Positions 1 to 64,000 of a DNA stretch of 64,000 nucleotides are shown here, piece after piece. Within the stretch, counting starts at the first letter, position 1, and the number at the start of each line of letters is the position of its first letter. The notes beneath the pieces were generated by a model. It worked only from the letters and a program-made list of their open reading frames with translations. It had not been told where the DNA came from and searched no databases. Both the position numbers and the translations under genes were made by a program. Origin of the DNA: Mariniflexile fucanivorans (GTDB taxonomy: Bacteria; Bacteroidota; Bacteroidia; Flavobacteriales; Flavobacteriaceae); NCBI RefSeq assembly GCF_004341235.1, contig NZ_SLUP01000004.1, positions 248,001-312,000 of the forward strand. The letters are read 5' to 3'.

Positions 1-1710
1 TTGCAAGATTTAGATAGTGTCACAGAACAGGTTTATTTTGATGAACCTCAAAATTTCGAAGATGCCTCCAACTATTTTTACAGAGGTTTACATTCTCCTA
101 AAGCAACAAAGGGGGATGGATTTGCTGAAATTACAGATTATGGCACGGAATTAAATGGATACGTACAAGATTACGGGCAAGGTATTAACACCGCTACAGA
201 TGAAGACATATATTGGAATAATGCCTATGATTATTTAAGAGAGGTAAACCTTTTACTTGATAAAGCAGATGCGTATACTGCTAATGGTGGTAATGCAGCA
301 GACATAAGTAAATATGTTGCAACAGCCTATTTTTTTAGAGCGTATCATCATTTTAGATTATTAAAACGCTTTGGAGGCGTGCCTATTGTAATTGAAGTAA
401 CCAATGTAGATTCTCCAATTCTATTTGCTCCAAGAAATAGCAGGTACGAAGTTGTAGCACAAATTCTGGCAGATTTAGATTTAGCTATTGCAGGGTTACC
501 TGCAACGGCAAATGGTGCTGATCTTGGAAAAATTAGTAGTATAGCTGCAACAGCTTATAAAGCACGTGTACTTTTATTTGAAGGTACCTGGGAAAAATAT
601 GTAGGTACTGCCACCGATGGTGATGGCACTAATAGTGGTGCAGGTTCTACAAAACCTTCAGGCTATCCTGCTGTGGATGCTATGTTTAATAGTGTTGTAC
701 AAGCGGCAAAAGCTGTCATGGATAGTGGGCAATTTGAAATTTGGAACAAAAATGCTGACCCAAATATGGAAAACAATTCGTATAAATGGTTATTTTCTAT
801 AGAAGGTGCAGATTCAAACCCTGGAGGTTACACTAAAGCTTCAAATAAAGAATTCATTATTCAAACTATTTTTGACTATGAATCAACTAATCGCATAGGC
901 AGTCAGTTTACTCAAATTAACTTTGGTAGAAATGCACCTACACAAGTAGCATTAGACATGTATTCAACATTAGATGGTTTACCAATAAATAAATCGACTC
1001 AATTTCAAGGTTATGCCAAACAATCTGATCAATTTATAAATAGAGATCGTAGAATGTGGGGTAATTTTGGTGAACTTATACTAGCAAACGGGTCTCGCCA
1101 AATTTCTGCTATTGGTTCTGTTGGATTATCTAATTTATCGAATTGGAAATGGACTACTTGGAATAATTATAGATCTGTTAGAGAAGAAGGCTATAATTAT
1201 CCACATTTAAGATATGCCGAAGTATTACTTACTTATGCAGAGGCTTTGTATGAGCGTGATGGTTCTATTTCAGATGCCGATTTAAATCTATCTATTAATT
1301 TAATTAGAGCAAGAGCAGGTATTGCACCTTTAACAAATACATTGGTTACTACTAATAACTTGAATATGTTAGATGAAATTAGAAGAGAAAGAACAGTAGA
1401 ATTGTATATGGAAGATAACAATCATTGGAACGATATACACAGATGGGATACAGCCAAAACTCTATTAAATGACGATTTAATTGGATATGTTATTGAAGGT
1501 TCAGAATATGAAACAAATACAGCTCTTTTTAACCCAGCAATTGCTATTTATGGTTATAAAAATGATTACCCATCTGGAAAAGGTCCTGTTAAGGCTTTAA
1601 TTATTGATCCAGTTAGTACTAGAATTTATAGTCAAAAAAATTATTTATGGCCATTACCAATAAATGAAACGGTAATAAATACAAATTTAAAACAAAACCC
1701 AGGCTGGTAA
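1..1710 (+). CDS. SusD/RagB-family outer-membrane glycan-binding lipoprotein, 5' end missing
   Basis: SusD-family proteins sit on the cell surface, bind oligosaccharides and cap a SusC TonB-dependent transporter. The visible 569 codons hold the helical TPR-like middle (around residues 85-130, with AYFFRAYHHFRLLKRFGG), the family motif LRYAEVLLTYAEAL near residue 402, the RRERTVELYMED segment near 460, and the classic C-terminus ending in NLKQNPGW. The gene runs in from the left edge; the TTG at base 1 is not a believable start, and the signal peptide and lipobox Cys must lie upstream. A SusC gene is expected immediately before it. A strong terminator follows, so this susCD unit ends before the enzyme cassettes. 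Confidence 0.93.
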   Translation: MQDLDSVTEQVYFDEPQNFEDASNYFYRGLHSPKATKGDGFAEITDYGTELNGYVQDYGQGINTATDEDIYWNNAYDYLREVNLLLDKADAYTANGGNAADISKYVATAYFFRAYHHFRLLKRFGGVPIVIEVTNVDSPILFAPRNSRYEVVAQILADLDLAIAGLPATANGADLGKISSIAATAYKARVLLFEGTWEKYVGTATDGDGTNSGAGSTKPSGYPAVDAMFNSVVQAAKAVMDSGQFEIWNKNADPNMENNSYKWLFSIEGADSNPGGYTKASNKEFIIQTIFDYESTNRIGSQFTQINFGRNAPTQVALDMYSTLDGLPINKSTQFQGYAKQSDQFINRDRRMWGNFGELILANGSRQISAIGSVGLSNLSNWKWTTWNNYRSVREEGYNYPHLRYAEVLLTYAEALYERDGSISDADLNLSINLIRARAGIAPLTNTLVTTNNLNMLDEIRRERTVELYMEDNNHWNDIHRWDTAKTLLNDDLIGYVIEGSEYETNTALFNPAIAIYGYKNDYPSGKGPVKALIIDPVSTRIYSQKNYLWPLPINETVINTNLKQNPGW

Positions 1711-1760
1711 GATAATAGAAAGCAAGCATTAATTATTTTGAGTTAGCCACTCTTTTTAAA

Positions 1761-1794
1761 AGCAGTTATAGATTTTCTATAACTGCTTTTTTTT
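1761..1794 (+). terminator. Rho-independent terminator after susD
   Basis: A perfect 11-bp stem (AGCAGTTATAG at 1761-1771 pairing with 1777-1787), a 5-base loop and a run of Ts directly after it. It separates the susD transcript from the enzyme cassette that starts at 1994. Confidence 0.85.
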
Positions 1795-1841
1795 ATAAGA
1801 AAAATTCAAACAAAAACACTCCAATTTAGTTAACCTCAACA

Positions 1842-1883
1842 AATGAGCTATAGTTTATATGGAATGAGTTATAATTTATATGA
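1842..1883 (+). promoter_or_regulatory. Tandem 21-bp operator, copy A, upstream of the first enzyme cassette
   Basis: Two near-identical 21-base units follow each other directly (1842-1862 and 1863-1883), both of the form AATGAGYTATARTTTATATG. The cores ATAGTTTA (1850) and ATAATTTA (1871) are exactly 21 bp apart. A TAGTTTTT stretch at 1895-1902, close to the Bacteroidota -7 box TAnnTTTG, begins 24 bp after the second core. The same arrangement occurs at 29805, 30244, 32534, 38245 and 50431. I infer the binding site of an AraC-type activator. The regulator gene is not in the window. Confidence 0.7.
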
Positions 1884-1993
1884 TAAGACACGAATAGTTT
1901 TTAAAATTGTATTGGCTTTAAATTTTATTAAATAGTGATTTAAATCATCGTTGATTAAGCCTTTTTTGTTGAAAAATAAAATTGAAATTTAGT

Positions 1994-3751
1994 ATGAAAA
2001 GAATAATTTGGGGAATTTTAGTGATTTTGGTTTTTGGTTCAGCATGTGCTCAAAAAGTAGTAAAGCCTGAATTAACAAAAACAAAAGAAATTTCAGATGC
2101 AGAACGCATGGCTTGGTGGGAAGAAGCTCGCTTTGGTATGTTTATCCATTGGGGAATTTATACCGTTCCAGCAGGTTTTTATAAAGGCGAAGCACAGACC
2201 AACAGTGCCGAGTGGATAATGAACAAAGGAAAAATTCCAATATCTGAATATGAGCAATTTGCAAAAGAATTCAACCCAACAAAATTTAATGCTAAAGAAT
2301 TCGTAGCACTTGCGAAACAAGCGGGCATGAAATATATGGTTATTACGGCGAAGCATCATGACGGATTCTCTATGTTCGATTCTAAGGCAACCGATTATAA
2401 TATTGTAGATGCCACACCATTTAAACGTGATGTATTAAAGGAATTGGCAAAAGAGTGTCAAGAACAAGGTATTAAATTTGGATTCTATTATTCACAAGCG
2501 CAAGATTGGCACCATCCAGGTGGTTTAGGAAACACTTGGGATAAAGATTTGAAACGTGTAAGCAGCGATGAATATGTATACGAAAAAGCACTTCCTGAAG
2601 TAAAACAATTACTAACAGAATATGGGCCAATCGCTATTTTTTGGTGGGATACACCACGAGCCATGACAAAATCTGTTGTAGATAGTTTACACCATATTAC
2701 CACAGCGCTTCAACCAAGAATAATCACAAACGATCGTTTGGGTGATGATTATCCAGGCGACCATAAAACTTTTGAAAGAAACGGACCAAGATACCAACCT
2801 GAAGCTAAATATTGGGAATTATGTAAACCAATTAGTGGCAGTTGGGGCTATCGTAGCGATGATAATGATTTCAATTCGGTTGAAACCTTAATTCATAATT
2901 TAATAGATCAAAGCAGTAAAGGTGGTAACTTCTTATTGAATGTAAGTCCAACCCGTGAAGGCACTTTAAGAACAGAAGCTACAGATCGTTTAAAAGCAAT
3001 GGGTGCATGGATGGATAAAAACAGTGAAGCTATTTATGGCACACAAGCTAGCCCAACAAGTTCCGAACCAAATTGGGGCAAAATCACCATGAAAACGGTC
3101 GATAACAAAGGATTGTTATACTTGCATGTTTTCGATTGGAAAGATGGCGCTTCTCTGCCAATAAGACTTAAGAATAATGTGGAAGCATGTTATTTACTTA
3201 CCGATAAATCGAGAACATTCAAAACAAATGCTTTTGAAGATGGTATTCAAGTAAAATTAACTGGTGAAGCGCCAGATAGCGTAGCATCTGTAATTGTTTT
3301 AAAATTAAAAGAAATGCCAAACGCCTTACCTCAAAAAGCATTGGGGCAAGATGAATCAGGAGTCGCAATTTTACCTGCCGTTAGAGCACAATATGAAAAT
3401 TTGCAAGGTCCAGGAGCATTGTATAATGACCATTTAGATTGCGTAGGAAGTTGGGACAGCGAAACCGCTAGAGTGTATTGGGCATTCGAAATTAAAAAAC
3501 CAGGCAATTTTAATATGGTTGCCGGTTATTCTGGAGATAAAGACACTGAAATAACCGTTCTATTTAATGGCGTATCAAAAAATGTAAAAATTCCTGCTAG
3601 CGGCGACAATCCTAAGCGATTTAAAACCGTAGATTTAGGTAATTTTAAAGTTGATAAAGCTGGTAAGTATGAGTTATCTTTAATGCCTGTGGCAGGAAAA
3701 TGGAACATGATTAATTTGAAGGAAGTCAAAATTCAACCAATAAAAAACTAA
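1994..3751 (+). CDS. GH29 alpha-L-fucosidase with extra C-terminal sandwich domain
   Basis: GH29 enzymes remove alpha-L-fucose by a retaining mechanism. The protein has a signal peptide (residues 1-20, ending SACAQ), the N-terminal family motif with FGMFIHWG, the KHHDGFSMFDS segment and the predicted nucleophile Asp219 in IFWWDTP. The barrel runs to about residue 345 (KGGNFLLNVSPT) and is followed by the usual small sandwich. About 130 further residues (from near 450) look like an added beta-sandwich, possibly carbohydrate-binding. I prefer the ATG at 1994 over an in-frame TTG at 1982 because it starts the signal peptide cleanly. It is the first gene after the operator at 1842 and is 15 bp from the next gene. 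Subfamily and linkage cannot be read from the sequence by eye. Confidence 0.93.
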   Translation: MKRIIWGILVILVFGSACAQKVVKPELTKTKEISDAERMAWWEEARFGMFIHWGIYTVPAGFYKGEAQTNSAEWIMNKGKIPISEYEQFAKEFNPTKFNAKEFVALAKQAGMKYMVITAKHHDGFSMFDSKATDYNIVDATPFKRDVLKELAKECQEQGIKFGFYYSQAQDWHHPGGLGNTWDKDLKRVSSDEYVYEKALPEVKQLLTEYGPIAIFWWDTPRAMTKSVVDSLHHITTALQPRIITNDRLGDDYPGDHKTFERNGPRYQPEAKYWELCKPISGSWGYRSDDNDFNSVETLIHNLIDQSSKGGNFLLNVSPTREGTLRTEATDRLKAMGAWMDKNSEAIYGTQASPTSSEPNWGKITMKTVDNKGLLYLHVFDWKDGASLPIRLKNNVEACYLLTDKSRTFKTNAFEDGIQVKLTGEAPDSVASVIVLKLKEMPNALPQKALGQDESGVAILPAVRAQYENLQGPGALYNDHLDCVGSWDSETARVYWAFEIKKPGNFNMVAGYSGDKDTEITVLFNGVSKNVKIPASGDNPKRFKTVDLGNFKVDKAGKYELSLMPVAGKWNMINLKEVKIQPIKN

Positions 3752-3766
3752 ATTTTATATCATTCA

Positions 3767-4855
3767 ATGAAGCATCTCATTCTTTTATTTATCATATTTA
3801 TTGCATCTTCTTGCCATGCACAGAATGCTATTTTCGATAATTTAAAAGAAGCACCCGTAAACGGTGGTCTTGAAATGAAAGATTATTGGGTTTGGGGGAG
3901 TTCGGTAATTAAAGGCGACGATGGAAAATATCACATGTACGCATCACGTTGGCCTAAAATGTTACCATTTCACCCAGGTTGGATGATAGCTTCGGAAATC
4001 GTACATGCCGTTTCAGATACTCCTGAAGGACCTTATAAATTTGAAGCTATTGCTTTAGGAAATAGAGGGGCTCAGTTTTGGGATGGTCGCTCATGCCATA
4101 ACCCAAAAATTGTGAAATATAAAGACACTTATATTTTATATTATATGGGTTCAACCCATCCATTTGAGGAGGTGGCAACGGATAATTTAAGTGAATTCAA
4201 TTTATCAAGCAAATGGTGTATCGCTGCCAGATGGGGAAAACGCATCGGTATAGCGACTTCAAAAAGTCCCTACGGCCCTTGGGAACGAAAAGATGCGCCC
4301 ATTTTAGATGTAAAACCAAACTCTTATTATAGTTTTCTAACGTCTAATCCGTCACCTTTAATTAAAGATGATGGATCTGTTGTTTTACTATTTAAAGGAA
4401 GAAGTTATAAAGAAGATGGCATTTCAAATAGTGATATGAGTATTGGAGTCGCCACAGCAGCAACGTTTGATGGTAAATATACGGTAATAGGTGATGAACC
4501 ATTGTTTTCATTGGAACATTTTGGTGAAGTTGAAGATCCACATTTATGGAGCGACAACGATGGCTATCATATGGTAGCAAAAGACCAAAGAGGAGCCATT
4601 ACGGGGAATGCTGGCGATGGACTTTTAGCGCATTCCAAAGATGGTATTAATTGGGTGGTTGAAGAAAATCCAAAGGCATATACAAAAACCGTAAATTGGA
4701 ACAATGGAAAAACAATAACGCAAGGGCAATTAGAGCGTCCTTTTGTTTTTGTTGAAAACGGAAAACCAACCCATATATTTTTCGCAACTATGGATGGACC
4801 GGGAGGTTTTGGTAATGGAACCAAAACGTGGAATATGGTTATTCCATTAAAATGA
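3767..4855 (+). CDS. Five-bladed beta-propeller glycoside hydrolase, GH43/GH117-like
   Basis: A 362-residue secreted protein. The N-terminus is a signal peptide with a possible lipidated Cys (IASSCHAQ). Repeated blade-like segments such as VIKGDDGKYHMYASRWPK, IVKYKDTYILYYMGS, GIATSKSPYGPWERKDAP and EVEDPHLWSDNDGYHMVAKD are typical of the GH43/GH117/GH32 propeller fold. Acidic residues suited to catalysis lie in these segments, but I cannot fix the exact family. Such enzymes usually cleave terminal pentose or anhydro-sugar units. It lies 15 bp after the GH29 gene and is probably cotranscribed with it. Confidence 0.75.
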   Translation: MKHLILLFIIFIASSCHAQNAIFDNLKEAPVNGGLEMKDYWVWGSSVIKGDDGKYHMYASRWPKMLPFHPGWMIASEIVHAVSDTPEGPYKFEAIALGNRGAQFWDGRSCHNPKIVKYKDTYILYYMGSTHPFEEVATDNLSEFNLSSKWCIAARWGKRIGIATSKSPYGPWERKDAPILDVKPNSYYSFLTSNPSPLIKDDGSVVLLFKGRSYKEDGISNSDMSIGVATAATFDGKYTVIGDEPLFSLEHFGEVEDPHLWSDNDGYHMVAKDQRGAITGNAGDGLLAHSKDGINWVVEENPKAYTKTVNWNNGKTITQGQLERPFVFVENGKPTHIFFATMDGPGGFGNGTKTWNMVIPLK

Positions 4856-4914
4856 ATTTATAAAAATAATAAATAATTAAAAAAGTTAACACGATTGTTG
4901 TGAAATCATTATTT

Positions 4915-4957
4915 CAACTAACAACTAACAACTAACAACTAACAACTTAACAACTAA
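4915..4957. repeat. Heptanucleotide tandem repeat, about six CAACTAA units
   Basis: CAACTAA is repeated four times exactly (4915-4942), then once with an extra T (4943-4950), then once more (4951-4957), ending about 12 bases before the ATG of the sugar porter gene. It falls in the expected 5' leader. Copy number could vary by slippage. Confidence 0.9.
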
Positions 4958-4969
4958 CACTTTTATAAA

Positions 4970-6298
4970 ATGAACAAAAAAATATTATTATGGTCCATTA
5001 CTGCAGCACTAGCAGGGTTTTTATTTGGATTCGATGTGGTGGTAATCTCTGGTGCCGATAAAAAACTACAAGCCATTTGGGAGTCTTCAGATGCTTTTCA
5101 CGGTTGGGTAGTTATGGGTGCAGCACTTTGGGGAACCGTAGTTGGTGCCATTTTTGGAGGATTACCAACCAATAAATATGGTCGTAAAAATACCTTAATT
5201 GTTATTGGGGTTTTATTTGCGGTTTCTGCCATAGGTTCTGCTTTCGCTAACGATCCTTATGTGTTCGCCTTTGCTCGTTTTATAGGTGGTCTTGGCGTTG
5301 GTGCATCAACCATCGCAGCTCCTGCATATATCTCGGAAATTGCACCTGCAAAAGATAGAGGGCGTTTGGTAGCTATGTACCAATTTAATATTGTTTTTGG
5401 TATTATGATTGCCTTTTTTTCCAATTATTTATTAAGCGGAATAGGTGAAAACGCATGGCGTTGGATGCTGGGGGTTGAAGCCATTCCTGCCGTATTATAT
5501 ATTTTATTTGCTTTAAAAGTTCCAAAAAGCCCAAGATGGTTATTATCGCAGGGTAGAGAAGCAGAAGCGAGAGAAGTATTAAAAATTATTGAGCCAAATG
5601 CGAATGTTGATGAATTGGTACATGAATATAATACACATTCAGATAAAAGTGATAAATCGGAAACTATCTTCATTAAAAAATACAGATTTCCTTTAATGTT
5701 AGCATTTTTAATAGCGTTTTTCAATCAATTTTCAGGAATCAACGCATTTTTATACTATGCGCCACGTATTTTTGAAGAAGCTGGTTTGGGTGAAAGCACA
5801 GCCTTGTTAAGTAGTATTGGAATAGGTGTTACCAATCTTATTTTTACATTATTGGGTGTGTTTTTAATTGATAAATTAGGAAGAAAAACACTCATGTATA
5901 TTGGTTCCATAGGCTATATAGTGTCATTAGGTTTAGTGTCTGCTGCCTTTTTCTTAGGATGGACAGGAATGGCGGTGCCAGTTTTCTTATTCCTATTTAT
6001 AGCAGCACACGCTATTGGTCAAGGTGCCGTTATTTGGGTATTTATTTCTGAAATTTTCCCGAATCATTTAAGAGCATCAGGACAGGCTTTTGGAAGCTCA
6101 ACACACTGGATTTTGGCGGCTATTATACCATCCTCCATACCATTTTTGTTTAATCATCCTATGATTGGGCCAGGTGTTGTATTCCTTGTTTTTGCAGGAA
6201 TGATGGTGTTGCAATTATTATTTGTTGCCTTTATGATGCCAGAAACTAAAGGAAAAACTTTAGAGGAATTGGAAGATATCATGATAAAAAAGCAATAG
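4970..6298 (+). CDS. MFS sugar porter (inner-membrane monosaccharide:H+ symporter)
   Basis: A 442-residue membrane protein with about 12 hydrophobic segments and the sugar porter (SP) family signatures in order: KYGRKNT after TM2, EIAPAKDRGRLVAMYQ after TM4, KSPRWLL before the central loop, NQFSGINAFLYYAPRIF in TM7, DKLGRK after TM8, and the C-terminal PETKGKTLEELED. SP proteins import hexoses or pentoses across the inner membrane. It has no signal peptide. In this locus it most likely brings in a released monosaccharide; the SP family is more often linked to xylose, galactose or glucose than to fucose. It is set off by 114 bp from the gene before and 108 bp from the gene after, so it may have its own control. 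Confidence 0.92.
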   Translation: MNKKILLWSITAALAGFLFGFDVVVISGADKKLQAIWESSDAFHGWVVMGAALWGTVVGAIFGGLPTNKYGRKNTLIVIGVLFAVSAIGSAFANDPYVFAFARFIGGLGVGASTIAAPAYISEIAPAKDRGRLVAMYQFNIVFGIMIAFFSNYLLSGIGENAWRWMLGVEAIPAVLYILFALKVPKSPRWLLSQGREAEAREVLKIIEPNANVDELVHEYNTHSDKSDKSETIFIKKYRFPLMLAFLIAFFNQFSGINAFLYYAPRIFEEAGLGESTALLSSIGIGVTNLIFTLLGVFLIDKLGRKTLMYIGSIGYIVSLGLVSAAFFLGWTGMAVPVFLFLFIAAHAIGQGAVIWVFISEIFPNHLRASGQAFGSSTHWILAAIIPSSIPFLFNHPMIGPGVVFLVFAGMMVLQLLFVAFMMPETKGKTLEELEDIMIKKQ

Positions 6299-6315
6299 AA
6301 AAGCACTTATAATAA

Positions 6316-6382
6316 TCCCGCAGATTATGCAGATTACAACGAATAACTTAAAAATCTGCGTTTATCAGCGAAATCTGCGGGA
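6316..6382. repeat. Flavobacterial intergenic inverted repeat
   Basis: Outer arms TCCCGCAGATT (6316-6326) and AATCTGCGGGA (6372-6382) are perfect complements, and an inner pair GCAGATT (6329) with AATCTGC (6353) nests inside. The AATCTGCG-rich type is a familiar dispersed intergenic element in Bacteroidota. It could fold in the mRNA between the porter and the esterase. Confidence 0.7.
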
Positions 6383-6406
6383 AATGAATAACAATAAAAT
6401 GTCTAC

Positions 6407-7231
6407 ATGAAAAAAATAATAAGCCATATCATATTACTACTATTAGCTTTCAATGTGTCTGCTGCAAATGTTGATACGCTTGTTGTTTTTAGTAAATCCA
6501 TGAATAAGGAAATTAAAAATGTAGTCATTACGCCCAATTCATATAAAAAAAACGGCAATGCTTTTTCTGTTGTGTATTTACTTCATGGAGCTGGTGGCGA
6601 CCACAAAGCATGGTTAGGGAAATCACCCGATATTAAAACCTACGCAGACCAATACAATGTTGTTTTAGTATGTCCTGATGGACAAAAAACTAGTTGGTAT
6701 TTTGATAGCCCAATTGACAAAACCATGCAATACGAAACATATATTTCAAAAGAATTAATTACAGAAATTGATAAAAAATACAATACAATTGCTAATAAAG
6801 AACATCGAGCCATTACAGGTTACAGCATGGGTGGCCATGGTGCGTTATATTTAGCGTTTAAGCATCCCGATATTTGGGGTGTTGCAGCAAGCATGAGCGG
6901 TGGCGTTGACATTAGACCATTTCCATTAAAATGGGATATTGAAAAAAGATTAGGTGTTTATGCTGAAAATCCTGAAGTTTGGGAGCAAAATACCGTAATT
7001 AATTTGGTGCATTTACTTAATGGTAAAAACTTAAAATTTCTTTTTGATTGTGGTGTCGATGATTTTTTTTACGATGCCAATCTAAGGCTTCACAAAAAGC
7101 TTTTAGAACGTAATATTCCACATGATTATATAGAACGCCCAGGAGGGCATACCAATAACTATTGGAATAACTCCATAAAATACCAAATGCTTTTTTTTAG
7201 CGAATTTTTTAAAAATACCAATAACGAATAG
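6407..7231 (+). CDS. Secreted CE1-type esterase (putative esterase family)
   Basis: A 274-residue alpha/beta-hydrolase of the S-formylglutathione hydrolase/feruloyl esterase type. It has a signal peptide ending near NVSAA, an oxyanion-region YLLHGAGGDHKAW, and the nucleophile elbow GYSMGGHG with Ser140. A late Asp (DCGVDD) and a His (RPGGHTNN) complete a plausible triad. Its likely role is removing acetyl or other acyl groups from the polysaccharide so that the hydrolases and lyases can act. The next gene, a sulfatase, starts 2 bp after the stop, so the two are almost certainly cotranscribed. Confidence 0.85.
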   Translation: MKKIISHIILLLLAFNVSAANVDTLVVFSKSMNKEIKNVVITPNSYKKNGNAFSVVYLLHGAGGDHKAWLGKSPDIKTYADQYNVVLVCPDGQKTSWYFDSPIDKTMQYETYISKELITEIDKKYNTIANKEHRAITGYSMGGHGALYLAFKHPDIWGVAASMSGGVDIRPFPLKWDIEKRLGVYAENPEVWEQNTVINLVHLLNGKNLKFLFDCGVDDFFYDANLRLHKKLLERNIPHDYIERPGGHTNNYWNNSIKYQMLFFSEFFKNTNNE

Positions 7232-7233
7232 TA

Positions 7234-8703
7234 ATGAATTTTAAATTATTTTTTTTACTAATTATTGTTTCATGCTTTTCTTGTAAAAGTAACAATACAA
7301 CTAGAAAACAAGAAACAACAACTACGGTTTCAAACACGCAACCCAATATTGTAGTTTTATTATGCGACGATTTAGGCTATGGCGATTTATCTTCCTTCGG
7401 GCATCCCATCATCAAAACTGAAAATCTGGATAAACTAGCTGCTAACGGAATTAAATTAACCAATTTTTACTCTACCGCACCCGTTTGTTCACCTTCTAGG
7501 GCTGGATTACTTACAGGCAGAAGTCCAAATCGTGCTGGTATTTATGATTTTATTCCCGGCATTAAAAAAAGTCCAGATAATAGAGATATGGTGCATCTTC
7601 AAGCGCATGAAGAAACCATTCCTGCCATGTTAAAATCTGTTGGATATGCAACGTGTTTGGTTGGGAAATGGCACTGTTCTTCCAGGTTTAATTCAAAAGA
7701 ACAACCGCAACCAAATGATTTTGGTTTTGACTATTGGATGGCAACCCATAACAATGCAGCACCAAGTCACCACAACCCTAACAACTTCATTAGAAATGGT
7801 GAAGAAGTTGGAGAAATAGAAGGCTATAGTAGTCAAATTATAGTTACTGAAGCTATTAATTGGTTAGACAATAAAAAGGACAACAAACCATTCTTTTTGG
7901 AAGTAACTTTTCACGAACCACATGAACCTGTTGCTTCACCTGAAGATTTAGTACAAAAATATTTACCACTTTCAAAAAATAGAGAGCAAGCCGAATATTT
8001 TGCCAATGTTGAAAATGTAGATTTAGCTGTTGGACGTTTAATTGCATATTTAGAAGAAAACAACTTAAATAACACTTTAATTGTTTTTTCTTCGGATAAT
8101 GGCCCAGAAACCTTAATGCGGTATGATAGAGCTAAACATTCATATGGTTCTCCTGGTGAATTAAAAGGCATGAAATTATGGACGAATGAAGCTGGTTTTA
8201 GAGTGCCAGGAATCATCAATTGGATGGGTAAAAAAACATTTACAGGAACATCGGACAAAGTGGTTTCTGCATTAGATTTTTTACCAACATTTGCGGAACT
8301 TTCTGGGGCGAAATTACCTAATCGAGTATTAGATGGCGAATCGTTCACGTCACTCTTAAATAACGGCGATTTTAACAGAACCAAACCATTAATTTGGGCG
8401 TTTTACGATGCATTGAATGATCGTATGGTTGCCATGAGACATGGTGATTATAAAATCATGGCACGTTTAGATGTTGATAATGTTCCCGTGCCAAATTTCC
8501 ATAATTTATACGATGGAAACATCGATTATATAAAAAGTGCAAAACTGACTGATTTTGTTTTATTCAATTTGAAAAATGATATCAGCGAATCTGAGGATGT
8601 ATCTAAAAAACAACCTGAGGTTTTTCAAAAGATGAAAGCTGAGTTTGAAATTCAGTATAAAGAACTTTTAGACGGAAGCCATGTTTGGGTTCGAAATAAC
8701 TAG
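7234..8703 (+). CDS. Family S1 sulfatase (formylglycine type), lipoprotein
   Basis: S1 sulfatases remove sulfate esters using a Cys or Ser matured to formylglycine. Here the motif is CSPSRAGLLTGR with Cys85, preceded by the metal-binding CDDLGYGD and followed by VGKWHC and SSDNGPE. The 489-residue length is normal. The N-terminus has a hydrophobic stretch ending in FSCKS, consistent with lipidation, so it probably acts in the periplasm or at the surface. The maturation enzyme is not encoded in this window. The subfamily and the sulfated position are not determined. Confidence 0.93.
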   Translation: MNFKLFFLLIIVSCFSCKSNNTTRKQETTTTVSNTQPNIVVLLCDDLGYGDLSSFGHPIIKTENLDKLAANGIKLTNFYSTAPVCSPSRAGLLTGRSPNRAGIYDFIPGIKKSPDNRDMVHLQAHEETIPAMLKSVGYATCLVGKWHCSSRFNSKEQPQPNDFGFDYWMATHNNAAPSHHNPNNFIRNGEEVGEIEGYSSQIIVTEAINWLDNKKDNKPFFLEVTFHEPHEPVASPEDLVQKYLPLSKNREQAEYFANVENVDLAVGRLIAYLEENNLNNTLIVFSSDNGPETLMRYDRAKHSYGSPGELKGMKLWTNEAGFRVPGIINWMGKKTFTGTSDKVVSALDFLPTFAELSGAKLPNRVLDGESFTSLLNNGDFNRTKPLIWAFYDALNDRMVAMRHGDYKIMARLDVDNVPVPNFHNLYDGNIDYIKSAKLTDFVLFNLKNDISESEDVSKKQPEVFQKMKAEFEIQYKELLDGSHVWVRNN

Positions 8704-8719
8704 TAATTGTTGAAATGGG

Positions 8720-11530
8720 ATGAAAAAGATTTTTTTATTTATTTGTTTGAATTTGATTTTAACAAAAGTCGTTAATGCGCAATTTGTATTTCCAAAAGAC
8801 ATAGATCGAGCACATCCACGATTAATTTTACCTAAAATAACTAAGGAAAATATCCTAAAAAATATTGAATCATCAGAGGATGTAAAACAATCGTACAACG
8901 CGTTCAAAAGTAAAATTTCAAAATACGTAGCCCAATATAAAACCGACCCCGAATGGTTGTCGTCTCGTTTTCAAATGTATTGGAAAAGTCATGCCACCAA
9001 TATTTATGTAAATGGTGAATATTATTCGCATGCCGATGGAAAAGCACCCGTTCCTACTGTTCGACTTACAGGTCAACGCGACTACGTATCCGATTATAAA
9101 ACACCAAAGTTAGAAGATGTAAAACCATATCTAGAAGACGAAAGAGGTTTGTATCTTGAAAATTCTAAAACGAATCAATGGGAATGGGTGAAACCTTCTA
9201 AAACAGGTCGAGCCATAGAAAATACCAACGAAAACATTATGGGTATTGCCCGAGATGCATCCTTGGTTTATTTTGTGGAAGGTGATGAAGACTATGCTAA
9301 ATTGGCGTTGCATTTATTTGACGTCTATATGCAAGGTTTATACTATCGGAATGAACCTATCGACCTGAAAAATGGTAATGTGCAAAACGTTATTGGATTA
9401 ACATCTTTTCAAGTTATTAAAGAAAATATTGTGGATGAGTTGGCAGAAACTTATGATTTTTTACACGATTATATCCAAAAAAATCATAAAAAGGAAGACA
9501 AAATTTATACAGCGTCGTTAAAAAAGCTGGCTGAAATCATCATAAAAAACGGGGTACCAGACAATAACTGGAACTTGCATCAGGCGAATTTTGTCATCCA
9601 AATTGCCTTGGCTTTAGATGAAGACAAAACCTATGAAGATGGTAGAGGCTGCCAATATTATTTAAACCGAGTTTTTAACGAAACCGAAGCAAGACAGTGG
9701 TCGGTAACCGATGTTTTGGCTTATGGCTACGATCAAAATAATGGCGTTTGGAACGAAAGTTCTGGTTATGCACTAAGTGTAGCAAAAGGGTTTACGGAAT
9801 TAGCAATGGTTATTCAGAATGCTTTAAATGTGGATGTTTTAAAGTATATGCCCATTATTCCGCAAGCAGTTACCATTATGCCGCAATATTTGTATCCAAA
9901 TAATAACATTGTAGCCTTTGGAGATTCTCATTACGGACCACTACAAACCGAACCGCTTTTAGACCTTATTGGCAACGCACAACACTTCAATAAAAAGGAG
10001 CAAGAAGAAAAATTTACAGCACTTTTATACATGCTTCAAGGAAAAGACAAAGCCATTAAAGAGCGAAAAAGTAAAAATGCATTCCATGATTTGCTTTATA
10101 AAAACGAAATCCATTTAGATAAAACTATTAAACCTGCCAGCATAACAGATTATACCACGGCTTCATTTTATGCACCCAATGTGAGTTGGTTGGTGATGCG
10201 AAACAGTATGGATATTCAAAACGGATTGATGATTTCTCAAGTAGGTTCATTAGGAAATCATGCGCATTCCAACGGCATCGCCATGGAACTTTATGGCAAA
10301 GGCTATATTTTGGCGCCTGAAGGTGGGAGAGGTTCTAGTTATTTTCAGCCAGATTATCGTGAGTATTACTCGCAGTTTCCAGCCCATAATACGGTGTCTG
10401 TAAATGGAAAATCGGAGTACAACAAAATGCGTAGTTATTATGCTTTTGAAATCAATGCCTTATATCCAGCTTCTGAACAAAAATTAGGTTATTATCCAAA
10501 TATTAATTTTTCAGATGTTTATTTTAATGAACCGAGTACCAACTCCGACCAAAACAGGGTGATGAGCATTGTACGCACAGGTGAAACTTCAGGTTATTAC
10601 ATCGATATTTTCAGGTCGAAAACAAAAACAGGAAATGCCGATTATCACGATTATTTCTATCATAATTTAGGTCAAGAGTTGCAATTGACTTCACCGGAAA
10701 ATAAACCATTGGCATTACAACCATCGTCAAAATTAAATTCAAAATCGGGAAATATAAAAGCTTATGATTATTTATCGGATGAAACTTCGGTTAAAATCAA
10801 TTCATCATTTAAAGCTACTTACAATCTATCAATTAATGATGAGAAAATAAGTATGAATATGTGGATGAATGGAAACAACAATCGAGAGATTTTCAAAGTA
10901 AATTCACCGCCTTCCGAAGCATTCCGAAAAGTACTTCCTGAAAATATTGAAAAAGCACCGCTTTTAACCACGGTGGTTCGACAATATGGTGAAGCTTGGA
11001 ACAAACCTTTTGTAGCAGTTTATGAACCTTCAATAACCAAAGAACCTGCAACTATAAAATCAGTTAAACCATTTTCTGTTGAGACGAATACTTCCAGTTT
11101 TGTTGGTTTAGAAATAGCAAGTAAAGCCGATAGAACAGATTATGTTTTTTCTTCGGATATTCAAGATTCGTTCGCCCACAATAACATCAATTTCATAGGA
11201 ACTTTTGGAATTTTATCCAAGGAATCTGAAACTTCAACACTTTTTATGGGATCCGGAAAGAAAATAGAATTTGGAGGTTACACAGTTGAAATATTAGGAA
11301 AAAAATCGGGAGCAGCAACCTTGGTTTTTGGCAAGCATTTTGAGTTAACCTGTGATGATGCCATTCTATTAACGGTGCCAGATGATTATAAAAAAGGGGA
11401 TGTTGTTTTAAATCTAGGGTTTAAACAATTAAATGGCGAGCGCACCCAAATAAATGGAAACAAAATAGTGGTGTTTAAAGTGCCACCAACCGAATTTCAA
11501 GCCATAACCATAAATGTAAAAGAGAATTAG
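8720..11530 (+). CDS. Large heparinase II/III-fold protein, paralogue A (putative uronate lyase)
   Basis: A 936-residue secreted protein (signal peptide ending VVNAQ). An alpha/alpha-toroid N-terminal half is followed by a beta-sandwich half of the heparinase II/III type. Conserved marks are NWNLHQAN, GNHAHSNG and SQFPAHNTV, whose Asn and His residues are likely catalytic or binding residues. Such enzymes cleave uronic-acid-containing chains by beta-elimination. Three relatives of about the same length occur at 16723, 19404 and 33697; this one resembles the 33697 protein most. The exact PL family is uncertain: several heparinase-fold PL families, including ulvan-active ones, have this architecture. 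It lies 16 bp after the sulfatase. Confidence 0.85.
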   Translation: MKKIFLFICLNLILTKVVNAQFVFPKDIDRAHPRLILPKITKENILKNIESSEDVKQSYNAFKSKISKYVAQYKTDPEWLSSRFQMYWKSHATNIYVNGEYYSHADGKAPVPTVRLTGQRDYVSDYKTPKLEDVKPYLEDERGLYLENSKTNQWEWVKPSKTGRAIENTNENIMGIARDASLVYFVEGDEDYAKLALHLFDVYMQGLYYRNEPIDLKNGNVQNVIGLTSFQVIKENIVDELAETYDFLHDYIQKNHKKEDKIYTASLKKLAEIIIKNGVPDNNWNLHQANFVIQIALALDEDKTYEDGRGCQYYLNRVFNETEARQWSVTDVLAYGYDQNNGVWNESSGYALSVAKGFTELAMVIQNALNVDVLKYMPIIPQAVTIMPQYLYPNNNIVAFGDSHYGPLQTEPLLDLIGNAQHFNKKEQEEKFTALLYMLQGKDKAIKERKSKNAFHDLLYKNEIHLDKTIKPASITDYTTASFYAPNVSWLVMRNSMDIQNGLMISQVGSLGNHAHSNGIAMELYGKGYILAPEGGRGSSYFQPDYREYYSQFPAHNTVSVNGKSEYNKMRSYYAFEINALYPASEQKLGYYPNINFSDVYFNEPSTNSDQNRVMSIVRTGETSGYYIDIFRSKTKTGNADYHDYFYHNLGQELQLTSPENKPLALQPSSKLNSKSGNIKAYDYLSDETSVKINSSFKATYNLSINDEKISMNMWMNGNNNREIFKVNSPPSEAFRKVLPENIEKAPLLTTVVRQYGEAWNKPFVAVYEPSITKEPATIKSVKPFSVETNTSSFVGLEIASKADRTDYVFSSDIQDSFAHNNINFIGTFGILSKESETSTLFMGSGKKIEFGGYTVEILGKKSGAATLVFGKHFELTCDDAILLTVPDDYKKGDVVLNLGFKQLNGERTQINGNKIVVFKVPPTEFQAITINVKEN

Positions 11531-11590
11531 TACAAAGCGTAAGGCTTATTTAATATGAACGAATTAATAAAGTATCAAATATTTAAAATT

Positions 11591-13012
11591 ATGAATTATC
11601 AATGTAATAAAGTAAAGGCGAGTGTTGTGTTTTTTCTTTTCCTATTTAGTTATGTAACTGTAATAGCACAACAACCAGCAGAGGTATATTATTTAAAATT
11701 ATCTGGCGATATTCCAGATGGAAAAATTGCCGTAGAAAAATACAATGCATCTGAAAATGAGACGCAGAGCCGAAGAAAAAATCCAATAAATCTATATCCA
11801 AATATCGAGTTTCAAACCTTTGAAGGTTTTGGTGGTGCTTTTAACGAAATTGGTGGTGAAGCTTTAATGACTTTGCCAAAAGCGAAACAAAAAGAAGTTG
11901 CGGCTAATTTATTCAATATGAATACCGGCGCTAAACTTAACTTTTGTAGAACCGCAGTTGGTGCTAGCGATTTTGGTATTGATGCTTACAGTTATGCTGA
12001 AAAAGAAAATGATTTTAAAATGAAAGATTTCTCAATTAAGCGTGAAGAAACATCGGTAATACCTTATATTCAACAAGCTTTAAAAGAAAACCCAGATCTT
12101 AAAATTTTTGCTTCGCCTTGGAGTCCTCCGGCATGGATGAAATATTCAGGATTTATGGATCGCGGTGAGGAGTTTCCTGAGAAAAACCAATTAAAAGATG
12201 AACCTAAAATTTATGAAGCGTATGCTTTGTATTTTTCAAAATACATTCAAGCTTATGCCGAAAAAGGGATTGATGTAGATCGTTTAATCATTCAAAATGA
12301 AAACGATGCCAATACCAAATATCCGTCTAACGATATGTCTGCGGCTCAAATGAGTAAATTTGTGAAAACGTATTTGCGTCCGCAGTTTAATTCTGATAAA
12401 ATTGACACCGAAATTTGGGCAGGAACGTTTAGAACTTATGGGCGTATAGATGCCATAGAAATCGCTTCAAATCCTGAATATAGTGCATTATATGACGGTA
12501 TTGGCATTCAATATACGTCTCCAAAATATATTCAGGATTTAACCACACTATATCCTAATGACAAAACCATGCATACCGAAGGCAATTGCCACGATGGAAA
12601 AAACAACTGGGATCAAGCTGCAGGTCGTTTGAAAGAAGTAGCACAATATTTCAATTATGGTATTCCGAATTACTGTTATTGGAACATGATTTTAAATGAA
12701 ACGACCGAAAGTGGTTGGGATTGGAAACAAAATTCGTTAATCAATATCGATAGAAATACAAAGGAAGTAACCTATAATCCAGATTACGCTGTGTTTGCAT
12801 TTATGAGTACGTATTTGGTTCCGGGAGCGAAACGTATTGCTAATTTTTCAAAAGATGAATTGATTTCTGTGAAGCATAATAATAAAATTTATGTACTAGT
12901 TCAGAATAATAACGATGCACCACAAACTTACGAATGCCAGATAGCAAATGGAGAGAAACAAATTGTGAATCTTCCAAGTCAAACTTTGGCTGTAATTATT
13001 TTAGATATCTAA
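11591..13012 (+). CDS. GH30 glycoside hydrolase (glucosylceramidase-like)
   Basis: GH30 enzymes are retaining beta-glycosidases (glucosidase, xylosidase, fucosidase and xylanase activities are known). The family opening QTFEGFGGAFNEIGGEA, the acid/base Glu237 in IIQNENDA and the nucleophile Glu330 in MHTEGN are all present. The usual C-terminal sandwich ends the 474-residue protein. The open frame extends to a methionine at 11555, but the ATG at 11591 gives a normal signal peptide ending VIAQ and is preferred. It lies 15 bp before the GH97 gene and is probably in the same transcript. Confidence 0.9.
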   Translation: MNYQCNKVKASVVFFLFLFSYVTVIAQQPAEVYYLKLSGDIPDGKIAVEKYNASENETQSRRKNPINLYPNIEFQTFEGFGGAFNEIGGEALMTLPKAKQKEVAANLFNMNTGAKLNFCRTAVGASDFGIDAYSYAEKENDFKMKDFSIKREETSVIPYIQQALKENPDLKIFASPWSPPAWMKYSGFMDRGEEFPEKNQLKDEPKIYEAYALYFSKYIQAYAEKGIDVDRLIIQNENDANTKYPSNDMSAAQMSKFVKTYLRPQFNSDKIDTEIWAGTFRTYGRIDAIEIASNPEYSALYDGIGIQYTSPKYIQDLTTLYPNDKTMHTEGNCHDGKNNWDQAAGRLKEVAQYFNYGIPNYCYWNMILNETTESGWDWKQNSLINIDRNTKEVTYNPDYAVFAFMSTYLVPGAKRIANFSKDELISVKHNNKIYVLVQNNNDAPQTYECQIANGEKQIVNLPSQTLAVIILDI

Positions 13013-13027
13013 ATATAAATAAGGAAG

Positions 13028-15028
13028 ATGAGATTAACTGTTTCAAAATTATTGTTTGTGTTTTTTGTAACGATTTGGGCTTTTGTAGGCTGTAAAAGTT
13101 CACAAAAAAGCATTCAGTTAAGCTCACCAAATGGCGATAATGTATTTAAGGTTTTATCTGCTGAAAATGAGTCGGTAAATCAGGGTATTTCATTTTCCAT
13201 ATTCTATAAAGAAAATCAAATTTTATTACCATCTATTTTAGAATTGGTTTCGAATGATTTAAATTTTAGTGGTAAGCTATCGGTTTTGAAAGTAGAAGAG
13301 TCTAGTGTAGACAACGAATGGCATTCCAATTTCAGTGAATTAAGCACCATTCCAGACCAATACAATCAACTAAAAATATTCTTAAAATTAGATGAAACGA
13401 AGCTTAATATTATAGTCAGAGCTTATAATGAAGGCATCGCTTTTGCTTACGAAGTCCCAGAACAAAATGGTATTTCAGAGATTGGTTTAAGTGAAAACAT
13501 TCATTATAATTTTCAAGAAAATTATTCCGTTTGGTCAACGCCAAGAAGAGAAAAAAGGATGCTAACGGCCCAAGGAAAATACCGAAAAATTCCTATGACC
13601 GAATTAGAAGTTGGTGCAGAACGTCCACTTTTAATTGAAATTAGCGATAGCATTAAAATAGCTTTAGCGGAAGCCAAATTAGTGGATTATGCGAGATTGA
13701 GTTTTAACAAAGGAACCTCGTCAAAGTATAGTATTGTTTCTTCTCTCGATGGAAAAATGAGAGAGCAAAAACAGGATACCATTACAGGAGCTATTATTTC
13801 TGATCGTATCGATGCAGGTACAAAGGTTCATAAAAAATTACCTTTTCAATCACCATGGCGTGTGGTTATGATGGGGAAAAGTTATGCCGAATTGATTGAA
13901 AACAATTACATCATTCAAAATTTAAGTGATCCTTCTCAAATAGCAGATGAATCTTGGATTTCTCCAGGAAAGGTACTACGCGAAGGCACCCTAACAACGC
14001 AAGGTGGTTTTGCAGCCATCGATTTTGTTGCGAGCCATAACATGCAATATGTACATTTTGATGCTGGTTGGTACGGTAATGAAATGGAAGATGCATCTGA
14101 TGCCACCACCGTTACATTGGACCCTAAACGTTCTAAAGGACCGTTTGATATCGAAGCCATCTGTAAATACGCCAAAGAAAAAGGCGTTAAGGTGATGCTG
14201 TATGTAAACCGAAGAGCTTTAGAAAAACAACTGGACGACATATTGCCATTGTTTAAAGAATGGGGGATTTCTGGAATTAAATTTGGCTTTGTTAGAGTGG
14301 GCGACCAAGATGCAACGTCTTGGATGCACGAAGCTATAAAAAAAGCTGCCGAATACAAAATGGTAGTTGATGTTCATGATGAATACAGGCCAACAGGTTT
14401 TTCAAGAACCTATCCTAATTTTTTAACCCAAGAAGGCATTCGTGGGGATGAGGAATCTGTGCCTAACGACCATACTTTAATTACCATGTTTACCAGAATG
14501 TTGGCAGGTGCTGCTGATAATACGGTTTGCTATTACAATGCAAGAGTAAATAAAATGGGATCTCATGCCTCACAATTAGCAAAAACAGTGTGCATTTTTA
14601 GTCCATTGCAATTTTTGTATTGGTACGATAAAGCTCCGGCGGTTCCAGTTAAAGACGATGCACTTTGGGGGAATACCAATACCATTGGAAATGAACCCGA
14701 ATTGGAGTTTTTCAACAATGTACCGACTACTTGGGATGAAACCAAAGTGCTTCAAGCTGAAATTGGCGAAATAGGAGTTATTGCCCGTAGAAAAGGCAAC
14801 GATTGGTTTATTGGATGTATCAATGGAACCACGGAGCGTGATATTATCCTAGATTTTTCATTTTTAAAAGAAAACACAAATTATAAGGGAAAGGTATATA
14901 CCGATGACGAGAGCCTCAATACCAGAACCCATGTAAAAATTGAAGAAAAAGAATTTAATAATAATTCGAAATTAAACTTAAACGTGAAAAGCAACAATGG
15001 TTTTGTGATTTATATTGAAGAAAATTAA
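13028..15028 (+). CDS. GH97 glycoside hydrolase, predicted inverting type
   Basis: GH97 is a mainly Bacteroidota family of alpha-glucosidases and alpha-galactosidases. The N-terminal super-sandwich (to about residue 280), the barrel with HFDAGWYGN, and the C-terminal sandwich are all recognisable in 666 residues. In retaining members an Asp acts as nucleophile after the GIK motif. Here the segment is GIKFGFV, with Gly420 at that place, while Glu452 (HDEYRPTG) and Glu475/Glu476 (RGDEES) are available. This matches the inverting, SusB-like group. The N-terminus ends in FVGCKSS, suggesting a lipoprotein. Confidence 0.9.
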   Translation: MRLTVSKLLFVFFVTIWAFVGCKSSQKSIQLSSPNGDNVFKVLSAENESVNQGISFSIFYKENQILLPSILELVSNDLNFSGKLSVLKVEESSVDNEWHSNFSELSTIPDQYNQLKIFLKLDETKLNIIVRAYNEGIAFAYEVPEQNGISEIGLSENIHYNFQENYSVWSTPRREKRMLTAQGKYRKIPMTELEVGAERPLLIEISDSIKIALAEAKLVDYARLSFNKGTSSKYSIVSSLDGKMREQKQDTITGAIISDRIDAGTKVHKKLPFQSPWRVVMMGKSYAELIENNYIIQNLSDPSQIADESWISPGKVLREGTLTTQGGFAAIDFVASHNMQYVHFDAGWYGNEMEDASDATTVTLDPKRSKGPFDIEAICKYAKEKGVKVMLYVNRRALEKQLDDILPLFKEWGISGIKFGFVRVGDQDATSWMHEAIKKAAEYKMVVDVHDEYRPTGFSRTYPNFLTQEGIRGDEESVPNDHTLITMFTRMLAGAADNTVCYYNARVNKMGSHASQLAKTVCIFSPLQFLYWYDKAPAVPVKDDALWGNTNTIGNEPELEFFNNVPTTWDETKVLQAEIGEIGVIARRKGNDWFIGCINGTTERDIILDFSFLKENTNYKGKVYTDDESLNTRTHVKIEEKEFNNNSKLNLNVKSNNGFVIYIEEN

Positions 15029-15042
15029 ATATATAATTGATA

Positions 15043-16701
15043 ATGAATAAAAGTTTAAAATTAGTAGCTGTATTGCTTTTAATGGTAACCGTATCTTGTA
15101 AAACACAAGGCGTCAAGACAGTAAAAAAAGAGCTGCCAACCCAACGACCTAATATCATTTTTATGATGTCTGATGATCATGCGTATCAAGCCATTAGTGC
15201 TTACAGCGATCATCTAATTAAAACACCAAATATCGACCGTATTGCAAATGAAGGTATTAAGTTTACTAATGCCTGTGTGTCCAATTCAATTTGTGCACCT
15301 TCACGAGCAACCATTTTAACTGGTAAACATTGCCATATTCATGGAAAAGTTGATAATGTGTTTCCTTTTGATGAATCTCAAACCACCTTTCCGCAGTTAA
15401 TGCAAGAAGCAGGGTATCAAACGGCGATGTTCGGAAAATTGCATTTCGGAAACAATCCAAAAGGGATAGATGAATTTAAAATTTTACCGGGACAGGGAAG
15501 ATATTATAATCCTATTTTCGATACCAACGACGGACAAATTACGGTTGAAGGTTATGTAACCGATATTATTATGGACATGACTTTAGAGTGGTTGGAAAAC
15601 AGAAGAGATGAAAACAAGCCATTTATGTTGTTTTCCATGCAAAAAGCACCGCATAGAGAATGGTTGCCAGCGCCACGTCACTTTAAAGAATTCACTAAGA
15701 AAACCTTTGTAGAACCAGAAACTTTGTTCGATGACTACGAAGGTAGAGGGTCGGCGGCTAAAACCGCAGAAATGAATTTGTTGGAACATATGAATTGGGC
15801 TGGAGACTCTAAAATGTACCCAGAAATGATGGCAGAATTGGGCATCAAAGATAAATCTGGTTGGGATGTTGAAGCGTTCGACCGTGAGGTAGGTGCCATG
15901 AATGCCGAACAAAGAGCGGTTTGGGATTCTGTTTACGGACCTATGATGGAAGATTTTAAAAAACAATATCCAAACATGAACGATACCGAGTTGATGAAAT
16001 GGCGTTACCAACGTTACATGCAAGATTACTTGGGTTGTATTGCTTCTGTAGATGAAAATGTAGGTCGTTTATTAGATTATTTAGATAAAACAGGACTTGA
16101 TGATAACACCATCATCGTGTATACCTCCGATCAAGGTTTTTATTTAGGAGAACATGGTTGGTTCGATAAGCGTTTTGTTTACGATGAATCTTTTAAAACG
16201 CCCTTATTAATTAAGTGGCCAAATGTGATTACACCAGGAACCACCAATACTGAAATGGTTCAAAATTTAGACTTTGCACAAACCATTTTAGAAGCGGCGC
16301 ATATTGTGCCACCTTCCGATATGCAAGGCGAAAGTTTAATACCGTTATTACTTGGAAATAATAAAGAGTGGACCAGAGATGCGGTGTATTATCACTATTA
16401 CGAATATCCAGGAATCCACATGGTAAAAAGGCATTATGCCATTATTACTCAGGAATATAAGTTAGCACATTTTTATTATGATGTGGATGAATGGGAACTT
16501 TACGATCGTAAAAACGATCCTCAAGAAATGAAGAATGTGATTAACGATCCTGCGTACGCCAATGTGGTTGTAAAACTGAAAAAGCAACTATCCGAAATGC
16601 GTAAACATTATGGCGATAGTTCAGAGTTAGATCAGGAAATACTTAAAAAATATCTGGAGGCAAAAAACAATCCGGATATTGAAACAGTACCGCTTCATTA
16701 A
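15043..16701 (+). CDS. Family S1 sulfatase, lipoprotein
   Basis: A 552-residue sulfatase with the formylglycine motif CAPSRATILTGK (Cys84), metal-site segment FMMSDDHAYQ, MFGKLHFG, and SDQGFYLGEHGWFDKR near the C-terminus. The wording around the active site (SNSICAPSRATILTGKHCH) resembles the GlcNAc-6-sulfatase/arylsulfatase-like branch more than the sulfatase at 7234, so it probably acts on a different position or sugar. The start is taken at the ATG at 15043 rather than an upstream TTG. The signal peptide ends VTVSC, a probable lipidation site. It lies 14 bp after the GH97 gene. Confidence 0.93.
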   Translation: MNKSLKLVAVLLLMVTVSCKTQGVKTVKKELPTQRPNIIFMMSDDHAYQAISAYSDHLIKTPNIDRIANEGIKFTNACVSNSICAPSRATILTGKHCHIHGKVDNVFPFDESQTTFPQLMQEAGYQTAMFGKLHFGNNPKGIDEFKILPGQGRYYNPIFDTNDGQITVEGYVTDIIMDMTLEWLENRRDENKPFMLFSMQKAPHREWLPAPRHFKEFTKKTFVEPETLFDDYEGRGSAAKTAEMNLLEHMNWAGDSKMYPEMMAELGIKDKSGWDVEAFDREVGAMNAEQRAVWDSVYGPMMEDFKKQYPNMNDTELMKWRYQRYMQDYLGCIASVDENVGRLLDYLDKTGLDDNTIIVYTSDQGFYLGEHGWFDKRFVYDESFKTPLLIKWPNVITPGTTNTEMVQNLDFAQTILEAAHIVPPSDMQGESLIPLLLGNNKEWTRDAVYYHYYEYPGIHMVKRHYAIITQEYKLAHFYYDVDEWELYDRKNDPQEMKNVINDPAYANVVVKLKKQLSEMRKHYGDSSELDQEILKKYLEAKNNPDIETVPLH

Positions 16702-16722
16702 AAACAAAAAAGTTTAAACTGT

Positions 16723-19395
16723 ATGAGCTTAACAAAAAAAATATCCTTAATTATTACATTGTTATTAGTAGCAATATTCAGTCATGCTCAAAAAGCAGGG
16801 AATCATCCGCGCTTATTTGTAGAGCAAGAAGACAGAGCTGAATTGCTACAAAAAATTGAAAAGGAAGATTGGGCAAAAGCATCTTGGAACAAACTTTTAG
16901 AAGACATTGATGTTCATGTAAACCGTCATGTTACCGACCCCGAATGGATGGTTTCAAGATTGGCCATGTATTGGAAAAAAGGCGAACATTACACCCAATG
17001 TTATATCAAAAATCAGAATTGGGATTACGGTGAAGGCAATGCCCCTGTGCCAACCGTTCGTCTTCCTGGTATGCGTACTTGGAACGATTACCTGAATGTG
17101 CCTTTAGAAGATAGAATTCCATACAACGAGTCGGGTGATATGTTAGGCATCAGTCGTTCTAGCGTAGATAAAACACCAGTCTTAATTCCATATAAAAAGA
17201 GCGGGCATATGATTCGTCAGAACAATATGGAAATTCTAAAATTGGCAGAAGAAGCAGCGTTTGCCTATTATGTAACAAAAGATGAAAAATATGCAAAATT
17301 TTCAGCTGATATTTTAAATACTTGGTTATTGGGAACCTATTACATGCAACCACCATTAGATCCTGAAAAATCTACCAACGGTCCCGGAGGTTACGAACCA
17401 GGAGGCATTATGGGATATTACGATTATGAGGTGATTCATGACGACAGACAAATACCAATGTCCATTGCCTACGATTTTTTATATGATTATTTAAACGCGC
17501 ATCCTCACGAACATTTAAAAACCATTCACAAAAAACCGGTTGATGTAGCTGGTACGGTATTTAAACGTTTTATAGAAATTGGTTTGATTAGAGGTGGAAA
17601 AGTCGGCAACTGGAATGTGAATCGTTATAAAAACATAATGAATAGCATCCTTGTTTTGGAGTCCAATGATTTTTATGAAGATGGAAAAGGTCGCGATTAT
17701 TACATCCCGTTTTATACCGAAGACAAACCTTCCAAAAATTTTGCAGGCTTGCCAGTCATCATGGATTTCTATGATAAAGAAACGGGCTTATGGCCGGAAT
17801 CACCTGGTTATGCTTCTGGTATGATTTCTTTGGTATTGGATATGGGCTTGAAGTTATATAAAGTGGGTGTGAATACTTTAGCTGGAAACCCAATTATTAA
17901 AAAGGCGGCTTTGGCAAACTTAGGTTGGTTGGATGCTCGTGGAAATTTGGTGGTTTTTGGAGACATGCGTGGTGGTCCTGCAGATATTTCTTCTTTTGAA
18001 TCGCTATTAACCTACGCAACTTGGGAAGGCGATACGGAAACCGCGAAAGCTATGGCGACCGTTATTGGTAAAAACATCGCTTCGGGGCAATATGATAGGC
18101 ATAAGTCTGATTGGCAGGGCATCGTTTTGAATCAACCTCTACCAGAATCAGGGAGCGATTTACCATTTCATAGAACGGCGTATTCCGAGTTTCACAGGCA
18201 TCTCATTATGAAGAATGGCAACGATGAAAACAACGGATTGATGTTTACTTTGTACGGAGGAAAAAGCAAATCGCATTTAACTGAAAACGGACTGGCCATG
18301 CAGTTTTATGGAAAAGGATGGGCATTAGCGCCTGATGCTTCTGCATACGAGTCGTATTGGTCAGACGATGCAGGATATCACCGTGGGATTTTGGGTTCTA
18401 ATACCATCGTACCAGGTTATAAAGAAGGAGAGATCACTATAAACGCGATGGATCCGAAAACCGACGAAGGCGCTTTTTATAATAGTGTAGAAACATCTAA
18501 TTATGTTTCGTTTGCCGATGTATCTGCAGATGAAAAACGTCGTTTGGTAGCGATGGTTCGAACTTCTGAAACCACAGGCTACTATGTCGATATTTTTAGA
18601 TCAGATCAAACCGATAACGACTACATTCATCATAATTTAGGAAATTCAGTAACGCTTAAAAATGCATCTAATGCACCTTTAAGTTTGAAGGAAATAAATG
18701 ATTTAGGCGTGAAATATGATAAATTTTACGCATTTTTTAAAAATCAAAGAAAGGTAAATCATAGTAATGATTTTAATGCGACTTGGGATATTTCTGCAGT
18801 ATCACCTGCACTACATGTAAACATGTGGATGATGGGGCAAAATAACAGAGAATTGTATGTGGTAGATGCGCCACCAACGACACTGCGCGATGATGTAACA
18901 CCGGAACAAGTCAATAAAAGTCCGGAAACAACACCTACATTAATCGTACGTCAAAATGGTATCAACGGAAAATCACATCCATTTGTGTCAGTTTTTGAAT
19001 CGTATGAAACGGGTAAAAAAGCCATTCAAAATATTTCTAAATTAGAAACTTCAGAAAATTTTACAAGTATTTCTGTAACTTCAAAAAACAGTAAACAATA
19101 CATCTGTAACGCCATTGATAATAAAGTTTACGAACCAATAAACGATTTAAAATTTCAAGGGGTTTTCGGAATTGCTTCTGAAGAAAACAATAGCTTTCAA
19201 TATTTATATTTAGGGAAAGGGAAACTTCTACAACACGGAAACTATAAAATTGAAGCTGTGAATGAAGACGTTTCAGCAGAATTAAAAATTAAAAACGGTA
19301 CCTATTATTATTCAGCAGATAAGCCTGTGAAAATTCAATTAAGCAAAGGTAAATCAAAAGAATATCCGGCTGGATACAATATTGAAATTCAATAA
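16723..19395 (+). CDS. Large heparinase II/III-fold protein, paralogue B (most divergent)
   Basis: An 890-residue secreted relative of the proteins at 8720, 19404 and 33697, alignable along its length: DPEWMVSRLAMYWKK near the start, AFAYYVTKDEKYAKF in the middle, and ETTGYYVDIFRSD and HHNLGN late. Yet the motifs that carry His in the others are changed: NWNVNRYK where A and D have NWNLHQ, SHLTENG where they have NHxHxNG, and GILGSNTIV where they have SQFPAHNTV. It may cleave a different linkage, catalyse another elimination, or be a binding protein. It is 21 bp after the sulfatase and 8 bp before paralogue C. Confidence 0.8.
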   Translation: MSLTKKISLIITLLLVAIFSHAQKAGNHPRLFVEQEDRAELLQKIEKEDWAKASWNKLLEDIDVHVNRHVTDPEWMVSRLAMYWKKGEHYTQCYIKNQNWDYGEGNAPVPTVRLPGMRTWNDYLNVPLEDRIPYNESGDMLGISRSSVDKTPVLIPYKKSGHMIRQNNMEILKLAEEAAFAYYVTKDEKYAKFSADILNTWLLGTYYMQPPLDPEKSTNGPGGYEPGGIMGYYDYEVIHDDRQIPMSIAYDFLYDYLNAHPHEHLKTIHKKPVDVAGTVFKRFIEIGLIRGGKVGNWNVNRYKNIMNSILVLESNDFYEDGKGRDYYIPFYTEDKPSKNFAGLPVIMDFYDKETGLWPESPGYASGMISLVLDMGLKLYKVGVNTLAGNPIIKKAALANLGWLDARGNLVVFGDMRGGPADISSFESLLTYATWEGDTETAKAMATVIGKNIASGQYDRHKSDWQGIVLNQPLPESGSDLPFHRTAYSEFHRHLIMKNGNDENNGLMFTLYGGKSKSHLTENGLAMQFYGKGWALAPDASAYESYWSDDAGYHRGILGSNTIVPGYKEGEITINAMDPKTDEGAFYNSVETSNYVSFADVSADEKRRLVAMVRTSETTGYYVDIFRSDQTDNDYIHHNLGNSVTLKNASNAPLSLKEINDLGVKYDKFYAFFKNQRKVNHSNDFNATWDISAVSPALHVNMWMMGQNNRELYVVDAPPTTLRDDVTPEQVNKSPETTPTLIVRQNGINGKSHPFVSVFESYETGKKAIQNISKLETSENFTSISVTSKNSKQYICNAIDNKVYEPINDLKFQGVFGIASEENNSFQYLYLGKGKLLQHGNYKIEAVNEDVSAELKIKNGTYYYSADKPVKIQLSKGKSKEYPAGYNIEIQ

Positions 19396-19403
19396 TTCGT
19401 AAG

Positions 19404-22202
19404 ATGATTATAAAAATAAAAATGTTTTTAGTTGCTTTAGTAATGGTTATGTTAATGTGTCCAAGTGTATCGTTCGCACAAGAATTAGGACATCCAAGAA
19501 TCTATACCACCAATGCATCCAAAACCGAATTTTTAGAAAGTATTCAATCTACCGAATGGAAAAAAAGCTTGGTAGATAAGAAAATTATAAATCTGGAAAA
19601 ATATCTGGAGTATTGTGAAAAAGACCCAACTTGGTTGGTGTCCAGACTGCAAATGAATTGGAAAACTAAACACGATAAAGTGTTTTTAAAAGGTGGTAAT
19701 TTTTCTCATTCCGAAGGAAAAGCACCAGTTCCAACCGTTCGTTTTTCGGGAACACGCGATTGGGCATCCGATTATAAGCGTCCGAAACTTGAAGAGGTGG
19801 AACCTTATTTTGACGACCCAAGAGGCTTCTTTTTAGAAAATAAAGAAGGTGTGAAAGAATGGGTGCATTCATCAAAAATAGGTTTCACCATCGAAAAAAT
19901 CAATGAGCAAATTATAAGCTTAATAGAAGATGCTGCCTTTTTGTATTGGGTTACGGGCGATGAAAAATACGCCGCATTTGCAAAGCCTGTTTTTGAAACT
20001 TATATGGAAGGCATGTATTATCGAGATGCTCCTATAGATTTAGAAAATGGTACCCAACAACGGATTTCAGGATTGTCAACTTTTGAGGTGATTCATGAGG
20101 GTGTATTAGTCAGATTAGCGACTACTTACGATTTTTTATATGATTATTTCAAAAAAGAAAAAGTAAATATAGCCCACAGTGATGCGGTGTTTCAAAAATG
20201 GGGCGATCAAATTATTGTAAATGGAATTCCAGACAACAACTGGAATTTATTTCAAGCACGTTTTTTAACCTATGTAGCCTTGGTTTTAGATAACAACAAA
20301 GCCTATAAAAACGGAAAAGGGCGCGAATATTTTTTAGAATATACCTTTAATACTTCTACTGAAAGACAATTATCTATCGATGAATCTTTATTGGTTTACG
20401 ATCAGGAAACCGGTATGTGGCCGGAGTGTCCTACCTATTCTGTACACGTTATCGCCAGTCTGCTTGATATTTTTACATTGCTAGACCATTTTACTGATAA
20501 AAATGAGTTGTCTAACTATCCTATCATCGAAAAGGCAGCTTTGGCTTCGTTTCAATATTTATTTCCTAGTGGTTATATGGCAGGTTTTGGAGATTCTGGT
20601 CATAAACCGCTTCCTCCAGAAAATTTTGAATTGTTAATTTCAAATTATAGAAAATATAACAATACAGAGAAAGAAGCCATTATTTCGGGCTTGTTAAATA
20701 ATATGATTTCCAAAGGCGAATACAACAGAAAAGCAGATGGTTTATTCGAACTGTTTTTTTATGTAGACGATTTAAAAGTCACAAAGGATGCTCAAGATGG
20801 GTTGAGTAAATTAACCTCGCCAACCTTTTATGCATCGAATATTAGCATGTTCAATCAACGATTGGGCAAAGGAAACGATGCGATAATGGTTTCATTGGCA
20901 GGTTCTTACGGCAATCATTCCCATGTAAATGGTATTTCAATGGAATTGTTTGCAAACAACTATGTGTTAGGGCCTGACAGTGGTAAAGGTCCTAGTTATT
21001 GGCATACCGATCATCGAGATTATTATTCCAGATTTCCAGCGCATAATACGGTGGTTGTTGATGGAAAGTCCGATTATGGAGCCATGCGTGGTTACCACCC
21101 GTTTAGTTTAGATAATCATTTTCCAAAAACTGGAGATACGCCTAATTTCGATAAGCTAACGTTTTCAAAAGTGTCCTTTTTAGAACCAGAAACAAAAGCC
21201 AATCAACAGCGATTTACGGCTATAATTAAAGGTAAAAATTCAAAAGGATATATTGTAGATGTGTTCCGTTCAAAAAAACAAGAAGAAGGCAATCAACGGC
21301 ATGATTATTTTTATCATAATTTGGGTCAGTCGTTAGAGATTTTAGATACGACTGCGAAGCCCTTAAATTTAGCAGAAACTACCGACTTTGGAAGTAAACT
21401 AGGTGATTTAAAAGCCTATAACTATTTAACCAATAAAAAGAAAACAGAAACAGCTAAAGATGTACATGCACTTTTTAGGTTGAAGAGCAAAAATGAAGCA
21501 GACAATTTAATGAAGGTTTGGGTAAAAGGCAGTGAAAATCAAAGTATTTATAAGGCGTTGTCACCAAAATCGAATGCACTTTCTGATGGAAGCGCACCTG
21601 CTGAGGTTTTAGATAAAGGCATGGAAACTTTAATTGTAAAAAGAGACGCTTCTGCTTGGGAAAATCCGTTCGCCATGGTTTTTAATCCCTATGTTGAAGG
21701 AGAAGAAAATCCTGTTACTAACGTGATTTATTCATCACTTAAAGAAAATCCGAATACGCAAGTCATTGAGGTGTTGTTGAATGATAATAAAACAACGGAT
21801 AAGATAATTTTAAATACCAACGAAGAAGATATAATTAAAACAGATAACTTGTACCAACAAGGACTGGTGTCAATCACTCGAAAAGTAAAAGACAGTCAAG
21901 CCATTGAGTATTTATTTTTATCAGGAATATATAATTACCAACAAGATGGTTGGGGTATTGTGGCATCAGGCACGCCAGTTACAATTTCAATACAACGTTC
22001 AGAAAATACTTTTGTAATTGAAAACGATGGTCCCATAGTAATACGCGCTCCTTTTTTAGAAGGTAAAAAATCGGCAGAATTACAAGTTTATGAAAATGGC
22101 AAGTTAATTGCATCTAGAAAAGGGCAAATAAATAGGTCTAACCCAGAACAGTTAGAATTTAGATTAAGCAAAGCTTATAGTAAAGCTATAATTGTATATT
22201 AA
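19404..22202 (+). CDS. Large heparinase II/III-fold protein, paralogue C (putative uronate lyase)
   Basis: A 932-residue secreted protein with signal peptide ending VSFAQ. It keeps GNHSHVNG and SRFPAHNTVVVDG of the sandwich half, but the toroid motif is NWNLFQAR, with Phe where paralogues A and D have His. Architecture and length otherwise match. It probably cleaves uronic-acid-containing chains. Being directly behind paralogue B (8 bp) suggests tandem duplication followed by divergence. The C-terminal 100 residues are less alike between the copies and may set substrate choice. Confidence 0.83.
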   Translation: MIIKIKMFLVALVMVMLMCPSVSFAQELGHPRIYTTNASKTEFLESIQSTEWKKSLVDKKIINLEKYLEYCEKDPTWLVSRLQMNWKTKHDKVFLKGGNFSHSEGKAPVPTVRFSGTRDWASDYKRPKLEEVEPYFDDPRGFFLENKEGVKEWVHSSKIGFTIEKINEQIISLIEDAAFLYWVTGDEKYAAFAKPVFETYMEGMYYRDAPIDLENGTQQRISGLSTFEVIHEGVLVRLATTYDFLYDYFKKEKVNIAHSDAVFQKWGDQIIVNGIPDNNWNLFQARFLTYVALVLDNNKAYKNGKGREYFLEYTFNTSTERQLSIDESLLVYDQETGMWPECPTYSVHVIASLLDIFTLLDHFTDKNELSNYPIIEKAALASFQYLFPSGYMAGFGDSGHKPLPPENFELLISNYRKYNNTEKEAIISGLLNNMISKGEYNRKADGLFELFFYVDDLKVTKDAQDGLSKLTSPTFYASNISMFNQRLGKGNDAIMVSLAGSYGNHSHVNGISMELFANNYVLGPDSGKGPSYWHTDHRDYYSRFPAHNTVVVDGKSDYGAMRGYHPFSLDNHFPKTGDTPNFDKLTFSKVSFLEPETKANQQRFTAIIKGKNSKGYIVDVFRSKKQEEGNQRHDYFYHNLGQSLEILDTTAKPLNLAETTDFGSKLGDLKAYNYLTNKKKTETAKDVHALFRLKSKNEADNLMKVWVKGSENQSIYKALSPKSNALSDGSAPAEVLDKGMETLIVKRDASAWENPFAMVFNPYVEGEENPVTNVIYSSLKENPNTQVIEVLLNDNKTTDKIILNTNEEDIIKTDNLYQQGLVSITRKVKDSQAIEYLFLSGIYNYQQDGWGIVASGTPVTISIQRSENTFVIENDGPIVIRAPFLEGKKSAELQVYENGKLIASRKGQINRSNPEQLEFRLSKAYSKAIIVY

Positions 22203-22212
22203 ATAGAATCAA

Positions 22213-23088
22213 ATGATAAAACAGATATTCACAGCAATTGTTTTGTTGCTGATATTTACAAACGTAAATAGTCAAAATAAAACATTAACACCACCTTTAC
22301 CTCAAGAGTATATCTATAAAATAATTGGAGTGGATACTTTAAAATTGAGTGTTTATCAACCCGAAGGTGTAAAGAATAAATACCCTACCATTATCTTCTA
22401 TTTTGGAGGTGGGTGGAATGGGGGCAGCATTACACAGTTTGAAGATCAGGCAAAATATTTCACTTCTCGAGGTATGGTATCTGTTTTGGTGGATTACAGA
22501 GTGAAAAATAAACACAATACTTCACCATTTGAAGCGGTGAAAGATGCTAAATCTGCCATGAGATATGTAAAAACGCATGCTAAAGAATTTAAAATTGATA
22601 CTAATAAAATTGTTGCAGCAGGAGGTTCGGCAGGAGGTCATTTGGCAGCGGCAACTACGATGCTTTCAGGTTTAAATGAAGAAGGCGAGGATACTTCAAT
22701 CAGTACAAAAGCCAATGCGTTGGTACTTTTTAACCCAGTGGTTGATAATGGACCAGAGGGTTATGGCTATGATAGAATTGGTGACCGTTATTTAGAATTT
22801 TCACCGATGTATAATATTACAAAAGGCGCACCACCAACCATTTTCTTTTTAGGAGATAAAGATAAATTGATTCCGGTTTCAACAGCTAAAGCATTTAAAG
22901 CAAAAATGGAAGCTGTAGGAAGTAGATGTGAGGTGTTTATTTTTGAAAATCAAGAACATGGTTTTTTCAATAAAGGCAAGCAGAAGAACGATAAATGCTA
23001 CATAGAAACCGTGTATGAAGCCGATGTGTTTTTAGAGTCCTTAGGTTATTTAAAAGGTAAGCCAACAATTAAAAAAAATAAAGAATAA
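22213..23088 (+). CDS. Secreted alpha/beta-hydrolase esterase (BD-FAE/acetylxylan-esterase-like)
   Basis: A 291-residue hydrolase with a signal peptide, the oxyanion motif FGGGWNGG, nucleophile elbow AGGSAGGH (Ser139), an Asp in LGDKDKLIPV and a His in NQEHGFFN, giving a complete triad. Enzymes of this group deacylate sugars. Its stop codon overlaps the start of the following GH141-like gene by one base (TAATG), so translation is probably coupled and the two may act on the same acylated side chain. A relative with the same fold lies at 45591, again in the same cassette as a GH141-like gene. Confidence 0.87.
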   Translation: MIKQIFTAIVLLLIFTNVNSQNKTLTPPLPQEYIYKIIGVDTLKLSVYQPEGVKNKYPTIIFYFGGGWNGGSITQFEDQAKYFTSRGMVSVLVDYRVKNKHNTSPFEAVKDAKSAMRYVKTHAKEFKIDTNKIVAAGGSAGGHLAAATTMLSGLNEEGEDTSISTKANALVLFNPVVDNGPEGYGYDRIGDRYLEFSPMYNITKGAPPTIFFLGDKDKLIPVSTAKAFKAKMEAVGSRCEVFIFENQEHGFFNKGKQKNDKCYIETVYEADVFLESLGYLKGKPTIKKNKE

Positions 23089-25448
23089 TGAAGAGAGTAA
23101 GTATTTTATTAGTAGTCTTAACGGTGTTTTTTTCGTGCGTAGCACAATCAAATAGCATCGAAATTTATGTGTCACAAAATGCTGCTAAAAATTCAGATGG
23201 TAGCAAAGAAAAACCTTTTGCAAATTTAAAAGCAGCCATTGCTAAAGCGACTCAATTAAGAGCTAATAATGATAAGTTGAATATTGTAATTAATATGTTG
23301 CCGGGTGAATATCATTTGTCTGAAGCCATAACTATTCCTGCATCTTTAAGCGGATTGACCATAAAAGGAACGGATGCTTCTGAAGTAAGTATAAAAGGTT
23401 CTGTGGTTTTAAATCCTAAATGGAAAAAGTTTAATGAAACTATTTATGAGACATCGGTTCCTGAAAATTTAAACTTCGACCAACTGGTAATCAATGGAGT
23501 ACCACAAATTTTGGCGCGTTATCCAAATTATGACGAAAATGGTCATTATTGGCAAGGGTATGCGGCTGATGCTATTTCAAAAGAACGCATTGCTAAATGG
23601 AAACATCCAAAGGGTGCATTTTTTCATGCATTGCACAAAGGTAGGTGGGGCGGTTACCATTTTCAAATTACAGGAATAAACGAAGATGGAACAGCCATTT
23701 TAGAGGGCGGACATCAGAATAATAGGCCATCTACACCTCATGAAGAATACCGTATGGTAGAAAATGTTTTTGAAGAATTGGATAGCCCGGGAGAATGGTT
23801 TTTAGACAAAGAAAACAGCAAATTATATTATTGGCCAACAGAAAATGTTCAACTAAACAATGCCAAAATCGAAGTATCTGTACTTAAAGATTTAATTCAA
23901 GTTGTTGGAACTTTAGAAAATCCTGTGAAAAACGTCACCATTAGCAACATCACTTTTGAACAGACACAGCGCACGTTTATGGACAAATTTGAGCCTTTGT
24001 TACGAAGCGATTGGAACATTTACAGAGGAGCTGTGGTGTTTTTTGAAGGTACTGAAAACTGTAAAGTTGAAAACAGCATTTTTGTTCATTTAGGTGGTAA
24101 TGTGATTATGGCGAGCAAATACAATAAAGGCTTGGAAATTACAGGAAACCATATTCATGATAACGGAGCTAGTGCGGTTTCTTTTGTAGGTGATCCATCG
24201 GCGGTACGTTCACCATCTTTTAATTATAGTCAGTTTGTACCATTTTCAGAAATGGATACCCTTTCAGGACCTAAAAACGAGTTATATCCGCGCGCATGTT
24301 TGGTAAAAGATAATTTAATTCACCGTATTGGTAGAACAGAAAAACAAACCGCAGGAGTTCAAATTTCTATGGCTATGGACATTACCGTAAGTCATAACAG
24401 CATTTACGATGTGCCAAGAGCAGGAATTAATATTGGTGATGGTACGTGGGGTGGTCATATTTTAGAATTTAACGATGTGTTTAATACGGTGTTAGAAACG
24501 AGTGATCATGGATCATTTAACTCATGGGGTCGTGATCGTTTTTGGCTTCCAAAACGAGACGTAATGAATAAATTAACCACGGAGATTCCAGATATGTACA
24601 AGTGGGATGCCGTAAAAACAACAATCATTAGAAACAACCGTTTTCGCTGCGATCATGGTTGGGATGTCGATTTAGATGATGGTTCTTCAAACTATCACAT
24701 TTACAATAATTTAATGTTGAATAGCGGTTTAAAATTTCGCGAAGGCTTTAAACGCGTTGCAGAAAACAATATCATGGTGAACAACTCTTTGCATCCACAT
24801 GTTTGGTTTGCAAATAGTGAAGATGTTTTCAAACATAATATTGTGGGCGATACGTATCAAGATGTTGGTTTATTAGGTTGGGGTAAAGAGTTGGATTATA
24901 ACTTGTTTCCAAATGAAGTAGCTATGATGAAATCTCAAATTTACGATAGAGATAAACACAGTCAATATGGCGATCCTATGTTTAAAGATCCTTCAAATTT
25001 AGATTTTTCTGTTGCTGAAAATTCTCCAGCATTAAAAATCGGATTTAAAAATTTCCCGATGGATCAATTTGGTGTGCAAAAATCTGAATTAAAAAAGATT
25101 GCCAAAACACCAGAAGTTCCCGTAATAAAAGATGCTTCAGAAAAACAAAGCAGTCCGGAAGTTGCATGGTTACGTAATAACATAAAAAGCGTAGATTCAG
25201 AGCAAGAACAATCGGCTTATGGATTAAATTCCGCCGAAGGCGTCATCATATTACGTACATGGGCTCCAAGCCCTGCTGTACAAAATAACGGCATCAAAAA
25301 AGGTGATGTTATTCTTCAAGCGGATGGAAAAAAAGTGAAAAATGTTCAGGATTTTTTCAAAATAAATGTTGAAAATAAAACGGATAAACTGGATTTAGTT
25401 ATCATGCGAAATCAATCAGAACAAAAAATTACAATCAATACAAAATAA
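23088..25448 (+). CDS. GH141-like right-handed beta-helix enzyme with C-terminal PDZ domain
   Basis: A 786-residue secreted protein. The N-terminal part (IEIYVSQNAAKNSDGSKEKPF) and repeated beta-helix turns (around residues 260-560, with NCKVENSIFVHLGGN, VSHNSIYDVPRAGI and FNSWGRDRFW) match the GH141 type. GH141 contains alpha-L-fucosidase and xylanase activities. From about residue 705 the sequence is a PDZ domain (NNGIKKGDVILQADGKKV). PDZ domains are unusual on a glycoside hydrolase and may anchor it to a partner's C-terminus. The gene overlaps the esterase stop by one base. A second protein of this design is encoded at 42616. Confidence 0.82.
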   Translation: MKRVSILLVVLTVFFSCVAQSNSIEIYVSQNAAKNSDGSKEKPFANLKAAIAKATQLRANNDKLNIVINMLPGEYHLSEAITIPASLSGLTIKGTDASEVSIKGSVVLNPKWKKFNETIYETSVPENLNFDQLVINGVPQILARYPNYDENGHYWQGYAADAISKERIAKWKHPKGAFFHALHKGRWGGYHFQITGINEDGTAILEGGHQNNRPSTPHEEYRMVENVFEELDSPGEWFLDKENSKLYYWPTENVQLNNAKIEVSVLKDLIQVVGTLENPVKNVTISNITFEQTQRTFMDKFEPLLRSDWNIYRGAVVFFEGTENCKVENSIFVHLGGNVIMASKYNKGLEITGNHIHDNGASAVSFVGDPSAVRSPSFNYSQFVPFSEMDTLSGPKNELYPRACLVKDNLIHRIGRTEKQTAGVQISMAMDITVSHNSIYDVPRAGINIGDGTWGGHILEFNDVFNTVLETSDHGSFNSWGRDRFWLPKRDVMNKLTTEIPDMYKWDAVKTTIIRNNRFRCDHGWDVDLDDGSSNYHIYNNLMLNSGLKFREGFKRVAENNIMVNNSLHPHVWFANSEDVFKHNIVGDTYQDVGLLGWGKELDYNLFPNEVAMMKSQIYDRDKHSQYGDPMFKDPSNLDFSVAENSPALKIGFKNFPMDQFGVQKSELKKIAKTPEVPVIKDASEKQSSPEVAWLRNNIKSVDSEQEQSAYGLNSAEGVIILRTWAPSPAVQNNGIKKGDVILQADGKKVKNVQDFFKINVENKTDKLDLVIMRNQSEQKITINTK

Positions 25449-25463
25449 AAATTAAAAAAAATC

Positions 25464-27002
25464 ATGCATTACAAAAAGACCTTTTTAATATTTTGTGTTA
25501 TCTCAATATGGAGTCAACTTTGCTTTGCACAAGTAAATCAAGAACTTCCTAATATTGTGTTGATTAATGCTGATGATTTGGGTTATGGCGATTTGGGATG
25601 CTATGGCGCAACAAAATTAGCAACACCAAATATCGATAAATTAGCAAAAGAAGGGAGAATGTTTACAGATGCACATTCAGCCTCTTCTGTTTGCACCCCA
25701 TCACGATATGCCTTACTTACAGGAGAATATCCTATTAGAAAAGGAGGTTTAGACAGTCCTATTTTTCTTAAAGACAAACTAGTGATAGATACCAAAAAGG
25801 AAACAATGGCTTCATTACTAAAAAAAGCAGGTTATTCAACAGCATGTATTGGAAAATGGCATCTTGGTTTTGGAACAACAAAGCCAGTAGATTGGAATAA
25901 ACCACTAGCTCCTGGTCCTAATGAGCTTGGTTTTGATTATTACTACGGTGTTCCTGTGGTGAATAGTCATCCTCCATTTGTATATGTTGAAAATCACAAT
26001 GTAGTTGGACTTACAGAAGATGACCCTTTTGTTTACGGAAAAAAAGCCAAAACAAAAGAAATTTTTGAAAAAATGAATTTAGATGACATTGGAGGAGCAG
26101 ATAAGGCGCATGCATTATATGTTGATGAACAAGTTGGTACTCATTTAAAAGAGAAAGCCCTCGGTTGGATGAAAGAGCAAAAAGACAAACCTTTCTTTCT
26201 GTATTTTGCTACAACAAACATCCACCATCCATTTACACCAGCACCACAATTTATAGGAACGAGTCAAAGTGGGTTATACGGAGACTTTGTTCATGAGTTA
26301 GATTGGATTGTTGGTGAGGTTATGAACACCTTGAAAGAAATGGGAGTAGCTGAAAATACTTTGGTAATATTTACAAGTGATAATGGTGGGATGTTTAATG
26401 CCACCGGACAAAAGGCTTGGAAACAAGGTCATAAAATGAATGGTGAATTGTTGGGATTTAAGTTTGATGCTTGGGAAGGGGGTAATCGTATTCCTTTTAT
26501 CACTCATTGGCCTAATAAAATAAAAGCTGGAGAGGTATCTAATCAGCTAATTTGTAACGTGGATATGCTTGCCACTATCGCGGAACTTACTGGACAAGAA
26601 TTGGAAAAAGGGCAAGGACAGGATAGTAAAAATATGTTGGCAGCAATTACAGGACAAACGAATAAGCAAATAAGAAACGAAGTGCTTTTAGCACCTAAAA
26701 ATAGTTCTCATCTTGCCATTCGTAAAGGAAACTGGTTGTATATAGGAGCTAAAGGAGGAGGAGGATTTAATTCGGCGAAAGAAGGTTCACATGGTTTTGG
26801 AGGCCCTGCGGCCATATCTTTTGCAGGAGAAATTAATAGCGATATTGAAAATGGCAAAATGAAAAAAGATGCGCCACCAGCACAACTTTATAATCTTGAA
26901 GAAGATATCTCGCAGACTACAAATCTTTATTTGCAATACCCTGATGTCGTTAAAGATATGCAAATCAGTCTAGATAAATATAAAGAAGGAAGTAAAGAAT
27001 AA
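25464..27002 (+). CDS. Family S1 sulfatase (arylsulfatase A-like)
   Basis: A 512-residue sulfatase with metal-site ADDLGYGDLGCYG, formylglycine motif CTPSRYALLTGEYP (Cys77), GKWHLG and TSDNGG. The signal peptide ends LCFAQ and lacks a clear lipobox, so it is probably periplasmic or secreted. A glycine-rich insertion near residue 430 is specific to it. It lies 15 bp after the GH141-PDZ gene. It is the third sulfatase of this cassette and differs in flanking sequence from the other two, so it likely has a different target. Confidence 0.93.
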   Translation: MHYKKTFLIFCVISIWSQLCFAQVNQELPNIVLINADDLGYGDLGCYGATKLATPNIDKLAKEGRMFTDAHSASSVCTPSRYALLTGEYPIRKGGLDSPIFLKDKLVIDTKKETMASLLKKAGYSTACIGKWHLGFGTTKPVDWNKPLAPGPNELGFDYYYGVPVVNSHPPFVYVENHNVVGLTEDDPFVYGKKAKTKEIFEKMNLDDIGGADKAHALYVDEQVGTHLKEKALGWMKEQKDKPFFLYFATTNIHHPFTPAPQFIGTSQSGLYGDFVHELDWIVGEVMNTLKEMGVAENTLVIFTSDNGGMFNATGQKAWKQGHKMNGELLGFKFDAWEGGNRIPFITHWPNKIKAGEVSNQLICNVDMLATIAELTGQELEKGQGQDSKNMLAAITGQTNKQIRNEVLLAPKNSSHLAIRKGNWLYIGAKGGGGFNSAKEGSHGFGGPAAISFAGEINSDIENGKMKKDAPPAQLYNLEEDISQTTNLYLQYPDVVKDMQISLDKYKEGSKE

Positions 27003-27087
27003 ATAATCAAAATCATAGCACTAAAAATATTGTCTATATCACAATCAACATAAAATAAAAATAGAATTAACAATAAAAAAGAATAAA

Positions 27088-28455
27088 ATGAAAATATTAA
27101 GGCGGTTAAGTATACTTGCATTAATTGCAATTTTAAGTGTGAACACAAGTTTTGCACAATCAAAAAATGTAAAAAAATTATCAGATGACGAACGTATGGC
27201 GTGGTGGCGCGATGCCAAATTTGGTATGTTTATTCACTGGGGAGCATACTCAATAATTGGTGGAGAACGCGGTACAAAAATTGCTGGAGGTGGTGCCGAA
27301 TGGGCCATGGATAAATTGGACTATACTATTGAGGATTACGAGAAATTTCCAAAAATGTTCAACCCACAATTGTTTGATGCAGATGCTTGGGTAACCATGG
27401 CAAAAAATGCTGGGATGAAGTACATTGTAATTACCTCTAAACACCATGAAGGTTTTGGTTTGTGGGATTCTAAAGTGTCAAAATATGATGTGATGGATAC
27501 CTCACCATTCAAAAGAGATATTATAAAAGAATTATCTGATGCTTGTAAAAAACAAGGCATTGTGTTTTGTTTTTACTACTCTATTGTAGATTGGCATCAT
27601 CCACAAGCACAAGGAAATTTATATCCAAATTACAACATTTCACAACATGACGATCCATCAGTTGTTAATCCAGAATTTCCAAAATATTATGAAAACTATA
27701 TGAAACCTCAAGTAGGTGAATTATTGAAAAATTACGGAGATGTAGGCGTGGTTTGGTTTGATGGCGATTGGATTTCAGATTATACGACTGAAATGGGTAA
27801 AGACCTTTATAAATTCATTCGTGATATTCAACCAAACACCATTGTAAATAATAGAGTGGATAAAGGTAGAACGGGAATGGACGGTATGAACAATCATCCA
27901 GGGGAGTTTGCTGGAGATTTTGGAACACCCGAACAAGAAATTCCAGATACTGGTATCGATTCTGATTGGGAAGCATGTATGACCATGAACGGCACTTGGG
28001 GATATAAGCCAGACGATAATAACTGGAAAAGCAGTCAAGATTTAATTGAGAAGTTAGTCGATATTGTATCGAAAGGTGGTAACTTTTTATTAAATATTGG
28101 TCCTGATGGTTATGGAAGATTTCCTTCACAAAGCATTCGTCGTTTAAATGCGATGGGGCAGTGGACTAAGAAAAACGGAGAGGCTATTTATGGCGCTTCT
28201 GCAAGTCCTTATGAAAAACCTAAATGGGGACGTTACACTAAAAAAGATGGTGTATTATATGCACATGTTTTCGAATGGCCAAAAGACGGCTTGTTAAAGC
28301 TTAATAAGGATATTAAGTTTAAAAAAGTAACTTTATTAACGAATCCAGGTGTTGAATTAAAAGCTTTGGGAACATCTGGTGAAGTATTAGTTGAAGTACC
28401 TATGTTAGCACCAGACAATCCTGTTACTGTAGTGAAAATAGAGTTAGCGAAATAG
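27088..28455 (+). CDS. GH29 alpha-L-fucosidase (two-domain)
   Basis: A 455-residue GH29 enzyme with signal peptide ending SFAQ, then KKLSDDERMAWWRD, FGMFIHWGAYS, KHHEGFGLWDS and the predicted nucleophile Asp225 in VVWFDGDW. After the barrel the C-terminal sandwich begins at GEAIYGASASPYEKPKWG (about residue 367). It lacks the additional domain of the GH29 at 1994. It is the last gene of cassette 1, 85 bp after the sulfatase and followed by a terminator. The next gene (28803) carries what appears to be this same N-terminus and C-terminal domain with the barrel removed. Confidence 0.93.
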   Translation: MKILRRLSILALIAILSVNTSFAQSKNVKKLSDDERMAWWRDAKFGMFIHWGAYSIIGGERGTKIAGGGAEWAMDKLDYTIEDYEKFPKMFNPQLFDADAWVTMAKNAGMKYIVITSKHHEGFGLWDSKVSKYDVMDTSPFKRDIIKELSDACKKQGIVFCFYYSIVDWHHPQAQGNLYPNYNISQHDDPSVVNPEFPKYYENYMKPQVGELLKNYGDVGVVWFDGDWISDYTTEMGKDLYKFIRDIQPNTIVNNRVDKGRTGMDGMNNHPGEFAGDFGTPEQEIPDTGIDSDWEACMTMNGTWGYKPDDNNWKSSQDLIEKLVDIVSKGGNFLLNIGPDGYGRFPSQSIRRLNAMGQWTKKNGEAIYGASASPYEKPKWGRYTKKDGVLYAHVFEWPKDGLLKLNKDIKFKKVTLLTNPGVELKALGTSGEVLVEVPMLAPDNPVTVVKIELAK

Positions 28456-28480
28456 AAATTAAAGTAAATTACTTAGGAAA

Positions 28481-28527
28481 AATAACATTGTAGTGGCTTT
28501 AAACGCTATCTGCGATGTTATTTTTTT
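28481..28527 (+). terminator. Rho-independent terminator after the GH29 gene
   Basis: Left arm AATAACATTGTAG (28481-28493) pairs with CTGCGATGTTATT (28510-28522) with two G-U pairs, followed by Ts to 28527. It closes the long cassette that began at 1994. Confidence 0.75.
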
Positions 28528-28620
28528 AGTATTTTGAAAATCATCTTTTAATCGAGATTAGTTAAAAAAGAAAATTCACCCCGTTGGATTTAATAATACA
28601 AAATAGCCAAATTTGTACTA

Positions 28621-28700
28621 ATTGGCACATTGAACTCGTCGAAATGTTTTTTTTATAAAGTATTCGACATCCCGATAGCTATCGGGACAGACTGACATTT
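28621..28700. repeat. Degenerate flavobacterial intergenic repeat with perfect 18-bp palindrome
   Basis: TCCCGATAGCTATCGGGA (28670-28687) is a perfect palindrome. It sits beside CACATTGAACTCGTCGAAATG (from about 28627) and a weak inverse echo (ATTCGACA at 28663, TGACAT at 28692). Elements of this CATTGA...TCGAAATG and CCCGATAGCTATCGGG kind are widely dispersed in Flavobacteriia. The remaining bases of the 347-base gap 28456-28802 hold the terminator at 28481 and no gene that I can see. Confidence 0.6.
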
Positions 28701-28802
28701 AGTTTTTAATTGACTTATGAGTTTTAAATAAAAATGGATTTTCATAAATTACACCCAGCGGATAAAACGCAATACTAGTTGAAAGATTTTAAATCATAGA
28801 AA

Positions 28803-29795
28803 ATGAAAATATTTATCAAATCAATTTTATTTGCATTATTTGCAATGGTAACCTTAAGTACTGTTTATGCTCAGGAAACTAAAAAACTTTCTGACAATGA
28901 AGAAACGATTTATGGCTCATCTGAGAGTACATTTGAAAAACCCACTTGGGGACATTACACTAAAAAAGATGATTTTATTTACGCTCATGTTTATAATTGG
29001 CCTAAAGACGGAAAATTAATTATTTCTAGAAAAATGAATGTAAGAACCGCTTTCTTAAATGATGGGGATAAAAAATTAAAAACACAATTGGTCGATGGGA
29101 ATTTAACTGTTTTTTTACCCAGCGAAGCTCCAGAAGATTTGCCAACAGTTCTAAAAATTGAATTAACACCCACTGAAGATTGGGCAAATTTAGACCGTTA
29201 TAGAAAAGCAAATGCCGAATTAAAAACTCCAACAAAAAACGAACAGCGCGTGGTGTTTATTGGTAACTCCATTACAGATAATTGGACCAGAGATCATGGT
29301 CAATTTTTTGAAGCGAATCCATCTTATGTAAACAGAGGCATTAGTGGGCAAACGAGTGCACAAATGCTATTAAGGTTTCGGCCCGATGTTATAGAATTAA
29401 AGCCAAAGGCAGTGATTATTTCAGCAGGTACTAATGATATCGCAGGTAATAGAGGCGCTATTAGTATCGAACGTATTGCAGGAAATATTTTCTCTATGGT
29501 AGAATTAGCCAAAGCAAATAATATAAAAGTTGTTCTGGCTTCTGTGTTACCAGCATCTAGTTATTCTTGGAGTCCTTCTGTGGTGCCAGCAGATAAAATT
29601 ATTGAATTAAATAAACTCATAAAAGCATATGCTAACGCACATAATGTTGTTTATTTAGATTATTATACACCTATGGTTAATGGCAATAAGGGTTTGAAAG
29701 AGGAATTAGGTCGTGATACGGTTCACCCAAATGCGGCGGGTTATGATGTTATGGAACCTTTGGTACAGGAAGCGATTAAGAAAGCATTAAAATAG
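28803..29795 (+). CDS. Chimera: GH29 N-terminus and C-terminal sandwich without the catalytic barrel, fused to an SGNH esterase
   Basis: A 330-residue secreted protein. Residues 1-32 are a signal peptide and KKLSDNE, like the start of the GH29 at 27088 (KKLSDDE). The next residue begins ETIYGSSESTFEKPTWGHYT, equal to that GH29's C-terminal sandwich (EAIYGASASPYEKPKWGRYT). About 335 barrel residues are missing, in frame. From about residue 145 follows a complete SGNH hydrolase: GNSIT with Ser156, RGISGQ, AGTND, and DTVHPN with Asp305 and His308. So the fucosidase activity is gone, and the protein is likely a carbohydrate O-acyl esterase carrying a relic sandwich domain. It has no 21-bp operator upstream. 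Confidence 0.87.
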   Translation: MKIFIKSILFALFAMVTLSTVYAQETKKLSDNEETIYGSSESTFEKPTWGHYTKKDDFIYAHVYNWPKDGKLIISRKMNVRTAFLNDGDKKLKTQLVDGNLTVFLPSEAPEDLPTVLKIELTPTEDWANLDRYRKANAELKTPTKNEQRVVFIGNSITDNWTRDHGQFFEANPSYVNRGISGQTSAQMLLRFRPDVIELKPKAVIISAGTNDIAGNRGAISIERIAGNIFSMVELAKANNIKVVLASVLPASSYSWSPSVVPADKIIELNKLIKAYANAHNVVYLDYYTPMVNGNKGLKEELGRDTVHPNAAGYDVMEPLVQEAIKKALK

Positions 29796-29800
29796 AAAAT

Positions 29801-29837
29801 TATCATAGTTTATATGCATTGAATCATGATTTAAAAG
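29801..29837 (+). promoter_or_regulatory. Tandem 21-bp operator, copy F (no intact gene directly downstream)
   Basis: ATAGTTTA (29805-29812) and ATGATTTA (29826-29833), both preceded by TC, are exactly 21 bp apart. It begins 10 bases after the SGNH gene's stop codon. The next intact gene starts nearly 500 bp away and has its own operator copy. Confidence 0.55.
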
Positions 29838-30180
29838 CTATTTCAAAAAAAATACAATAACATTGTTGCAACAGTTTTTATGTTGTCTTCAATGGTTTTT
29901 TTATACATTCTCTTTCAAAATAAACAGCTTTGGTTGAAAATTTTCAACCGACCTCTAAAGTTGTATTCAAATGGCAACGCATGGCAACATTTAGTTTATT
30001 CAGTTCCAAAGGAATTCGTGATTAATTGTGAATGAAAGCAGTAAAAAACGGAAGTTATGATGCTTCAAAAGAAGTTGGTTAAAGTCAAACTAAATTAATC
30101 AATTGTTCTTTAACTGAATTATTCAGAATAAAACGTCAATCCATAAAAAAGCTAAAAAGTAATTAAATCATACAAAAATA
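29834..30180 (+). pseudogene. Possible gene relic in a 524-base gene-poor stretch
   Basis: Between 29796 and 30319 no intact gene is visible. Directly after operator F there is a short frame beginning like a signal peptide (around 29882, MLSSMVFLYILF) that stops after about 51 codons. In another frame near 29937 stands QPTSKVVFKWQRMATF, faintly like the start of some GH29 proteins. Both stop soon after. I read this as the decayed remains of a gene once driven by operator F, with low confidence. It may equally be plain intergenic DNA. Confidence 0.25.
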
Positions 30181-30185
30181 ATCAG

Positions 30186-30224
30186 AAAAAAGCAGTTTTT
30201 TAATTTTTAAGAAAGTGCTTTTTT
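30186..30224 (+). terminator. Possible Rho-independent terminator
   Basis: AAAAAAGCA (30186-30194) pairs perfectly with TGCTTTTTT (30216-30224) around a 21-base loop, and the right arm itself ends in Ts. It stands just before operator E and could end any transcript coming through the gene-poor stretch. Confidence 0.45.
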
Positions 30225-30238
30225 GTTAAAAGGGCTTT

Positions 30239-30296
30239 AAGTTATAACTCATACAACATATGTTATAATTTAAAGTGGTATTGGTTTGTATTTTTG
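30239..30296 (+). promoter_or_regulatory. Tandem operator, copy E, plus -7 box, upstream of the beta-helix/T9SS gene
   Basis: ATAACTCA (30244) and ATAATTTA (30265) are 21 bp apart; the first half-site is the weaker. TATTTTTG at 30289-30296 is a perfect match to the Bacteroidota -7 consensus TAnnTTTG and begins 24 bp after the second core, so that half-site covers the place of the -33 box, as expected for activator-dependent transcription. The start codon follows at 30320. Confidence 0.65.
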
Positions 30297-30319
30297 AAAA
30301 ACACTAAGAAAACTAAATT

Positions 30320-32374
30320 ATGAAGAAAAAATACACTTTCGTAAAAACAATTATTATTGCATTTTTGGCCCTGTTTATACAGCAATTGGAGGCCCAAACT
30401 ATAACTGTAAATTCTTTAGAAGATTTATTGCCTTATTTAAAACTCGATAATGTAGATGTTAAATTAGCTCCAGGCGATTATTCCATAAATGCATTTGATA
30501 TTACCGCAGGAAAATTTTCTAATCCTTTATTTCTTTTTGAGGGTTCAGATAGCACTTACGATTTTACCGATGTTAAAATTAGCATTAACACGTTGGTGCT
30601 TACAAAATTTGGTAATAATGAAGTTAACGAACTCCAAATATTGGGAAACAACAACGTCCTTAAAAATTTAACTATTGAAGATATAGGTACAACAGCGCCA
30701 AGTGATAGGGCTCAGTCTATAATAATGGATGGACGAGATAATAGGATAGAGGGTTTTAATCTAACGGTTAGGGGTTCTTATCCTTATGGTTATGGTGATG
30801 CCTTTGGCAAAGGGGGAGGTGCAGTTATTGCTCATAATAAACATTCAGGGGTTTTAATCAGGGGTCTGCGCAATCATCTTAAAGATTGTAATATAATTTC
30901 CCGTTCTTATGGTCATATCGTTTTTATGCAAGCTGCCAGTTATCCTACTATTGAGGGTTGCTACATTGAAGGAGAAATGAGAACAACTGATGATATGCTG
31001 TTAGAAGAAAATACAGGTAGTCCAGCAGATAATGTAGATTTTATGACGGATTGGGGTTACAGGCTCCCACCTGGTTACATGATGAGTTTGCAAGAAGGAG
31101 GCATTAGAGCTTACAATGCAGGCACAACCTATATCGATGGTGTAGAAATTCAAAGAGGTACCGATAATCCAACAGTTAAAGACTGTACTATTAAAAATGC
31201 AAGAACAGGTGTTACTTTGGTACACGCTACTGGTACTAAACATGTTGAAAATGTTACCTTAATAGGATGTGAACAAGGGTATTCTATAGGAAGTGGAACC
31301 GTTATAAACTGTAGTGGCGATGCTCAGTATGGTCCTGTATTAAGTTTTGCGTATTCAAGTGATAAAAACACCGATATAGATATTAATGTCTTGCCTGCTG
31401 AAGGTCCTTATTATAACGGTAGTGGTACCGTAGCTTATATAGGAGGTTCTGCTCATAATATTACATTGCATGGCAACGATCCAAACGCGAATCTTAAAAT
31501 TCAAGTGGGTGGCGATAAAAACAATGTAAGGGTATTAGGCGAACCATTTAATCAAAATCCGCTTACAGCATCAAATTTGGTTCTTAATAATCAAACCGAT
31601 TTTCCTGTGGTTTTAGATGCCATGAGTTCTAATGTTACTGGGGAATCTTGTGGAGAAATTACTGATAATGGAACAAGTAACAATGTGGTGGATTGTGGTG
31701 AAACCGTTACTTTTCCTGATCCTAGTGCCATATATTTGATTAATAATCCAAGATGGACTGCTAGATTAGGTGCAGATGGAGGAAATGAAGTATTAATGCT
31801 AGCAGAAACCGCTTCAACTACCACCGCGCAATGGAAATTTACTCCTGTTCCTTCAGAATCTGGTTATTATTACATGGATTGTGTTGGCGGAGGTGATAAA
31901 CCTAGGGTTACAGCTAATGATGGATCGGTTTCAATAATGCAAGCAAGTACAGTTACAGATGATTCAGCAAAATGGCGATTTGATTTATATGATGGCGATT
32001 TATTTCATATTACCAACAAAAACGATAAAAGATTGCGTGGTGTTGATACCTATGTAGATATTGTTGAAACTGATAGTAATGGTTCATACACTAGGTTTTC
32101 ATTTACTAGCATGACGCTTAATACCAATGATGTTGTTTTAGAGGAAGATATTACTATATTTCCTGTCCCTACATCAGGTGTTCTTAATATTCAATTTAGA
32201 AAATCAGTTTCAGGAAAAGTTGAATTATTGGATATAACAGGAAAAATCCTTATTTCAAGTAGTATAAAAAACAGGAATACAACATTAAATTTGTCAAATT
32301 TCCCAACTGGAATATATATTGCCAGGATTTATTCAGGCGAAAGTGTATCCACTAAAAAGATTGTTAAAAAGTAA
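30320..32374 (+). CDS. Secreted right-handed beta-helix protein with ricin-like domain and T9SS sorting tail
   Basis: 684 residues. After the signal peptide (ending LEAQ) comes a parallel beta-helix (about 26-460) with LTVRGSYPYGYGDAF, RSYGHIVFMQ and EGGIRAYNAG. Next is a ricin-type trefoil-like region with QWKFTPV and KWRFDLY (about 470-590). The last 80 residues (ITIFPVPTSGVLNIQF to STKKIVKK) are a type A T9SS sorting domain, so the protein is exported across the outer membrane. The beta-helix is homologous to the protein at 46565. The fold is shared by PL6, PL1 and several GH families; I cannot assign the activity. It is alone in its transcription unit, between operator E and a terminator. 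Confidence 0.8.
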   Translation: MKKKYTFVKTIIIAFLALFIQQLEAQTITVNSLEDLLPYLKLDNVDVKLAPGDYSINAFDITAGKFSNPLFLFEGSDSTYDFTDVKISINTLVLTKFGNNEVNELQILGNNNVLKNLTIEDIGTTAPSDRAQSIIMDGRDNRIEGFNLTVRGSYPYGYGDAFGKGGGAVIAHNKHSGVLIRGLRNHLKDCNIISRSYGHIVFMQAASYPTIEGCYIEGEMRTTDDMLLEENTGSPADNVDFMTDWGYRLPPGYMMSLQEGGIRAYNAGTTYIDGVEIQRGTDNPTVKDCTIKNARTGVTLVHATGTKHVENVTLIGCEQGYSIGSGTVINCSGDAQYGPVLSFAYSSDKNTDIDINVLPAEGPYYNGSGTVAYIGGSAHNITLHGNDPNANLKIQVGGDKNNVRVLGEPFNQNPLTASNLVLNNQTDFPVVLDAMSSNVTGESCGEITDNGTSNNVVDCGETVTFPDPSAIYLINNPRWTARLGADGGNEVLMLAETASTTTAQWKFTPVPSESGYYYMDCVGGGDKPRVTANDGSVSIMQASTVTDDSAKWRFDLYDGDLFHITNKNDKRLRGVDTYVDIVETDSNGSYTRFSFTSMTLNTNDVVLEEDITIFPVPTSGVLNIQFRKSVSGKVELLDITGKILISSSIKNRNTTLNLSNFPTGIYIARIYSGESVSTKKIVKK

Positions 32375-32404
32375 TAACTAAAACTATTTTGGTTTATTAG
32401 AACT

Positions 32405-32442
32405 AAAAGGTCGCTCTAAACAAGTGGCCTTTTTTGTTTTTT
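32405..32442 (+). terminator. Rho-independent terminator after the beta-helix/T9SS gene
   Basis: AAAAGGTC (32405-32412) pairs with GGCCTTTT (32426-32433), including one G-U pair, followed by a T-rich run. The rest of the gap 32375-32687 (313 bases) contains an AT-rich region with a small ATATGCATAT palindrome near 32478 and operator B, and no gene. Confidence 0.65.
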
Positions 32443-32529
32443 ATCTAAGCTCAAAATAAGCTTATGCGTCATAAAATATATGCATATGTTATAAAGTGCT
32501 TTTATACAATACTTATTGGATATGAAAAC

Positions 32530-32571
32530 GCCCATAATTTATAGTTAATGAGACATAATTTATAGTTAATC
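32530..32571 (+). promoter_or_regulatory. Tandem 21-bp operator, copy B, upstream of the Kelch-lyase-GH172 cassette
   Basis: CATAATTTATAGTTAAT occurs twice without mismatch, at 32533-32549 and 32554-32570, exactly 21 bp apart. It is the cleanest copy of the motif. The first gene of the cassette starts at 32688. I see no good TAnnTTTG box at the distance found for copy E. Confidence 0.7.
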
Positions 32572-32687
32572 TATTCTAAAAATAAGAACTTGCGTGTTTA
32601 AACGAAAAAGATAGAATTTTTCCAATTAATGAAAAAATTCATAGTAGATAGAGTTTTAAAACTTTATATAAACCTTTAAATCAAGAA

Positions 32688-33677
32688 ATGATGCGTGCTT
32701 CCTTTTTTATATTCATATGTCTTACAATAGGATTAAATCAAAAGTTGTCAGCTCAAATTTTTGATGATTATCATTGGGAAACATTAAATTGTACAGGAGA
32801 ACCAGTTGAACGTCATGAAGCTGCTTTCGTAGAAGTTGAAGGTAAGTTCTATTTGTTAGGGGGTCGCCGTATTCAAGAGGTTTCTATCTTCAATCCAAAA
32901 ACTTATACATGGACTTCAGGTGCTAAACCACCTATCGAACTGCATCATTTTCAAGGGGTGTCTTATAAAGGAAATGTATATGTTGCAGGGGCTCATACGG
33001 GTAAATATCCTCACGAAACACCTGTGGAAGATGTTTTTATTTATAATCCTAAAAACGATACTTGGTCTAAAAGTTTTAAAATGCCAGAGGATAGGCTAAG
33101 AGCTTCCACCACGGCGAGTATCTATAAAAACAAGCTTTATTTAACAGGTGGCATTATTGATGGGCATTGGGACGGACATGTTAATTGGTTTGATTGTTAT
33201 GATTTTAAAACAGGTAAATGGGAAATACTTCCAGATGCACCTCGTGCCAGAGACCATGCCACTTCGGTAGTTTGTAATGATAAATTGTACGTTTTAGGAG
33301 GTAGAATTACTTCAGGTAAAATAAAAAAGGTTTTTGAATTAACTATAGGTGAAGTAGATGTATTCGATTTTAAAACAAAAACATGGAGTACGATGGAATC
33401 AAAAGTACCAACGGAACGCGCAGGCTGTACGGCCGTAACTATTAAAAATAACATCCTATTTGCAGGAGGTGAAAGTACAGTTCAAAATGAAGCCCATAGT
33501 GAATTAGAGTGTCTTGATACCACAACAGGAACATGGAGTACTTTACCAAGCTTACCAGAAGGCAGACATGGAACCCAACTTATTTGGTATAAAAAGAGAC
33601 TTTACATAGCTTCAGGTTGTGGTAAAAGAGGTGGAAACCCAGAGTTAAAAACAATATTAAGTTTTAGTGATAAGTAA
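32688..33677 (+). CDS. Secreted Kelch-repeat beta-propeller protein
   Basis: A 329-residue protein with signal peptide ending LSAQ and six Kelch blades, each with a GG pair and a Tyr/Trp end: KFYLLGGRR, NVYVAGAHT, KLYLTGGII, KLYVLGGRI, ILFAGGEST and RLYIASGCG. Six blades make one propeller. Kelch propellers serve as binding platforms or, as in NanM, as sugar mutarotases; nothing here decides between these. It heads a cassette with a heparinase-fold protein (19 bp downstream) and GH172, so it likely handles the products or substrate of those enzymes. Confidence 0.82.
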   Translation: MMRASFFIFICLTIGLNQKLSAQIFDDYHWETLNCTGEPVERHEAAFVEVEGKFYLLGGRRIQEVSIFNPKTYTWTSGAKPPIELHHFQGVSYKGNVYVAGAHTGKYPHETPVEDVFIYNPKNDTWSKSFKMPEDRLRASTTASIYKNKLYLTGGIIDGHWDGHVNWFDCYDFKTGKWEILPDAPRARDHATSVVCNDKLYVLGGRITSGKIKKVFELTIGEVDVFDFKTKTWSTMESKVPTERAGCTAVTIKNNILFAGGESTVQNEAHSELECLDTTTGTWSTLPSLPEGRHGTQLIWYKKRLYIASGCGKRGGNPELKTILSFSDK

Positions 33678-33696
33678 AAATAATAAACAAAAACAT

Positions 33697-36426
33697 ATGA
33701 AAAAGACCCTAGCATTCATAATATTAATTTCTTTTGGAAATTGGTCACACGCTCAAATTCCACTTCCTAATAATTTAGAAGAAGGATACCCACGCATGTA
33801 TATTACCCAATCTGGGAAAAAGGATTTACAGAAAACAATCAAAAAAGAAACGTGGGCAAAAGAAGTTTTAGAGGGTATCCATAATCGTATTGATGCTCAT
33901 GTGGAGCGTCATGTTGAAGACCCAGAATGGATGGTGTCTCGCTTGCAAATGTATTGGAAAACAAAATCTACCAATATTTATGTTGATGGTATAAACTATT
34001 CACATGCCGATGGCGAAGCGCCCGTGCCTACAGTACGTTTTGTAGGCTCTAGAGATTATACAACGCCTTACGGAACACCAAAATTAGAAGATATTTTGCC
34101 ATATATGGATGATCCCCGTGGGCTGTATTTACCAAACCGTAGTAAAGATGGAAACCCTTTTGAGTGGGTAGATCCTTCTAAAACGGGAAGAATTATTTAT
34201 TCCATTAATGAACAAATAATTGAGTTAGCGCGTGATGCAGCTTTTATTTATTGGTTAGAAAATGATGAGCGTTATGCTAAATTTGCTTACGATATTATAC
34301 ATACCTACTTAGAAGGTATGTCTTACAGAAGTGAACCCATCGATTTGCTTAATGGGCATATTCAAACGCTTGTTGGGTTTACAAATTTTCAAGTAATACA
34401 TGAAAACGTTCTCATTGATGTAGCAGAACTTTATGATTATTTACATCAGTATATAGAAGCATCACATGCTGAAAATATCCCTATGTATGATAAAACCATT
34501 AAAAGATGGACAGACCAAATCATAAAAAATGGGGTGCCACAAAATAACTGGAACTTGCATCAAGCTAAGACTATTTTAAAAGCGGCCATGGTGTTGCAGG
34601 ATAATAAAAATTATGAAGACGGAAAAGGACGTGAATATTATATAGATTATATATTGAACAAGACTTCAGCACGCCAATGGTCGTTAACTAAATTTATGGA
34701 GTTTGCTTACGATTTTAATACGGGTGTTTGGGCAGAATGTCCTGGGTATGCACAAGGGGTTACAAAAGATTTAACGCATTTTATTAGTGATTTCGATAAT
34801 ACTTTCGATCACAACATTTTACCTTATACACTAGTAATTCCGAAGGCTGTAAAAATGTTGCCACAGTATTTGTTTCCAAACGGGCAAACCGTTGCTTTTG
34901 GAGATTCAAATTATGGAGACATTTATACAGACGCTTTCACAGATTTGATACGTGTTGCTCAGAAAAACAAGGATGAGGCCCTAGAAAAAGAATTTACAGG
35001 TTTGTATCGATTATTTAATAAAGATTCTGAAGGATCAGGAAAAGGAAAAGGAAAACCAAGAGCTGATATTTCTTCATTTTTTCAGAGTAAACCATTGGAA
35101 ATCAATCCGAAATATCCGGAAGGAAATATAGGAGATTACATCACTCAAACCTTTTATGCGCCTAATGTGAGCTGGCATGTGCAACGTATGGGAACTGGTA
35201 AAGATGGCATGATGGTTTCGTTAAATGCTTCTTTAGGAAACCACATGCACGCCAACGGCATCAATATGGAATTGTACGGTAAAGGTTTTGTACAAGGTGC
35301 AGATCCAGGAAAAGGGGCTGGTTATTTACAACCTATTTATCTAGAATTTTACTCGCAGTTTCCCGCGCATAATACGGTAATGGTAGATGGAGTTTCTTCA
35401 TATACTGAAATGTTTAGTAACCACGCTTTCGATTTAATGGGTGAATATCCAAAATCGGAACAAAAGGATGGTTACTATCCCAACATCACATATTCCGACG
35501 TGTATTTTTTAGAACCAGAAACGCGCAGCGACCAAAGCAGATTGGTAAGTACCATAAAAACAGGTGCAACTACGGGGTATTATGTAGATATTTTCCGTTC
35601 AAAAAAACAACGCAAAGGCGATAAGTTCCATGATTATTTCTACCATAATTTAGGTCAGAGTATGGAAATTTTAGATGCTGATGGAAAACCATTAAACTTG
35701 ACACCATCTGAAGAAATGGCTTTTGCTGGTGGATTTCTTTATGCTTTCGATTATCAATGGGATAAAAAATCAATTAAAACGAATAACGATTATCAAGCAC
35801 AATGGAAAATTGATAGACCTGAAGGTGAGGAAGATGTATTTATGAATTTATGGATGAAAGGCTCAGAAAATAGAGAAATATTTTCATTGAAATCGCCACC
35901 AAACAAAGCATTCAAAGGAAACTCTGGTTTGCCTTATGATGTTGATAAAGCACCGTATTTAACCTTCAATGCACGTCAATTTGGGGAAGCATGGGAGCAT
36001 CCATTTGTGTCGGTTTATGAACCATTCACTTCAACAGAAGGCAAAAGTATAACATCGATAAAAAGTTTTGATGATGAAAATGGAAGTAAAGATTTTGTTG
36101 GTTTAAACATTATCAGCAAATCTGGTAGAGAAGATTTTGTTTTTTCTACAACTAACAATAAAACAGCAAAATATAAACAGATTTCTACGGATGCGACTTA
36201 TGCGTTGATTGGAAATGAGAAAAATGGTGATTTTGTTTTATTTATGGGTAATGGCAAGCAATTGAATGCCAATGGTTATAAAATTTCAGCTTCTGAAATC
36301 GGTAATGTGGTGCTGGAGTTTAAACAAGGAGAACTTTTATTGAATAATGAAGTGCCAGTTACGATTACTTATAAAAATATAGAAACCAAATTCAACGTAG
36401 ATGGGTTACGTAAAATTAAATTATAA
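33697..36426 (+). CDS. Large heparinase II/III-fold protein, paralogue D (putative uronate lyase)
   Basis: A 909-residue secreted protein (signal peptide ending WSHAQ) of the same design as the one at 8720: DPEWMVSRLQMYWKTKSTN, NWNLHQAK, GNHMHANG and SQFPAHNTVMVDG are all kept. With paralogue A it forms the pair that retains every conserved His, so it is the best candidate for an active lyase. A frame extension to a GTG at 33667 overlaps the Kelch stop, but the ATG at 33697 gives the proper signal peptide. The GH172 gene follows after 3 bp. Confidence 0.86.
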   Translation: MKKTLAFIILISFGNWSHAQIPLPNNLEEGYPRMYITQSGKKDLQKTIKKETWAKEVLEGIHNRIDAHVERHVEDPEWMVSRLQMYWKTKSTNIYVDGINYSHADGEAPVPTVRFVGSRDYTTPYGTPKLEDILPYMDDPRGLYLPNRSKDGNPFEWVDPSKTGRIIYSINEQIIELARDAAFIYWLENDERYAKFAYDIIHTYLEGMSYRSEPIDLLNGHIQTLVGFTNFQVIHENVLIDVAELYDYLHQYIEASHAENIPMYDKTIKRWTDQIIKNGVPQNNWNLHQAKTILKAAMVLQDNKNYEDGKGREYYIDYILNKTSARQWSLTKFMEFAYDFNTGVWAECPGYAQGVTKDLTHFISDFDNTFDHNILPYTLVIPKAVKMLPQYLFPNGQTVAFGDSNYGDIYTDAFTDLIRVAQKNKDEALEKEFTGLYRLFNKDSEGSGKGKGKPRADISSFFQSKPLEINPKYPEGNIGDYITQTFYAPNVSWHVQRMGTGKDGMMVSLNASLGNHMHANGINMELYGKGFVQGADPGKGAGYLQPIYLEFYSQFPAHNTVMVDGVSSYTEMFSNHAFDLMGEYPKSEQKDGYYPNITYSDVYFLEPETRSDQSRLVSTIKTGATTGYYVDIFRSKKQRKGDKFHDYFYHNLGQSMEILDADGKPLNLTPSEEMAFAGGFLYAFDYQWDKKSIKTNNDYQAQWKIDRPEGEEDVFMNLWMKGSENREIFSLKSPPNKAFKGNSGLPYDVDKAPYLTFNARQFGEAWEHPFVSVYEPFTSTEGKSITSIKSFDDENGSKDFVGLNIISKSGREDFVFSTTNNKTAKYKQISTDATYALIGNEKNGDFVLFMGNGKQLNANGYKISASEIGNVVLEFKQGELLLNNEVPVTITYKNIETKFNVDGLRKIKL

Positions 36427-36429
36427 TAT

Positions 36430-38064
36430 ATGAAGACCAATTTTTTAGTATGCTGTTTTGTAATTTGCTTATCGGCTCTTGTGTCTGCGCAAGAAAAAAT
36501 TACGATTGAATCCTTATTAAATGAAATGGTTGATAGAGATGCCATTGCTCGTTTTCCTAAAAACAATTTCAGATTAAAACAAGCGAGTAGTTATAATAGA
36601 GCTTCTGTTAAACCAGAAGATTCCGTGGGTTGGTTTACAAATCATGATTATAATAAAGGTGAAGAAGACCACCATTTTATTAGAACAGAAGAAACCAATG
36701 GCGAAAAAGAATGGGTCCTTATGGATCATGTGGGACCTGGCGCCATTGTTCGTGTTTGGTCGCCATGGCTTAATCAATTGGAGCCAGGTAGCGATATAGA
36801 TATTCGTGTTTATTTAGATGGAAACCCAAAACCTGTTTTCGAAGGGAATATGATAAGCCTTTTTGATGGTACAGGTATTTTTCCGTATCCATTTGCACAT
36901 CCGTCTTTACGTTCAGGAGTTTCATTTTTTCCAATACCTTATGCAAAAGGTTGTAAAATAACCTCTTTAAAACAACCATTCTTTTTTCAATATACATATA
37001 GGGAATATGATGAAGGCACACCTATAAAAACCTTCACGATGGAAGATTTTAACAAAGCAAAACCACTTACAGAAAAAATAGGAAAGGAACTTTTAAATCC
37101 GCAAAACACTAAAGACGGGGAGATTGTTTCGATGAAAATGAAACTTAGGTCTAATAAAGAAGCATCCGTTGAATTACCAAATGGAACAGCAGCAGTGCGT
37201 TCTATAGTTCTTAAATTAGGCGATTATAAAGATCCTGCCATAACACGTTCTGTAGTTTTGAAAATGGAATTTGATGGTCAAGAAACCGTTTGGACGCCCA
37301 TTGGCGATTTCTTCGGAACAGGAATAGGTTTAAATCCCGTTAAAGGCTGGTATCAAACAGTGGAAGATGATGGCACCATGTCCTGCCGTTGGGTGATGCC
37401 TTATCAAAAGTCTGGTAAAATTACCGTTTTAAACTTAGGAAAGAAATCAGTAGATGTTCAATTGGAAGCAACTATTGGAGATTGGACATGGAATAGTGAA
37501 AGCATGTATTTCAATGCGGCATGGCGTGGACAATACCCCGTACCAACACGTCCGTTTTCCGATTGGAATTATGTAACCTTAAAAGGTCGTGGTGTTTATG
37601 TGGGTGATGCATTAACTATTATGAATCCAGTTGCGAGATGGTGGGGTGAAGGTGATGAGAAAATTTGGGTAGATGGTGAAGATTTCCCATCGATATTCGG
37701 AACAGGTACTGAAGATTATTACGCCTATTCTTGGGGTGGAAGAAGTACCGAATTCTACGAACATCCTTTTCATGCACAGCCGCGTTCATACGTTTATAAT
37801 AAACTAAATCCAAAAATAACAAACGAAAAAAATACGTCGGGCTATAGTACCGAAACACGAAATCGCGCTTTAGATGGTATGCCTTTTGAAAGTTCGTTAC
37901 AACTTGATATGGAAGTATGGAGTGGTACCGATTGCGATATGGGTTACGGGGTTGGCGTATATTGGTATGGAGATGCCAACACCACATCAAATAGAACCCC
38001 GGACCCTAAAGGTGTGCTTGAGTTGCCTCCTTTACCAAAAGGATTTCCAAATATTAAAAAGTAA
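36430..38064 (+). CDS. GH172 (DUF2961) family enzyme, copy 1
   Basis: A 544-residue secreted protein (signal peptide ending LVSAQ). GH172 includes alpha-D-fructofuranosidase, difructose anhydride I synthase and alpha-D-arabinofuranosidase activities. Characteristic segments are MDHVGPGAIVRVW, the jelly-roll region, and WGEGDEKIWVDGEDFPSIF followed by GTGTEDYYAYSWGGRS, whose Glu residues are the likely catalytic ones. The homologue at 56891 shares long identical runs. It is the last gene of its cassette, 3 bp after paralogue D and closed by a strong terminator. The natural substrate here is not known; a furanosidase role is inferred. Confidence 0.88.
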   Translation: MKTNFLVCCFVICLSALVSAQEKITIESLLNEMVDRDAIARFPKNNFRLKQASSYNRASVKPEDSVGWFTNHDYNKGEEDHHFIRTEETNGEKEWVLMDHVGPGAIVRVWSPWLNQLEPGSDIDIRVYLDGNPKPVFEGNMISLFDGTGIFPYPFAHPSLRSGVSFFPIPYAKGCKITSLKQPFFFQYTYREYDEGTPIKTFTMEDFNKAKPLTEKIGKELLNPQNTKDGEIVSMKMKLRSNKEASVELPNGTAAVRSIVLKLGDYKDPAITRSVVLKMEFDGQETVWTPIGDFFGTGIGLNPVKGWYQTVEDDGTMSCRWVMPYQKSGKITVLNLGKKSVDVQLEATIGDWTWNSESMYFNAAWRGQYPVPTRPFSDWNYVTLKGRGVYVGDALTIMNPVARWWGEGDEKIWVDGEDFPSIFGTGTEDYYAYSWGGRSTEFYEHPFHAQPRSYVYNKLNPKITNEKNTSGYSTETRNRALDGMPFESSLQLDMEVWSGTDCDMGYGVGVYWYGDANTTSNRTPDPKGVLELPPLPKGFPNIKK

Positions 38065-38137
38065 TTGGAGCGGTTTAATTTCTGAATTTTCAAAATTTAG
38101 TATTAGACTTTCTGAAATATAAACTTAGATTAATTGT

Positions 38138-38181
38138 GAGATTCAGTAAAACAAAATGGTTTTATTGAATCTCTTTTTTTT
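38138..38181 (+). terminator. Strong Rho-independent terminator after GH172
   Basis: A 15-bp stem (38138-38152 with 38159-38173, one G-U pair), a 6-base loop and eight Ts. It clearly ends the cassette 32688-38064. Confidence 0.92.
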
Positions 38182-38239
38182 GGTGATTTCTCAATTTTGG
38201 GTGGTTTTTATCTTGAATGCGTTTAAATGATGGCGATAT

Positions 38240-38280
38240 AGGCTATAATTTATAGAGCATGAGTAATGATTTATATATAA
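38240..38280 (+). promoter_or_regulatory. Tandem 21-bp operator, copy C, upstream of the cassette at 38323
   Basis: ATAATTTA (38245) and ATGATTTA (38266) are 21 bp apart, within GGCTATAATTTATAG and GAGTAATGATTTATA. The start codon of the first gene follows about 50 bp after the second half-site. Confidence 0.62.
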
Positions 38281-38322
38281 TCATTCTTAAAATAATTAAT
38301 TTGCTAAATTAAATCTGTAGTC

Positions 38323-40275
38323 ATGAATATGAAAAGAAAAATGAAAGCATTAATCTGTTTTGGATGCTTCCTGTTTTTTGCTGTTGCTTTTAGTTATAAT
38401 AATCAAAAAAAAGACACATTAAATATTGTCGAATATTTCAAACAAGCCGATGGTGATCAAATATATCCTTCAGCAAAACAAATGGAAATGCTTAAAAAAG
38501 TGATGCCTAAAGAAGCATATCAGGCGGCACCACAAATAAGCGATAGAAACTATTGGGATGCTATCGCAGCAACACCTTCTGGTAAAGCGTATTTAGAAAA
38601 AGCTGAGTCTTTATTGGATGAAAAACCAGAAGTACCTATTTCAGATGAAATATATAGAAGAGCCAATAAAGAAGGGAATCGCGGAATTTACAAACCCAGA
38701 TATTACCGAACCATGGATCGCTTAGAGCATTTTATTTTAGCAGAATGTTTAGAAAATAAAGGGCGTTTTTTACCTCAAATAAATACATATATACAAGCTA
38801 TTATGGATATGAAATCTTGGTTGCATCCCAATCATGATGATAGAGATAACGGTGTTTTAGAAGGAAAACGAGTATCGATAGATTTAGGGGCTCGTAAGTT
38901 TGGAGGCGTTTTAGCTATAGCGGAATCCCTTTTAGGAAATTCACTTTCGGAAGCCATACAAGCTGAAATTAAAAAACAGTTACAATGGCGTATCACCGAT
39001 TCCTATTTAAAAAGTTGCAAAAAACCAGACGGAAATAATACATGGTTAAATGGTACAAGTAACTGGAATTCGGTTTGTACCAGTGGTGCTGTGTTGGTAA
39101 CCATTACCAATTCTGAAAGTGCTGAAGAGCGTTTGGCTGCCGTTGGGTCTTCAATAAACAGCATGAAACATTACATAAGTGGTTTTGGTGCCGATGGGTA
39201 TTGTTCGGAGGGATTGGGATATTGGGGTTATGGTTTTAATCATTATTTGTATATAGCTCAAATGTTATCCGATTATACCAATGGAAAAATAAATCTATTC
39301 CATTTCGATAACCCGGAGAAATTAAGAAATGTTGGAAATTTTCCTGAGCATTTCGAAATTCAAAATGGAACTTGTGCACCCTTTGCCGATGGTGTGTCGC
39401 ATACAGAAAGTAGCGGAAGTAATTTTGCAGAGGTGCTATCTTCAAAATATTATGGTGCCATTAAACCTTCAGAAATTAGAATGGAAGAAGCTGTTGAACA
39501 AATTATGGCTTGGAACAATCCAAAAATGTTCAATGTTAACAAGGAGAGTGAAACTCAAAATTCAGAATTAAACGGTCATACTTATTTTGACGATTTTGGC
39601 ATGGTAATTTCTCGTGGGAAACAAAAAGTACCATTTTCAATAGCTATAAAAGCAGGGCATAATGCCGAAAACCATAACCACAGTGATGTAGGAACCTATA
39701 TTTTAGTTATTGATAAAGATTTAATTACTGGCGACATTGGTGCACCATCCTATACAGCAGGATCATTTTCAAAAGACAATAAAGCCAGAAGTTCTTGGGG
39801 ACATCCTGTTCCTAGAATTAATAATACATTACAATCAAACGGAAGAGAATTCGAAGGCAAAATAACAGAAACCATATTTAAAAATGATTCTGATAAAGTG
39901 GTTATGGATATCAAGCCTGCTTATGAATTAGCTATGTTAAAATCCTTAACCAGAACCATGGTAAATGATAAATCTGGTACAGGAGTGATTAGTATTGAAG
40001 ATGATTTCACTGCTTCAGAGCCTGTTACTTTTGGTACTGCCATCATGACCTATTCTAAATATGAAATTATTGATAATCAAACAGTCATCTTAACTTCAAA
40101 AAGTCAAAAAGTAAAAGCTGAAGTTACAGGAGTTGGAGGTAAAATAAAAATTAAGGACGAACAAGTCCCTGTTAAAGCTTTACGCGAAGGAGGTACCGCT
40201 TATAGAATTGGTATTGATTTTGAAAAACCAATAAAAGAAGGACGTATCACTATTAAATATACACCAATAAATTAA
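38323..40275 (+). CDS. Heparinase II/III-family protein, shorter type (putative polysaccharide lyase)
   Basis: A 650-residue secreted protein with an alpha/alpha-toroid half (NGTSNWNSVCTSGAVL, DGYCSEGLGYWGYGFNHY) and a heparinase II/III sandwich half (KAGHNAENHNHSDVGTYILV, GDIGAPSYT). The NHNHSD motif supplies the His pair usual in this group. It is not close to the four 890-936-residue proteins of the locus and is nearer in size to classical heparinase II/III-type lyases. It likely acts on shorter or differently built uronate chains. It is the first gene after operator C, 89 bp before the next gene. Confidence 0.85.
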   Translation: MNMKRKMKALICFGCFLFFAVAFSYNNQKKDTLNIVEYFKQADGDQIYPSAKQMEMLKKVMPKEAYQAAPQISDRNYWDAIAATPSGKAYLEKAESLLDEKPEVPISDEIYRRANKEGNRGIYKPRYYRTMDRLEHFILAECLENKGRFLPQINTYIQAIMDMKSWLHPNHDDRDNGVLEGKRVSIDLGARKFGGVLAIAESLLGNSLSEAIQAEIKKQLQWRITDSYLKSCKKPDGNNTWLNGTSNWNSVCTSGAVLVTITNSESAEERLAAVGSSINSMKHYISGFGADGYCSEGLGYWGYGFNHYLYIAQMLSDYTNGKINLFHFDNPEKLRNVGNFPEHFEIQNGTCAPFADGVSHTESSGSNFAEVLSSKYYGAIKPSEIRMEEAVEQIMAWNNPKMFNVNKESETQNSELNGHTYFDDFGMVISRGKQKVPFSIAIKAGHNAENHNHSDVGTYILVIDKDLITGDIGAPSYTAGSFSKDNKARSSWGHPVPRINNTLQSNGREFEGKITETIFKNDSDKVVMDIKPAYELAMLKSLTRTMVNDKSGTGVISIEDDFTASEPVTFGTAIMTYSKYEIIDNQTVILTSKSQKVKAEVTGVGGKIKIKDEQVPVKALREGGTAYRIGIDFEKPIKEGRITIKYTPIN

Positions 40276-40283
40276 CTGAAATA

Positions 40284-40323
40284 GAACCCGATTTCTGGAA
40301 CCAATGATAGTGTTTTCGGGTTC
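40284..40323 (+). other. Intergenic hairpin
   Basis: GAACCCGA (40284-40291) and TCGGGTTC (40316-40323) form a perfect 8-bp stem around a 24-base loop, between the lyase and the next gene. No T-run follows, so it is more likely an mRNA-processing or stabilising structure than a terminator. Confidence 0.5.
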
Positions 40324-40364
40324 ATAAAAATTCTCAAGTCACAAAAAATAAATCAAATATTAAA

Positions 40365-41582
40365 ATGAAAAAAAAGGAGCTAATTAAAAAAGAATGTATT
40401 AAAACACTAAGCGTTATAAGTTTAATCACAATAACTTTGTTTTCGTGTGGAACAAAAAAATCATCATTTCTAATAAGTGATGGTGATAGTTTTGAATCTA
40501 AAACATATTTTCCAAAATTCAGTTGGGAAAGTACACCAATGTATTATCATTTTGGTGATATAGACCGCGTGTTACAGCCCGATGAAGTTAAATTTATAGC
40601 AGATAGAACCGATTTTATCTGTATTGAAAAATCGCATGCATTCAACGCACTTGGTGACCAGGTACTAGGAACAAAGCATGAAGTGGAAGCGTTTCATAAA
40701 GTAAAACCAGAGGCTAAAGTTTTGTATTATTACAATTCCTATTTAGCATGGCCTTACCCTCGTTTCAATCAAGAATTTACTCCAGAGGGTATTGCTAAAA
40801 ACCCAGAATTAGCCAAATTTCTATATATCAATCCAAAGACTGGAAAATTTAGGGAAAAAACCAGTCCAGGATTTTCATACTATTTTGATGCCTTGAATCC
40901 AGATTTTCGTAAATGGTGGGTAAAATCAGCTGTTGAAGGTGTTAAAATTTCAGGAGCAGATGGTGTTTTTATTGATCGTATGAATGTGGGTTTAAATTCA
41001 GATTATCCGAATGATCAATTGGTTGAAATTGCAAAAGCCAAAGGAGAGATGATGGCTGAACTAAAAAAACAAATGGGACCCGATAAAATATTGATTGGAA
41101 ATAACGCTGCAAGAACTGAAGAAGTTTTTCCTCACTGCGATGCCTTTATGTTTGAACATTACAATGGTACGGTTACCAATAAAGAAAACCTACTTCAAGA
41201 ATGGTACGATATGGAACGAATTGCTAAGGCGGGTAAAATATCCATTTACCGTTTTGGAGCTAAAGGTAAGGGTAAAACCGATATAACCATTGGTGCTACT
41301 GGAACTAGTGACATAGAACAAAGATCTAAAAATCAATTGGAATATCACCAGGCTTGTTTCCTTATAGGGGCACAACCGTATTCATATTTTCAATGGAATT
41401 GGGGTTGGAATTTACAAGATGGTAACTTGGTAGATTACCCTGCGTTACAAAAACCACTAGGGAGTCCAAAAGGTGCTTTTAAGCGTGAAACCTCAGATGG
41501 ATGGATTTTTACTCGTGAATTTGAACACGCTAGTATTTGGGTAAATACAGACACTAAGGAGGCTAAAATTACTTGGCATTAA
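40365..41582 (+). CDS. Putative TIM-barrel glycoside hydrolase of unassigned family, lipoprotein
   Basis: 405 residues with a lipobox-like TLFSCGTKK. Barrel-like strands carry possible active-site acids: KVLYYYNSYLAWPYPRF, DALNPDFRKWW, SGADGVFIDRMN (Asp) and CDAFMFEHYNG (Glu). The pattern recalls hypothetical TIM-barrel glycosidase groups of the DUF/GHL type. I do not recognise a characterised family. It lies between the heparinase-type protein and a GH43 gene, so it probably acts on the same glycan. Confidence is high that it is a gene and moderate that it is a glycosidase. Confidence 0.65.
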   Translation: MKKKELIKKECIKTLSVISLITITLFSCGTKKSSFLISDGDSFESKTYFPKFSWESTPMYYHFGDIDRVLQPDEVKFIADRTDFICIEKSHAFNALGDQVLGTKHEVEAFHKVKPEAKVLYYYNSYLAWPYPRFNQEFTPEGIAKNPELAKFLYINPKTGKFREKTSPGFSYYFDALNPDFRKWWVKSAVEGVKISGADGVFIDRMNVGLNSDYPNDQLVEIAKAKGEMMAELKKQMGPDKILIGNNAARTEEVFPHCDAFMFEHYNGTVTNKENLLQEWYDMERIAKAGKISIYRFGAKGKGKTDITIGATGTSDIEQRSKNQLEYHQACFLIGAQPYSYFQWNWGWNLQDGNLVDYPALQKPLGSPKGAFKRETSDGWIFTREFEHASIWVNTDTKEAKITWH

Positions 41583-41654
41583 TAGGTCATTTTAACATAT
41601 TTAAAGTCGTTTTCATTTAGTTTTAGCCAATATTAATGAAAGTGTAATAATAAC

Positions 41655-42566
41655 ATGAAACAAAATCAATTAGTATTTATCCTTTTGGTTGGAGTTATAA
41701 GTCAGTGGTCTTGGTCGCAAAACCCGATTCTCAAAAATACGGATCCTAACTTTTTATATGCTGCCGATCCTGCTGCTGAAGTTTATAATGATAAGGTGTA
41801 TGTTTATTGTTCTCACGATCAGCCTGATGCTGAAAATTACTCAGGGATGCAAGATTATATTGTTTTGGAATCCTCCGATTTAAAAACATGGATTAATCAT
41901 GGCGTGGTATTAAAACCTCGTGAATATTCATGGGCTTATGGACAAATGAATGCCCCCGATGTGGCTTACAAAAACGGATGGTACTATTTTTATTTTCCCT
42001 ATGATAAAACACATATAGGTGTTGCAAAAAGTAAATCGCCAATAGGCCCATGGGAAGAAGCAGTCACCGATAAAATCACGACAATTTTTGATCCTACCGT
42101 TTTTATTGACGACGATGGGCAAGCTTACATTTATGGTAATGATACGAAGGTGGATATTGGCGACAAAGGCCGTCATGTTATGGGTGCAAAACTTAAAGAT
42201 AATATGATAGAGCTTGATGGTCCATGGATGCGGTTAAGCGAGGAAGAAGTAAATGAAGCAGTGCATTGTTTTAAACGTAATGGTAAATACTATTTTATGG
42301 GTCGTAAAGGTTGGAAAACGGGTTATTGGATGGCAGATACGCCATTGCCAACTAAACCCTATGCCGAATTTAAAGGCTACATCACAGTAGAACAACGGGA
42401 TGCTCCGGTACATATGTCGGCCATAGAATTTAAAAACCAATGGTACTTCTTTTATCAACGTGGTGATGTTAATAAAGGTACGTTTCACCGTCGTTCGGCT
42501 TGTTTTGATAAAATGACATTCAGAGAAGATGGCACCATAGAACCGATAGTTTATACGTTAGATTAA
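41655..42566 (+). CDS. GH43 beta-xylosidase/alpha-L-arabinofuranosidase-type enzyme
   Basis: A 303-residue secreted five-bladed propeller enzyme (signal peptide ending WSWSQ). The three expected GH43 acids are visible: an Asp in YAADPAAEVYNDKVYVYCSHD (base), an Asp in DPTVFIDDDGQAYIY (pKa modulator), and a Glu in EEVNEAVHCFKRNGKYYFM (acid). GH43 members take xylose or arabinose from chains or side groups. No extra binding domain is present. It lies 72 bp after the TIM-barrel gene and 49 bp before the GH141-like gene. Confidence 0.87.
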   Translation: MKQNQLVFILLVGVISQWSWSQNPILKNTDPNFLYAADPAAEVYNDKVYVYCSHDQPDAENYSGMQDYIVLESSDLKTWINHGVVLKPREYSWAYGQMNAPDVAYKNGWYYFYFPYDKTHIGVAKSKSPIGPWEEAVTDKITTIFDPTVFIDDDGQAYIYGNDTKVDIGDKGRHVMGAKLKDNMIELDGPWMRLSEEEVNEAVHCFKRNGKYYFMGRKGWKTGYWMADTPLPTKPYAEFKGYITVEQRDAPVHMSAIEFKNQWYFFYQRGDVNKGTFHRRSACFDKMTFREDGTIEPIVYTLD

Positions 42567-42615
42567 TTATAAACCAACAAAAAACAGTGATATCCGCATT
42601 TAATTTTTGAATAAA

Positions 42616-45417
42616 ATGGGAAACATAAAATATAGATTTTTGGTTGCGTTGTTATTGATTGTCATAAATCAATTACAAGCAAAGGAACTATTTGTTTCTC
42701 CAATTGGAAATGATAGTCATTCAGGAACTAAAGAAAATCCTTTTGCTACATTTTCAAGAGTCTTGTTAGAAGTGAAAAAGTTTGCAGGAAAGGAAGCTGT
42801 TACCGTTTGGTTTCATGAAGGAAGTTATTATTTGGATAAAACCATTTTATTAGATAGTGAATACTCTGGAACATCTTTAAACCCTGTTATGTTTGCTGCC
42901 CTGCCTGGTGCAAATGTCACCATAAAAGGCTCCAAACATTTAGAATATTTAAATTGGAAAGCATATAAAAACGGCATTTATGTAACCCAACTACCATCTG
43001 GAACGAATTTCGATCAATTGTTTATAAACGGCGAAAGACAAGTTCGTGCACGTTTTCCAAATTACGATTATCAAAATCCACTTCGAGGCGGAAACGGCTA
43101 TGATTTAGTTGCTGATGGAACCGATAATCGTTATGATACATGGTTTTCATTTAACCCTAAAACGTTTTCAAGTAAAGATTGGAAACACCCAGAAACTGGC
43201 ATTGTACACGCGTTTCAAAGTCATAATTGGGGCAATATGCAATATCGTATCATAGACATCAATAGAGACGAGCATAAAATCTATTTAAATGAGGGTGGCT
43301 GGCAGTTACAAAGACGATATGGTATTGGAGGTAAAGGAGAAAAAGCATCTTGGTTTTTTATTGAAAATATATTTGAAGAGTTAGATGTCCCTGGCGAATG
43401 GTTTTTAGATACCACAACCAGTAAACTTTATTATTATCCTGAAACGGGTATCAAATTATCGGAAGCCAAGGTGGAAGTTCCTGTAATAAAAGATTTAATT
43501 CAACTTAAAGGAACAAGTAAATCCCCAGTAAAAAATATTCATTTTAAAGGATTGAATTTTACGCAATCCAATTACACATTTATGGAGACTTATGAGCCCG
43601 TTGCAAGGGGCGATTGGGCAATCCATCGTGGTGGTGCCGTATTTATGGAAGGAGCAGAAAATTGTTCGGTTGAAGATTGTAGCTTTGAATATATAGGTGG
43701 AAATGGTGTTTTTATGAGCGGTTACAATCGAGATAATGCGGTTAGAAACAGCAAGTTTGTCCATACGGGCGAAAGTGCCGTTTGTTTTGTCGGTTCACCC
43801 GATGCTGTACGTTTTTATCAAACATGGGACGATAAAGAAATCCACGGAAAAGACTGGGAAGAAATGCGCAAAAACATGGATCTAAAACCTGGGCCAAAAA
43901 CAGATGATTATCCAAAAAACTGTATCGTTGAAAACTCTATTATGCACGATTTTGGTGATGTTGGTAAGCAAGTAGCCGGCGTTTATATTTCCATGAGTCA
44001 TAAAATCACAGCATCACATAACAGCATTTATAATTGCCCGAGAGCTGGCATTTGTATTAATGATGGAACGTGGGGCGGACATATTATTGAGCACAACGAT
44101 ATTTGGGAAACCGTAAGGGAAACTGGCGAACACGGACCCTTTAATTCATGGGGTCGTGAACGTCAATGGAAAGGCTCTAGGGGTTCGGATGAAGAATTTA
44201 TTAAAAAGCTAACAAAGCTTGATGCGATTGATAATGTCATTATTAGAAACAACAAAATAGCCAATTATCGAAAATCCATCAGTGCTGGAAACTGGACTAT
44301 TGACTTAGATGATGGTTCCAGTTATTTTGAAATATATAACAATCTTAATTTAGGTTCTACCATTAAATTACGCGATGGTATGGCTCGAAAGGTGTATAAT
44401 AATATTACCGTGAGTGCGGTGCCTTTGGGCTGGCATGTATGGCCAAAAAATTCCGAAGATGAGATATATAGAAACATTTTTGTAATCTCTGGAGCCATTC
44501 CAGGAAAAACGGAAGGCACTAAAAACTTTATCCGTCCCGTAGCTTTGCCAACCGAAACGAAATGGAGTACTCATTACGACCAAAATTTATATTGGAATAT
44601 TAATTATCCAAATGATTTTTTAGTCACTGAAAATTTAAACATGGAAGCATGGCAACAAGAAGGATATGATCTGAATGCTGCCATCGGGAATCCTAATTTT
44701 GTAGATCCGTTAAATGGAAATTATCAGGTAAAGGAAAATTCGCCTGCATTAAAATTGGGTTTTAAAAACTTTCCTATGGGTGAATTTGGGCATCAAATGA
44801 CACGAATTGTACCATTTGGCGGTGAGTTTTCAGAAGAAATTAAAGTAACCTTGAAAGCAGACATTCGTGCAGGAAACGGTGCAAAAGTTTATTTCACATT
44901 AGATGGTTCAGAACCAAGTGTGTATGCTTTAGAATATTCAAAAGAAATAAAACTTCACCATACTACCACTTTAAAAGCGCAAACATTCGATGCTAATGGT
45001 GTTCCTGTTGGTTTTAAAACGGAAGCTATTTTTAATAAAGTGAAAACGGTTAGTTACCCAAGTTGGTTAAGTACCTTGTTGACTGGTAAATATGAAGGTG
45101 AAAAAGCAGTTTCAAAAGCAATCGAAAAAGAAGTGTTTGGAGCATCACTAATAAATATAGCTGATGACCCTGATTTAATCGATGCTACGGGTGGCTATAA
45201 TTTTGGATGCTATATAAAATCTATTGATGCAGGTAAAGGTAAAATATGGTTAGATGCTAAGTTGGATAGAGATTGGGTTATACAGCAGGTTAATGAGGAT
45301 ATAATTCAGAACATCAGTGACTTGGAAAAGTGTTTTCAAAAATACAAAGGACAAAAAGTAGTGATTACAGGAGTTCGGGATTATAATTCAAAAACTTTTG
45401 AGGTAAAATTACCTTAA
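42616..45417 (+). CDS. GH141-like beta-helix enzyme with chitobiase-type sandwich and PDZ-like C-terminus
   Basis: A 933-residue protein, signal peptide ending LQAKE. The beta-helix core parallels the protein at 23088: LFVSPIGNDSHSGTKENPF, NCSVEDCSFEYIGGNGVF, ASHNSIYNCPRAGI and FNSWGRERQW. After it comes a sandwich domain of the chitobiase C-terminal type (VYFTLDGSEPS, about 735-805). The last 80 residues (INIADDPDLIDATGG to VTGVRDYNSKTF) have the look of a degenerate PDZ domain. The ATG at 42616 is chosen over a TTG at 42607. A fucosidase- or xylanase-like activity is expected from the family only. Confidence 0.8.
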   Translation: MGNIKYRFLVALLLIVINQLQAKELFVSPIGNDSHSGTKENPFATFSRVLLEVKKFAGKEAVTVWFHEGSYYLDKTILLDSEYSGTSLNPVMFAALPGANVTIKGSKHLEYLNWKAYKNGIYVTQLPSGTNFDQLFINGERQVRARFPNYDYQNPLRGGNGYDLVADGTDNRYDTWFSFNPKTFSSKDWKHPETGIVHAFQSHNWGNMQYRIIDINRDEHKIYLNEGGWQLQRRYGIGGKGEKASWFFIENIFEELDVPGEWFLDTTTSKLYYYPETGIKLSEAKVEVPVIKDLIQLKGTSKSPVKNIHFKGLNFTQSNYTFMETYEPVARGDWAIHRGGAVFMEGAENCSVEDCSFEYIGGNGVFMSGYNRDNAVRNSKFVHTGESAVCFVGSPDAVRFYQTWDDKEIHGKDWEEMRKNMDLKPGPKTDDYPKNCIVENSIMHDFGDVGKQVAGVYISMSHKITASHNSIYNCPRAGICINDGTWGGHIIEHNDIWETVRETGEHGPFNSWGRERQWKGSRGSDEEFIKKLTKLDAIDNVIIRNNKIANYRKSISAGNWTIDLDDGSSYFEIYNNLNLGSTIKLRDGMARKVYNNITVSAVPLGWHVWPKNSEDEIYRNIFVISGAIPGKTEGTKNFIRPVALPTETKWSTHYDQNLYWNINYPNDFLVTENLNMEAWQQEGYDLNAAIGNPNFVDPLNGNYQVKENSPALKLGFKNFPMGEFGHQMTRIVPFGGEFSEEIKVTLKADIRAGNGAKVYFTLDGSEPSVYALEYSKEIKLHHTTTLKAQTFDANGVPVGFKTEAIFNKVKTVSYPSWLSTLLTGKYEGEKAVSKAIEKEVFGASLINIADDPDLIDATGGYNFGCYIKSIDAGKGKIWLDAKLDRDWVIQQVNEDIIQNISDLEKCFQKYKGQKVVITGVRDYNSKTFEVKLP

Positions 45418-45492
45418 TCATAAGTTAGATAAATATTAGATACAGTGTAGTAAGATATATAGGCAAAGTCATTTTACAGTATCATAACATAA

Positions 45493-45500
45493 TACTTTTG
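45493..45500 (+). promoter_or_regulatory. Possible -7 promoter box before the esterase gene
   Basis: TACTTTTG matches TAnnTTTG and lies in a 173-base gap. A TTTA about 20 bases upstream is a weak -33 candidate. No 21-bp operator is seen here, so the genes from 45591 to 50198 may have a constitutive or internal promoter. Confidence 0.3.
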
Positions 45501-45590
45501 GAGCCGTAATTTAGAAGTGTGCTAACCATAGAATGATTAACATCCGTATTGTTAAATAAACGTTATACAATTAATTATAAAATAAAACTC

Positions 45591-46559
45591 ATGAATATGT
45601 TTAGATGTAGTTTTCAGAATAAAAGGAACCCATTATTATGTAAGTTAATGGTTGTTTTTATTTTATTTCTCGTTTGCCAAACGATGGTGTTTGGGCAAAC
45701 TCCAGAAGAAAAAGAAGTTCTGGATACTTTTAACCATAAAGAAACTGTAGTTTATAAATTGATAGATGGAAAAGAATTAGAAATGACTATTTTCTATCCA
45801 GATGCAGATAAAATTCAGCAAAAAAATCCATGGATGTTACATGTTCACGGCGGTGGATGGGCAGGAGGCAGTCAATACAATATATTTAGAAAAGCGTTTC
45901 TAGGTACTTTAAAATCTCTGGTTGAAAAAGGGGTTGTTTGTGCCACAATTGAATACAGATTGGCCAAGGGAAAATCCAATGCTTACGATGCGGTTGTAGA
46001 TGCCAAAGATGCTGCAAGGTTTCTTTTAAAAAATGCAGAAAAATATAAATTGGACAAAGAAAAATATGGCATTTGGGGAGGTTCTGCTGGTGGGCATTTA
46101 AGTTTAGTAACCGCCTTAGGAAAAGATACTGATTTTAAAGGTGACCCAGAATTATCGGATTATGCTCCTAATTTTAAATGTGTTGCTTCTTATTTTCCTT
46201 TCACATCCTGTATAAATCCAGATTTAAGACCGGGTTCTATTTTTGAAGACGGAAAACTTTTTGTACGTCTGTTAGGTGCGCCTTTAGAAGAAAAACAAGA
46301 ATTGGCAAAGTTGCTAAGTCCAACGGAACTTTTAGAACAAAATAGTCCGCCCATATTATTATTGCATGGTGATAAAGATACGGTGCTTCCCATCATTAAT
46401 TCTACCTACATGATGGAAATAGCGAAAGAAAAAAATGCCAATGTAGAGTTATTGACCATAGAAAATGCAGGACATAGTTTTAGCGGAAAAGACATCTCGC
46501 CTTCCATGGAAGCACTTAACGATTATGCTGCCAATTTTATAACGTCTCATTTAAAATAA
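45591..46559 (+). CDS. Secreted alpha/beta-hydrolase esterase
   Basis: A 322-residue hydrolase with the oxyanion motif HVHGGGWAGGS, nucleophile elbow GGSAGGH (Ser165), Asp in LHGDKDTVLPI and His in NAGHSFSG. It is the same type as the esterase at 22213, again near a GH141-like gene. The frame extends upstream to a TTG at 45549; the ATG at 45591 leaves a plausible signal peptide ending MVFGQ and is preferred. It probably deacetylates the glycan. The next gene begins 5 bp after the stop. Confidence 0.86.
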   Translation: MNMFRCSFQNKRNPLLCKLMVVFILFLVCQTMVFGQTPEEKEVLDTFNHKETVVYKLIDGKELEMTIFYPDADKIQQKNPWMLHVHGGGWAGGSQYNIFRKAFLGTLKSLVEKGVVCATIEYRLAKGKSNAYDAVVDAKDAARFLLKNAEKYKLDKEKYGIWGGSAGGHLSLVTALGKDTDFKGDPELSDYAPNFKCVASYFPFTSCINPDLRPGSIFEDGKLFVRLLGAPLEEKQELAKLLSPTELLEQNSPPILLLHGDKDTVLPIINSTYMMEIAKEKNANVELLTIENAGHSFSGKDISPSMEALNDYAANFITSHLK

Positions 46560-46564
46560 AAAAC

Positions 46565-47863
46565 ATGAATAGATTTAGAATAGCTATCTTATTAATGGGG
46601 TTTGCTTGTTTAAAATTATCTGCTCAAACCACAATAGAAGTGTCTACTTTATCAGCATTATGCGAAGTTGTAAAAAACAGTAATCAAACTATTGTTTTGA
46701 AATCTGGTAACTATGACCTGACTGAACTTCCGATAGACCAAAGAAAAATTCTTTGTTCTGGCTCCAATAACATAATAGATTTATCTGGCGTTTACGTAAA
46801 TGCGCCTGTGGGTTCTACAAAGCAGAGCTACATTATTATTTCTGGTAATAAAAACATATTTAAAGGTGGCACTTTTGAAGATACTTATGTGAGCGGTTTG
46901 GTTGAGGTTTCAGATTTTAGCACCTACAATCAAGAGCGTTCCACATTAGCAAGTGGCCTAAAAGGTCAGGCAGTTTTGGATGTTATAGGTGATGATAATA
47001 TAGTTTTAAACACAAAGTTAACAGTTAGAGGTTCGTTTCCTTACGGATACGGAAGCATCTATGGAATAGGTCGGGATAATGTATTCGGACTGAATAAACG
47101 TTGTGGCATATTGCTAAAAGGGAAACGAAATACAGTAGATAGTTGCGAAGTGCAACAAAGGGCTTTCGGACATGGTATTTATATGCAAGAACCAGCTGAT
47201 GAATCGGTTATAAAAAATACCTTGGTAGAAGGAAGAATGCGACCTAGTGCCGATTTATATTTAGAAACAAAACCAGAGGATTTACCAGTGAGATCCAATT
47301 ACAAAACCAATAACAAGCCTATTCCAAAAAACGTCATGTATCCACTTTCAGAAGATGGCATTCGTGTATATACACATGGAGGCAGTGTAACGGTAGAAAA
47401 CTGTACCGTAAAAAAAATGAGAGGTGGTATCAGGGTATATCTAGCAAGTAAAGCAACAGTTTCTAACTCTAAAGCTATTGATTGTGGAGCGACTAATTTT
47501 AATTTACCTCAAAATGGGAAGATTACCAATTCTTCAGGGAATTTCGCTTATGCACCTTTAAGTGATTTCAGGTTATCCAAATCAAATCAGAATATTGAAT
47601 TAACCATTATTCCATCACCAAATGCCGTGGGAGACCATAATATTGCTGATGTTTTAGGAAGTAATCACACCATCGTTTTTCACAGAACAGAAGGACCGAT
47701 GGATACGAATTTGCGTCCCATTGTAGTTAAAGATGATAATTCTACCATTAAAAACGAAACGGAATATCCCATTATTTTGGAAGCGTCATCAAGTGGAAAT
47801 ACCATTATTAGTTTAGGTAAAGTTACAGACCACGGAACCAACAATAAGGTAACTCAATTATAG
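46565..47863 (+). CDS. Secreted right-handed beta-helix protein, relative of 30320
   Basis: A 432-residue protein, signal peptide ending KLSAQ, made of parallel beta-helix turns only. Shared with the protein at 30320 are LTVRGSFPYGYGSIYG, RAFGHGIYMQEPADES, EDGIRVYTHGG and the closing TDHGTNNKV. It has no ricin-like domain and no T9SS tail, so it likely stays in the periplasm while its relative is exported. The activity is unknown; lyase or glycosidase activity is possible because both share this fold. It is 5 bp after the esterase gene. Confidence 0.78.
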   Translation: MNRFRIAILLMGFACLKLSAQTTIEVSTLSALCEVVKNSNQTIVLKSGNYDLTELPIDQRKILCSGSNNIIDLSGVYVNAPVGSTKQSYIIISGNKNIFKGGTFEDTYVSGLVEVSDFSTYNQERSTLASGLKGQAVLDVIGDDNIVLNTKLTVRGSFPYGYGSIYGIGRDNVFGLNKRCGILLKGKRNTVDSCEVQQRAFGHGIYMQEPADESVIKNTLVEGRMRPSADLYLETKPEDLPVRSNYKTNNKPIPKNVMYPLSEDGIRVYTHGGSVTVENCTVKKMRGGIRVYLASKATVSNSKAIDCGATNFNLPQNGKITNSSGNFAYAPLSDFRLSKSNQNIELTIIPSPNAVGDHNIADVLGSNHTIVFHRTEGPMDTNLRPIVVKDDNSTIKNETEYPIILEASSSGNTIISLGKVTDHGTNNKVTQL

Positions 47864-47936
47864 AAGATTAGTGTTCCTATATAAATAATTCACCTTGCAT
47901 CAATCATCAATTACGCATCATAAAATCAAAAAAGAC

Positions 47937-50198
47937 ATGCAAAAACTTATATTCATCCTAATATTTTGCTTTATAGGATTTGGCTTTATCATCTTACCTG
48001 AAAAAAAATATAAACAAAAGGATTTGCCTATAGATGTTCGGGTTCAAGATTTGTTATCGCGAATGACCTTGGAAGAAAAAGTAGCTCAAATTAGGATGTT
48101 CCATTCTGGACTTGGCGTAGGTTTGAACGAAAAAGACAGTCTTGTACTTTCTGATGATGTGAAAGGCAGGTTAAATTTTGGAATTGCAGGTATAAAGAGC
48201 CCTGGCGATTCATATAGTCCAGAAAGAGCAGCAAAACTTAATAATCAGCTTCAGGCTTATGTTATAAAAAACAATCGACTGGGTATTCCTGCTTTTTTCG
48301 TTACCGAATCGTATAGTGGCGTTGATGCTCGCGGATGCACACAATTTGGGAGACCAATTTCGTTATCCTCTAGTTGGAATATCGATTTAGTTAAACGCAT
48401 ATATAATGCGATGGGGCATGAAGCGCGACTTCGAGGGCTTCATTTAACACACTCTCCAGAAGCGGATATAGCACGCGATCCACGTTTTGGGCGTATGAGT
48501 GAAACTTTTGGTGAAGATACGCATTTGGTAACCGAAATGATAGTGAGTTCGGTTACTGGACTTCAAGGCGATAGTAAAGGACTTAATAGCACACATATTG
48601 GAGCTGTTACCAAACATTTTGCTGGTTATGCCCAAGTATCTGGAGGCAAAAATTTTGCTTCAGTAGAAATCTCTCCACGAACATTCATTGATGAAATTTT
48701 ACCACCTTTTAAAGCAGCAGTTCAGCGTGCCAATACGCTTGGTATTATGGCTTCGCATGGCGATATAAATGGTGTTGCGAGTCATGCGAATCACGAATTA
48801 TTAACAAAAATACTTCGGAATGATTGGGGTTTTAAAGGCTATGTGGTTTCCGATGCGAACGATATTGGTAGGTTACATTATTTTATGAAAGTAGCTGAAA
48901 CTCCAGAAGATGCTGCACGACTTGCACTTATGGCAGGCGTTGATGTGGATTTGTATGCAGATGATGCTTATGCGCTTTTGCCAAAAATGGTCAAGACCGA
49001 CCCAAGTCTTATAAAATATATTGACGAGGCCGTTAGCCGCGTTTTGCGTACAAAATTTACGCTTGGTTTGTTTGAAAATCCATATACCGATATTCAAAAA
49101 GCAAAAGAAGTAACACGCAATGATGCTGCTAAAAAATTAGCCTATGAAGCCGATGAGGAATCCATTATTTTATTAAAAAACGAAAACTCCATACTTCCGT
49201 TAGATAGAAATAAGAAAATAACAATTGCTTTGGTGGGACCAGTACTTAATTCAGATGCCAAATCATCTTTCGAAACCGTAGCGGGTGCAAACATTAATTT
49301 TGTGGATGACAAAGGTTTCAAACTGACTAATGGAGATGCAACGACACCACTTTTAACGCCTGAAAGTGAAACTTTAAAAGGAATAAAACAAATTGTAGAT
49401 AAAGCAAAATCATCAGATTTGGTGGTGCTATTTGTTGGTGATGATAAGTACACTTCCAAAGAAGCCTATTTTAGTGGTGGTTTGGGTGATAGAGACAATA
49501 TCGATCCTGTTGGGCAACAAGATGAGTTATTACTCGAATTAAAAAAGTTAGGCAAACCGGTTATCGTCGTTTTAAAACATCGTAGAACCCTTTCTATTAA
49601 TACGATAGAACAGCATGCCGATGCTATTCTTGATTGTTGGGAACTGAGTGAATTTGGCGATTTGGCGGTTGCAAAAACACTTTTTGGTGATGTTTGTCCT
49701 TCAGGGAAATTGCCCGTAACAGTGCCTCGTAACATTGGGCAGATGCCCATTCATTACAGTCAGAAGGAAATAAATTTCAAAAAAGGATATCTTTTTTCTG
49801 AAAGCACCCCTTTATTTCCTTTCGGATATGGATTGAGTTATACGTCGTTTGAATATTCTAACCTTCAACTTTCAGACACGGTAGCAAGCACAAAATCTAC
49901 CATAAATGTTTCGGTTAATGTAAAAAACACAGGTTCTAGAACTGGGAAGGAAGTGGTTCAGCTTTATATCAAAGATATAGCCGGTTCGGTAGTAAGACCT
50001 ATGAAAGAGTTAAAAGGGTTTCGTAAAATTGAATTGAAAGCAGGAGAATCTCAAAAAGTAACATTCGCAGTAACTCCAGATATGTTGGAGTTTACTGGTT
50101 TGGATATGCAAGTAAAAGTCGAACCTGGACAATTTCAGGTACAGATTGGTGGTTCTTCAGATAACGTCTTAATCGGTTCATTCGAAATTCGAAAATAG
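47937..50198 (+). CDS. GH3 glycoside hydrolase (beta-glucosidase/beta-xylosidase type)
   Basis: 753 residues with the GH3 layout: barrel domain with KHFAGYAQ and the nucleophile Asp306 in GYVVSDANDIG, alpha/beta domain with ESIILLKNENSILPLDRNKK, and a fibronectin-like domain at the C-terminus (KNTGSRTGKEVVQLYI). GH3 enzymes release terminal beta-linked glucose or xylose from oligosaccharides. The ATG at 47937 is preferred over an in-frame TTG at 47895. The N-terminus is a hydrophobic signal segment without a clear lipobox. It ends the cassette that began at 38323. Confidence 0.92.
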   Translation: MQKLIFILIFCFIGFGFIILPEKKYKQKDLPIDVRVQDLLSRMTLEEKVAQIRMFHSGLGVGLNEKDSLVLSDDVKGRLNFGIAGIKSPGDSYSPERAAKLNNQLQAYVIKNNRLGIPAFFVTESYSGVDARGCTQFGRPISLSSSWNIDLVKRIYNAMGHEARLRGLHLTHSPEADIARDPRFGRMSETFGEDTHLVTEMIVSSVTGLQGDSKGLNSTHIGAVTKHFAGYAQVSGGKNFASVEISPRTFIDEILPPFKAAVQRANTLGIMASHGDINGVASHANHELLTKILRNDWGFKGYVVSDANDIGRLHYFMKVAETPEDAARLALMAGVDVDLYADDAYALLPKMVKTDPSLIKYIDEAVSRVLRTKFTLGLFENPYTDIQKAKEVTRNDAAKKLAYEADEESIILLKNENSILPLDRNKKITIALVGPVLNSDAKSSFETVAGANINFVDDKGFKLTNGDATTPLLTPESETLKGIKQIVDKAKSSDLVVLFVGDDKYTSKEAYFSGGLGDRDNIDPVGQQDELLLELKKLGKPVIVVLKHRRTLSINTIEQHADAILDCWELSEFGDLAVAKTLFGDVCPSGKLPVTVPRNIGQMPIHYSQKEINFKKGYLFSESTPLFPFGYGLSYTSFEYSNLQLSDTVASTKSTINVSVNVKNTGSRTGKEVVQLYIKDIAGSVVRPMKELKGFRKIELKAGESQKVTFAVTPDMLEFTGLDMQVKVEPGQFQVQIGGSSDNVLIGSFEIRK

Positions 50199-50427
50199 AA
50201 TAGCTCTCAATAATATTATTGAATATGAGGTGTTGAACCTTGTAGCATTTGGAGATAAAATCTACAATTCTTATGAGATTGAGAAGTGTAATTTTTATCT
50301 TAATTTTGACTATAAGGGGTTTTGCCTGGACTTTTCTATAAAGAAGAAATTCTAGTTCATTTTTAAAAATTCTAAAATTCATAAATTTGTTTTTTAGGTT
50401 TAATAACATCAATTTTCGTGAGAATAA
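50199..50427. other. Gene-free intergenic stretch with small palindrome and mini-frame
   Basis: It holds a 16-bp perfect palindrome TCAATAATATTATTGA (50207-50222) and a 22-codon frame from 50273 that reads like a signal peptide (MRLRSVIFILILTI) and then stops. No gene is supported. Operator D follows. Confidence 0.4.
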
Positions 50428-50489
50428 GTTATAGTTTAGAAGGATTGACCCATAATTTATACTATAAAATTCACGATATAATATTTTTG
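50428..50489 (+). promoter_or_regulatory. Tandem operator, copy D, plus -7 box, upstream of the GH95 cassette
   Basis: ATAGTTTA (50431) and ATAATTTA (50452) are 21 bp apart. TATTTTTG at 50482-50489 matches TAnnTTTG but begins 30 bp after the second core, not 24 as in copy E. The methionine candidates of the GH95 gene follow at 50515 and 50548. Confidence 0.62.
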
Positions 50490-50547
50490 TTAAAAATTAT
50501 ATTTTCACGGTATAATGAATAAGTTTTTAAAATTGAAAAAGAAACAG

Positions 50548-53046
50548 ATGAAACACGTATTAAGCATTTTTGTTGTAGTATTATTAGGGCTCGTAAATAG
50601 CCATGCACAAGAAAAGGAAGATCTTGTACTTTGGTATGATGCCCCAGCAGCCGATTGGAACGAAGCACTTCCCTTAGGGAATGGTCGTTTAGGAGCCATG
50701 GTTTATGGCATTCCAGAGCATGAAAACATTCAATTGAATGAAGGTACACTTTGGGCAGGTGGCCCACATAGAAACGATAATCCGAATGCAAAAGGATCAC
50801 TTTCAGAAATTAGAAAACTGCTTTTTGATGGTAAATACTCCGAAGCTCATAAGTTAGCTAATGATAAATTCATTTCTGAAACTTCAGCAGGAATGCCTTA
50901 TGAAACCGTTGGGAATTTGCGTTTAAATTTTTTAGATCATAAAAATTTCACGAATTACTATAGAGAATTAGATATTGAAAGCGCTATTAATTCTACATCG
51001 TATACTGTTAATGGGGTTAATTTTAAACGTGAGATATTCACTTCGTTTCCAGATCAAGTGATTGTTATTAAAATAACGGCTGATAAAAAGAAAAAAATTA
51101 ATTTTTCAGCAACTATGGATCGTCCAGAACCAGCAAAAGTTACTGTTTCTACAGAAAACAATAATATACTGAAAATGGTTGGTTTGAGTAGTGATAATTT
51201 AAATAAAAGGCTTAAAAGTAAAGTGCCAATTAAAGGGCAAGTGGAGTTTCAATCGCGTGTAAAAATTGTTCCAGAAGGTGGAAAATTAACTTCAACTAAC
51301 AATTCATTAACCGTAACAAAAGCAAATAGTGTAACGATTTACGTTTCCATAGCTACCAACTTTGTTAGTTATAATGATATTTCTGCAAACCCACATAAAA
51401 AGGCAACGGATTATATTACAGCTGCGGAAAAGAAACCGTATACTCAATTACGAAAAGACCATATATCATTTTATCAAACGTATTTTAATAGAGTATCTCT
51501 TAATTTGGGAAAAACGAATGCTGTTAAGAAACCAACGGATGTTAGAATAAAAGAATTTAGCACCAATTTTGATCCATCTTTGGCGGCTTTATATTTTCAA
51601 TTTGGGCGTTATTTATTAATTTCTTCTTCACAACCAGGAGGGCAAGCTGCCAATTTACAAGGTATTTGGAATAACGAATTAACACCACCTTGGAAAAGTG
51701 CTTATACCGTAAACATTAATACTGAAATGAATTATTGGCCAGCAGAGGTAACGAACCTTTCTGAAATGCACGAGCCATTAATTGAATTGGTAAAAGATTT
51801 GTCGGTTACAGGAAAAGAAACAGCCCAAGTCATGTACGGAGCCGATGGTTGGGTAACCCACCATAACACCGATTTATGGCGTATCGCAGGACCCGTTGAT
51901 GGTGCTACTTGGGGTATGTGGACCATGGGCGGTACATGGTTAAGTCAGCATTTATGGGATAAATTCATGTTTAATGGCGATTTAAATTATTTAAAAACAG
52001 TATATCCAGCCATGAAAGGTGCAGCAGAATTCGCCTTATCCTTTTTAACTGAAGAGCCAGAAAATGGATGGTTGGTTATTTCGCCGTCAATTTCTCCAGA
52101 ACATGGTCCAAAAGGACGTCCTAACATGGTAAACATAGAAACGAGTACGACTATGGATAACCAGTTGGTTTTCGATATTTTAACAAAAACAGCCGAGGCT
52201 GCCAAATTACTTAATTTAGATGCAGACCTAATTGAGAAGATAAATAATACACTTCCTAAATTGCCTCCTATGCAAGTTGGTAAACACAACCAATTACAAG
52301 AATGGATGCAAGATGTGGATGACCCTGAAGACGATCACCGTCACGTATCACATTTATATGGTTTATATCCTTCAAACCTAATTTCACCTTACAGAAATCC
52401 TGAATTATTTCAAGGTGCTGAAAATACACTAATCCAAAGAGGTGATCCTTCAACAGGATGGTCCATGAACTGGAAAATTAACTTATGGGCACGTTTGTTA
52501 GATGGAAATCATGCTTATAAAATGATGGGTGACCAAATTAAATTAGTAGGCAGACCAGATTCTCCTAAAGGAGGCGGAACTTATGCAAATATGTTAGACG
52601 CACATCCACCATTTCAAATTGATGGAAATTTCGGATTTACTTCAGGTTTAACCGAAATGATGCTACAAAGTCATGATGGTGCAATTCAATTAATTCCAGC
52701 ACTTCCAGATGTTTGGAAAGATGGCGCAGTTACCGGTTTACGTGCTAGAGGAGGTTTTGAAATTTCATCTATGGAATGGGAAAATGGCGAAATAGTCAAA
52801 GTGGTTATAAAATCGAATATAGGTGGCAACTGTCGTGTTCGTTCTTATAATGAACTTACTTCTAAAGAAGGTAACTCTTTAAAAATTGCTACAGGAGATA
52901 ATGAAAATCCGTTTTATCAAACGCCTAATATCAAAACTCCATTGATTTCTGATAAAGCTACTTTAAAAGAATTTAAAGCGCCTAAAAGTTATTTGTATGA
53001 TATCCCTACTACTAAAGGGCAAATAATTGTTTTAATTAAAAAATAA
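50548..53046 (+). CDS. GH95 alpha-L-fucosidase
   Basis: GH95 enzymes are inverting and mostly cut alpha-1,2-fucose or the related L-galactose. The family opening ADWNEALPLGNGRLGAMVYG, the asparagine-bearing NINTEMNYWPAEVTNL, DDHRHVSHLYGLYP and FQIDGNFG with the catalytic Asp (Asp692 counted from 50548) are all present over 832 residues. An upstream methionine at 50515 would add 11 basic residues before the signal peptide; 50548 gives a cleaner one ending NSHAQ. It heads the last cassette and is 7 bp before a sulfatase. Confidence 0.94.
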   Translation: MKHVLSIFVVVLLGLVNSHAQEKEDLVLWYDAPAADWNEALPLGNGRLGAMVYGIPEHENIQLNEGTLWAGGPHRNDNPNAKGSLSEIRKLLFDGKYSEAHKLANDKFISETSAGMPYETVGNLRLNFLDHKNFTNYYRELDIESAINSTSYTVNGVNFKREIFTSFPDQVIVIKITADKKKKINFSATMDRPEPAKVTVSTENNNILKMVGLSSDNLNKRLKSKVPIKGQVEFQSRVKIVPEGGKLTSTNNSLTVTKANSVTIYVSIATNFVSYNDISANPHKKATDYITAAEKKPYTQLRKDHISFYQTYFNRVSLNLGKTNAVKKPTDVRIKEFSTNFDPSLAALYFQFGRYLLISSSQPGGQAANLQGIWNNELTPPWKSAYTVNINTEMNYWPAEVTNLSEMHEPLIELVKDLSVTGKETAQVMYGADGWVTHHNTDLWRIAGPVDGATWGMWTMGGTWLSQHLWDKFMFNGDLNYLKTVYPAMKGAAEFALSFLTEEPENGWLVISPSISPEHGPKGRPNMVNIETSTTMDNQLVFDILTKTAEAAKLLNLDADLIEKINNTLPKLPPMQVGKHNQLQEWMQDVDDPEDDHRHVSHLYGLYPSNLISPYRNPELFQGAENTLIQRGDPSTGWSMNWKINLWARLLDGNHAYKMMGDQIKLVGRPDSPKGGGTYANMLDAHPPFQIDGNFGFTSGLTEMMLQSHDGAIQLIPALPDVWKDGAVTGLRARGGFEISSMEWENGEIVKVVIKSNIGGNCRVRSYNELTSKEGNSLKIATGDNENPFYQTPNIKTPLISDKATLKEFKAPKSYLYDIPTTKGQIIVLIKK

Positions 53047-53053
53047 ATTAAAT

Positions 53054-54853
53054 ATGAAATATTTTCTTTTTTTGTTTTGTATAGGATTTAATGCTGTGAC
53101 TATTTATGCACAATCATCAAGCAAACCAAATGTTATTTTTGTGATGCCCGATGATATTAGCCACAGTTCTTTTACATACTACAAAGCAAATGCACCAAAA
53201 ACACCAAATATTAGTAAGTTCGCTGAAGAGTCCGTTCGTTTAACAGATTTTCATGTGTCACCAAGTTGTTCTCCTACGCGTGCTGCACTTTTAACAGGGC
53301 GACCAAGTGATGTAGTAGGTGTATGGCATACTATCAACGGACGCAATATGTTACGGGCTGATGAAATTACCATGGCCGATATTTTTAAAGCCAATGGCTA
53401 TGCTACAGGCTTGTTTTTTAAATGGCATTTGGGTGATAATTATCCGTTTCGTCCTAAAGACAGAGGATTTGAACATGTATCTTGGATTCAAGGTGGCGGA
53501 ACAGGTCAGCAGCCAGATTATTGGGGAAATACCAACCAGAGTGCTAGTATGTGGGTAGATGATAAATTAGTTGAAATGACTGATGAAGATGATGGCATTG
53601 AAGGAGCATTTACCACTAATTTCTTTATGAATCGCACCATGGATTTTATAGATGAAAATATTAAAAAGAATAAACCATTCTTTGCCTATGTGCCATTAGG
53701 TACGGCTCATTCTCCACATGTTTTACCACCCGATGCTCGGGAAGGTGTAAGCGCTAAAACGGGAACCATAGAAAACATAGACAAGAATTTTGGTCGATTA
53801 CTTCAGTTTTTAGAAGACAAAGGAATAGCAGATAATACCATAGTTGTTTTCACGACAGATAATGGTGATGGAGGCTATCTGCGAGGGGGAAAAGGCTCTA
53901 ATTATGATGGTGGTACCAGAGTGCCATGTTTTGTTAGATGGCCTAATGGAAACCTAGGCGGTAAAGGTAATGCAAAAGACGTAGAACCTTTAACGGCACA
54001 CATTGATTGGCTGCCAACTTTTATGGATATTTTAAATTTAAAAGATGTTGAAAACCGACCAGAAAAACTAAAAATTCGTGGACGTAGCTTTAAGCCATTT
54101 TTAGATGACGATACTTCAAACGACCCGGTAGATTATAAAAACAGATCGGTCACTATCAATGATATGTGGACCGAGTTTCCTGAAAAGTATAAAAAACTAT
54201 CAGTAAAAAAGGATGATTGGAATGGTGATGTGATACAACATAAATGGCGTTTGGTTAGAACAAGTGCAACATCAGATTGGGAATTATATGATGTGCTTGT
54301 TGATATGAAACAAGAAAATAATATTATTTCAAACCCAGAATATAACGAGATCGTTGCTGAATTAAAAGAGGAATATGAAAAATGGTTTCAGCTTGTTGAA
54401 GAACGTTCTAGTGAATACACAAGAATTATTATAGGTAATAAAGCAGAGCCTAAAACGGTGCTTCATGCACACGATTTCCATGGAACGCAAATATGGGATC
54501 AGGGAAGTGTTAAAAAAGGAGCTACAGGCAGTGGTTTTATAGCTATAGAATTTGATAAGTCTGGAGCATATAAATTTGATCTTCGACGTTGGCCAAAAGA
54601 AATTGAAGGTGAAACGACCTTAACCTCTGCTGGTTCTGGTAAAGCTCTGAATATAGCAAGCGCTCGAATTAAAATTTGGAATGGAGATAAGGTATATGTT
54701 GATGAAAAGAAAAATGCCAATCCAAATGAAGATGGCGTAAACTTTACAATTAATAATTTACCTAAAGGACCCGCTTTTATTCAAACATGGTTTTATAATG
54801 AAGCAGGCGAAATGGAAGGCGCTGTTTATTACAATTATGTGCAGAAAAAATAA
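53054..54853 (+). CDS. Family S1 sulfatase with CSPTR active site and C-terminal sandwich extension
   Basis: A 599-residue sulfatase. The formylglycine motif is CSPTRAALLTGR (Cys72), with Thr where most S1 members have Ser. MPDDIS, FKWHLGDNYPF and TTDNGDGGY are the other landmarks. About 120 C-terminal residues (from VLHAHDFHG) form an added sandwich-like domain. The signal peptide ends IYAQ with no lipobox, so it is probably soluble. It differs in several blocks from the five other sulfatases in the window and likely targets its own sulfate position. Confidence 0.92.
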   Translation: MKYFLFLFCIGFNAVTIYAQSSSKPNVIFVMPDDISHSSFTYYKANAPKTPNISKFAEESVRLTDFHVSPSCSPTRAALLTGRPSDVVGVWHTINGRNMLRADEITMADIFKANGYATGLFFKWHLGDNYPFRPKDRGFEHVSWIQGGGTGQQPDYWGNTNQSASMWVDDKLVEMTDEDDGIEGAFTTNFFMNRTMDFIDENIKKNKPFFAYVPLGTAHSPHVLPPDAREGVSAKTGTIENIDKNFGRLLQFLEDKGIADNTIVVFTTDNGDGGYLRGGKGSNYDGGTRVPCFVRWPNGNLGGKGNAKDVEPLTAHIDWLPTFMDILNLKDVENRPEKLKIRGRSFKPFLDDDTSNDPVDYKNRSVTINDMWTEFPEKYKKLSVKKDDWNGDVIQHKWRLVRTSATSDWELYDVLVDMKQENNIISNPEYNEIVAELKEEYEKWFQLVEERSSEYTRIIIGNKAEPKTVLHAHDFHGTQIWDQGSVKKGATGSGFIAIEFDKSGAYKFDLRRWPKEIEGETTLTSAGSGKALNIASARIKIWNGDKVYVDEKKNANPNEDGVNFTINNLPKGPAFIQTWFYNEAGEMEGAVYYNYVQKK

Positions 54854-54907
54854 ATGAAATCCATATTATAAAACGCTGGAAATTATTTTGATTATTAAAT
54901 AACAATA

Positions 54908-56884
54908 ATGAAATACAACTGTAAATTCCTATATGCTATTATTATAATGTTCACTTTTTTAATAAAGGCGAACACTATGAATGCGCAGAATATTAGAGGT
55001 GAGGCAGTTAAATCAACTTGGAAAGGCTTTAAACGCATCAATTTTAAATGGGGAGGAAAAGAAGCTTTTTTAACGCGTCCTGAAAAACCATTACCAGGAA
55101 ATCCCTGGTTGTGGCGAGCACGTTTTCCCGATTATCATGCGGAGATCGATAGTATGCTTTTATCCAAAGGATTTCATGTAGCTTATATAAATACCGATAA
55201 TCAATTTGGAAGCCCAAAAGCTGTTGAAGTTTGGAATAAGTTTTACGATTATCTTACAACTACCTATAAATTACAAGATAAAGTGGCTTTGCATGGGCAC
55301 AGTCGTGGAGGCTTATTTATCTACAATTGGGCAAAACAAAATGCGGAGAAGATAGCTTGTATTTATGGGGATGCTGTAGTGTGCGATTTTAAAAGTTGGC
55401 CAGCAGGTTTTGGTATAAGTGAAGGGAGTAAAAAAGATTGGGAGGTTTTAAAAACAGAATATGGTTTTAAATCAGATGAAGAAGCCAAAGCATACAAAAA
55501 CAATCCTATAGATAATTTAGATGCCTTGGTAAAAGCAGGAGTTCCTATTTTGCATACAATTAGTTTAAAAGATGGCGTGGTACCTCCCGATGAGAATTCA
55601 TTAAAACTAGTGAATAATTATATTCATTTAGGTGGAACAGCAACGGTCTCGCCTTGTAGTTCGGGTATTCAAAAGTCAAAAGGGCATCATTATGATATTG
55701 ATAACCCTAATATGGTGGCCGATTTTATCATGAAACATAGTACCGAAAATGGACCTTTGAATTCTTCAGCATACCATCAAATGCGAACTGGTTTACAAAA
55801 TAGCCACATTCAATTTCAGCGGAATAAAAAAGGACGTGTTGCTTTTCTTGGTGGTTCGATTACGCATAACAGGGGTTGGAGAGATAGTATTTGTAACTAC
55901 TTAAAAAACAAATTTCCTGGAACGGAATTTGAATTTATTGCAGCAGGTATTCCATCTATGGGAACAACTCCTGCGGCATTTCGATTAGAACGCGATGTAT
56001 TATCTAAAGGAAAAATTGACTTATTGTTTGAAGAAGCCGCAGTAAATGATGCTGGAAATGGCAGAACTACAACGGAACAAATTAGAGCCATGGAAGGCAT
56101 TGTTAGGCATATGCGAAAATCCAATCCTGAAGTTGATATTGTGATGATGCATTTTGTAGATCCTGATAAAATGGAATTGTACAGAGCGGGAAAAGAACCA
56201 GAAGTTATTACCAATCACAACCGTGTTGCAGAACATTACGGAATTCCAACTATTAATTTAGCATTGGAAGTAACCGAACGTATTGACCATGATGAATTTA
56301 CTTGGAAGGATGATTTTAAGAATTTACACCCTTCACCTTTTGGACAAGGGGTTTATGCGCATTCCATGATTCAGTTTTTAGAGAATACTTTTGCGGGCCA
56401 TCTAGATAATGATGATAAAATAATAGCGCGAAACTTACCAAATCCATTAGATGCATTTAATTATGAAAACGGTGTTTTGTTGGATATTAAAAGTATAAAA
56501 TTAAGGAAAGGCTGGAAAATTGATCCCGTATGGAATCCAAAAGATGGTAAAAAAACCAGACCTAATTATGTCAATGTTCCTATGCTGATGGGTGAAACTC
56601 CAGGAAGCGCATTTAAATTTACATTTGAAGGAAATACTGTTGGAATAGCAGTTGCCGCAGGACCTGATGCTGGAATAATTGAATATAGAATAGATAAAGG
56701 AGAGTGGCAAAAACAAAACCTTTTTACCAAATGGAGTACATCGCTTCATTTACCATGGTATTATACCTTGGCAAGTGGTTTAGAAAATAAAAAACATATT
56801 TTAGAGTTGAAAATTTTTAACGAAAAATATGAACAAAGTACGGGGTATGCCTGTAGAATTCGTTATGTTTATGTAAACAAATAA
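54908..56884 (+). CDS. Double esterase: alpha/beta-hydrolase fused to SGNH hydrolase and a C-terminal sandwich
   Basis: 658 residues, signal peptide ending MNAQ. Domain 1 (about 30-285) is an alpha/beta-hydrolase with nucleophile Ser132 in HGHSRGG, an Asp in LKDGVVPP and a His in KGHHYDI. Domain 2 (about 305-510) is an SGNH hydrolase with GGSITHN (Ser317), AAGIPSMG, an EAAVND block III in which the usual Gly is replaced, and DFKNLHPSP. The final 130 residues look like a beta-sandwich. Two esterase active sites in one chain suggest removal of two kinds of acyl groups. The GH172 gene follows after 6 bp. Confidence 0.85.
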   Translation: MKYNCKFLYAIIIMFTFLIKANTMNAQNIRGEAVKSTWKGFKRINFKWGGKEAFLTRPEKPLPGNPWLWRARFPDYHAEIDSMLLSKGFHVAYINTDNQFGSPKAVEVWNKFYDYLTTTYKLQDKVALHGHSRGGLFIYNWAKQNAEKIACIYGDAVVCDFKSWPAGFGISEGSKKDWEVLKTEYGFKSDEEAKAYKNNPIDNLDALVKAGVPILHTISLKDGVVPPDENSLKLVNNYIHLGGTATVSPCSSGIQKSKGHHYDIDNPNMVADFIMKHSTENGPLNSSAYHQMRTGLQNSHIQFQRNKKGRVAFLGGSITHNRGWRDSICNYLKNKFPGTEFEFIAAGIPSMGTTPAAFRLERDVLSKGKIDLLFEEAAVNDAGNGRTTTEQIRAMEGIVRHMRKSNPEVDIVMMHFVDPDKMELYRAGKEPEVITNHNRVAEHYGIPTINLALEVTERIDHDEFTWKDDFKNLHPSPFGQGVYAHSMIQFLENTFAGHLDNDDKIIARNLPNPLDAFNYENGVLLDIKSIKLRKGWKIDPVWNPKDGKKTRPNYVNVPMLMGETPGSAFKFTFEGNTVGIAVAAGPDAGIIEYRIDKGEWQKQNLFTKWSTSLHLPWYYTLASGLENKKHILELKIFNEKYEQSTGYACRIRYVYVNK

Positions 56885-56890
56885 TATTAT

Positions 56891-58519
56891 ATGAAATCAA
56901 TTTTAAGCACTATTTTTTTAGTTTTTACACTTTTGGCGTCGGCTCAAAATGTTGAGAAAATAACGATTGAATCTTTATTAAACGACATGGTTGATAGAGA
57001 TGCTGTGGCGCGTTTCCCAAAAACAAATTTTAGATTAAAACAGGAAAGTAGTTATAATAGAGCTTCTAAAACACCAAATGATACCGTGGGATGGTTTAAT
57101 AATCATGATTATAATAATAAGGATACCGACCATAATTTTATTAGGACGGAGGAAAAAAACGGACAAAAAGAGTGGGTATTGATGGATCATGTGGGACCCG
57201 GTGCTATTGTACGTACGTGGATGCCTTTTTTAAGTGCAGACAAGCCCAATACTGATATTAATATTAAAATATATTTAGATGGAAGTTCGGAGCCAGTTTT
57301 GGAAGGCAACATGTTAGGATTGCTTGATGGTACGGGATTAATTCCATATCCGTTTGCGCATCAATCACTGCGTTCGTCGGTTTCTTTTTTCCCAATTCCA
57401 TATGCTAAAAGTTGTAAAATAACTACGGATGCGATGCCTTTTTTTTATCAATTTACATATAGAGCTTACGATGATTACACACCTATAAAAACCTTTACAA
57501 AAGAAGATTTTAACAAAGCAATTCCTTTAACCCAGAAGATAGGAGAATTATTGTTAGAACCTAAAAACACAGTTGAGGGTGAACAAGTTTCATTCACAGC
57601 TAAATTAGCCTCTAAAAAAGAAAAATCCATAGAATTGCCAAAAGGAAATGCTGCCATTAGAGAACTAAACTTAAAGTTAAGCGATTATAAAAATATAGAA
57701 GTAACACGTACAGTAATCTTAAAAATAGAGTTTGATGGGGAACAAACAGTTTGGTGTCCTATTGGCGATTTTTTCGGTAGTGGTATTGGATTGAATCCGC
57801 ATCAAGGATGGGATATGGTGGTAAGTGATGATGGTACTATGACTTCTAAATGGGTGATGCCTTATCAAAAATCAGGAAAAATATCAGTGGTGAATTTAGG
57901 AAAAAAATCAGTAAAAGTGGACTTAAAAGCCACGGTTGGCGAATGGCAATGGGATAGCGAAAGCATGTATTTTAATGCCGCATGGCGCGGACAATATCCA
58001 GTAGCTACAAGACCTTTTTCAGATTGGAATTACGTGACGCTTAAAGGTCGCGGTGTATATGTAGGCGATGCTTTAACCGTTATGAACCCAGTTGAAAAAT
58101 GGTGGGGAGAAGGTGATGAAAAAATTTGGATAGATGGTGAAGATTTTCCATCCATTTTTGGAACTGGTACCGAAGATTATTATGCCTATTCCTGGGGTGG
58201 TAGAAGTACCGAATTTTATGAACACCCTTTTCACGCACAACCTAGTTCTTATGTCTACAATAAGTTAAACCCTAAAACCACCAACGAAAAAAACACAATG
58301 GGTTATAGTACAGAAATAAGAAGCCGATCGCTAGACATTATGCCGTTCGGTAGTTCTTTACAACTAGATATGGAAATCTGGAGTTGGACCGATTGCGAAA
58401 TGGGCTATGGTGTTGGTATGTATTGGTATGGTGATAAACAAACCACATCAAACAGAACTCCAGACGAAAAAGAGTCTTTAAATGTACCACCATTACCAAA
58501 AGAATTTCCTAAAAAATAA
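56891..58519 (+). CDS. GH172 (DUF2961) family enzyme, copy 2
   Basis: A 542-residue secreted protein (signal peptide ending LASAQ), closely similar to the one at 36430, with long identical stretches from about residue 355 on (SMYFNAAWRGQYPV, FSDWNYVTLKGRGVYVGDAL, GTGTEDYYAYSWGGRSTEF). The clearest differences are in the middle (around residues 225-330) and in the last 60 residues, such as SWTDCEMG for SGTDCDMG. The copies probably act on the same kind of sugar with slightly different context. It lies between the double esterase (6 bp) and a sulfatase (11 bp). Confidence 0.88.
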   Translation: MKSILSTIFLVFTLLASAQNVEKITIESLLNDMVDRDAVARFPKTNFRLKQESSYNRASKTPNDTVGWFNNHDYNNKDTDHNFIRTEEKNGQKEWVLMDHVGPGAIVRTWMPFLSADKPNTDINIKIYLDGSSEPVLEGNMLGLLDGTGLIPYPFAHQSLRSSVSFFPIPYAKSCKITTDAMPFFYQFTYRAYDDYTPIKTFTKEDFNKAIPLTQKIGELLLEPKNTVEGEQVSFTAKLASKKEKSIELPKGNAAIRELNLKLSDYKNIEVTRTVILKIEFDGEQTVWCPIGDFFGSGIGLNPHQGWDMVVSDDGTMTSKWVMPYQKSGKISVVNLGKKSVKVDLKATVGEWQWDSESMYFNAAWRGQYPVATRPFSDWNYVTLKGRGVYVGDALTVMNPVEKWWGEGDEKIWIDGEDFPSIFGTGTEDYYAYSWGGRSTEFYEHPFHAQPSSYVYNKLNPKTTNEKNTMGYSTEIRSRSLDIMPFGSSLQLDMEIWSWTDCEMGYGVGMYWYGDKQTTSNRTPDEKESLNVPPLPKEFPKK

Positions 58520-58530
58520 GATTATAATTT

Positions 58531-60096
58531 ATGAAACGTACCATGAGAAGTTCTAAAGTTAGTTTGTTTGTTTTGGTTTTCATACTCGTTGGATGTAAAT
58601 CAAAAGCAATACAAACTAAAGAAATATCTGAGAGTAAAAACAAGAAGCCCAATATCATCTTTTTAATGACCGACGACCAACGTTGGGATAATATGGGGTG
58701 TTACGGTAAACCTGAATTCAATACCCCTAATATTGATAAGTTGGCAGAACAAGGGGTTACATTCGATAAGGCTTTTTACGCAGTAGCTATTTGTATGCCT
58801 AGTCGTGTAACCATGATGACGGGTCGTTATAATTCAAACCATAAAGTAGGGTTTGTAGCGCCAGAAGACTATACCTTATCACAAGCCGATTTTGCCAAAA
58901 GTTATCCAGCCATTCTTAAAAATGCAGGATATCGCACGGGTTTTATTGGCAAAGTAGGATTCACGGTTACAGAGGAAGCTACACGCCCGAGCATGCCTAA
59001 CAATCAACTTTATAAAAAATATATGGGCGGGGTTTTCGATTTCTTTGTGGGAACTGAAACACACGATAGAGATGGCATGATTACATGGCCAGAAAATGAT
59101 GAAGTTTTACAAAACATTTACAAAGAAGGGAGACAAAACTCAGGCAGAACTTTAAGAACAGGGGAAGCTATGATGCATTTTATTGATACGCAACCAGCAA
59201 ACCAACCCTTTTGTTTATCAGTGAGTTTTTATGCGGTGAAGCATGATAATAATAACGATATGTTCATGCCACATTTTGAGCAATTTAAAGAGCATGATTT
59301 TTCAGTTCCAGAAAATTGGGTGGAGGGTGATAATCCTGTTTTACCAGATGTCGTAAAAGAAAATGCGCGTGGGGTATATTTACATCGTCAGCGTTCATCT
59401 ACTCCCGAAATGTATCAAAGACTCGTGCGCCGTTTTGCGACTCAAGGGTATAGTGTGGATGAACAAGTTGGGTTTTTAGTTGAGAAATTAAAAGCTAAAG
59501 GATTGTTGGAAAACACCATCATTATTTATACGAGTGATAACGGACGTTTTCAAGGATCGCATGGCTTATTCGATAAATGTTTATTATATGAAGAGTCTAT
59601 AAAAGCACCACTTATTGTTTATGATGGACGTGTTGAAGCATCAAAACAAGAACGTCGAGAAAATGCACTCATATCTTCTGTAGATATGGCTCCAACCATA
59701 GTGTCTATGGCAGGTTTACAACCACCAGCAAGCATGCAAGGTCGTGATATTACCGGTGTTTTAAATCAAACAGAAGATCTATCCAAATGGCGCGATGCCG
59801 TTTTTATGGAAGATTTGTTTTTAGTGGCTATGTTTAACAAACGAAATAATAAGAATGTTGATGAAATCAATCAAAATTTAATAGACACTAATAAATCGTA
59901 TCGCAGTAGAGGGGTGCGTACAGACCGTTGGAAATACATTGTTTACTACGAACATACCCCAAGAATCGAGGAGTTATATGATGTAAATAACGATCCCATG
60001 GAACAGAATAATTTGGCGAATAATCCAGAGCATCTCGATATTCTTAAGAAGTTAAGAAATCAAACTGAATCATTATATCAAAAGGCGATTCAATAA
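58531..60096 (+). CDS. Family S1 sulfatase, lipoprotein
   Basis: 521 residues. The N-terminus ends in FILVGCKSK, a clean lipobox (LVGC). MTDDQRWDNMGCYG, the formylglycine motif CMPSRVTMMTGR (Cys88), and TSDNGRFQGSHGLFDK mark an S1 sulfatase. This last segment (GSHGLFDK) is the iduronate/choline-sulfatase-like form and is related in style to the one at 62817. It starts 11 bp after GH172 and is cotranscribed with its neighbours. Confidence 0.93.
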   Translation: MKRTMRSSKVSLFVLVFILVGCKSKAIQTKEISESKNKKPNIIFLMTDDQRWDNMGCYGKPEFNTPNIDKLAEQGVTFDKAFYAVAICMPSRVTMMTGRYNSNHKVGFVAPEDYTLSQADFAKSYPAILKNAGYRTGFIGKVGFTVTEEATRPSMPNNQLYKKYMGGVFDFFVGTETHDRDGMITWPENDEVLQNIYKEGRQNSGRTLRTGEAMMHFIDTQPANQPFCLSVSFYAVKHDNNNDMFMPHFEQFKEHDFSVPENWVEGDNPVLPDVVKENARGVYLHRQRSSTPEMYQRLVRRFATQGYSVDEQVGFLVEKLKAKGLLENTIIIYTSDNGRFQGSHGLFDKCLLYEESIKAPLIVYDGRVEASKQERRENALISSVDMAPTIVSMAGLQPPASMQGRDITGVLNQTEDLSKWRDAVFMEDLFLVAMFNKRNNKNVDEINQNLIDTNKSYRSRGVRTDRWKYIVYYEHTPRIEELYDVNNDPMEQNNLANNPEHLDILKKLRNQTESLYQKAIQ

Positions 60097-60158
60097 AATG
60101 GAAATTGGTGTTTTCTGAATAATAAATATAGAGTAGATTAAAAAAATAAAAATAGGTT

Positions 60159-62804
60159 ATGCAAAATTTTAAAAAAGCTTCGTTTTTCAGTTTGTTCGTT
60201 CTGACTTTGTTCGTGGTTGGATGTCAATCAAAATTTATACACAAGTTTGAAAAATCAGACCATGGTCTTACAATTCATCAAGATAGCACCATCATTAAAA
60301 TTGAAATTGTAAATGAATCGATTATTCATGTGAATAAAATGAAGGTAGGTAGCGAGCCATCATCACTTCCAGATTATGTTACGGTGTTAGAACCACAGGA
60401 TGTGGAATGGGAGTTGACAGATACTAAAGATTTGTTGACTATAAGCACCGATGCTTTAAATGTTTTTGTGAATAGTGAGGGGGTTATTGAATATAAAACG
60501 AAGGATAATAAAAATCTAGTATCAGAAACTAGCGAATTAACTTTTATTCAAACAGATACGACCAAAACACATACTGTTTCACAAGCTTTTAAAGTTGGTG
60601 ATGAGGCTTTATATGGTTTGGGTCAGTACCAAAGTGGTATCATGAACTGGAAAAATGTACCTATCCGTTTGCAACAATACAATCAGGAAATAGCCATTCC
60701 GTTTTTAGTTTCTACAAAAGGATATGGTATTTATTGGCATAATTACAGTCTTACCGATTTTAATCAAACTCAAAACGAAATTCAGTTTGCTTCAACTGAT
60801 TCTATTGAAACCAAAAGGGAGGAACAAGTGGTGGTGCCCGTTGGAGGTGAAAAAGAAAACGTAGCGGCTTATGCTGCCAAAGAAGCTGCAGAAAAAAATA
60901 TTCGTGAAACTACTTTTACGCCAACAAAATCTGGAACATATACCTTTTTGGCGTTGAGCGATGATAACGGACGTATGCGAGGTGAGATTAAAGTAACGAT
61001 AGACGGTGATGACATCATTAATTACTCAACCATCTGGATGCCTAGGAGATATTCAGGTGAAAAACAGTTGGAAGCAGGGAAAACTTATAAAGTCGTTTTT
61101 CAGAATACAGGAGCTAAGATTCCAGGGAAATTATTTTACAACGAACCGGATTATAATAAAACCGTTTTCAGTAGTACCAAAGGCAATGCGATCGATTATT
61201 ATTTAGTGCAAGGAGATAATCCAGCGGAAGTTATTTCACAATATCAAAACCTAACAGGAAAAGCGCCTATGTTCGCCAAAAGTGCTTACGGTTTTTGGCA
61301 ATGTCGTGAACGCTATCATGATCAAGAAGAATTATTAGTGAATGCCCGTGAAATGAGAGAACGAAAAATTCCTTTTGATAACATTGTACAAGATTGGTTT
61401 TATTGGCCAAAAGGCACCAAAGGACCAGAATGGGATCGCGCTAAATATCCCAATCCGGATGCCATGGTTGAAGAATTGACCAGATTGAACATTAAACTTA
61501 TGGTTTCTGTATGGCCAGAAGTTAATAACGAGCGTTTGGAAGAAAAATACAATCTTAAAAAAATAAAAAGCAGCAACTATGTAGATATTTATGATACAGG
61601 CGTAAGCGAGCGGTTTTATCGTATGTTAAGTGATTCGATGTTTCATAAAGGCGTCAGTTCTATTTGGTTAGATGGCACCGAGCCAGAAGGCGTTAAAAAT
61701 ACCAAAGTAAATACGGCCGTAGGACCTTACGAGACCGTTCAAAATCCATATTCACTTTTAGTTACAAAAGCGATGTATGAGGGGAGAAGAGAAGAGTTTC
61801 CAATGCAACGCGTGTTTAATTTAACCCGTTCGGCATATTCCGGACAACAGCGTTATGGCGCAGCTTCATGGTCTGGGGACGTAGAGGCTTCTTGGGAGCA
61901 ATTTTCCGAACAAATTGCTGCAGGTTTAAACTTTACCATGGCTGGTATCCCTTATTGGACACACGATATTGGTGGGTTTTTTAGAGACTCAAAATCTATT
62001 AATCCAGAATTCGATAGTCAATATACAAATCCGGAATACATTGAATTGTTAACCCGCTGGTTTCAGTTTGGTACGTTTAGTCCCATTTTCCGTATTCATG
62101 GTTATGTTTCTGAAACGGAGATTTGGCGTTACGGACAAGAGTTTGAAGATACGGCACGTAAATTTATCGATTTAAGATACCAACTAATGCCTTATATCTA
62201 TTCCGAAGCTAGAAAAGTAACTACAGACGGCAAACTATTAATGGCGCCATTAGCATATCAATATCCAAACGATAAAAATACTTGGGGAATTAAAGATCAA
62301 CTCCTTTTTGGGGAATCTATGATGGCGGGTTTTGTAACCGAATATCAACAACGTGAAAAAGAGATTTATTTTCCAGAAGGCGATTGGTATAATTTCTGGA
62401 CAAGTGAAAAGATTGAAGGTGGTAAAAAAATATCAGTAAAAGTACCACTCAACGAAACACCGTTGTATGTGAAGGCAGGAAGCATCATACCTATGAGTCC
62501 ACCGGTACAATTTACGACTCAAAGAACTGAAGATCCTATGGAAATTAGAATTTATCCCGGTAAAAATGCGGAGTATGTATTGTATGTTGATGATAATGAG
62601 TCTTATAACTATGAAAAAGGAACGTATTCCGAAGTGATTTTTACCTATTCAGAAAAGAATAAAACTCTTAAAATTAAAAAAGGAATCGACAATTACATGA
62701 ATTTTAAAGATGTTAACATGTATTTTTATGTTTCTCTGGTTGGAAATGAAAAGGTTGAAGAAATCTTTTTTGATGGCGAAGATGTGAAGGTGAATTTCTA
62801 TTAA
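60159..62804 (+). CDS. GH31 alpha-xylosidase-like enzyme with PA14 insert, lipoprotein
   Basis: 881 residues with a lipobox VVGCQSK. After the N-terminal sandwich a PA14-like insert is seen (about 225-345, ETTFTPTKSGTYTFLAL and KTYKVVFQNTG). In the barrel the predicted nucleophile is Asp505 in IWLDGTEPEG and the acid/base is Asp574 in WSGDVEASW. Insert and WLDGTEPE wording match the Bacteroidota/Cellvibrio alpha-xylosidase group of GH31, which acts on xylose capping side chains. Other GH31 specificities are possible. It is 62 bp after one sulfatase and 12 bp before the next. Confidence 0.9.
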   Translation: MQNFKKASFFSLFVLTLFVVGCQSKFIHKFEKSDHGLTIHQDSTIIKIEIVNESIIHVNKMKVGSEPSSLPDYVTVLEPQDVEWELTDTKDLLTISTDALNVFVNSEGVIEYKTKDNKNLVSETSELTFIQTDTTKTHTVSQAFKVGDEALYGLGQYQSGIMNWKNVPIRLQQYNQEIAIPFLVSTKGYGIYWHNYSLTDFNQTQNEIQFASTDSIETKREEQVVVPVGGEKENVAAYAAKEAAEKNIRETTFTPTKSGTYTFLALSDDNGRMRGEIKVTIDGDDIINYSTIWMPRRYSGEKQLEAGKTYKVVFQNTGAKIPGKLFYNEPDYNKTVFSSTKGNAIDYYLVQGDNPAEVISQYQNLTGKAPMFAKSAYGFWQCRERYHDQEELLVNAREMRERKIPFDNIVQDWFYWPKGTKGPEWDRAKYPNPDAMVEELTRLNIKLMVSVWPEVNNERLEEKYNLKKIKSSNYVDIYDTGVSERFYRMLSDSMFHKGVSSIWLDGTEPEGVKNTKVNTAVGPYETVQNPYSLLVTKAMYEGRREEFPMQRVFNLTRSAYSGQQRYGAASWSGDVEASWEQFSEQIAAGLNFTMAGIPYWTHDIGGFFRDSKSINPEFDSQYTNPEYIELLTRWFQFGTFSPIFRIHGYVSETEIWRYGQEFEDTARKFIDLRYQLMPYIYSEARKVTTDGKLLMAPLAYQYPNDKNTWGIKDQLLFGESMMAGFVTEYQQREKEIYFPEGDWYNFWTSEKIEGGKKISVKVPLNETPLYVKAGSIIPMSPPVQFTTQRTEDPMEIRIYPGKNAEYVLYVDDNESYNYEKGTYSEVIFTYSEKNKTLKIKKGIDNYMNFKDVNMYFYVSLVGNEKVEEIFFDGEDVKVNFY

Positions 62805-62816
62805 TTTGAAAAAAAT

Positions 62817-64000
62817 ATGATGAAGTCAAATATTTTTATTTTGATAGTATTCTGTGTCATAACAGGATGCCATTCAGGAAAAAATAATAAAACACAAGAA
62901 CCAAAAACAACGGGTGTTAAAAATGTACTGCTCATATGTATTGATGACCTGAGGCCTGAATTAAACTCATTTGGTGCATCTCATATTATATCTCCAAACA
63001 TAGATCATTTGGCATCTATCGGAAGGGCGTTTTCAAATCATTATGTAAATTCCCCAAGTTGTGGGCCTTCTCGGTATACCATGCTTACGGGGCAATATGG
63101 TGCTGAATATAGACGTCATTCTAACCAACCATTATTCTCACGTGCTGAGGATAGAGATAAACATCCCGATCAAATAAGCCCAAGTATGCCCGAGTGGTTT
63201 AGTAACCATGGCTTTACAACGGTGTCGGTAGGGAAAGTGTCCCATCACCCAGGTGGGCGTGGTGGCGAACATTGGGACAATGATACCATAATTGAAATGC
63301 CAAACGCATGGGATAAATATATAATGCCTGTTGGAGAATGGGAAACACCTGAAGGCGCTATGCATGGTTTAGCCAATGGAAAAGTAAGATCGCCAAATCA
63401 GCGAGATGTAATTGAAGCCTTTGATGGATCTGACACCAGTTATCCAGATGGCCTTATTGCTGAAGAAGGATTAAAACAGTTGGAAGCATTGGCTTCAGGA
63501 GATAAACCATTCTTTTTAGCAATCGGTCTGATAAAACCACATTTACCGTTTGGTGCTCCTAAAAAATATTTGGATATGTACGACAATGTTACCATTCCAC
63601 CCCCAGCGCATCCAGAAAAACCAAAGGGCAAAACCACCTGGCATCCATCCAACGAATTTATGGGTTATGACCGTGGTGGAAAAGACCCAAGAGAAGACGC
63701 AGCCTTTGCTTTGGAATTAAAAAAGTATTACGCCGCCTGTGTTACTTATGCCGATAAACATGTTGGCGACATTCTTAAAAAGTTAAAGGAAACGGGAGCC
63801 GATAAAAATACCATCGTGGTTATTTGGGGCGATCATGGATGGCATTTGGGTGAACATGCCATTTGGGGAAAACATTGTCTTTTTGAAGAAGCCTTGCGTT
63901 CTCCACTGATAGTTTACGATCCAGGTATGGATAACCCAGGTGAATTTAGCAATGCCATTGTGGAATCTTTAGATATTTTTCCAACGCTATGCGAATTGAG
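62817..64000 (+). CDS. Family S1 sulfatase, iduronate-2-sulfatase-like, 3' end cut by the window
   Basis: The frame is open from an ATG at 62817 to the window end, about 394 codons. A lipobox VITGCHS is followed by [13 protein letters not shown], formylglycine motif [12 protein letters not shown] (Cys82), [30 protein letters not shown] and [16 protein letters not shown]. These are the marks of the iduronate-2-sulfatase/choline-sulfatase branch of S1. Sulfated uronic acid or fucose is a plausible target. An adjacent second ATG at 62820 would give nearly the same protein. The stop codon lies beyond the window. Confidence 0.92.

Follow-up and report, generated by a model that had tools for sequence, protein, structure and literature searches.

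The stretch of the Mariniflexile fucanivorans genome analysed here (64,000 nucleotides, hereafter the window) carries several cassettes of enzyme genes, and similar short repeats recur ahead of them. The question is whether these repeats are the operators of a single regulon, and if so, which activator would read them. The initial annotation had described six pairs of ATARTTTATA-like half-sites 21 bp apart, and had ascribed them to one activator of AraC type encoded outside the window.

Predicted operators and promoters in the window

We have located all six pairs on the + strand (1850, 29805, 30244, 32534, 38245, and 50431), with 1, 3, 3, 0, 1, and 2 mismatches to ATAATTTATA-N11-ATAATTTATA, respectively. 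Five are placed as described, while 30244 was read in the wrong register: the position 7 bp further upstream, 30237, scores better (22.5 vs 18.8), and a perfect TATTTTTG lies exactly 52 bp downstream of 30237, with none at that distance from 30244. A matrix built from four window sites, by contrast, returned 30244 and not 30237. The half-site is 16 bp long instead of the 10 bp initially given. The operator unit is a 37-bp tandem repeat of two 16-bp half-sites, TGRGYN-ATAATTTATA, with a period of 21. Five of the pairs (1850, 30237 after correction of the register, 32534, 38245, and 50431) indeed precede the first gene of a cassette. The features are listed below, with operon boundaries drawn from spacing alone.

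1844–1880, + strand: operator 1, the best site (score 37.0), preceding the cassette headed by the GH29 gene 1982–3751
1902–1909, + strand: −7 element TAAAATTG (5/6), 52 bp from the core start of operator 1
1982–29795, + strand: cassette 1, 16 ORFs, extent estimated from spacing
29799–29835, + strand: operator 2, the orphan copy (score 23.1)
29858–29865, + strand: −7 element TAACATTG (5/6) of the orphan promoter, offset 53
29903–30076, + strand: deletion scar, with ~58 codons of the 3′ part of a heparinase-type gene
30231–30267, + strand: operator 3, shifted by 7 bp from the register of 30244, preceding the beta-helix gene 30320–32374
30289–30296, + strand: −7 element TATTTTTG (6/6) of operator 3, offset 52
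32528–32564, + strand: operator 4 (score 28.8), both 10-bp cores perfect, preceding the cassette 32688–38064
38239–38275, + strand: operator 5 (score 32.3), preceding the cassette 38323–50198
38296–38303, + strand: −7 element TTAATTTG (5/6) of operator 5, offset 51
50425–50461, + strand: operator 6 (score 29.2), preceding the cassette headed by the GH95 gene 50515–53046
50482–50489, + strand: −7 element TATTTTTG (6/6) of operator 6, offset 51

Cassette 1 contains GH29, weak GH43-like, sugar transporter, esterase, sulfatase, heparinase-II/III-like, GH30, GH97, beta-helix, a further GH29, and GDSL genes. The cassette 32688–38064 holds Kelch, unknown, and DUF2961 genes, and 38323–50198 holds heparinase-like, GHL15, GH43, beta-helix/GH141-like, esterase, beta-helix, and GH3 genes, while the cassette of operator 6 extends beyond the window end. 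No good −7 element was found 50–54 bp from operator 4 (32534).

The copy at 29805 does lack a cassette, as had been noted, and this can be explained by a gene deletion. In blastn, 29802–29902 matches the promoter (85%) and 29899–30102 the 3′ end (72%) of a heparinase-type gene in a relative, G004; the gene is of full length in both G003 and G004. The scar carries Hepar_II_III_C, and tblastn against the relatives' gene gives E values of 2e-15 and 9e-12. Since promoter and 3′ gene end both match the full-length locus of G004, the orphan copy is, on these alignments, a promoter left by the loss of ~2.1 kb of the gene. We have also considered a small RNA at this promoter. The single Rfam match in 29700–30400 is to a microRNA family and falls far short of the threshold (score 20.6 vs a gathering score of 88, E 0.14), and we have rejected this possibility; the scar accounts for much of the interval.

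The claim of 21-bp pairs would have little meaning if they were equally frequent in shuffled or unrelated DNA, and they are far commoner in the real window. With up to 3 total mismatches to the ATARTTTATA pair, the window has 6 + strand pairs and a single − strand pair, while 200 dinucleotide shuffles average 0.2 pairs and never exceed 2. With up to 1 mismatch, the numbers are 4 and 0, and 100 shuffles give none. Over C4:210001–432000 (222 kb of the contig that carries the window), 8 + strand pairs of half-sites with up to 1 mismatch are 21 bp apart, and none of the other spacings between 11 and 44 has more than 2; the minus, reversed, and complemented controls yield 0–1 per spacing. The contrast is weaker when 2 mismatches per half-site are allowed (spacing 21: 20 on the + and 11 on the − strand; other spacings: up to 10 on the + strand). 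Spacing 28 is also in excess, with 6 pairs in the window by the core test and 15 on C4 by the matrix at a low threshold, which we read as self-overlap of the core, since this begins and ends with ATA at an offset of 7 bp.

Sites along the contig and in related genomes

The initial annotation had proposed a matrix scan, and on C4 the four-site matrix, with the control maximum of 12.4 as threshold, has returned 13 sites in addition to those of the window. All of them are + strand sites within C4:240234–385506, and nothing in 400 kb of control DNA (20 stretches, both strands) exceeds the threshold. Left out of the site count were the window position 56775, which lies in a gene, and the overlapping register 50452. 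Two minus-strand positions on C4 pass marginally (13.2 and 13.7), one being a + strand site read backwards and one lying in a gene.

Overall, the six window pairs belong to a set of 20 sites that spans 145 kb. In the scan of C4 that gave these sites (threshold 11.9), 28 + strand positions passed, from which seven overlapping registers (278244, 286266, 298452, 344490, 370420, 370462, and 372889) and one position inside a gene (349526) were left out; 5 minus-strand positions also exceeded the threshold. With the 20-site matrix (threshold 12.1) two of the latter kind remain, a + strand site read backwards (12.9) and a position in a gene (14.1). Site 359546 is weak (20.2) and was missed by the four-site matrix. 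At 370441 and 371782 the longest ORF starts inside the operator, so either the real start is later or the site is misplaced. The flanks of the 20 sites are on average 34–36% identical, compared with 62% for the operators, which argues that most sites are not simply recent duplicates.

Off C4, the check covered the 25 distinct places that match a loose pattern (20 in 800-base stretches and 5 in stretches scanned before). Only C1:793870 is convincing by score (24.7); it lies upstream of an ORF that looks secreted, and its −7 element matches at 4/6. Two others are marginal (15.6 and 16.0) and lack a −7 element, and the other 22 score below 14.

We have further examined the distance between the operators and the Bacteroidota −7 element TAnnTTTG, counted when at least 5 of 6 positions agree (background ~1.3–1.5% per position). 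Among the own sites, it lies exactly 52 bp downstream in 9/20 and at 51–53 bp in 13/20, leaving 7/20 that have no recognisable element at 51–53. In five relatives we collected 47 sites on both strands (score >18, neighbours within 60 nt removed; G004 23+2, G003 11+1, G019 5, G007 2, G006 2+1), and here the element is found at exactly 52 bp in 33, while 12 have no recognisable one at the expected distance. Two sites that are low or overlapping, L060 5663 (13.2) and L062 19687 (13.6), were left out of the 16/17 count. In the 367 upstream regions of 72 unrelated loci of hybrid two-component (HTCS) regulators (L067–L138), repeats with at least 11 of 16 matches occur at 21 bp in 61 regions; among spacings 14–39 this is the commonest (22 and 14 follow with 53 each, median near 32). 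The −7 register is not resolvable in these regions, so we do not claim a general 52-bp rule.

The candidate activator

One gene outside the window stands out, the HTCS gene C4:236016–240185, ~7.8 kb upstream, with the first operator directly after its end. It is one ORF of 1389 aa with Reg_prop, Y_Y_Y, HisKA, HATPase_c, Response_reg, and HTH_18, and a CHIP motif is visible. As is typical of an HTCS regulon, a single chain encoded within the cluster joins the periplasmic propeller sensor to kinase, receiver, and AraC-type domain. The cluster also has susC/susD-like genes preceded by the motif: the susC-like ORF, which contains an in-frame stop, begins 232 nt after site 244447, and a susD-like gene is present too.

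In addition, the motif is conserved ahead of orthologous genes and linked to regulator orthologues in relatives. The strict operator pattern occurs in 9/9 genomes with an HTCS homologue of at least 54% identity (the own genome included) and in 0/51 others. By the homologues, + strand matches over 14 number 12 in G003 (88% identical), 24 in G004 (81%), 5 in G019 (73%), 2 in G007 (58%), and 2 in G006 (57%), the first two counts each including one overlapping register; the opposite strand adds 3, 4, 0, 0, and 1, respectively, and 20 control stretches have no match over 14. The susC/susD block of G003 and G006 has the opposite orientation, and the operator ahead of it is likewise inverted.

From these data, this HTCS (C4:236016–240185) is very probably the activator. 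We are fairly confident of the full explanation as well, in which the 37-bp repeat is the operator of this HTCS and would switch ~20 promoters. Thus, a hybrid two-component regulator outside the window, as the initial annotation had supposed, has a named candidate, and its proposal of one regulon under one activator is supported at the sequence level by the 20 sites and the co-occurrence of operator and HTCS. Counting against the explanation are the sites that lack a −7 element at the expected distance, the weak site 359546, the off-cluster site C1:793870, the doubtful positions 370441 and 371782, and six strict matches in G003 and G019 that are not linked to the homologue. A paralogue of the HTCS, C2:508885–513036 (57% identical, DNA-binding domain 70%), also speaks against it, as it has no match over 14 in 100 kb and its two related repeats score just 13.5 and 12.3, close to the control maximum of 12.1.

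Alternatively, the repeat may be the site of another regulator, e.g., an unlinked AraC-family protein, with the HTCS link merely reflecting co-inheritance. In favour of this, 26 HTH_18 matches are found in the genome, and operators and HTCS share one inherited cluster; of the 29 strict matches in relatives, 6 (G003 4, G019 2) are either on a different contig from the homologue or at least ~1 Mb away. However, the association persists in other genera with strongly different gene content, and no other HTH_18 match is found between C4:240162 and 428926. Moreover, the operator follows the identity of the HTCS DNA-binding domain. Among 80 HTCS loci, all 8 with a domain at least 62% identical have matches over 14 (best 23.9–32.8), while such matches are found at just 2 of the remaining 72 (17.0 and 14.7; domain identity 29–46% in 57 and none measured in 15). 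In addition, beside the C2 paralogue a susC-sized ORF is preceded by a related, altered repeat. We therefore regard another regulator as very unlikely.

It is very unlikely that the operators belong, alone or jointly, to the second HTCS on the contig, C4:425093–429163, which has the same domain set, adjoins the same large cluster, and has homologues (59–76%) in 7/8 other genomes holding the operator pattern. Of the 29 strict matches in relatives, 23 lie within 130 kb of the homologue of the first HTCS and on its contig. G019 has its 5 operators beside this homologue, and at E <= 1e-150 it lacks a counterpart of the second HTCS. In G001, G005, G006, and G007 strict matches lie 0.1–21 kb from the first homologue, with the second far off on a single contig or on another contig, and in G016 the distances are 5.5 kb and ~67 kb. 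On C4 itself, no high-scoring + strand site is found beyond 385506 towards the second HTCS.

We give practically no weight to the idea that the repeats lack a regulatory function and arose by chance or by recent duplication of parts of promoters: the region is AT-rich and the three neighbouring sites 370441, 371782, and 372910 share flanking sequence, but shuffles, control DNA, the minus strand, and other spacings yield little, the 52-bp register recurs across species, and flanks are otherwise at background identity.

Proposed mechanism and known systems

With the first HTCS as activator, oligosaccharides of a sulfated, fucose- and uronate-containing algal polysaccharide would bind the periplasmic beta-propeller sensor, and the kinase, whose domains are present, would phosphorylate the fused receiver. 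Two AraC-type domains, joined by the kinase dimer, would then occupy the two 16-bp half-sites, which are two helical turns apart on the same DNA face. The promoter-proximal half-site ends ~21 bp before TAnnTTTG, where the −33 contact would be. Given this fixed register, the activator probably recruits RNA polymerase in place of a −33 box that is weak or missing, so that ~20 such promoters would switch the cluster on together. The enzymes of the cluster (GH29, GH95, GH141-like, sulfatases, heparinase-like, GH88, KduI-like, and rhamnose-mutarotase-like) suggest as substrate a sulfated polymer with fucose and uronate, fucoidan-like or other.

AraC at araI of Escherichia coli binds with AraC-type DNA-binding domains to direct-repeat half-sites 21 bp apart beside the promoter. 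The same arrangement is found here, and the proposal of an AraC-type direct-repeat operator has held as far as it can be read from DNA. On the other hand, AraC is a small cytoplasmic protein with an N-terminal arabinose-binding domain, while the present regulator is a membrane hybrid sensor kinase of 1389 aa with a beta-propeller sensor. The system may thus work like AraC at araI, yet it is not AraC.

Closer counterparts are HTCSs of gut Bacteroides. In Ravcheev et al. 2013 (PMC3878776), HTCS regulons of Bacteroides thetaiotaomicron are predicted with direct repeats averaging 21 bp apart, and for HTCS_Man a 5-bp spacer separates two 16-bp sites, as in the 37-bp operator; as here, regulators lie beside susC/susD-like genes, and related HTCSs have related motifs. 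The differences from these regulons are the marine Flavobacteriia-type genome, one regulator with 20 predicted sites, and the measured −7 register. PMC11253607 describes the CHIP motif, and reports that receiver–DNA-binding fragments of the HTCSs BT4663 and BT4124 were tested by gel shift on promoters with predicted sites. The phosphorylation-controlled AraC-type domain is alike, although regulators and promoters are others, and operator binding here is a prediction. As 21-bp HTCS repeats were already predicted in Bacteroides, the present operator is another case of a known kind, large and marine-type, with a fixed operator–promoter register.

A search of the open-licence literature found no published HTCS operator for Flavobacteriia, and the operator-to-−7 register offers a simple rule to find targets of this HTCS group there. 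One sensor would switch on an unusually large gene cluster (~165 kb). Since ~20 predicted promoters are tied to one named HTCS, substrate sensing, regulon size, and locus limits are testable by one gene deletion.

Between species, cassettes have been shuffled, inverted, gained, and lost with the operator attached, the orphan copy being one such loss. As a tentative reading, to which we give somewhat less than even weight, operator and fixed 52-bp register may form a portable cassette tag, by which genes join, leave, invert, and move under a single HTCS, and a duplicated HTCS of this genome may have become insulated via a change of the half-site 3′ end alone, perhaps by an altered second helix-turn-helix. 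In that helix-turn-helix the C2 paralogue has threonine where 14/14 other aligned domains have alanine, and the pair, with its related but differing repeats, provides a natural case for a change of AraC-type specificity.

A 21-bp tandem repeat on contig C4

The initial annotation had listed six pairs of ATARTTTATA-like cores spaced 21 bp apart, one of them as an orphan copy. All six are present in the window (positions refer to the first core base, mismatches to a perfect pair).

1850, plus strand: one mismatch
29805, plus strand: three mismatches
30244, plus strand: three mismatches
32534, plus strand: no mismatch
38245, plus strand: one mismatch
50431, plus strand: two mismatches

With up to three mismatches, the window holds six such pairs on the plus and one on the minus strand; in 200 dinucleotide shuffles the mean was 0.2 and the maximum 2, versus the six real ones on the plus strand. 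Over 222 kb of contig NZ_SLUP01000004.1 (C4), eight plus-strand pairs at 21 bp arise when each half-site may have one mismatch, and any other spacing from 11 to 44 gives two at most. When two mismatches are allowed, 21 is still the peak (20 on the plus and 11 on the minus strand; other spacings up to 10). Spacing 28 is also in excess, most simply through self-overlap of the core, since ATA stands at both core ends, 7 bp apart.

According to the site alignment, the half-site is 16 bp long (TGRGYN-ATAATTTATA), the period 21 bp and the whole operator 37 bp. The genome comprises 4.74 Mb in 29 contigs, and the window covers C4:248001-312000. A matrix built solely from window sites 1850, 32534, 38245 and 50431 reached at most 12.4 in control DNA (400 kb, 20 stretches of contigs C1, C2, C3 and C5-C8, both strands). 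The matrix gave 13 more sites beyond the window over this value, all on the C4 plus strand between 240,234 and 385,506. Two minus-strand positions also exceeded it (13.2 and 13.7), one being a plus-strand site read backwards and the other intragenic.

Iterating the matrix yielded 20 sites, of which 19 have their core 18-232 nt upstream of a plus-strand ORF start; for the orphan at 29805 the distance is 515 nt. Two sites, 370441 and 371782 (18 nt), overlap the start of the longest ORF, which has probably been placed too early. All 92 ORFs between 240,334 and 405,326 (simple longest-ORF rule, at least 80 aa) lie on the plus strand; the number assigned to the regulon is a predicted one. The adjacent operators at C4:370441, 371782 and 372910 have similar flanks, and the two downstream ORFs scanned encode LRR_5/Por-tail proteins, which suggests that promoter and gene were recently duplicated in tandem.

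A fixed promoter register

The -7 element of Bacteroides promoters, TAnnTTTG, is reported to be confirmed in Flavobacterium johnsoniae, where the same report did not find a -33 element (PMC7366714). We counted the register from the first core base to the start of this element, taken as at least five of its six fixed letters. Nine of the 20 own sites have the element at 52, and 13 have it at 51-53, against a background of ~1.3-1.5% per position. Of 47 sites that the matrix picked out in five relatives (scores above 18, after removal of neighbours within 60 nt), 33 show it at exactly 52 and another two at 51; at eight named loci from Maribacter, Flavobacterium and a Flammeovirgaceae genome, 16/17 sites have it at 52. 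Because of this fixed register, the second half-site ends at the would-be -33 contact, and the layout would be that of an activator touching polymerase directly.

The register also bears on the pair at 30244. The repeat itself is there, but a start at 30237 is preferred, since it scores higher (22.5 vs 18.8) and restores the promoter register; the four-site matrix had chosen 30244. The observation of tandem half-sites is confirmed, with one register corrected.

A good operator (score 24.7) without a clear -7 element was seen at C1:793870 (minus strand), far from the cluster. The next ORF looks secreted, and the site is a possible outlying regulon member.

The predicted regulator

Three hybrid two-component systems with AraC-type DNA-binding domains (HTCSs) are relevant here.

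C4:236016-240185: first HTCS, 1389 aa, with propeller repeats, Y_Y_Y, HisKA, HATPase_c, receiver and HTH_18
C4:425093-429163: second HTCS
C2:508885-513036: paralogue of the first, 57% identical (DNA-binding domain 70%)

The enzyme cassettes had been proposed to form one regulon under an activator encoded outside the window. Association between operators and homologues across genomes supports such an activator and narrows it to the first HTCS, whose gene has the first operator directly at its 3' side, 100 nt upstream of the next gene. We consider it very probable, on these genomic grounds, that the 37-bp repeat is the operator of this protein.

In the regions fetched from relatives, matrix matches over 14 that are oriented like the HTCS gene number 12 in G003 (homologue 88% identical), 24 in G004 (81%), five in G019 (73%) and two each in G007 (58%) and G006 (57%), the counts for G003 and G004 each containing one overlapping register. 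The opposite strand has 3, 4, 0, 0 and 1, respectively, and the control stretches have no match over 14. The strict operator pattern occurs in 9 of 60 genomes (own included), the same nine whose best HTCS match is at least 54% identical; it is absent from the other 51, whose best matches reach 40% or less or which lack any match at E <= 1e-100 (up to 10 candidates scored per genome). Among 80 public HTCS loci, matches over 14 appear in 8/8 whose DNA-binding domain is 62% or more identical (best 23.9-32.8) and in 2/72 others, 15 of these 72 being without a measurable domain. One of the two, L111, may carry a genuine operator, since the locus breaks off ahead of its DNA-binding domain and a perfect -7 element stands at 52.

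Of 29 strict matches in the eight relatives, 23 lie on the contig of the HTCS homologue within 130 kb of it. Our confidence is slightly reduced by the six unlinked ones.

G003: C12:432384; C14:11281; C28:5919 and 10990
G019: C1:2309619 and C1:2715008, about 1 Mb or more from the homologue

These would be remote regulon members, sites of other regulators or, in G003, the result of contig breaks. G019 carries operators, although a homologue of the second HTCS is absent from this genome at E <= 1e-150.

Around the C2 paralogue, no matrix match over 14 was found in 100 kb. Its two best plus-strand positions score 13.5 and 12.3, the control maximum being 12.1. Both are related repeats that keep TGRRYTATAR, are changed at the 3' end and have a 5/6 -7 element at 52; one sits 100 nt ahead of a susC-sized, unannotated 1048-aa ORF adjoining the HTCS. 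In a 15-domain alignment, the paralogue has threonine in the second helix-turn-helix where the other 14 have alanine, and our guess is that this causes the changed 3' end. With its altered 21-bp repeat, the paralogue forms a naturally occurring pair with the first HTCS in which operator insulation could be studied.

Direct-repeat HTCS operators are of a kind already known from published predictions and gel shifts. The motifs that Ravcheev and colleagues predict for 16 HTCSs of Bacteroides thetaiotaomicron are described as direct repeats throughout, on average 21 bp apart, those of three mannan HTCSs as two 16-bp sites around a 5-bp spacer; related HTCSs are reported to share related motifs (PMC3878776). 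Later gel shifts are reported for receiver-DNA-binding fragments of two HTCSs on promoters with predicted sites (PMC11253607). In the open-licence literature searched, we found no marine flavobacterial example of an HTCS operator, no measured operator-to--7 register and no regulon of such size under one HTCS. The predicted regulon is ordinary in kind, and large and clean in extent.

Gene content, rearrangement and the orphan operator

The window encodes two GH29, GH95, GH97, GH3, GH30, GH31, GH43 and GH141-like enzymes, beta-helix proteins, sulfatases, esterases and heparinase-like proteins. Among the proteins scanned outside it are two GH88, a second SusC/SusD pair, GH39, GH30, CBM and LRR_5 proteins with Por secretion tails, a rhamnose-mutarotase-like protein and a KduI-like protein. 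A sulfated algal polymer containing fucose and uronate is the most likely substrate.

Outside the window, on its 5' side, a susC-like gene (C4:244679-247885) directly under operator 244447 has one in-frame stop, giving ORFs of 309 and 740 aa; its homologues in G003 and G004 are open throughout. Either the main transporter is really lost or the assembly is in error.

In relatives, gene order is strongly different and operators precede different leading genes. Relative to the HTCS, G003 and G006 have their susC/susD block in reverse orientation, with an operator of that reversed direction ahead of it.

The copy at 29805 is among the predicted operators, and its orphan position has an explanation: in G004 and G003 its counterpart precedes a full-length gene (767 or 762 aa) with a heparinase II/III C-terminal domain. 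The promoter (29802-29902) is 85% identical to that of G004, and directly after it, at 29903-30076, come 58 codons from the 3' end of a heparinase-type gene (E 2e-15 against G003). The alignments explain the orphan (29796-30320) as a promoter-to-3'-end fusion left by deletion of this gene. Since the promoter joins directly to 3'-end sequence, ~2.1 kb has been deleted in comparison with G004. At the join the alignments share 4 bp, a possible microhomology.
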